A DNA stretch of 21,981 bases from a virus. Numbering within the stretch: the first letter of the stretch is position 1; every line of letters starts with the position of its first letter. Below the pieces are notes generated by a model, which worked only from the letters and a program-made list of their open reading frames with translations, did no database searches and was not told the origin of the DNA. The position numbers were made by a program, and so were the translations under genes. Where the stretch lies: positions 1 through 21,981 of IMG/VR virus record IMGVR_UViG_3300023184_000570; one strand, written 5' to 3'. Shown here in pieces: positions 1 through 21,981 of the stretch.

Positions 1-78
1 GATAGAGGCGCAGCTCGTGATGGTGTTTTAAGAGCTATTGAAAAGGCCAGCAAAGACTTTAAGAAGGCAACCGCATGA
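1..78 (+). CDS. HK97 gp10-like protein, C-terminal fragment (cut by window start)
   Basis: Only the last 25 codons are present, in frame 1, ending at TGA 76-78. The residues (…LRAIEKASKDFKKATA) align with the C-terminus of the full-length gp10-like protein at 14922-15578 (…IKAIEKARDKFYAATGAK). The identification therefore rests on that full copy and on both preceding a tape measure gene. The stop overlaps the tape measure start (ATGA). The nucleotides differ clearly from the other copy, so this is the gene of a related but different phage strain. Confidence 0.7.
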   Translation, partial: DRGAARDGVLRAIEKASKDFKKATA

Positions 79-1691
79 GCATTATTATTGATGTCGCAGC
101 AGAGTTCACTGGCAAGAAAGCCTTTAAGCAAGCGGAAACTGCAACAGATAAACTCACTAAGTCGGCTAAAAGTTTAGGCAAGACTCTAGGTATAAGTCTA
201 GGTACAGCGGCCATTCTTGGTTATGCAAAGGCTTCCGTAAAAGCAGCAGCCGATGATCAGAAGGCGCAGAAGCAATTAGCCTTAGCTCTTAAAAATGTTG
301 GTTTAGAGCGCGATGCTGCTTCAGCAGAATCTTACATACAGCGACTTCAAAGCGAGTTCGGTGTAATTGATGATAAACTCCGTCCTGCATATCAAAAATT
401 GGCTATCGCCACACGCTCATCGGCTGAGACTCAGAAACTACTTAGTCTTTCGCTTGATATTAGCGCTGCTACTGGCAAAGATTTAGAAGCAGTAACTGGA
501 GCATTATCTAAGGCTTATCTTGGATCTAATACTGCACTATCTAAATTAGGTGTAGGCATATCTAAAGCAGACCTTAAAACCAAATCTTTTGATGAGATTA
601 CTAATCAGCTAGCAGATACCTTCAAGGGTGCTGCTACTGCATCTGCTAATACTTTTGCTGGTTCAATCGCTAAATTGGGAGTTGCTTCTCAGAATGTAAA
701 AGAGATTATTGGCACTGGCATCATTGATGCTCTTAAAACTCTTGGAGAAGATAGTTCAGTATCTAATCTTGCAAAAGATATGGAATCTGTTGCCACATCT
801 GTAGCAGATGCAATTCGTGGCATTGGGATACTTCTAGCCGAATTAAAAAAGATTCCTGGCATTGGAGCAGTTGGCAACATACTTGGATTTTTATACAAAG
901 CATCTCCTGTTGGTATGCTTGCAGATTTAGGCGCACAACAACGCCGTAAATCAGAAGTCGCTGCTCAAAAGAATCCAATTCAATCTGGTTCATATTTAAA
1001 CAAACCTACAACTGCTCAGACTAAGGTTGCAAAAGAAACTCTTAAAGTAAGCACTGCTCAATTAAAACTGGCTAAGGCTAAGTCAATCTTTGACCTACAG
1101 AAGATTCAGATTGAAGCAGCGCTTAAAGGTAAGATTTCAGAAGAAGATCGTATCCGTCTCAAGCTCATGCAGGCTATTGAAGATGAGAACATCACTCAGA
1201 TTGATAAATACACCAAAATGCTGGGCGAGGCACAAACAAAGACAGCAGAATTAGTCAGCACTTTAGCCAGTATCAAACCTCTTGATGACATATTCAAAAA
1301 CTGGAACTTTTTATCAGTCCAACAGCAATTATCGACACTTTCTAGTTATTTTAATAACTTTGCTGGATCAGCAGCCTCTGCTTTTGCTTCTTTAGGTTCT
1401 GCACAAAAGGCAGCACTTGGCGGTTATGTGCCATTCGTGGGTGCAACTAATGCATCTTTGGGCATTACCTCAACTGGTGGCAACACAACATCCATGCCAT
1501 CCACAGTTGGATTAGGCACTTCTGGCACAGGCAATCAATTACCAGCAGGCGTTACAATCAACACAACTATTCAAGGTTCAGTCATTGCAGAAAATGACCT
1601 CAACCAAGCAATCAATGATGCATTAGCTGCCTCTGGATGGGCTGGGTCTGCTATTGGATATAGCCGTCAGGCAGTTATTACGGCAATCTAA
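75..1691 (+). CDS. Tail tape measure protein (arm A)
   Basis: A 538-residue protein that should span the tail lumen and set tail length. At the usual ~0.15 nm per residue this predicts a tail near 80 nm (inference). It is rich in Ala, Lys and Ser with long predicted helices, has a short hydrophobic segment near residues 38-51, and a Gly/Thr/Ser-rich C-terminal ~110 residues. It sits between a gp10-like gene and the minor tail protein, the normal tape measure position. Compared with the second copy (15578-17197), the first ~205 residues, residues ~320-400 and the C-terminus match well, while the middle (~225-315) barely aligns. Total length differs by only one residue. It is short for a tape measure but fits a ~15 kb phage. 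The start overlaps the preceding stop. Confidence 0.85.
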   Translation: MSIIIDVAAEFTGKKAFKQAETATDKLTKSAKSLGKTLGISLGTAAILGYAKASVKAAADDQKAQKQLALALKNVGLERDAASAESYIQRLQSEFGVIDDKLRPAYQKLAIATRSSAETQKLLSLSLDISAATGKDLEAVTGALSKAYLGSNTALSKLGVGISKADLKTKSFDEITNQLADTFKGAATASANTFAGSIAKLGVASQNVKEIIGTGIIDALKTLGEDSSVSNLAKDMESVATSVADAIRGIGILLAELKKIPGIGAVGNILGFLYKASPVGMLADLGAQQRRKSEVAAQKNPIQSGSYLNKPTTAQTKVAKETLKVSTAQLKLAKAKSIFDLQKIQIEAALKGKISEEDRIRLKLMQAIEDENITQIDKYTKMLGEAQTKTAELVSTLASIKPLDDIFKNWNFLSVQQQLSTLSSYFNNFAGSAASAFASLGSAQKAALGGYVPFVGATNASLGITSTGGNTTSMPSTVGLGTSGTGNQLPAGVTINTTIQGSVIAENDLNQAINDALAASGWAGSAIGYSRQAVITAI

Positions 1692-2938
1692 TGGGATTAC
1701 CAGCAACCCTTACGGTATCAATTAACTTTGCCAATGGCCCTGCTTATGGCATCCCCTTTACTTTAGATGATCCTGCTAAAGGTATTCTTGGAACGAATGT
1801 ATTAGCCGATAATGCTTCACTGGTTATTGACTATTCAACATCTACAACCAATATCGCTATTCGGAGAGGTCGCAATCTTCTTCAAGATACCTATGATGCT
1901 GGTCAAGCAACAGTCAAGATTTTAGACCCTAACGGTGAATTCAATCCTCAGAATACATCTTCACCGATTTATGGTTATCTTCAACCAGCTAGAAAATTAC
2001 GCATTTCTGCTAATTATGGTGGCACTGACTATTATTTGTTTTCAGGTTATACAGCTGAGTATCGTTACACCTATCCACAGGGGCAAGAAACTGCTTATGT
2101 CACCATTACTGCTTTTGATGCCTTCAAGATATTTAACACTTCAGCCATAACTACTGTTACTGGTTCAGCAGCAGGTCAGACTACTGGCACACGCATAGGC
2201 AAGATTTTGGACACAATTAACTGGCCTTTAACTATGCGCGATATTGACACAGGTCAAACAACCTGCCAAGCCGACCCAGCATCCTCTCGTTCGGCTTTGA
2301 CAGCCCTTAAGACAGTAGAACTCACCGAGTATGGCGCTTTCTATATAGATCCTGCTGGCAACGCTGTATTCCAAGACAGAGCCTTTACAACAGCATCTAT
2401 TGGCGGTACTCCAACAGTCTTTAACCAGACTGGCACGGGTATCCCTTATGCCAATGTCAAGTTCGCCTTTGATGACAAGTTGGTCTATAACCAAGCTAAT
2501 ATCCAACGCACAGGCGGTACTACCCAGACTGCCAGCGATGCCACTTCAATCGATACTTACTTCCTGCACTCATACACTCAGCAGAATCTACTTATGGAGA
2601 CAGACGCAGAAGCTCTTAATTTTGCTAAGGCTTATGTGGCATCTCGCAAAGACACTAGCATCCGCATTGATGCCTTGACTCTTGACCTTATGACTGCTAA
2701 CTATTCGGCTGGAGTAACGGCAGCTCTTAATCTTGATTATTTTGACCCTGTAACTATTACCAATACAACCGATAGTGGATCAACGATAACCAAGACCCTA
2801 CAGGTTCAAGGGGTAAGCCATGACATAACCCCTAATTCATGGCAAACAACTTTCATAACTATGGAGCCAATAATCGATGGCTTCATTCTCGATTCGACAT
2901 TGTACGGTATCCTTGGGGTATCGTCTTTTAGCTACTAA
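1691..2938 (+). CDS. Minor tail protein, distal-tail/baseplate type (arm A)
   Basis: A 415-residue protein directly after the tape measure (TAATG overlap) and before the fibre, the position of the distal tail or baseplate hub protein in siphoviruses. The N-terminal ~140 residues carry features common in actinophage minor tail proteins: a short strand-rich start, a GRNLLQDTYDAGQA-type segment, then N-P-x-N and Y-G-Y-L-Q-P-x-R-K-L-R-I. The rest is rich in Thr, Asp and aromatic residues, as in beta domains. The copy at 17197-18444 has the same length and I estimate about 93% protein identity, with many more silent nucleotide changes, so it is under purifying selection. No peptidase or lysozyme motif was seen. 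The exact role (Dit versus hub) is not settled from sequence alone. Confidence 0.75.
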   Translation: MGLPATLTVSINFANGPAYGIPFTLDDPAKGILGTNVLADNASLVIDYSTSTTNIAIRRGRNLLQDTYDAGQATVKILDPNGEFNPQNTSSPIYGYLQPARKLRISANYGGTDYYLFSGYTAEYRYTYPQGQETAYVTITAFDAFKIFNTSAITTVTGSAAGQTTGTRIGKILDTINWPLTMRDIDTGQTTCQADPASSRSALTALKTVELTEYGAFYIDPAGNAVFQDRAFTTASIGGTPTVFNQTGTGIPYANVKFAFDDKLVYNQANIQRTGGTTQTASDATSIDTYFLHSYTQQNLLMETDAEALNFAKAYVASRKDTSIRIDALTLDLMTANYSAGVTAALNLDYFDPVTITNTTDSGSTITKTLQVQGVSHDITPNSWQTTFITMEPIIDGFILDSTLYGILGVSSFSY

Positions 2939-2947
2939 GGAGCAATA

Positions 2948-3766
2948 ATGGCAGGAGCAGGCTACAAGCTGTTTAGCACGGGAGATGTGCTGTCAGCTAG
3001 CGATGTTAATTTATATCTACAGCAACAGACAGTAATGGTCTTTGCTAGTGCAGCAGCGCGTACAACTGCTCTTGCAAGCGTTCTCGCAGAAGGAATGGTC
3101 ACATACCTCAAAGACACGGATGTTGTAGAAATCTACACAGGTGCAGCTTGGGTTTCCCTTGATGATCCAAACGCTATTCAAAACTCAATCGTGGATGCTA
3201 AGGGCGACATCATTACGGCAACTGCCGATAACACACCTGCTCGCTTAGCAGTAGGCACAAACGGCCAAACACTTGTGGCGGATAGTACCGCTGCAACAGG
3301 CTTGAAATGGGCTACACCTTCAAGCGGAGCAACATTCTCAGGAACAAGAATCTATAACAGCGCTAGCACATCTATTGCTAATGCAACTTGGACTGACATT
3401 ACTTTTAACAGCGAAAACTTTGATACCGACTCGTATCACAGCACATCAAGCAATACTGCCAGAATAACAATCCCAACTGGAAAAACTGGTTACTATTTTG
3501 TTTTTGGTACTGTTCGTTTTGTCGGTAATACAACTGGCCGCCGTATGGCTCGTATGATGCTAAATGGTGCAACAAGTTTTGGCATCTTTGAAGCAACTCC
3601 GAGCACTTCTACAGGCAGCGATGTTTCTTGTTATCTTGGCCAAGTCTATTATTTTACTGCCGCTGATTACATTACTTTGCAATGCTATCAAACAAGTGGT
3701 GGAGCGTTAGACATAAGAAATGACAATGATGCCGCATTCTTCGGCGTAAATTACTTAGGAGCATAA
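2948..3766 (+). CDS. Tail fibre / receptor-binding protein with C1q-like tip (arm A)
   Basis: A 272-residue protein with an AAGGAG ribosome site 6-11 bases upstream of the ATG. Residues 1 to about 123 match the fibre of the other arm almost exactly. They include an N-terminal motif (YKLFSTGDVLSASDVN) and a repeat-like stretch with NSIVDAKGDIITATADNTP, typical of the virion-anchoring part of phage fibres. From about residue 125 the sequence is unrelated to the other copy. This tip (~145 residues) has the pattern of a C1q/TNF-like jelly roll, with G-Y-Y-F-V-F-G-T-V-R-F followed by alternating strands and a C-terminal F-G-V-N-Y. Such tips bind host receptors, so this probably sets host range. 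The domain family is assigned by motif recognition, not by a search. Confidence 0.75.
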   Translation: MAGAGYKLFSTGDVLSASDVNLYLQQQTVMVFASAAARTTALASVLAEGMVTYLKDTDVVEIYTGAAWVSLDDPNAIQNSIVDAKGDIITATADNTPARLAVGTNGQTLVADSTAATGLKWATPSSGATFSGTRIYNSASTSIANATWTDITFNSENFDTDSYHSTSSNTARITIPTGKTGYYFVFGTVRFVGNTTGRRMARMMLNGATSFGIFEATPSTSTGSDVSCYLGQVYYFTAADYITLQCYQTSGGALDIRNDNDAAFFGVNYLGA

Positions 3767-3943
3767 ATGTCACTTTATAATGAAATAATTGCAGCGTATC
3801 CAGAACTTGCTATCACGCCAGAGGTTGATAATTTTGGCTCAACTGGTTGTATCGAACTGCGTGATGATGGAGATGGAATACAATACATAGCCAAATGGGA
3901 ATATTCTAAACCAATTCCTACTGGATTAAAACTAGGCAAATAG
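3767..3943 (+). CDS. Small XkdW-like fibre companion protein (arm A)
   Basis: A 58-residue protein starting at ATG 3767, directly after the fibre stop. It begins MSLYNEIIAAYPEL and has an acidic D-D-G-D-G turn followed by Y-I-A-K-W-E-Y and K-P-I-P-T. That pattern resembles the small PBSX XkdW-type proteins found just after phage tail fibres. Its position suggests fibre assembly or a tail-tip accessory role (inference). The other arm has a different protein at exactly this place (19311-19529), so the gene has been exchanged together with the fibre tip. Confidence 0.6.
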   Translation: MSLYNEIIAAYPELAITPEVDNFGSTGCIELRDDGDGIQYIAKWEYSKPIPTGLKLGK

Positions 3944-3970
3944 TGGAACACTTGACTAAGATAATTGCTC

Positions 3971-4402
3971 ATGAAGCCAAGACTATCTAAAGCTGCTATC
4001 CAACTTAGAGAGCAGATAGATGATTCCTTCCCAGATCGTGACAGGGCATCGGATGGTTGGGTCGGTGATACCCGACACGCTGCTCGCAAGTCTGATCATA
4101 ATCCAGATGAGCAGGGCTGGGTTCGTGCCATTGACCTTGATGCAGACCTATTCGGTGCAGGAGTCAAACCGCATATCATGCCAGACCTTGCAGATCAACT
4201 TCGAATCAGTTGCAAGTCTAAGGCAGAGAAACGCATCTCGTACATTATATTTAACGGCAGGATTGCGTCTCCCATCCTTAACTGGAAGTGGCGCAACTAC
4301 ACAGGGGCTAACAAACACACTCACCACATGCATGTCAGTTTTAAAAAAGAAGCTGACCTTCTGGGTGAGTTTTTTCAGATACCTATGCTAGGAGCAAACT
4401 AA
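3971..4402 (+). CDS. M15-family peptidase, endolysin (arm A)
   Basis: A 143-residue zinc peptidase of the VanY / D-Ala-D-Ala carboxypeptidase-like group, expected to cut peptidoglycan peptides during lysis. The zinc signature is visible: S-D-H43-x5-G-W-V-R-A-I-D55-L-D, and later H119-M-H121-V-S-F. There is no signal peptide, so it should need a holin, and two small membrane proteins follow at once. I chose ATG 3971 because the homologue at 19529 starts at the same point (M-K-P-x-L-S-K); an upstream in-frame TTG at 3965 is less likely. Its length equals that of a bare catalytic domain, with no separate cell-wall-binding domain. About 27 bases separate it from the companion gene. Confidence 0.85.
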   Translation: MKPRLSKAAIQLREQIDDSFPDRDRASDGWVGDTRHAARKSDHNPDEQGWVRAIDLDADLFGAGVKPHIMPDLADQLRISCKSKAEKRISYIIFNGRIASPILNWKWRNYTGANKHTHHMHVSFKKEADLLGEFFQIPMLGAN

Positions 4403-4542
4403 TGAATATGAAGAACCCTTACATCCTCACTGCTGGAGCATTCCTATCAGCTTGGGCTGCTTCTAACTTTGCAGCTGATTACCGCGCAGTTCTTTGGGCT
4501 GTCCTTGCTGGTGTCTTTGGATACGCGACTCCTAAAAAGTGA
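4402..4542 (+). CDS. Small holin-like membrane protein (arm A)
   Basis: A 46-residue protein whose ATG overlaps the endolysin stop (TAATG). After MNMKNPY come two hydrophobic stretches, about residues 8-25 and 29-43, separated by A-D-Y-R, and it ends in a basic tail P-K-K. Small size, two possible membrane segments, a charged C-terminus and position next to the endolysin together fit a class II-type holin. The partner copy at 19958-20101 differs at only a few residues. No family was recognised beyond this. Confidence 0.6.
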   Translation: MNMKNPYILTAGAFLSAWAASNFAADYRAVLWAVLAGVFGYATPKK

Positions 4543-4688
4543 CACAGTCCGACTTCTTCACGCTCTACTTAGGCACACTGGCTATAGTCGGTGGCCTGTC
4601 AGGTTATGTGATTACCCATTTGTTGTCTGAGATTAAAAGACTCAACACGCGAGTTGATGAAATCTATAACATCTTACTAGACAGGTAA
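4539..4688 (+). CDS. Second small membrane protein of lysis cassette (arm A)
   Basis: A 49-residue protein starting at GTG 4539, overlapping the holin-like stop (GTGA). It has one membrane segment (about residues 8-27) and a charged, probably helical C-terminus (EIKRLNTRVDEIYNILLDR). A one-TM protein with a coiled C-terminus beside holin and endolysin could be a second holin, an antiholin, or an envelope-disruption partner. Sequence alone does not decide. The equivalent gene in the other arm (20098-20289) is longer and diverged but has the same plan and ends L-L-(D/E)-R, which supports both being real. Confidence 0.55.
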   Translation: MTQSDFFTLYLGTLAIVGGLSGYVITHLLSEIKRLNTRVDEIYNILLDR

Positions 4689-4697
4689 CATTCTGCT

Positions 4698-4922
4698 ATG
4701 GCAAGAAAAGCAACTAAGGCATTAGAGGAACAAGGCTACTCAAAGCTAGATGCTTACTGCATTGGCTTATATGAGTATTTCTGTAGTCTTAAGCGAGCGG
4801 GCTTCAAAGAAGATGTAGCCATGTTTATGATTACTGAACCTCAATCCTATCCTGCTTGGATATTGCCTGATCCTGTCGATCCAGAGAAGTTCGGCAATTA
4901 CGAAGATGAGGACGATGACTAA
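4698..4922 (+). CDS. Conserved 74-aa protein of unknown function (arm A)
   Basis: A 74-residue protein that I do not recognise. It has a basic start (MARKATKALEEQ), a helical middle with Tyr, Cys and Phe (AYCIGLYEYFCSLKRAGF), a motif M-I-T-E-P-Q-S-Y-P-A-W-I-L-P-D-P-V-D-P, and a very acidic tail (EDEDDD). It lacks a membrane segment or signal peptide. The copy in the other arm differs at only about three positions plus one extra Asp, making it one of the best conserved proteins in the duplicated region. It overlaps the start of the phosphoesterase, so the two are probably translationally coupled. Confidence 0.7.
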   Translation: MARKATKALEEQGYSKLDAYCIGLYEYFCSLKRAGFKEDVAMFMITEPQSYPAWILPDPVDPEKFGNYEDEDDD

Positions 4923-5655
4923 AGCGAGATATTTAATTATCAGCGACCTTCAGATACCTTTTCATCATGAAGCAGCTGTAAAGAATCTCATTAAGTTAGT
5001 AAAGCGCGAGAAGTTCGACCTTATCCTTAATACAGGTGATGAGCTTGATATGCAGAGCCAGTCTCGTTTCGCTCAAGGTACTAAGTTGGAATGGGAAGGA
5101 ACGCTAGATGCTGACAGAAGCCTTGCGCAGGATATTCTCTATGAACTCGGCACAACAGATGTCACTCGGAGCAATCACACAGACCGCCTTTACCACACAC
5201 TATTACGCGCACCTAGCCTCATCGGATTACCAGAACTGGAATACGCAAAGTTTATGGACTTCGCTGGACTCGGAATCCGCTTCCATAAAAGACCATTCGA
5301 GTTTCACAAGGGATGGGTCTTAGTCCACGGAGACGAAGGATCAATGAACTCTAACGCTGGACTTACAGCTCTAGGGCTGGCTAAGAAGTTTGGCAAGTCT
5401 GTGGTCTGTGGTCACACTCACAGGGCAGGCATAAGTGCCTTCACAGAGGGCATAGGAGCCTCATACAGGACTCTTTGGGGTTTAGAGGCAGGAAATGTTA
5501 TGGACAAGAAGAAAGCCTCTTATTTGAAGGCTGGAAGCGCTAATTGGCAGATGAGCGTGGCAGTCATTGAGACACATGGAGACCGCGTTAGCCCAATGCT
5601 AGTACCTATAAACAAGGATGGGTCATTTACCTTGTACGGAAAGCTGTACGCCTAA
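4915..5655 (+). CDS. Calcineurin-like metallophosphoesterase (arm A)
   Basis: A 246-residue phosphoesterase. The two-metal motifs appear in order: S-D11-L-Q13 (the usual D-x-H is D-x-Q here, in both copies), T-G41-D42, S-N87-H88, V-H138-G-D140 and C-G166-H-T-H169. The phage substrate is unknown; such enzymes act on phosphodiesters, nucleotides or phosphoproteins. I prefer ATG 4915, which overlaps the previous stop (ATGACTAA). ATG 4906 is also in frame and would add three residues. The copy at 20517-21260 is about 95% identical by eye. It is the last gene before a conserved non-coding leader. Confidence 0.85.
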   Translation: MTKARYLIISDLQIPFHHEAAVKNLIKLVKREKFDLILNTGDELDMQSQSRFAQGTKLEWEGTLDADRSLAQDILYELGTTDVTRSNHTDRLYHTLLRAPSLIGLPELEYAKFMDFAGLGIRFHKRPFEFHKGWVLVHGDEGSMNSNAGLTALGLAKKFGKSVVCGHTHRAGISAFTEGIGASYRTLWGLEAGNVMDKKKASYLKAGSANWQMSVAVIETHGDRVSPMLVPINKDGSFTLYGKLYA

Positions 5656-5757
5656 ATCGTTATCGTTTCGTTATCTAAATGTCCTTGATTAGTCTGGACT
5701 CTATGCAACACTAATCCTGTAGCCAATCAAGGGCATTGGCACAGATAGGTACAAATC
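5656..5757 (+). promoter_or_regulatory. Conserved leader with possible promoter and 9-bp hairpin (arm A)
   Basis: This non-coding stretch lies between the phosphoesterase and the next gene. From about 5692 to 5743 it is nearly identical to the matching gap at 21338-21388. It holds two direct CGTTATC repeats (5658-5664 and 5669-5675), a weak promoter-like pair (TTGATT 5685-5690, 16-base gap, AACACT 5707-5712), and an inverted repeat at 5718-5743: TGT(A)GCCAAT and ATTGGCACA around a 7-base loop. The hairpin would sit at or near the 5' end of a transcript starting about 7 bases after AACACT. Conservation of a non-coding block between diverged copies argues for function. The promoter assignment itself is weak. 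Confidence 0.5.
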
Positions 5758-6024
5758 ATGGAACTAACACCACAAGACTTTGAGTCTTTAAGTGATACAC
5801 AAATGCAATGGAAAGGCTATGACTGGGAAGAACAAGCAGGCCGATTCACATCTCCACCTAATTTTGAGTTTAAGTGGGCTTATTGGTTTGATTCCTATGC
5901 AGCCTTATTGTTTGCCAGACTTTTTTTAAGTGAAAGAGAAGCAGCATTTCAACATTTCTTTGATGAAGGCACAGAGCAATATGTGCTAATAACTGATTAC
6001 GCCTTAGAATATGTAGGTGTGTAA
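5758..6024 (+). CDS. Hypothetical protein, 88 aa, present only in arm A
   Basis: An 88-residue acidic protein rich in aromatic residues (several Trp, Phe and Tyr; e.g. KWAYWFDSYAALLFARLF). I do not recognise it. It lacks an obvious signal peptide; the moderately hydrophobic stretch at about residues 39-56 could be an amphipathic helix. It begins about 15 bases after the conserved hairpin and its stop overlaps the next start (TAATG). In the other arm this gene is missing and the tiny membrane protein follows the hairpin directly. It is thus a one-gene insertion or deletion of about 266 bases. Confidence 0.6.
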   Translation: MELTPQDFESLSDTQMQWKGYDWEEQAGRFTSPPNFEFKWAYWFDSYAALLFARLFLSEREAAFQHFFDEGTEQYVLITDYALEYVGV

Positions 6025-6185
6025 TGAGCAATAATGAGAAGTTGCTGATTATCTGCCTTATTGGTGCAGCTATAAGTTTTATAGTAATGGCAGTATCTGC
6101 CTACAAAGAAGCCTATGATCGTGGCCATCGCGATGGATGGCATAAAGGCAGAGCTGTGAATCGCTCAGAGTTCTGGTCAGAATGA
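6024..6185 (+). CDS. Tiny single-pass membrane protein with R-G-x3-G-W-H motif (arm A)
   Basis: A 53-residue protein: short N-terminus, one membrane segment (about residues 7-26), then a charged C-terminus, Y-D-R-G-H-R-D-G-W-H-K-G-R-A-V-N-R-S-E-F-W. The other arm has a 51-residue partner at 21399-21554 with an unrelated hydrophobic segment sequence but the same tail pattern, R-G-x3-G-W-H-x-G-R-x-V-N-R-x-E-F-W-x-E-stop. Conservation of the tail only suggests a cytoplasmic interaction motif tethered to the membrane. The function is unknown. It overlaps both neighbours (TAATG and ATGA). Confidence 0.65.
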   Translation: MSNNEKLLIICLIGAAISFIVMAVSAYKEAYDRGHRDGWHKGRAVNRSEFWSE

Positions 6186-6460
6186 AACATGCAGAGATAC
6201 TTAGTTCTGCCACTGATCTATACAAAGACAGAGGACTCGCTTATGGTCACCCAAGTGACAATATGGCACGAGCAGCACGACTTATCAGTGCCTACCTTGA
6301 AATGCCAGTGGAAGATTACCAAGTTGCAGTTATCCTATCGCTGGTCAAAATTGCAAGGACAATCGAAGATGGAACCAGAGTCGATTCTTGGATTGATGGA
6401 GCCAGTTATCTAGCAATCGCTGGGCAACTACAAACAGAGGAAAATGACCTATATGTTTAA
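6182..6460 (+). CDS. DUF6378-like protein (arm A)
   Basis: A 92-residue protein with the pattern seen in DUF6378 phage proteins: an R-G-x-x-Y-G-(H/x)-P-x-D-N-M stretch near residues 17-28, then I-S-A-Y-L, E-D-Y-Q-V, a helical I-L-S-L-V-K-I-A-R, and D-x-W-I-D-G-A-S-Y-L-A near the end. The all-helical build and acidic residues recall MazG-like nucleotide pyrophosphohydrolases, but I could not confirm catalytic residues, so enzymatic activity is speculation. It starts in an ATGA overlap with the tiny membrane protein and ends overlapping the next start. The other copy is only about 58% identical, far less than the flanking genes. Confidence 0.65.
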   Translation: MKHAEILSSATDLYKDRGLAYGHPSDNMARAARLISAYLEMPVEDYQVAVILSLVKIARTIEDGTRVDSWIDGASYLAIAGQLQTEENDLYV

Positions 6461-7145
6461 TTTAGCCGATTACGAGCCAGTAGAGGTGAGACTTGAAAAG
6501 TTTATTAAGGACTATCCAGATTTTCGCATTAGCACTGAGTTGGAAGTGGTGGAAGCAACTCGATACATCGTTAAGGCTTATCTCTTTAAGACTAGCCAAG
6601 ATAGCATCGCATGGGCAACAGGGTACGCTGAGGAGACGGTTAGCTCTCGCGGTGTCAATCAAACTTCTGCATTGGAGAATTGCGAGACATCGGCAATTGG
6701 CAGAGCACTTGCAAATGCGGGTTATGCTCCTAAAGGAAAGCGTCCTAGCCGCGAAGAGATGAGCAAGGTTGCACCTAATCACCCAGCTCTTAAAGTAGTC
6801 AAAAATGAAGTATTACCCGCTCCACAAGATATTAAAGAAGGCGATGTTGATTACTGGACTACACCTATTGGATCATCTGTCAAGACCACTCAAGCTCCAG
6901 TTACATTAGATTCAGCAATGGCTACGGTAACTGAGATTCTAGGTACGGCAGAAGCTCTGGATGCTCCAACATGTCTGCATGGTCATATGGAATGGCGTAC
7001 TGGTCATTCTGCTAAGACTGGCAAGGACTGGGCTGGATATTTCTGTACCTCAAAAGGTCAAACTGGTGGCTTAGATAAATGTCCAACGCATTGGTATAAC
7101 TTAAGCAGTAGTGGTAAGTGGGAACCACAGAAAGCAAGGGTATAA
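6453..7145 (+). CDS. Single-stranded DNA-binding / annealing-like protein with C-terminal zinc ribbon
   Basis: A 230-residue protein. The N-terminal ~105 residues are of a type usually annotated in actinophages as ssDNA-binding or recombination protein: F-N-L-A-D-Y-E-P-V, D-F-R-I, an R-Y-I-V-K-A strand, G-Y-A-E-E, then S-A-L-E-N-C-E-T-S-A-I-G-R-A-L-A-N-A-G-Y. A linker follows, then a probable zinc ribbon (Cys174, His176/178, Cys198, Cys210, His213). I chose ATG 6453 because an alternative ATG at 6444 is too close to the AGAGG site, and in the second copy spacing favours the equivalent ATG 21828. It is the best candidate for a recombination or replication protein here. The assignment is by motif recognition. 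Confidence 0.6.
   Translation: MFNLADYEPVEVRLEKFIKDYPDFRISTELEVVEATRYIVKAYLFKTSQDSIAWATGYAEETVSSRGVNQTSALENCETSAIGRALANAGYAPKGKRPSREEMSKVAPNHPALKVVKNEVLPAPQDIKEGDVDYWTTPIGSSVKTTQAPVTLDSAMATVTEILGTAEALDAPTCLHGHMEWRTGHSAKTGKDWAGYFCTSKGQTGGLDKCPTHWYNLSSSGKWEPQKARV
6507..6606 (+). repeat. 100-bp exact direct repeat, first copy
   Basis: These 100 bases, inside the annealing-protein gene, are identical to the last 100 bases of the window (21882-21981). The base just before differs (T 6506 versus C 21881), and the 55 bases before that again match. A window ending exactly after 100 matched bases is what a circular assembly overlap looks like. The spacing gives a 15,375-bp unit. Confidence 0.95.
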
Positions 7146-7339
7146 TGGGATTCGCAGAGTTTCACACAGTCGATGGGTGGGTCAATGTTGAGGACATACC
7201 TATGATTGATACAGTTAATTGCCAACTGTGCAACGAGCCAACAGAAGCTAAGGACATTGTTGCAGACATTCACATTACCGATAACGGACTAAAAGTAGGC
7301 GCATGGCAGTGCAGAAAGTGTAAGGCCGTCAATGGATAA
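7145..7339 (+). CDS. Small zinc-ribbon protein, 64 aa
   Basis: Starts at ATG 7145, overlapping the previous stop (TAATG); a longer upstream in-frame start at 7118 would overlap the previous gene by 28 bases and is less likely. Residues run MGFAEFHTVDGWVNVEDIP, then C-Q-L-C and, about 33 residues on, C-R-K-C. This gives one four-cysteine zinc ribbon. No family recognised. Small zinc ribbons among replication genes often contact nucleic acid or a protein partner; here that is inference from context. It overlaps the start of the next small gene. Confidence 0.6.
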   Translation: MGFAEFHTVDGWVNVEDIPMIDTVNCQLCNEPTEAKDIVADIHITDNGLKVGAWQCRKCKAVNG

Positions 7340-7421
7340 AGAAGATCTAATTACATTTTTGTTATTAGTTTTATTCATTGGTGCTGTCGCTATGGGTTAT
7401 ACAATGGGGCTTAATCATTAG
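7332..7421 (+). CDS. Tiny single-pass membrane protein, 29 aa
   Basis: A short ORF starting at ATG 7332, inside the end of the preceding gene, and stopping at TAG 7419-7421. The product is MDKEDLITF followed by one hydrophobic segment (LLLVLFIGAVAMGYTMG) and a short L-N-H tail. An acidic N-terminus, one membrane pass and tight overlaps on both sides resemble the other tiny membrane proteins of this genome. It explains why the overlapping frame of the next gene has a false hydrophobic start. The function is unknown and the evidence is composition and position only. Confidence 0.5.
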   Translation: MDKEDLITFLLLVLFIGAVAMGYTMGLNH

Positions 7422-7851
7422 CCAACACAGGAAGCACAGAGGTTTCCGCACAGAGCGAGTGGTCGCACAGTACCTATCGGCTGTATGGCCGTTCGCTAGT
7501 GTGGGAAGAGGAAATGGTAAGGATATTCAATCAGTGCCTTTTGATTGTGAAGTCAAGGCAAGGGCTGGATTCCAACCTAAGGCAGTCTTGGAGCAGATTC
7601 GTAAGCGCACAGCCATTTCGGGGGAATTGGGCTTTGCAGTCTTGCGTCTTAATGGGCAGGGAGAAAATGCAGCGGAGTATGCCTGCATTATCCAGCTCCA
7701 AGACTTGCTTCCCCTTTTAGAGTTAAAGTATGGTCACATTAAAGTTGATCCAGAGGATGCAGACATTCAACGCTGTAGCTGTGGGTCATGGATGATTGGG
7801 GAATGTAAAACATGCCAGCCTACGATTACAAATGCAAAAGATGCGGATTAA
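7378..7851 (+). CDS. PD-(D/E)XK nuclease, Holliday-junction-resolvase-like
   Basis: The open frame is 157 codons. The nuclease core is K-H-R-G-F-R-T-E26-R-x-V-A, then G-R-G-N-G-K-D49-I, then D-C-E58-V-K60-A-R, an arrangement typical of archaeal-type Holliday junction resolvase-like nucleases in actinophages. A C-terminal zinc ribbon follows (Cys133, Cys135, Cys143, Cys146). The start is uncertain: before the core there is no in-frame ATG, and residues 1-15 are merely the shifted reading of the tiny membrane protein gene. TTG 7378, GTG 7381 or an unusual ATT near 7417 are the choices. It probably resolves branched DNA from recombination-dependent replication or before packaging. Its end overlaps the FmdB-like gene. 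Confidence 0.65.
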   Translation: MVLSLWVIQWGLIISQHRKHRGFRTERVVAQYLSAVWPFASVGRGNGKDIQSVPFDCEVKARAGFQPKAVLEQIRKRTAISGELGFAVLRLNGQGENAAEYACIIQLQDLLPLLELKYGHIKVDPEDADIQRCSCGSWMIGECKTCQPTITNAKDAD

Positions 7852-7982
7852 AAAATGAGCTGCATCATGGCTGGTATGACAAACCTACAGTTCTATGCAC
7901 TTATTGTAATGAACCAATGGACAAAATCATTAGCCCAATAGGGGCAATCTTCAAAGGCACGGGCTGGGGAAGTAGTAAATAG
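7812..7982 (+). CDS. FmdB-like small zinc-ribbon protein, 56 aa
   Basis: Starts at ATG 7812 inside the end of the nuclease gene and ends at TAG 7980-7982. The product begins MPAYDYKCKRCG and contains a second pair C-T-Y-C, then a C-terminal I-S-P-I-G-A-I-F-K-G-T-G-W-G-S-S-K. The M-P-x-Y-x-Y-x-C-x-x-C-G start, the paired cysteines and the F-x-G-x-G-W ending are hallmarks of the FmdB/putative regulatory zinc-ribbon family. The exact role in phages is unknown; nucleic acid or transcription contact is likely. Its stop touches the first DnaA box. Confidence 0.7.
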   Translation: MPAYDYKCKRCGLKNELHHGWYDKPTVLCTYCNEPMDKIISPIGAIFKGTGWGSSK

Positions 7983-8003
7983 TTATCCACAAAGTTATCC
8001 ACA
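7983..8003 (+). promoter_or_regulatory. Two perfect DnaA boxes
   Basis: TTATCCACA occurs at 7983-7991 and again at 7995-8003, in direct orientation 12 bp apart, in the only gap between the early genes and the lytic-protein/packaging genes. This is the exact bacterial consensus. Strong hairpins follow at 8085-8132. Together they make a candidate replication origin that recruits host DnaA, which fits a phage with no initiator or polymerase of its own. The second box ends against the AGGAGGT ribosome site (8003-8009) of the next gene, so DnaA binding could also affect that gene. Confidence 0.6.
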
Positions 8004-8013
8004 GGAGGTATCG

Positions 8014-8466
8014 ATGAAACGACACGCCGTTCTGACCAGCACTTATAGAAATCGATTTGACAGCCATGGTACGCTAACGGCGCAGAGCCTCTCAAAGGCT
8101 CACCGCAAGCCCCTCAGGGGCGTAGCTTGCGGGGTGCTAGTAGCTATTGGGATAGCTCTATGCTTCGTACCGAGTGCAGGCTCTAATAACTCCAAAGAAT
8201 ATATTGATTATAAGACTTATGCTCTCTATCTATTAGACTTTAATTATAAAGAATATCAATGCTTAGTTAAGCTTTATGGTAAAGAAAGTGCATGGAATCC
8301 ATTAGCTGTTAATGGTTCTCATTATGGAATACCACAAGGAAAGAGTGAGTGGCTTAAAGACCAGGATGGTTATACTCAAGTACAATGGGGATTAGACTAC
8401 ATAGGCCATAGATATGGTGAGCCATGTATTGCCTTAGATCATTGGAGTAAGTACGGATGGCATTAA
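8014..8466 (+). CDS. Lytic transglycosylase-like cell-wall protein with membrane anchor
   Basis: A 150-residue protein with a strong AGGAGGT site four bases before ATG 8014. Residues 1-35 are basic, 36-54 are hydrophobic (signal anchor or signal peptide), and the C-terminal ~75 residues match actinobacterial lytic transglycosylase / aggregation-promoting-factor-type domains: C-L-V-K-L-Y-G-K-E-S-A-W-N-P with a likely catalytic Glu, then Y-G-I-P-Q, Q-W-G-L-D-Y-I-x-x-R-Y-G-x-P-C and a final G-W-H. It should act on peptidoglycan outside the membrane, at release or entry. The N-terminal coding part contains several strong inverted repeats, which may mean it overlaps a DNA or RNA element. The stop overlaps the HNH start by ten bases. 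Confidence 0.7.
   Translation: MKRHAVLTSTYRNRFDSHGTLTAQSLSKAHRKPLRGVACGVLVAIGIALCFVPSAGSNNSKEYIDYKTYALYLLDFNYKEYQCLVKLYGKESAWNPLAVNGSHYGIPQGKSEWLKDQDGYTQVQWGLDYIGHRYGEPCIALDHWSKYGWH
8085..8132. other. Cluster of inverted repeats near DnaA boxes
   Basis: Three stems are packed into about 50 bases: GAGCCT/AGGCTC (8085-8090, 8096-8101), CCCC/GGGG (8110-8113, 8117-8120), and an outer CCGCAAG/CTTGCGG (8103-8109, 8126-8132) enclosing the second. They lie in the first part of the lytic transglycosylase-like gene, 80-130 bases after the DnaA boxes, in a locally GC-rich patch. A role as part of an origin, a packaging site or an mRNA structure is possible; none is shown. Confidence 0.5.
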
Positions 8467-8795
8467 GAGATAGAAGCCATAGAGAGCTAGGGCTACAGAA
8501 GTGGAAAGACCAGCGCTTAAGAGTATTAAAGCGTGATGGTTACATCTGTGCTTATTGTGGACAAGAAGCTAATCAAGTAGATCATGTCATCAGTCGCAAA
8601 GATGGTGGCAGTCATGACCTAGATAACTTGGTTGCTTGTTGTGCTACTTGCAATAGCAAGAAGGGTGCGCTCAATGAGGGCGTTTTTTTAGGTAAGAGCT
8701 CTACCCCCCCTGTCTTTTCAGGGCATATCTACCCGATGCAGTCCGAGCCAATGCCAGACAGTCCTTTTAAGACCCGACCTAATCCGAGTCAATGA
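8457..8795 (+). CDS. HNH endonuclease
   Basis: A 112-residue HNH nuclease with the full zinc-binding fold: C31-A-Y-C34, the catalytic V-D42-H43-V, D-N57, and C62-A-T-C65-N. Such proteins lie beside terminase in HK97-like phages and help the terminase cut at cos ends. The C-terminal ~35 residues are Pro/Ser-rich and probably unstructured. It overlaps both neighbours; the terminase ATG overlaps its TGA. A run of seven T at 8683-8689 follows a 5-bp stem and spells a U-UUU-UUA slippery heptamer in the reading frame. A -1 slip would stop one codon later, leaving the HNH core intact. Confidence 0.9.
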   Translation: MALRDRSHRELGLQKWKDQRLRVLKRDGYICAYCGQEANQVDHVISRKDGGSHDLDNLVACCATCNSKKGALNEGVFLGKSSTPPVFSGHIYPMQSEPMPDSPFKTRPNPSQ

Positions 8796-10237
8796 CGACT
8801 AAACCCAAAGCTAAACAGCCGCTCCGAGGGGCAACGCTACCGAGGGTTCACAGTCCACTACTCAAGGGCAAAAGTAGGGCTGGTGAAGTTTTTGAAATGG
8901 TTGAGCGTCTGAAAATGGATAAGCTTATGCCATATCAAGAACATGTCCTTAAACAGATGATGATGGTCGATAAAAAGAACCAGTATCGCGTTAAGACTGC
9001 CTTGTTACTCATATCTCGCCAAAATGGTAAATCTCACTTAGGCAGAGTGCGTGTTATTTGGGGCATGTTTTACGGTGGCGAGAAGAAGCACATCATCATG
9101 AGCTCTAATAGAGCAACTGCTTTGATGACCTTTCGAGAAATCGCTTGGATCATCGAATCAACCCCAGAGTTAAAGGCGATGACTAAAGCAGTGCGTTATG
9201 CCAACGGTGGCGAGCGAATAGAGCTACTCAATGGCGCAACCCTTGACTTGGTATCAGATACCAGAGATTCAGCTCGTGGTCGTACTGCCGATTTCTTATG
9301 GATTGATGAAGTGCGAGAAATATCTGAGGATGGCTATAAAGCTGCAATACCTACCACAAGGGCTAGAGCCAATGCTCAGACCTTTTTAACATCTAATGCT
9401 GGTGATGCTTTCAGTACTGTCTTAAACGGCCTTGTGGAGCGAGCAAAAGATTATCCGCCAGAGACTTTTGGCTACTATGAGTATTCAGCGCCTCAATATT
9501 GCAAAATAGATATTTCGAGTGAATCTTTTTGGCGAGATGCAGTAGCACCTAGTAATCCTGCTCTGGGTTACACAGTGACCAGAGAATCCATCGAAGAGGC
9601 GATAGCAACTGCTCCGATTGAAACGACTCGCACGGAAGTACTGTGCTCGTGGATTGATTCTTTGCAATCACCGTGGCCTCATGGAGTTTTGGAAGAAACT
9701 AGCGATAGCGCTTTAGAGCTATCTGTTGGCGCTTATACAGTCTTTGCTTTCGATGTTAGCCCTTCACGGCGCAACTGTTCACTTGTGGCAGGCCAAATAC
9801 TGCCAGATGGTCGAATCGGCATTGGAATCATGGAAACTTGGAGTTCTCAGGTCGCAGTCGATGATCTAAAGATTGCAGCAGCAATTAAGGGCTGGTGCGA
9901 CCTTTACAGACCGCGTTTAGTGTGCTACGACAAATATGCAACCCAATCAATAGCTGACAGATTGAAGCAATCGGGCGTAGTTACTGAGGATGTCTCAGGC
10001 CAAGCCTTTTATCAAGCCTGTGGAGACTTATTGACAGGATTGGTGACTCATAAGGTCGTTCATAATGGTCAGGCAGAGCTAATCCAGCAGATGAATAATT
10101 GCGCGGCTAAGGTCAACGATTCGGCTTGGAGAATCATCAAAAGAAAGAGCGCAGGCGATATATCGGCTCCGATTGGCCTAGCGATGGTAGTAAGCAAGTT
10201 AATGCTCCCAGCCCCTAAACCTCAGATTATCACTTAG
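8792..10237 (+). CDS. terL: Terminase large subunit
   Basis: A 481-residue packaging motor. Near the N-terminus is the ATPase: a Walker A variant S75-R-Q-N-G-K80-S81 and Walker B L-W-I-D172-E173. The RNase H-like nuclease follows, with F-A-F-D321, C-Y-D380 and a late Asp near 456. The length is normal for a complete large subunit of phages with HNH partners. There is no recognisable small terminase upstream; the HNH gene occupies that place. The start overlaps the HNH stop (ATGA). An inverted repeat covers the stop codon region, and a promoter-like sequence lies before the portal gene. Confidence 0.95.
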   Translation: MTTKPKAKQPLRGATLPRVHSPLLKGKSRAGEVFEMVERLKMDKLMPYQEHVLKQMMMVDKKNQYRVKTALLLISRQNGKSHLGRVRVIWGMFYGGEKKHIIMSSNRATALMTFREIAWIIESTPELKAMTKAVRYANGGERIELLNGATLDLVSDTRDSARGRTADFLWIDEVREISEDGYKAAIPTTRARANAQTFLTSNAGDAFSTVLNGLVERAKDYPPETFGYYEYSAPQYCKIDISSESFWRDAVAPSNPALGYTVTRESIEEAIATAPIETTRTEVLCSWIDSLQSPWPHGVLEETSDSALELSVGAYTVFAFDVSPSRRNCSLVAGQILPDGRIGIGIMETWSSQVAVDDLKIAAAIKGWCDLYRPRLVCYDKYATQSIADRLKQSGVVTEDVSGQAFYQACGDLLTGLVTHKVVHNGQAELIQQMNNCAAKVNDSAWRIIKRKSAGDISAPIGLAMVVSKLMLPAPKPQIIT

Positions 10238-10261
10238 ACACCTGCGTGGCGTGTTGTCTAA
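10234..10261. other. Inverted repeat across the terminase stop codon
   Basis: TTAGACA (10234-10240) and TGTCTAA (10255-10261) form a 7-bp stem around a GC-rich 14-base loop. The loop could pair inside itself (ACAC with GTGT). There is no T-run after it, so a simple intrinsic terminator is unlikely; an operator or mRNA-processing stem is possible. The site precedes the portal and head genes. Confidence 0.4.
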
Positions 10262-10282
10262 TTACTTGACAAATGCTACACT
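10254..10282 (+). promoter_or_regulatory. Possible promoter for head genes
   Basis: TTGTCT (10254-10259) and TACACT (10277-10282) are 17 bases apart and fit a weak -35/-10 pair with a TANNNT-type -10. A transcript would begin about 10289-10291, close to the preferred portal ATG, so it might be leaderless as is common in Actinobacteria. A better -35 (TTGACA, 10266-10271) is too close to this -10. The motif TGCTACACT resembles TGCAACACT in both conserved leaders. Confidence 0.3.
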
Positions 10283-10290
10283 TTATGACT

Positions 10291-11394
10291 ATGGGTCTAT
10301 TTACGCGTAAAGAATCAAACACCAAAAATAGTGATCTATTGGCGCAATATGCCCCTCAAGTTTTAAGCAATAATTATTATTATGCTGTTGCTCCAGTAAT
10401 AGACCGAGCAACAGCTTTGGAAGTGCCTTCAGTCGTTCGCGCAAGAAATCTAATATGTGGCACTATTGCATCAATGCCTTTAGAGCTTTACAGAAAATCA
10501 ACTGGAGAAGAATTAGGCAAGCCAGTTTGGATGGATCAACCTTCTCCTAACCAACCTAGAGCAATTACAATTTCTTACACGGTTGACTCGTTAATCTTTC
10601 ATGGTTGGTCACTTTGGAAAATAACAAGTCGCTATTCTGAAGATGGACGACCTGCATCTTTTGAGTGGGTTCCCAATTCTCGCATTACTCCACAATATGA
10701 AGGCTATAACAATTATTACATTTCAGGTTATGAAATTGATGGAGTAATTTATTCTAATGATGATGTCGTAACATTTCAATCCCTCAATGATGGCATTTTA
10801 ACTACTGGAGCCAGAGTATTACGCGGTGCAGTCGATTTAGAAATTGCATCTACTTTGGCTGCCGCCACACCGCAACCCGCTGGGATATTGAAGAACACAG
10901 GAGCTGACCTTGATCCAAAAGAAGTTCAAGGATTGTTAGCATCTTGGCGCCAAGCGAGAAGTCAGAGGACAACTGCCTATCTCACTTCCACTTTGGAGTA
11001 CCAGGCCAATTCATTCTCACCTAAAGACATGATGTATAATGAAGCTAAGCAAGATTATGCGACTCAAATAGCTCGCTTAATGAATCTCGATGCTTTTTAT
11101 CTTAGCGCAGATGCCAATAACTCAATGACTTACAGTAACCTGCTAGATTCTCGCAAGCAGTTTGTTTCTCTTACATTGCAGCCTTTTATTACTGCAATCG
11201 AAGATAGACTTTCTATGAATGATGTGACTGCCAATGGCAATGAAGTGCGTTTTGATTTAGATAAGTCATTCTTGCGAGCCAACCCAATGGATGATTTATT
11301 GGTAATTGAAAAGATGCTAACTTTGGGCTTAATTACAGTTGAACAAGCAATGGCAATGACAGATGTAACACCTAACGGAAGCAATGGTATGTAA
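10291..11394 (+). CDS. Portal protein
   Basis: A 367-residue portal, the dodecameric ring at the capsid vertex through which DNA passes. HK97-type portal features appear in order: an N-terminal V-V-R-A-R-N-L-I-C-G-T-I-A-S-M-P-L-E-L-Y segment, P-S-P-N-Q-P-R, then W-V-P-N-S-R-I, a P-A-G-I-L-K-N-T-G stretch, N-E-A-K-Q-D-Y-A-T-Q-I-A-R-L-M-N at the crown side and a C-terminal L-G-L-I-T-V-E-Q-A. I prefer ATG 10291 (MGLFTRK) over the in-frame ATGs 10273 and 10285, since MGLF is a typical portal start. It is compact compared with most portals. Its stop overlaps the next ATG. Confidence 0.9.
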   Translation: MGLFTRKESNTKNSDLLAQYAPQVLSNNYYYAVAPVIDRATALEVPSVVRARNLICGTIASMPLELYRKSTGEELGKPVWMDQPSPNQPRAITISYTVDSLIFHGWSLWKITSRYSEDGRPASFEWVPNSRITPQYEGYNNYYISGYEIDGVIYSNDDVVTFQSLNDGILTTGARVLRGAVDLEIASTLAAATPQPAGILKNTGADLDPKEVQGLLASWRQARSQRTTAYLTSTLEYQANSFSPKDMMYNEAKQDYATQIARLMNLDAFYLSADANNSMTYSNLLDSRKQFVSLTLQPFITAIEDRLSMNDVTANGNEVRFDLDKSFLRANPMDDLLVIEKMLTLGLITVEQAMAMTDVTPNGSNGM

Positions 11395-12938
11395 TGGAAA
11401 ATATACTTACATTTTCAGCAGATTTAACTGCCGATACAGCTAAGAGAGTTATCTCAGGCAAGATTGTGCCTATGGGTACAGGCGAAGTAGGAGCGACTTC
11501 AGCAGGCGCGGTAGTCTTTGAAAAGGGAAGTATTCAACTTCCAGAAGATCCAAAAAGTATTAAACTACTTAATCAGCACAATACAAAAGAGCCTTTAGGC
11601 AAAGCGCAATTTTTTAACGAAGTTGATGGCGAAGGCATTTATGCCAGTTTCAAGATTTCTAATTCCAGTCGCGGTACAGATGCTCTTATTACAGCATCCG
11701 AAGGCTTGACATCTGGCCTTTCAGTCGGTGTAGAAGTTTTGAAGTCAAGTCGTAAAAGTGGGGTCATGCATGTAACTGCTGCCCGACTATTTGAAGTTTC
11801 ATTAGTAACAGAGCCAGCCTTTAAATCTGCTCAGGTTATTGATGTTGCTGCTGAGGAAACACCCGAAGCAGTAGAAGAAGAAATCAAACCAACAGAAAGC
11901 GAGCCAGTCGTGGAATCAACTCCAGACATCGTAGCAGCTCCAGAAGTTGAGGCATCGGCTGTAGAAGCTGCTCGCCCAACTGTTGCTGTTACAAATATCC
12001 GTCCTCGCCTAAAGCCACTCACATCAGGTGAGTATCTAGAGGCAAACATCAAGGCAGCAATGGGAGATGACGCAGCTCGTCAGCTCGTTCTTGCTACAGA
12101 TGACACAACAACAAACACAGGTCTTACACTTGCACCACACCTAAATGAGTTTGTTACAACTTCAATCGATGGCCGTCCAGCCGTTGATGCAATTTCAAAG
12201 GGTGTTTTGCCAGCTTCAGGAATGTCATTTACAATTCCTAAACTCACAACAGCTCCAACTATCGATTCTGACTCAACAGAAGGCGAAGCACTTGGCGGTA
12301 CAGGTATGGCTTCAAGCTATATCACTGCAACTGTTAAAAAGGCAGCAGGACTTCAAACAATTTCATGGGAGTTACTAGATCGCAGCCAACCATCATTCTA
12401 TGATGAACTCATCAAGGAATTGACTTATGCTTATGCTAAGGCAACAGATCAAGCTGTTACAGCAGAATTGACTGCATCTGGAACACTTGCATCAACACAA
12501 GCTGCAACAATTGCAGGACTAAAGGCTTACATTGCAAAGGAAGTACCAGCAGCTTATGCAGCAGCAGGTAAGTTTGCTCGTAACCTTATCGTCAATACTT
12601 CATGGTGGGAAACAATCATGTCATCTGAGGACACAACAAATCGTCCTCTATTTATGGCTTCAAACCCACAAAACAATCCAGGAAACATCTCTGGTCAATC
12701 AATCGTAGGCGATGTCATGGGTCTTAACACATTTGTTGATCCACACATGACAGTTACAACAAAGATTGACGATTCTGCATACATCGTAGTACCAGAATCA
12801 TTTACATTCTACGAAGCACCAAAGACAACAGTAAATGTGCAAGCACTTGCTAATGGTCAATTACAGGTCGCTGTTTATGGCTACTATGCAATCGCTGCAA
12901 AGGTCGGCGCAGGATGCCGCCGTTTCAACCTAACCTAA
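11394..12938 (+). CDS. Prohead protease - major capsid protein fusion
   Basis: A 514-residue protein with two parts. Residues 1-150 are an HK97-type (S78) prohead protease: I-S-G-K-I-V-P, L-L-N-Q-H62-N as the likely catalytic His, G-L-S110-V-G-V as the likely Ser, and F-E-V-S-L-V-T-E-P-A. Residues 150-200 are an acidic Glu/Pro/Ala linker like a scaffold (delta) domain. Residues ~205-514 are an HK97-fold capsid protein (T-L-A-P-H-L, then S-W-E-L-L-D-R-S, and a C-terminal Y-G-Y-Y-A-I-A-A-K). The protease should cut itself off during maturation. The capsid half is rich in ACA and GCA codons, as for a highly expressed gene. A strong hairpin follows. Confidence 0.9.
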   Translation: MENILTFSADLTADTAKRVISGKIVPMGTGEVGATSAGAVVFEKGSIQLPEDPKSIKLLNQHNTKEPLGKAQFFNEVDGEGIYASFKISNSSRGTDALITASEGLTSGLSVGVEVLKSSRKSGVMHVTAARLFEVSLVTEPAFKSAQVIDVAAEETPEAVEEEIKPTESEPVVESTPDIVAAPEVEASAVEAARPTVAVTNIRPRLKPLTSGEYLEANIKAAMGDDAARQLVLATDDTTTNTGLTLAPHLNEFVTTSIDGRPAVDAISKGVLPASGMSFTIPKLTTAPTIDSDSTEGEALGGTGMASSYITATVKKAAGLQTISWELLDRSQPSFYDELIKELTYAYAKATDQAVTAELTASGTLASTQAATIAGLKAYIAKEVPAAYAAAGKFARNLIVNTSWWETIMSSEDTTNRPLFMASNPQNNPGNISGQSIVGDVMGLNTFVDPHMTVTTKIDDSAYIVVPESFTFYEAPKTTVNVQALANGQLQVAVYGYYAIAAKVGAGCRRFNLT

Positions 12939-12957
12939 TAAGTTAGAAACTAAGTCG

Positions 12958-12995
12958 CTCTGGGGGTCAGTAGCCCTCTGACCCCCAGAGTCTTT
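12958..12995 (+). terminator. Strong hairpin after the capsid gene
   Basis: CTCTGGGGGTCAG (12958-12970) pairs perfectly with CTGACCCCCAGAG (12978-12990) around a 7-base loop, followed by TCTTT. The 13-bp GC-rich stem lies 19 bases after the capsid stop and before the connector gene. The U tract is poor, so it may end only part of transcription, or protect the 3' end of capsid mRNA, giving more capsid than connector transcripts. This is the clearest terminator-like structure in the window. Confidence 0.75.
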
Positions 12996-13009
12996 AGAAA
13001 GGAATCGTT

Positions 13010-13573
13010 ATGGCACTTACAACAGTTGCAGAGCTACGCAGTACATTAGGCGTAGGCACATTGTATCCAGACGCGACCCTTCAATCTGTATGCGATGCAG
13101 CAGATGCAGTTTTATTGCCAATGCTTTGGAAAAACTCAGATGTAGTAGTTGCTCATTCAAACACAGCAACCGTTGGCACACTTTATTTTGACACACCTCA
13201 TAATTTTTTATTAGGGCAAACAGTAACGGTAGAAAGTTGCGGTTCTCGTTTTAACGGCAGCAAAGTTATTACGGCAGCAGATACTTATTCAATTTCTTTT
13301 GCTATTACAAATACAACAGCAGGCGACAAAAATGCAATTCGCCCATTTGGTTTAGTTTATGGCGATGAAACAACGGACTGGTCTTTGGATGAAGCAATTT
13401 CTAATGCAGCTTTAATGGTATCTGTAGAAATCTGGCAAGCCCGTACTGCTACCCTTTCGGGCAGTAACCTTGCAGACTTCCAGCCATCACCTTATCGAAT
13501 GAGCGCACAGCTTCTCGCTAAGGTGAGAGGTTTGATAGCACACGCACTCGACCCTCGCTCGATGGTGGGATAA
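13010..13573 (+). CDS. Head-tail connector protein (gp6-like)
   Basis: A 187-residue protein with an AGAAAGGA ribosome site upstream. Its opening (MALTTVAELRSTLGVG…TLQSVCDAADAVLLPML) is the helical start common to head-tail adaptor proteins of HK97-like phages. An unusual middle of about 60 residues (T-V-G-T-L-Y-F-D-T-P-H, then F-L-L-G-Q-T-V-T-V) looks like a small inserted beta domain. The C-terminal part returns to helices (I-S-N-A-A-L-M-V-S-V-E-I-W-Q-A-R). Position right after the capsid supports adaptor function. The stop overlaps the next start by one base. Confidence 0.6.
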   Translation: MALTTVAELRSTLGVGTLYPDATLQSVCDAADAVLLPMLWKNSDVVVAHSNTATVGTLYFDTPHNFLLGQTVTVESCGSRFNGSKVITAADTYSISFAITNTTAGDKNAIRPFGLVYGDETTDWSLDEAISNAALMVSVEIWQARTATLSGSNLADFQPSPYRMSAQLLAKVRGLIAHALDPRSMVG

Positions 13574-13965
13574 TGACAGTTGCTATCACTACACTTAGAA
13601 CGACACTTGCCGCAGCCTTAGTCGATAACACAAAATGGCAGACTTTTGCCTTCCCACCTGCCACGGTCTTGGCTAACTCAGTTATCGTTTCTCCAGATGA
13701 TCCATATATCTCACCTAACAACAACCAGCACATCACCATTAGCCCTACTGCCAATTTCAAGCTCATTATCACTACTCCGCTTTTCGATAATGAAGGCAAC
13801 CTCAATGGCATAGAAGATTTTGTGGTTCGAGTGTTTAACCTACTTGCTGCATCATCTCTGGTCTATAATATAAGCGCAGTTAGCGCACCTAGTATTCTCA
13901 ACGCTGCATCGGGAGACCTTTTAAGCTGCGAGATGTCAATATCAATCCTTACGAGTTGGAGTTAA
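13573..13965 (+). CDS. Probable tail terminator / head-tail joining protein
   Basis: A 130-residue protein between the adaptor and the tail tube, the usual place of the tail terminator. It has alternating beta strands with an early P-P-A-T-V-L-A-N-S-V-I-V and a middle F-K-L-I-I-T-T-P-L-F-D-N-E-G-N-L-N-G-I-E-D-F-V-V-R-V-F. This fits the alpha/beta fold of phage tail terminators. The family was not firmly recognised, so a head-closure role is the main alternative. It is transcribed with the adaptor. Confidence 0.5.
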   Translation: MTVAITTLRTTLAAALVDNTKWQTFAFPPATVLANSVIVSPDDPYISPNNNQHITISPTANFKLIITTPLFDNEGNLNGIEDFVVRVFNLLAASSLVYNISAVSAPSILNAASGDLLSCEMSISILTSWS

Positions 13966-13966
13966 T

Positions 13967-14074
13967 ATGTCCGAGTGGGAATTAGAGAACGAAGCCTTCC
14001 TGAAGAAAATCGGGCAGGTTAGCACACCAGCACCAGCACCAAAGCCAGCACCTACCAAGAAAGATGAGGAATAA
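13967..14074 (+). CDS. Small Pro/Ala/Lys-rich protein, 35 aa
   Basis: Starts at ATG 13967, one base after the preceding stop, and ends at TAA 14072-14074. The product is a short acidic helix (MSEWELENEAFLKKIG) followed by a Pro-Ala repeat (T-P-A-P-A-P-K-P-A-P) and a charged end. The repeat comes from CCAGCA units. The tight fit between two structural genes supports expression. The function is unknown; it might be a tail or head assembly factor. Confidence 0.5.
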   Translation: MSEWELENEAFLKKIGQVSTPAPAPKPAPTKKDEE

Positions 14075-14079
14075 CCTAA

Positions 14080-14499
14080 ATGGCAGTATTTCTAAACAAT
14101 AAGGTCGGTATTAAGGTTAATTCTGTTGACCTTTCTGACCACGTCACAGCAGTAACGCTCAATCGCACATTTGATGAGCTAGAAGTTACAGCGATGGGTG
14201 ACACAGCACACAAGTTCGTTAAAGGCTTGGAAGCAGCATCAGTCACAATTGATTTTTTAAACGACACAGCAGCAGCAAATGTATTGGCAACACTACAAGC
14301 AGCTTATGGCACAACAGTAACAGTAAAGCTTATCCAGGAAAAGGGAACAGCAGTTTCTGCTACCAACCCTGTTTATTCTTTCTCTGTTTTAGTCAACAAC
14401 CTAACAGATGTTAACGGATCAGTTGGCGATATTGGTACTCAATCAGTAACATGGACATGTAACTCAGTCGTTACAGTCGATACAACTGGGCCATTCTAA
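14080..14499 (+). CDS. Major tail (tube) protein
   Basis: A 139-residue protein, beta-rich, in the expected place just before the tail assembly chaperones. It opens MAVFLNNKVGIKVNSVDLSD, continues with V-T-L-N-R-T-F-D-E-L-E-V-T-A-M-G-D-T-A-H, and has the late strand Q-S-V-T-W-T-C-N. Similar layouts are seen in small actinophage tail tube proteins. Hexamers of it stack to form the tail lumen wall around the tape measure. It lacks the additional Ig-like domain of larger tail proteins. The role is set by position and length more than by a recognised signature. Confidence 0.7.
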   Translation: MAVFLNNKVGIKVNSVDLSDHVTAVTLNRTFDELEVTAMGDTAHKFVKGLEAASVTIDFLNDTAAANVLATLQAAYGTTVTVKLIQEKGTAVSATNPVYSFSVLVNNLTDVNGSVGDIGTQSVTWTCNSVVTVDTTGPF

Positions 14500-14522
14500 A
14501 CAATTAAATTAAGGGGCTAAAC

Positions 14523-14780
14523 ATGGCAAAACTAAAGATAGTTCGTTCAGATGGAAGCGTACTAGAAGGCGAAATCACCCCAGCGGTGGAATACGCATTC
14601 GAGCAGTACGCTAAAAAGGGCTTCCATAAGGCGTTTCGCGATGAAGAAAAGCAGAGCGATGTCTATTGGTTAGCCTGGGAAGTCACACGCAGGTCAGGTG
14701 AAACTGTTAAGCCGTTCGGGTTAGAGTTTATCGAAACACTTAAGAGTGTTGAGGTTTTAGACTCAGACCCTTTAGCTTAA
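14523..14780 (+). CDS. Tail assembly chaperone, upstream frame (G-like)
   Basis: An 85-residue protein with an AAGGGG ribosome site, between tail tube and tape measure (separated by the gp10-like gene). This is the standard place of the first tail assembly chaperone, which holds tape measure during tail building. Near its end lies a perfect -1 slippery heptamer C-CCT-TTA at 14768-14774, in the right phase. Zero-frame ribosomes stop six bases later (TAA 14778-14780). Ribosomes that slip continue into the second frame to 14959. Confidence 0.8.
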   Translation: MAKLKIVRSDGSVLEGEITPAVEYAFEQYAKKGFHKAFRDEEKQSDVYWLAWEVTRRSGETVKPFGLEFIETLKSVEVLDSDPLA

Positions 14781-14959
14781 AGCGCGATTTACCATTCACC
14801 TATCTAATCGCTAGGCTAAGCATTAGATTGGGAATCGCGCCACAGCAGTTATTAGATTTAGACCCGTTAATGCTTGAAGCATTACTGCAAGGTCTTAGAG
14901 ATGAAGCGAAGGAGATAAGCGATGCCAGTAGAAGTAAAGGGCGCCATCGCACTTCGTAA
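14774..14959 (+). CDS. Tail assembly chaperone, -1 frameshift extension (GT-like)
   Basis: After slippage on C-CCT-TTA the next codon is AGC at 14774. The extension then reads 61 codons without a stop (SLKRDLPFTYLIARLSIRLG, then a Leu-rich helix and a basic end) and stops at TAA 14957-14959. There is no good start codon of its own near its beginning. That fits production only as an 84+61 residue fusion (145 aa), as in lambda G/GT. The last ~38 bases overlap the gp10-like gene, whose ribosome site (AAGGAG 14909-14914) lies in this frame. The call joins sequence evidence and known siphovirus practice. Confidence 0.8.
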   Translation, partial: SLKRDLPFTYLIARLSIRLGIAPQQLLDLDPLMLEALLQGLRDEAKEISDASRSKGRHRTS

Positions 14960-15578
14960 AGCTCTTAGAAACTTTACTCCAAACCTTGCTAAAGAAACTC
15001 AAAAAGAATTAGCTTCTTTGCTTAAGCCTGTTACAAATAAAGCAAGAGGATTCATACCTTCGCAAGCCCCTCTTAGTGGATGGGCTAAAGCAAGTGGCAA
15101 CGGTGGGTTCCCTTTGTGGAGTACATCGGCTGCCAAACGGGGCATTGGATATAAAACAACACCATCTAAACCTAATCGTCAGGGATTTAGAGCGTTAGCT
15201 CGTATTGTTAATGCTTCCGCTGCTGGTGCAATTTATGAAACTGCTGGCCGTAAAAATTCTAATGGTCGCGAGCAAGCCCCTATGGCTAATGTATATGCTA
15301 ACGGCAAAGCAACAGGAAGAACAAAGAGATCAGGTTCTAAAAACCAGTCAATGAGCAATAATCCACAAGCAGGCTCGCTCTTCATTCAATCCATGAATCA
15401 ATACAGTCAAATTGTTGATGCTAATAATCAGACTGGAGCAGGTCGTAGAAGTGGCAAAATGAAAGGCCGTGCAATTTTCAGAGCTTGGAAAGAAGATGGC
15501 GGTAAAACAAACGCAGCCGTGATTAAGGCTATTGAAAAGGCTAGAGATAAGTTTTATGCAGCAACAGGAGCTAAATAA
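14922..15578 (+). CDS. HK97 gp10-like tail-completion/joining protein
   Basis: A 218-residue basic protein (many Lys, Arg, Gly and Asn). Its N-terminus (G-A-I-A-L-R-K-A-L-R-N-F) and middle (G-F-P-L-W-S-T-S-A-A-K-R-G-I-G-Y, then Q-G-F-R-A-L-A-R-I-V-N-A-S-A-A-G-A-I-Y-E-T-A-G) match the pattern of gp10-like proteins, which close or join head and tail. It sits between the chaperone pair and the tape measure, a less usual place, since it normally precedes the tail tube. The end of the same gene from the related strain opens this window. Start ATG 14922 has a good AAGGAG site; the stop overlaps the tape measure ATG. Confidence 0.55.
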   Translation: MPVEVKGAIALRKALRNFTPNLAKETQKELASLLKPVTNKARGFIPSQAPLSGWAKASGNGGFPLWSTSAAKRGIGYKTTPSKPNRQGFRALARIVNASAAGAIYETAGRKNSNGREQAPMANVYANGKATGRTKRSGSKNQSMSNNPQAGSLFIQSMNQYSQIVDANNQTGAGRRSGKMKGRAIFRAWKEDGGKTNAAVIKAIEKARDKFYAATGAK

Positions 15579-17197
15579 TGGCCGTTGATCCATCAGTAGT
15601 TATTAACTTAGCAGCCGAGTTCACAGGCAAAAAAGCCTTCAAGCAAGCGGAAACCGCAACAGATAGACTTAATAAAAATGTAACTAATCTTGCTAAAGGT
15701 ATTATTGGTGCATTTAGCGTAGGCAAAATACTTGCGTTTTCAAAAGCATCAATTCGCGCAGCCGCTCAAGACCAAAAGGCTCAACAGCAATTAGCTCTAG
15801 CTCTTAAGAATGTTGGCTTAGGCCGAGATGCGGCTACTGCTGAAGGATACATCCAACGCCTTCAAAGCGAGTTCGGAATAGTCGATGACAAGTTAAGACC
15901 AGCCTATCAAACCTTAGCAATCGCAACCCGTGACACTGCTGAAGCCCAAAGACTTATGGGTATTGCGATGGATGTCAGCGCGGCTAATGGCCTTGATTTA
16001 AGCACTGTCTCTAAAGCCTTAAGCAAAGCATATCTAGGCAATAACACTGCTTTGTCTAAATTAGGTGTTGGCATATCTAAGGCAGACCTTAAGACTAAAT
16101 CATTTAAGGAAATCACAGACCAATTGGCTTTAACCTTTGCTGGCTCAGCAACTACTGCAGCAAGTGGTTACCAGGGTGCTTTAGATAAACTTGCAGTAGC
16201 CTCAAACAATTTCAAAGAATCAATTGGCACAGGCTTAATTGAAGCCTTGCAGATTCTTTCAGGCGACCAGGGTCTTGGCGGTGCTACATCAGCACTTGAA
16301 AATTACGGCAAAAAGATTTCAGACGCTACAATCGGTACAGCCTATTTATTAGATGAATTAAAGAAGATTCCAGGCGCATCTTTTGCGCTATCTTTGCTCA
16401 GTGATCCATTAGGCATTAACACATTATTAGATGCCGCTCAAAAGTTTAAGCAACAGCCACGACCTTTCAAAACTCCTATGACCATTTCTGGTCAAGTGAC
16501 AAAGCAAACATCTGCCGTTACTCAAAATAAGGTAGCCAAAGAAACCCTTAAAGTTAACAAAGACAGCCTCAAACTGGCCAAAGCTAAAGCCATTTTTGAC
16601 TTACAGAAGATTCAAATTGAAGCAGCTCTTAAGGGTAAGATTTCAGAAGAAGACCGTATCCGTCTTAAGCTCATGCAGGCTATTGAAGATGAGAACATTA
16701 CTCAGATTGAAAAGTACACTAAGCAACTAGACGAGGCTCAAAAAAATACTGAAAAGTTGGTAGCCACGCTTCAAAGCATTAAGCCTTTGGATGATGTGTT
16801 TAAAAACTGGAACTTTATGACAGTTAAAGAGCAGTTAGCCAACCTTGAGACTTATTTCAAGAACTTTGCTGGTTCTGCTGCATCTGCTTTTAATTCCCTA
16901 GCTGCATCACAAAAGGCTGCTCTTGGCGGTTATGTGCCATTCGTGGGAGCCACTAACGCATCCCTTGGCATTACCTCAACAGGTGGCAACACAACATCTA
17001 TGCCATCTACCGTAGGTTTAGGAACATCTGGTACAGGCAATCAACTACCAGTAGGGGTTACTATTAACACAACTGTACAAGGTTCAGTTATTGCTGAAAA
17101 TGATTTAACTCAAGCCATCAACGATGCTTTAGCTGCATCTGGTTGGGCTGGCTCAGCCATAGGATATAGCCGACAAGCAGTAATTACGGCAGTCTAA
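15578..17197 (+). CDS. Tail tape measure protein (arm B)
   Basis: A 539-residue homologue of the protein at 75-1691. Conserved blocks are the N-terminal ~205 residues, a block starting V-A-K-E-T-L-K-V, the helical I-F-D-L-Q-K-I-Q-I-E-A-A-L-K-G-K-I-S-E-E-D-R segment, and an almost unchanged Gly/Thr/Ser-rich C-terminus. Between about 225 and 315 the two proteins barely align, yet total length differs by one residue, so tail length should be the same in both phages. It is preceded by the full gp10-like gene (TAATG overlap). Confidence 0.85.
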   Translation: MAVDPSVVINLAAEFTGKKAFKQAETATDRLNKNVTNLAKGIIGAFSVGKILAFSKASIRAAAQDQKAQQQLALALKNVGLGRDAATAEGYIQRLQSEFGIVDDKLRPAYQTLAIATRDTAEAQRLMGIAMDVSAANGLDLSTVSKALSKAYLGNNTALSKLGVGISKADLKTKSFKEITDQLALTFAGSATTAASGYQGALDKLAVASNNFKESIGTGLIEALQILSGDQGLGGATSALENYGKKISDATIGTAYLLDELKKIPGASFALSLLSDPLGINTLLDAAQKFKQQPRPFKTPMTISGQVTKQTSAVTQNKVAKETLKVNKDSLKLAKAKAIFDLQKIQIEAALKGKISEEDRIRLKLMQAIEDENITQIEKYTKQLDEAQKNTEKLVATLQSIKPLDDVFKNWNFMTVKEQLANLETYFKNFAGSAASAFNSLAASQKAALGGYVPFVGATNASLGITSTGGNTTSMPSTVGLGTSGTGNQLPVGVTINTTVQGSVIAENDLTQAINDALAASGWAGSAIGYSRQAVITAV

Positions 17198-18444
17198 TGG
17201 CACTACCAGCAACCCTTACGGTTCAAATTAACTTTTCTAATGGCCCAGCCTACGGCATCCCATTAACTTTAGATGATCCAGTTAAAGGTATTCTTGGCAC
17301 AAATGTTTTAGGTGATAGCTCATCTTTGGTAATCGACTACTCAACATCTACTACCAATATCGCTATTCGTAGAGGTCGCAACCTTCTTCAAGATACTTAC
17401 GATGCAGGGCAGGCAACTGTTAGGATTTTAGACCCTAACGGTGACTTCAATCCTCAAAATACGCTATCTCCCATTTATGGTTATTTACAGCCTGCTAGAA
17501 AGCTTCGCATTTCTGCTAACTATGGTGGGGTTGAGTATTATTTATTCTCAGGCTACACAGCCGAGTATCGCTATACCTATCCACAAGGCCAAGAAACAGG
17601 TTATGTGACTGTTACCGCCTTTGATGCTTTCAAAATATTCAACACCTCAGCCGTGACTACCGTAACTGGTCAAGCAGCGGGTCAGACTACAGGCACCCGT
17701 ATCGGCAAGATTTTGGACACAATTAACTGGCCATTGGGTATGCGCGACATAGACACAGGCCAGACTACTTGCCAAGCCGACCCAGGTAGCTCTCGTTCGG
17801 CTTTAACAGCCCTTAAGACGGTCGAACTTACCGAGTATGGTGCTTTCTATATCGACCCTACTGGCAACGCTGTATTCCAGGACAGAGCCTTTACAACGGC
17901 ATCTATTGGGGGCACTCCAACAGTCTTTAACCAGACTGGCACAGGCATCCCATACGCCAATGTCAAGTTTGCCTTTGATGACAAGCTGGTCTATAACCAA
18001 GCCAACATCCAGCGCACAGGCGGAACTACTCAGACTGCCAGCGATGCGACTTCTATCGACACTTACTTCTTGCACTCTTACACTCAGCAAAACTTGCTTA
18101 TGGAAACAGACACAGAAGCTCTTAATTTTGCTAAGGCTTATGTGGCATCTCGCAAGGATACTTCTATCCGCATTGATGCCTTAACCCTTGACCTTATGAC
18201 TCCAAGCTATACCGCTGGAGTTACCGCAGCCCTTAACCTGGATTACTTTGACCCTGTAACTATCACAAACACCACAGATAGCGGATCAACAATAACTAAA
18301 ACCCTACAGGTTCAAGGAGTAAGCCATGACATTACCCCTAATTCATGGTTAACAACTTTCACCACGATGGAGCCAATAATCGATGGCTTCATCCTAGATT
18401 CGGCATTATACGGTATCCTTGGGGTATCGTCTTTCAGCTACTAA
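17197..18444 (+). CDS. Minor tail protein, distal-tail/baseplate type (arm B)
   Basis: 415 residues, the same length as the arm A copy, with roughly 27 scattered, mostly conservative changes (for example K to R at 76 and E to D at 83). The longest unchanged run covers about residues 205-300. Nucleotide differences are much more frequent and mostly silent. This protein contacts the conserved fibre N-terminus and tape measure C-terminus, which may explain why all three interfaces stay constant while tips change. TAATG overlap with the tape measure. Confidence 0.75.
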   Translation: MALPATLTVQINFSNGPAYGIPLTLDDPVKGILGTNVLGDSSSLVIDYSTSTTNIAIRRGRNLLQDTYDAGQATVRILDPNGDFNPQNTLSPIYGYLQPARKLRISANYGGVEYYLFSGYTAEYRYTYPQGQETGYVTVTAFDAFKIFNTSAVTTVTGQAAGQTTGTRIGKILDTINWPLGMRDIDTGQTTCQADPGSSRSALTALKTVELTEYGAFYIDPTGNAVFQDRAFTTASIGGTPTVFNQTGTGIPYANVKFAFDDKLVYNQANIQRTGGTTQTASDATSIDTYFLHSYTQQNLLMETDTEALNFAKAYVASRKDTSIRIDALTLDLMTPSYTAGVTAALNLDYFDPVTITNTTDSGSTITKTLQVQGVSHDITPNSWLTTFTTMEPIIDGFILDSALYGILGVSSFSY

Positions 18445-18453
18445 GGAGCAATA

Positions 18454-19311
18454 ATGGCAGGAGCAGGTTACAAGCTGTTTAGCACAGGAGATGTGCTATC
18501 GGCTAGCGATGTAAATACTTATTTACAGCAACAGACAGTTATGGTATTTGCAAGTGCAGCAGCGCGTACTACTGCTCTTTCAAGTGTGCTTGCAGAAGGC
18601 ATGGTTTCATACCTTAAAGACACCGATGTTGTAGAAATTTACACAGGTGCAGCTTGGGTTTCTCTTGATGATCCAAACGCTATCCAGAACTCAATCGTGG
18701 ATGCTAAGGGTGACATCATTACGGCAACTGCCGATAACACACCAGCCCGCCTAGCAATTGGCGCAAATGCCACAGTCTTGACAGCTGATTCAACCACAGC
18801 AACAGGCTTGAAATGGGCTGCACCAGCGGGCGGTGGTGGTATGACTTTAATCGCGACGACAACTTTGTCCGGATCTTCGATCAGTTGGACTTCGATTGCA
18901 AGCACTTATAAAAATTTGGTCGTTGTTGTTCAAAACTACAAGCCAGCAACTAACGGCGAATATTTAATTGGTCAATTTAATACGGATACAGGAACTAATT
19001 ATCGAGACGTTGCAGCATCAGCAGATGCGGTTGGTGCTGCCGATCGTGCTAATTTGACAGTATCGTTTGAAGCAAGCAATTCAGTAAGTAATTCTATTCA
19101 ATATTGGACTATTTACGATTATGCTAATTCTACAACTTACAAACAAGCGGAAACTATTTCTTGGAATACTAACAAAACAACAACTACAAATATGAACTTT
19201 ATTCGTAGAAATCATTTGTGGTATAGCGCAGCAGCCATTACATCAGTTCAGTTAAAACCATCAGCAGGAAACTTTACATCAGGAACTGCCCTATTATACG
19301 GAGTCTCATAA
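18454..19311 (+). CDS. Tail fibre / receptor-binding protein, different tip (arm B)
   Basis: 285 residues. Residues 1 to about 123 match the arm A fibre; then a Gly-rich hinge (A-G-G-G-G-M) leads into a ~155-residue beta domain unrelated to the arm A tip. Its features (L-S-G-S-S-I-S-W-T-S-I-A-S-T-Y-K-N-L-V-V-V-V, G-T-N-Y-R-D, L-W-Y-S-A-A-A-I-T-S-V and a final S-A-G-N-F-T-S-G-T-A-L-L-Y-G) are those of a beta-sandwich module found at the end of many phage fibres. The shared ribosome site TAAGGAG is identical in both arms. The domain is assigned by recognition only. Confidence 0.75.
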   Translation: MAGAGYKLFSTGDVLSASDVNTYLQQQTVMVFASAAARTTALSSVLAEGMVSYLKDTDVVEIYTGAAWVSLDDPNAIQNSIVDAKGDIITATADNTPARLAIGANATVLTADSTTATGLKWAAPAGGGGMTLIATTTLSGSSISWTSIASTYKNLVVVVQNYKPATNGEYLIGQFNTDTGTNYRDVAASADAVGAADRANLTVSFEASNSVSNSIQYWTIYDYANSTTYKQAETISWNTNKTTTTNMNFIRRNHLWYSAAAITSVQLKPSAGNFTSGTALLYGVS

Positions 19312-19529
19312 TGACAAAGCCAATGATTAGAATCCACGACACAGAAACAGGTCAAATTATCGATCGTGAAATGACCGATGATGAATTTAAAATTTATGAA
19401 ATGGAACAAAAAATTGAAGCAGATCGTAAAGCTGCAAAATTAAAAGCCGAAAATGATAAATTAGTTGCACAAAGCAAATTGGAGGCTTTGGGTTTAACAA
19501 TAGATGAATTGAAGGCGCTTGGCTTGTAG
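19311..19529 (+). CDS. Small fibre companion protein, coiled-coil type (arm B)
   Basis: 72 residues: MTKPMIRIHDTETGQIIDRE, then M-T-D-D-E-F, followed by a Lys/Glu/Ala-rich helix likely to form a coiled coil (about residues 28-60) and ending L-G-L-T-I-D-E-L-K-A-L-G-L. Such short H-D-x-x-T-G-x-x-x-x-R-E-M proteins often follow phage fibres, so assembly help is plausible. It replaces the unrelated 58-residue protein of arm A and overlaps the fibre stop (TAATG) and the endolysin start. Confidence 0.65.
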   Translation: MTKPMIRIHDTETGQIIDREMTDDEFKIYEMEQKIEADRKAAKLKAENDKLVAQSKLEALGLTIDELKALGL

Positions 19530-19957
19530 TGAAACCTAAACTATCCAAATCGGCCATCCAACTTCGTGAGCAGATAGATGATTGCTTCCCAGAGCGTGAT
19601 CGTGCGAGTGATGGCTGGGTCGCGGATGTCAGGCACATGCGTGAAGGCAAGTCTGATCATATACCAGATGCTGATGGATGGGTTCGTGCTATCGACATTG
19701 ACCGTGATTTATCGGGAAAAGCCAAGCCAGACATCATGCCCGATTTTGCAGATGCGCTTCGAATCTATGCAAAGCGTAATGGAAAGAGAATTGCCTATAT
19801 CATCTTTGACGGCAGGATTGCGTCTCCCATCCTTGGCTGGAAGTGGCGCACATACAAAGGGGCGAACAAACATAATCACCACATGCATGTTAGCTTTAAA
19901 AAAGAAGCTGACCTTAATGGTGACTTTTATCAAATACCTATGATAGGCGGAAAATAA
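19529..19957 (+). CDS. M15-family peptidase, endolysin (arm B)
   Basis: 142 residues starting at GTG 19529, which overlaps the companion TAG. The zinc motifs are kept: S-D-H-x5-G-W-V-R-A-I-D-I-D and H-H-M-H-V-S-F. It differs from arm A mainly in the region before the first His (R-H-M-R-E-G-K versus R-H-A-A-R-K) and around the Asp (D-R-D-L-S-G-K-A-K versus D-A-D-L-F-G-A-G-V-K). The start is fixed by the match with M-K-P-x-L-S-K in arm A. The role is as for the arm A copy. Confidence 0.85.
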   Translation: MKPKLSKSAIQLREQIDDCFPERDRASDGWVADVRHMREGKSDHIPDADGWVRAIDIDRDLSGKAKPDIMPDFADALRIYAKRNGKRIAYIIFDGRIASPILGWKWRTYKGANKHNHHMHVSFKKEADLNGDFYQIPMIGGK

Positions 19958-20101
19958 ATGAATATGAAGAACCCTTATGTCCTTACCGCTGGAGCATTTC
20001 TCTCAGCTTGGGCTGCATCAAACTTTGCAGCTGACTACCGCTCAGTCCTTTGGGCTATTCTCGCAGGCGTCTTTGGTTATGCCACACCCAGAAAAAAATG
20101 A
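19958..20101 (+). CDS. Small holin-like membrane protein (arm B)
   Basis: 47 residues with four changes and one extra residue relative to arm A (Y-V-L for Y-I-L, R-S for R-A, W-A-I for W-A-V, and P-R-K-K at the end). Substitutions inside the membrane segments are conservative. The start ATG follows the endolysin stop directly. Its stop overlaps the start of the next membrane protein (ATGA). Confidence 0.6.
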   Translation: MNMKNPYVLTAGAFLSAWAASNFAADYRSVLWAILAGVFGYATPRKK

Positions 20102-20289
20102 GTGCGCAGGACATAGCGGCTCTTGCTGTTGCTGTTACGACCGTTATTGGTTCATTTATTGGCTTAGTGCGATGGTTAGTAAAGCACTACCTAGCAGAGC
20201 TAAAGCCCAACGGTGGAAGCTCGATGAATGATAGAATTACTCGCCTTGAAGCGCGTGTCGAAACGATTATTTCACTTCTAGAGAGGTAA
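20098..20289 (+). CDS. Second small membrane protein of lysis cassette (arm B)
   Basis: 63 residues from ATG 20098 (MSAQDIAAL). One hydrophobic segment (about residues 6-28) is followed by a basic stretch R-W-L-V-K-H-Y and a helical, charged C-terminus (N-D-R-I-T-R-L-E-A-R-V-E-T-I-I-S-L-L-E-R). An in-frame start at 20050 exists but would add 16 residues inside the holin gene, so it is rejected. It shares plan and position, but little sequence, with the 49-residue arm A protein. Roles considered are second holin, antiholin or envelope partner. Confidence 0.55.
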   Translation: MSAQDIAALAVAVTTVIGSFIGLVRWLVKHYLAELKPNGGSSMNDRITRLEARVETIISLLER

Positions 20290-20299
20290 CAATTATCTC

Positions 20300-20527
20300 A
20301 TGGCAAAAAAAGCAACTAAGGCATTAGAGGAACAAGGTTACTCAAAGTTAGATGCTTACTGCATTGGCCTTTATGAGTATTTTTGCAGTCTTAAGCGAGC
20401 AGGCTTCAAAGAAGATGTAGCCATGTTTATGATTACTGAGCCTCAATCTTACCCTGCTTGGATATTGCCAGACCCAGTCGATCCAGAGAGGTTCGGCGAT
20501 TACGAAGATGAGGACGATGACGACTAA
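20300..20527 (+). CDS. Conserved 75-aa protein of unknown function (arm B)
   Basis: Almost the same as the arm A protein: R3 to K, K64 to R, N67 to D and one extra Asp at the acidic end. The central block from residue 4 to 63 is unchanged although many codons differ silently, which shows strong selection on the protein. It overlaps the phosphoesterase start. No family was recognised. Confidence 0.7.
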   Translation: MAKKATKALEEQGYSKLDAYCIGLYEYFCSLKRAGFKEDVAMFMITEPQSYPAWILPDPVDPERFGDYEDEDDDD

Positions 20528-21260
20528 AAAGCGTTACCTGGTTATCTCGGATTTACAAATCCCATTTCACCATGAAGCAGCAGTCAAGAATCTAATCAAG
20601 TTAGTTAAGAAAGAAAAGTTTGACCTCATCCTTAATACGGGTGACGAGTTGGACATGCAGAGCCAGAGCAAGTGGGCGAAGGGAACTCCACTAGAATGGG
20701 ATGGAACTCTCGATGCTGACAGAAGCCTTGCACAGGATATTCTCTATGAACTTGGCACAACAGATGTCACTAGAAGTAATCACACAGACAGGCTCTACCA
20801 CACTCTATTACGAGCACCTAGCCTCATTGGATTGCCAGAGCTTGAGTACTCCAAGTTTATGGACTTTGCAGGACTCGGAATCCGCTTCCACAAGCGACCA
20901 TTCGAGTTTCATAAGGGATGGGTCTTGGTACACGGTGACGAAGGATCGATGAACTCTAATGCTGGACTTACAGCTCTTGGGCTGGCTAAAAAGTTTGGCA
21001 AGTCTGTAGTCTGTGGACACACACATAGGGCAGGCATTAGTGCCTTCACAGAGGGCATAGGAGCCTCATACAGGACACTTTGGGGCTTAGAGGCAGGAAA
21101 TGTCATGGACAAGAAAAAAGCCTCTTATTTGAAGGCTGGAGCCGCTAATTGGCAGATGAGCGTGGCAGTCATTGAGACTCATGGCGACCATGTTTCGCCT
21201 ATGCTAGTGCCAATCAATAAGGATGGGTCATTTACCCTTTATGGACGACTTTACGCTTGA
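20517..21260 (+). CDS. Calcineurin-like metallophosphoesterase (arm B)
   Basis: 247 residues from ATG 20517 (MTTKKRYLVISDLQIP); ATG 20508 is the longer alternative. All metal motifs are kept, including the D-x-Q variant. Changes cluster near residue 50 (S-K-W-A-K-G-T-P versus S-R-F-A-Q-G-T-K), close to the G-D-E-L-D motif, while the C-terminal half is nearly identical. It ends at TGA 21258-21260, just before the second conserved leader. Confidence 0.85.
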   Translation: MTTKKRYLVISDLQIPFHHEAAVKNLIKLVKKEKFDLILNTGDELDMQSQSKWAKGTPLEWDGTLDADRSLAQDILYELGTTDVTRSNHTDRLYHTLLRAPSLIGLPELEYSKFMDFAGLGIRFHKRPFEFHKGWVLVHGDEGSMNSNAGLTALGLAKKFGKSVVCGHTHRAGISAFTEGIGASYRTLWGLEAGNVMDKKKASYLKAGAANWQMSVAVIETHGDHVSPMLVPINKDGSFTLYGRLYA

Positions 21261-21333
21261 TGTCACACGCACAATAGACGATATGCTAGACGATGTAGAA
21301 TCGTTACCATTTCGTTATCAAAATGTCCGCTAA
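21241..21333 (+). CDS. Possible 30-aa acidic ORF (arm B only)
   Basis: ATG 21241 lies inside the end of the phosphoesterase and the frame is open to TAA 21331-21333. It would encode MDDFTLDVTRTIDDMLDDVE and ten further residues (SLPFRYQNVR). The composition looks protein-like, but there is no equivalent in arm A and no clear ribosome site, so this may be chance. It would cover the CGTTA repeats of the leader. Confidence 0.2.
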   Translation: MDDFTLDVTRTIDDMLDDVESLPFRYQNVR

Positions 21334-21398
21334 TTCGTCTGGACTGTGTGCAACACTAATCCTGTAGCCAATCGAGGGCATTGGCACAAGGGGGACAA
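21261..21398 (+). promoter_or_regulatory. Conserved leader with hairpin (arm B)
   Basis: This non-coding gap matches 5656-5757. It keeps the TCGTTA…TTTCGTTATC direct repeats (about 21301-21319), GTCTGGACT, TGCAACACTAATCCTG and the hairpin TGT(A)GCCAAT/ATTGGCACA at 21363-21388 with one loop base changed (A to G). Preservation of both stem arms in a non-coding region between diverged arms supports a working DNA or RNA element. The following gene differs from arm A, so the element is not tied to one coding sequence. Confidence 0.5.
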
Positions 21399-21554
21399 AT
21401 GGACGGAACAGACATACTTGCCATAGCGACAGCTGTGGTATTAATTCTTGGTTTTATATTTGCCGAGGTTTCCAGAAAAAGCTATGAACGCGGATTGCGC
21501 GAAGGTTGGCATCGTGGTCGTGGCGTTAATCGTCAGGAGTTTTGGGAAGAATGA
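21399..21554 (+). CDS. Tiny single-pass membrane protein with R-G-x3-G-W-H motif (arm B)
   Basis: 51 residues, ATG 21399 to TGA 21552-21554: MDGTDI, a hydrophobic segment (LAIATAVVLILGFIFA), then S-Y-E-R-G-L-R-E-G-W-H-R-G-R-G-V-N-R-Q-E-F-W-E-E. The hydrophobic part has no resemblance to arm A, but the last ~22 residues follow the same motif. It directly follows the conserved hairpin with a GGGGGA site and overlaps the next start (ATGA). Confidence 0.65.
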   Translation: MDGTDILAIATAVVLILGFIFAEVSRKSYERGLREGWHRGRGVNRQEFWEE

Positions 21555-21835
21555 AATACGCAGAGATTCTTCAAAGTGCTACTGACATCATTCAAGATCG
21601 TGGTCTCAACGACTACGGTCACCCAGCAGATAACATGCAACACGCAGCTATGCTCATCTCAGCATACCTACAGTATCCGATTGAGGACTATCAAGTGTGT
21701 GGGATTCTTGCCCTTATCAAAATGGCCAGAGCAACCTCAGGAACAATTGATAAGCCAGACAATTACATCGATGGAGCCGCTTACTTCGCACTCATGGGCG
21801 AATTAGCCACAGAGGAGAATGAATTATATGTTTAA
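21551..21835 (+). CDS. DUF6378-like protein (arm B)
   Basis: 94 residues from ATG 21551 (MKYAEILQSATD); the in-frame start at 21542 is rejected because arm A starts at the equivalent of 21551 in an ATGA overlap. It keeps D-R-G-L-x-x-Y-G-H-P-A-D-N-M, I-S-A-Y-L, E-D-Y-Q-V, I-L-A-L-I-K-M-A-R, Y-I-D-G-A-A-Y and T-E-E-N-E-L-Y-V. About 58% identical to arm A by eye. The abrupt rise to near identity begins at its very end. Confidence 0.65.
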   Translation: MKYAEILQSATDIIQDRGLNDYGHPADNMQHAAMLISAYLQYPIEDYQVCGILALIKMARATSGTIDKPDNYIDGAAYFALMGELATEENELYV

Positions 21836-21981
21836 TTTAGCCGATTACGAGCCAGTAGAGGTGAGACTTGAAAAGTTTATCAAGGACTATCCAGATTTTC
21901 GCATTAGCACTGAGTTGGAAGTGGTGGAAGCAACTCGATACATCGTTAAGGCTTATCTCTTTAAGACTAGCCAAGATAGCA
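21828..21981 (+). CDS. Annealing-like protein, 5' part (cut by window end)
   Basis: Opens M-F-N-L-A-D-Y-E-P-V exactly as at 6453 and runs off the end after 51 codons. Over 154 bases there is one silent difference from 6453-6606. If the molecule is circular, this is the same gene as 6453-7145, and the true genome continues at 6607. Confidence 0.75.
   Translation, partial: MFNLADYEPVEVRLEKFIKDYPDFRISTELEVVEATRYIVKAYLFKTSQDS
21882..21981 (+). repeat. 100-bp exact direct repeat, second copy (window end)
   Basis: Identical base for base to 6507-6606; the match stops only because the sequence stops. See the first copy for the interpretation as a circular overlap. Confidence 0.95.

Follow-up and report, generated by a model that had tools for sequence, protein, structure and literature searches.

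The DNA analysed here, called the window throughout, is the whole 21,981-nt stretch of the IMG/VR virus record IMGVR_UViG_3300023184_000570. Its gene order is that of related contigs wherever these are long enough to compare, and only the arm running from the TMP gene to the DUF6378 gene is present twice. The features of the window are as follows; in the own arm of the unit genome, the names TMP, lysin and holin rest on position and size only.

1–6506, plus strand: foreign arm with tail, lysis and early genes, attributed to a second strain (72.7–91.7% nucleotide identity; relatives' gene order)
75–1691, plus strand: TMP-like gene, foreign arm
1691–2938, plus strand: tail gene, foreign arm
2948–3766, plus strand: fibre gene, foreign arm
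3965–4402, plus strand: lysin-like gene, foreign arm
4698–4922, plus strand: further gene, foreign arm
4906–5655, plus strand: metallophosphoesterase, foreign arm
5758–6185, plus strand: small genes, foreign arm
6182–6460, plus strand: DUF6378-like gene, foreign arm
6507–6606, plus strand: repeat copy 1, proposed merge point of the two strain arms, inside the ORF 6444–7145
6507–21881, plus strand: one genome equivalent of 15,375 bp in an arbitrary circular permutation (relatives' units 15.3–16.9 kb)
8457–8795, plus strand: HNH endonuclease ORF, 112 aa (Pfam HNH, 3.8e-13), with cos in codons 83–87
8683–8691, plus strand: TTTTTTTAG element with almost no nucleotide variation, 13 nt ahead of cos
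8705–8717, plus strand: cos, with the predicted 13-nt 3' overhang CCCCCCTGTCTTT lying between the physical ends of the genome (contig ends, adapter, conservation)
8741–8764, plus strand: GTCC repeats located +24 and +44 from the left end in the HNH tail codons, putative sites where terminase or HNH would bind
8792–10237, plus strand: terminase large subunit, TerL (PHROG 9, 2.3e-57; 91–96% amino acid identity in many relatives)
10273–11394, plus strand: portal protein (Pfam PF04860, 3e-35)
11394–12938, plus strand: prohead protease-major capsid fusion (PF04586 and PF05065 in one ORF; PHROG 2263; relative of Decurro gp7)
14080–14499, plus strand: major tail protein (PHROG 4574, 1.5e-22)
15578–21835, plus strand: the unit genome's own copy of the tail, lysis and early arm
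15578–17197, plus strand: TMP-like gene, own arm
17197–18444, plus strand: tail gene, own arm
18454–19311, plus strand: fibre gene, own arm
19529–19957, plus strand: lysin-like gene, own arm
20050–20289, plus strand: holin-like gene, own arm
20508–21260, plus strand: metallophosphoesterase, own arm
21542–21835, plus strand: DUF6378 gene, own arm
21882–21981, plus strand: repeat copy 2, the final bases of the window, where the graph walk would close on itself

When the window was compared with itself, bases 21882–21981 proved identical to 6507–6606 at 100 of 100 positions. The preceding base differs (T at 6506, C at 21881), as the first-pass annotation had reported, and the match stops only where the window itself stops. 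To the left of this single T/C difference 56 further bases match exactly, and over the longer intervals 6392–6606 and 21767–21981 identity is ∼91%. Elsewhere the longest exact run between the two arms is at most 43 bases and aligned blocks of 1–6506 and 15578–21881 are 72.7–91.7% identical, so the 100-base run stands far above the local background. Offsets between the arms range from 15,375 to 15,645, indicating small insertions and deletions. The earlier proposal that 1–6506 is the tail, lysis and early arm of a related strain fits this diverged copy. The interval 6507–21881 carries one each of TerL, portal, protease-capsid fusion, major tail protein and a TMP-sized gene, together with connectors, tail and fibre genes, lysin/holin-like genes, a metallophosphoesterase, a DUF6378 protein and an HNH protein; this gene content agrees with the single small-siphovirus gene set claimed for it.

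Searches with TerL and with the metallophosphoesterase each returned hundreds of IMG/VR stretches, among which independent relatives sharing the gene order have units of 15.3–16.9 kb. Three kinds of contig define these lengths. Perfect circles measure 15,368 bp (G038), 15,473 bp (L080), 15,620 bp (L175), 15,701 bp (L120), 15,780 bp (G047), 15,939 bp (L157), 15,966 bp (G045), 16,016 bp (G048), 16,109 bp (G044), 16,663 bp (G035) and 16,890 bp (G034). Cos-to-cos intervals within longer contigs span 15,314 bp (L171), 15,772 bp (L170), 16,028 bp (G042), 16,034 bp (G031) and 16,594 bp (G032). Linear contigs with both ends at the same cos comprise 15,292 (L164), 15,475 (L165), 15,585 (L163), 15,799 (L174), 16,089 (L167) and 16,198 bases (L176). 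The repeat offset of 15,375 bp falls within this range, in line with the earlier claim of a small siphovirus of ∼15.4 kb rather than a 22-kb genome.

The relatives also show how such a repeat can arise. Contigs G032 (21,644 nt) and G033 (17,741 nt) each end exactly 127 bases into an exact internal repeat, and the aligned blocks holding that repeat are only ∼91–92% identical overall, giving a rho shape with k = 127. The mirror form occurs at the contig start in L170 (127), L131 and G037 (126) and L178 (122). An overlap of exactly 127 bases closes five perfect circles (L120, L175, G044, G045 and G047) and is found in eight contigs of the window's phage group; these fixed-length overlaps are an assembler k-mer signature. 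The other circles close with 72 (G038), 98 (G048), 116 (L157), 123 (L080 and G035) or 125 (G034) bases. We counted it against a rho-shaped path that the window closes at 100 bases and not at 127, the commonest value in relatives; 100 does lie within the 72–127 spanned by the circles, and a closure of the k-mer kind, as first proposed, thus recurs in the group. The overlap resembles the k-mer end overlaps of circular de Bruijn contigs in being exact and of fixed length, and differs from them in meeting an internal position, with the arm of a second strain attached.

The reading we favour, to which we give a probability of roughly 0.93, is that the window represents a rho-shaped path through a metagenome graph in which an abundant small siphovirus is represented by two strains or more; the real genome of this virus would be linear, ∼15.4 kb long and bounded by 13-nt 3' cohesive ends. 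The walk would enter on the tail-lysis-early arm of strain A (1–6506), merge at the first shared k-mer (6507–6606) into the ∼15.4-kb genome, circle it once, return on the strain B version of the arm and halt at the already used k-mer (21882–21981). The closures of G032 and G033, the mirror forms, the diverged arms and the unit lengths all support the rho-shaped path suggested previously. The 15,375-bp unit may itself be a strain composite, for example one switched in the conserved early genes, because exact matches of 100 bases or more between strains of the group are frequent; exact runs of this length with strains from elsewhere exist, mostly in early genes.

The physical ends of the genome can be read from the contigs of the group. 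Of the 80 contigs of the TerL search, 26 start at a single base equivalent to window position 8718, 74 nt upstream of the TerL start codon; the same start appears in a pooled tally that includes duplicate records. At least 18 distinct contigs stop at the equivalent of position 8704. In L166 and L169 this right end runs directly into AGATCGGAAGAGC, an Illumina adapter; since the adapter follows directly, the sequenced molecules ended there. The 13 bases in between, CCCCCCTGTCTTT, do not vary among 35 of the 38 distinct sequences that cross cos, the exceptions being L120 and L157, which carry variants, and L080, which was read one base out of register. The exact 18-base version of the site is present in at least 120 IMG/VR stretches. 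Fixed, unique ends separated by a 13-base gap are those of cos-type packaging. We considered whether the contig starts near TerL were graph break points and rejected this: the same base is used in diverse strains, the opposite ends are fixed 13 nt away, and the adapter lies there.

End repair in library preparation removes 3' overhangs from both ends. The 13 nt missing at both ends in the sequencing libraries thus point to a 3' overhang. Many Arthrobacter phages have 3' extensions of 9–13 bases (PMC5513430). On the evidence of the contig ends, the virion carries a linear molecule that ends at 8704 and 8718; because of this, cutting at 6507 does no more than permute the sequence. The first-pass description of 6507–21881 as a complete genome holds in that it comprises one unit, but 6507 is an arbitrary cut in a virion DNA that is linear, and the interval may combine more than one haplotype.

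The cos site lies within the HNH ORF, so that in virion DNA the gene would be split. Its catalytic part is on the right virion end and its final 25 codons on the left end, where the stop overlaps the TerL start codon. The right-ended contigs that were listed all stop at the identical HNH codon position, and distinct crossing contigs show one uninterrupted frame through cos (for L080, in which the script output contained a one-base frame shift, this was judged by eye). The tail contains an invariant M-x-D-S-P-F motif; compared with phage records, the tail peptide gave nothing meaningful. As judged from these ends, each virion end carries one part of the gene, which is intact only when the DNA is circular or concatemeric.

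Two other accounts of the 21,981-nt record were weighed against the rho-shaped path. The window could be the right end of strain A (1–8704) joined to the left end of strain B (8705–21981) at cos, by cohesive-end ligation or by the assembler, which would make 6507–21881 a hybrid of two genomes and the 100-base overlap only the place where the strain B path merges with strain A. In L171 and G018 the strain does differ from one side of a cos to the other, and an overhang common to nearly all strains could let the ends of different molecules anneal. Against this, the perfect circles cross cos within one genome too, and strain switching in the arm accounts for the same data with no need of such a joint; we regard the cos joint as unlikely, though a genuine competitor. 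That the contig reads continuously would also suit a true tandem or a 22-kb genome duplicated in part, its two arms having diverged. Here, the arms differ by 8–27% with insertions and deletions, no closed or cos-bounded unit of a relative contains two arms (such units being 15.3–16.9 kb), and a cos in mid-genome would be cut on packaging. We rejected tandem duplication on the divergence of the arms and the lack of any relative with such a unit, and consider it extremely improbable.

The same contig ends bear on whether the codons after cos belong to the HNH gene at all. They could lie in a frame that is open by chance, or encode a separate short leader peptide before TerL: in-frame ATG codons follow cos (MQSEPM...), the tail is disordered (pLDDT 41–56) in the AlphaFold prediction, beside a moderate core, and motifs at the nucleotide level also constrain the stretch, the DNA-level signals overlapping the HNH tail region being GTCC at +24 and +44 and the TTTTTTAG element before cos. 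However, the frame is joined to HNH without a stop in the crossing contigs, and no stop interrupts it in any of 68 unique left ends, read over the 72 bases that follow cos. With two outlying sequences (L039 and L080) left out of the count, pN/pS after cos was 0.42 in the HNH frame compared with 1.23 and 1.00 in the other frames, and 60 column shuffles of the region gave 0.62–1.47. The residues TPPVF encoded by the overhang are nearly invariant too. These values suggest purifying selection on the post-cos HNH codons, and we judge a chance frame or leader peptide improbable.

The closest isolates in architecture are the cluster AN Arthrobacter phages (Decurrovirus: Decurro, Toulouse and Maggie), which at 15.3–15.5 kb are in the same size class and share the order terminase, portal, protease-capsid fusion, tail, lysis and early genes, with HNH last (PMC5513430). 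In both, HNH adjoins the right end, and Decurro has a T tract before this end similar to the TTTTTTTAG element. Both thus have a genome of ∼15.5 kb, a protease-capsid fusion and a right-end HNH gene, but close relatedness was not found: the proteins are distant (41% across 140 aa in the protease portion of the capsid ORF), and the best phage hits of TerL are at 28%, all below 60%. Moreover, Decurro has three small genes between the left end and TerL, and its HNH gene stops 27 nt before the right end without crossing cos. On these comparisons we would not place the window phage in Decurrovirus. Other small phages of Actinobacteria are Curtobacterium phage Penoan (15.3 kb), whose capsid gene matches over the protease part (42.5% over 147 aa), and Rhodococcus phage RRH1 (14.3 kb), which has a fused protease-capsid gene (PMC5513430); we found no closer isolate. 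A putative actinobacterial host is suggested only by the occurrence of TerL and capsid relatives in actinobacterial phages. A host and prophage search of GTDB genome contigs yielded no TerL relative, and the metallophosphoesterase host search only a 39-residue match in an archaeal MAG, which was not used.

HK97 encodes an HNH protein, gp74, that promotes cos cleavage (PMC9410871). There, as here, the HNH gene adjoins the terminase; the difference is that in the window phage the HNH gene itself contains cos. Among the genes scanned none matched a TerS family; this search gave just a match of the HNH domain to PHROG 4581. Wraparound genes are known, for example in mycobacteriophage Cane17 (PMC6256495), and this generic case was the only gene crossing cos that we found in open-licence papers. 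The gene described here differs in encoding an HNH enzyme of the packaging type, in its conservation across a diverse group and in having cos in its codons.

From general cos biology, the cohesive ends would anneal after injection and circularise the genome, rejoining the HNH gene cut by cos. Late in infection, by analogy with HK97, HNH, probably with TerL, would cleave cos in concatemers as unit genomes are packaged. Packaging would sever the gene on every packaged genome, making HNH synthesis dependent on uncut DNA. We tentatively propose, at less than even odds, that in these common uncultured siphoviruses of ∼15 kb cos is built into the gene of the HNH protein that helps to cut it, so that packaging severs the gene and the supply of the enzyme is tied to the uncut substrate.

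Sequence collections should not list this record as a genome of 22 kb; gene counts, a completeness estimate or any 'duplicated tail module' drawn from it would be false, and the same assembly artefact is present in other IMG/VR records of this phage group. The window phage is of a very common type of tiny tailed phage. The contig ends of the group yield its exact packaging site without culture, and they reveal a packaging-type nuclease gene that would be split by its own packaging site.

Among many relatives of the window phage (the IMG/VR contigs L010-L014 and others), comparison over window 8792-11394 gave 91-96% protein identity for TerL, yet the adjoining portal was often just 50-57% identical in the same relatives. 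Because TerL is this similar while its neighbour is often not, the sequences suggest that the cos-TerL block has been swapped among genomes that are otherwise unlike.

The 88-aa gene (window 5758-6024) of arm A, the second-strain tail, lysis and early arm, is without a counterpart in arm B, the unit genome's own, which carries a 72-aa gene (19311-19529) that arm A lacks. The interval from the lysin-like to the holin-like gene, both named from position and size only, is larger by ∼1.2-1.3 kb in two relatives:
L090, 5553-7295
L130, 5770-7548

The DUF6378 protein (window 21542-21835, 97 aa) matched PHROGs 474 and 1167, both labelled phosphofructokinase; for a protein of 97 aa this label looks like a carried-over misannotation.

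In two IMG/VR records, Illumina adapter lies at the contig end, immediately past the phage right end:
L166, 16884-16898 (TerL-forward strand numbering)
L169, 15997-16009

Four IMG/VR records from the window phage's group hold more than one unit together with a second, diverged strain:
G018, 29,664 bp
G031, 24,775 bp
G032, 21,644 bp
L171, 18,412 bp
Their lengths are unfit for use as genome sizes.
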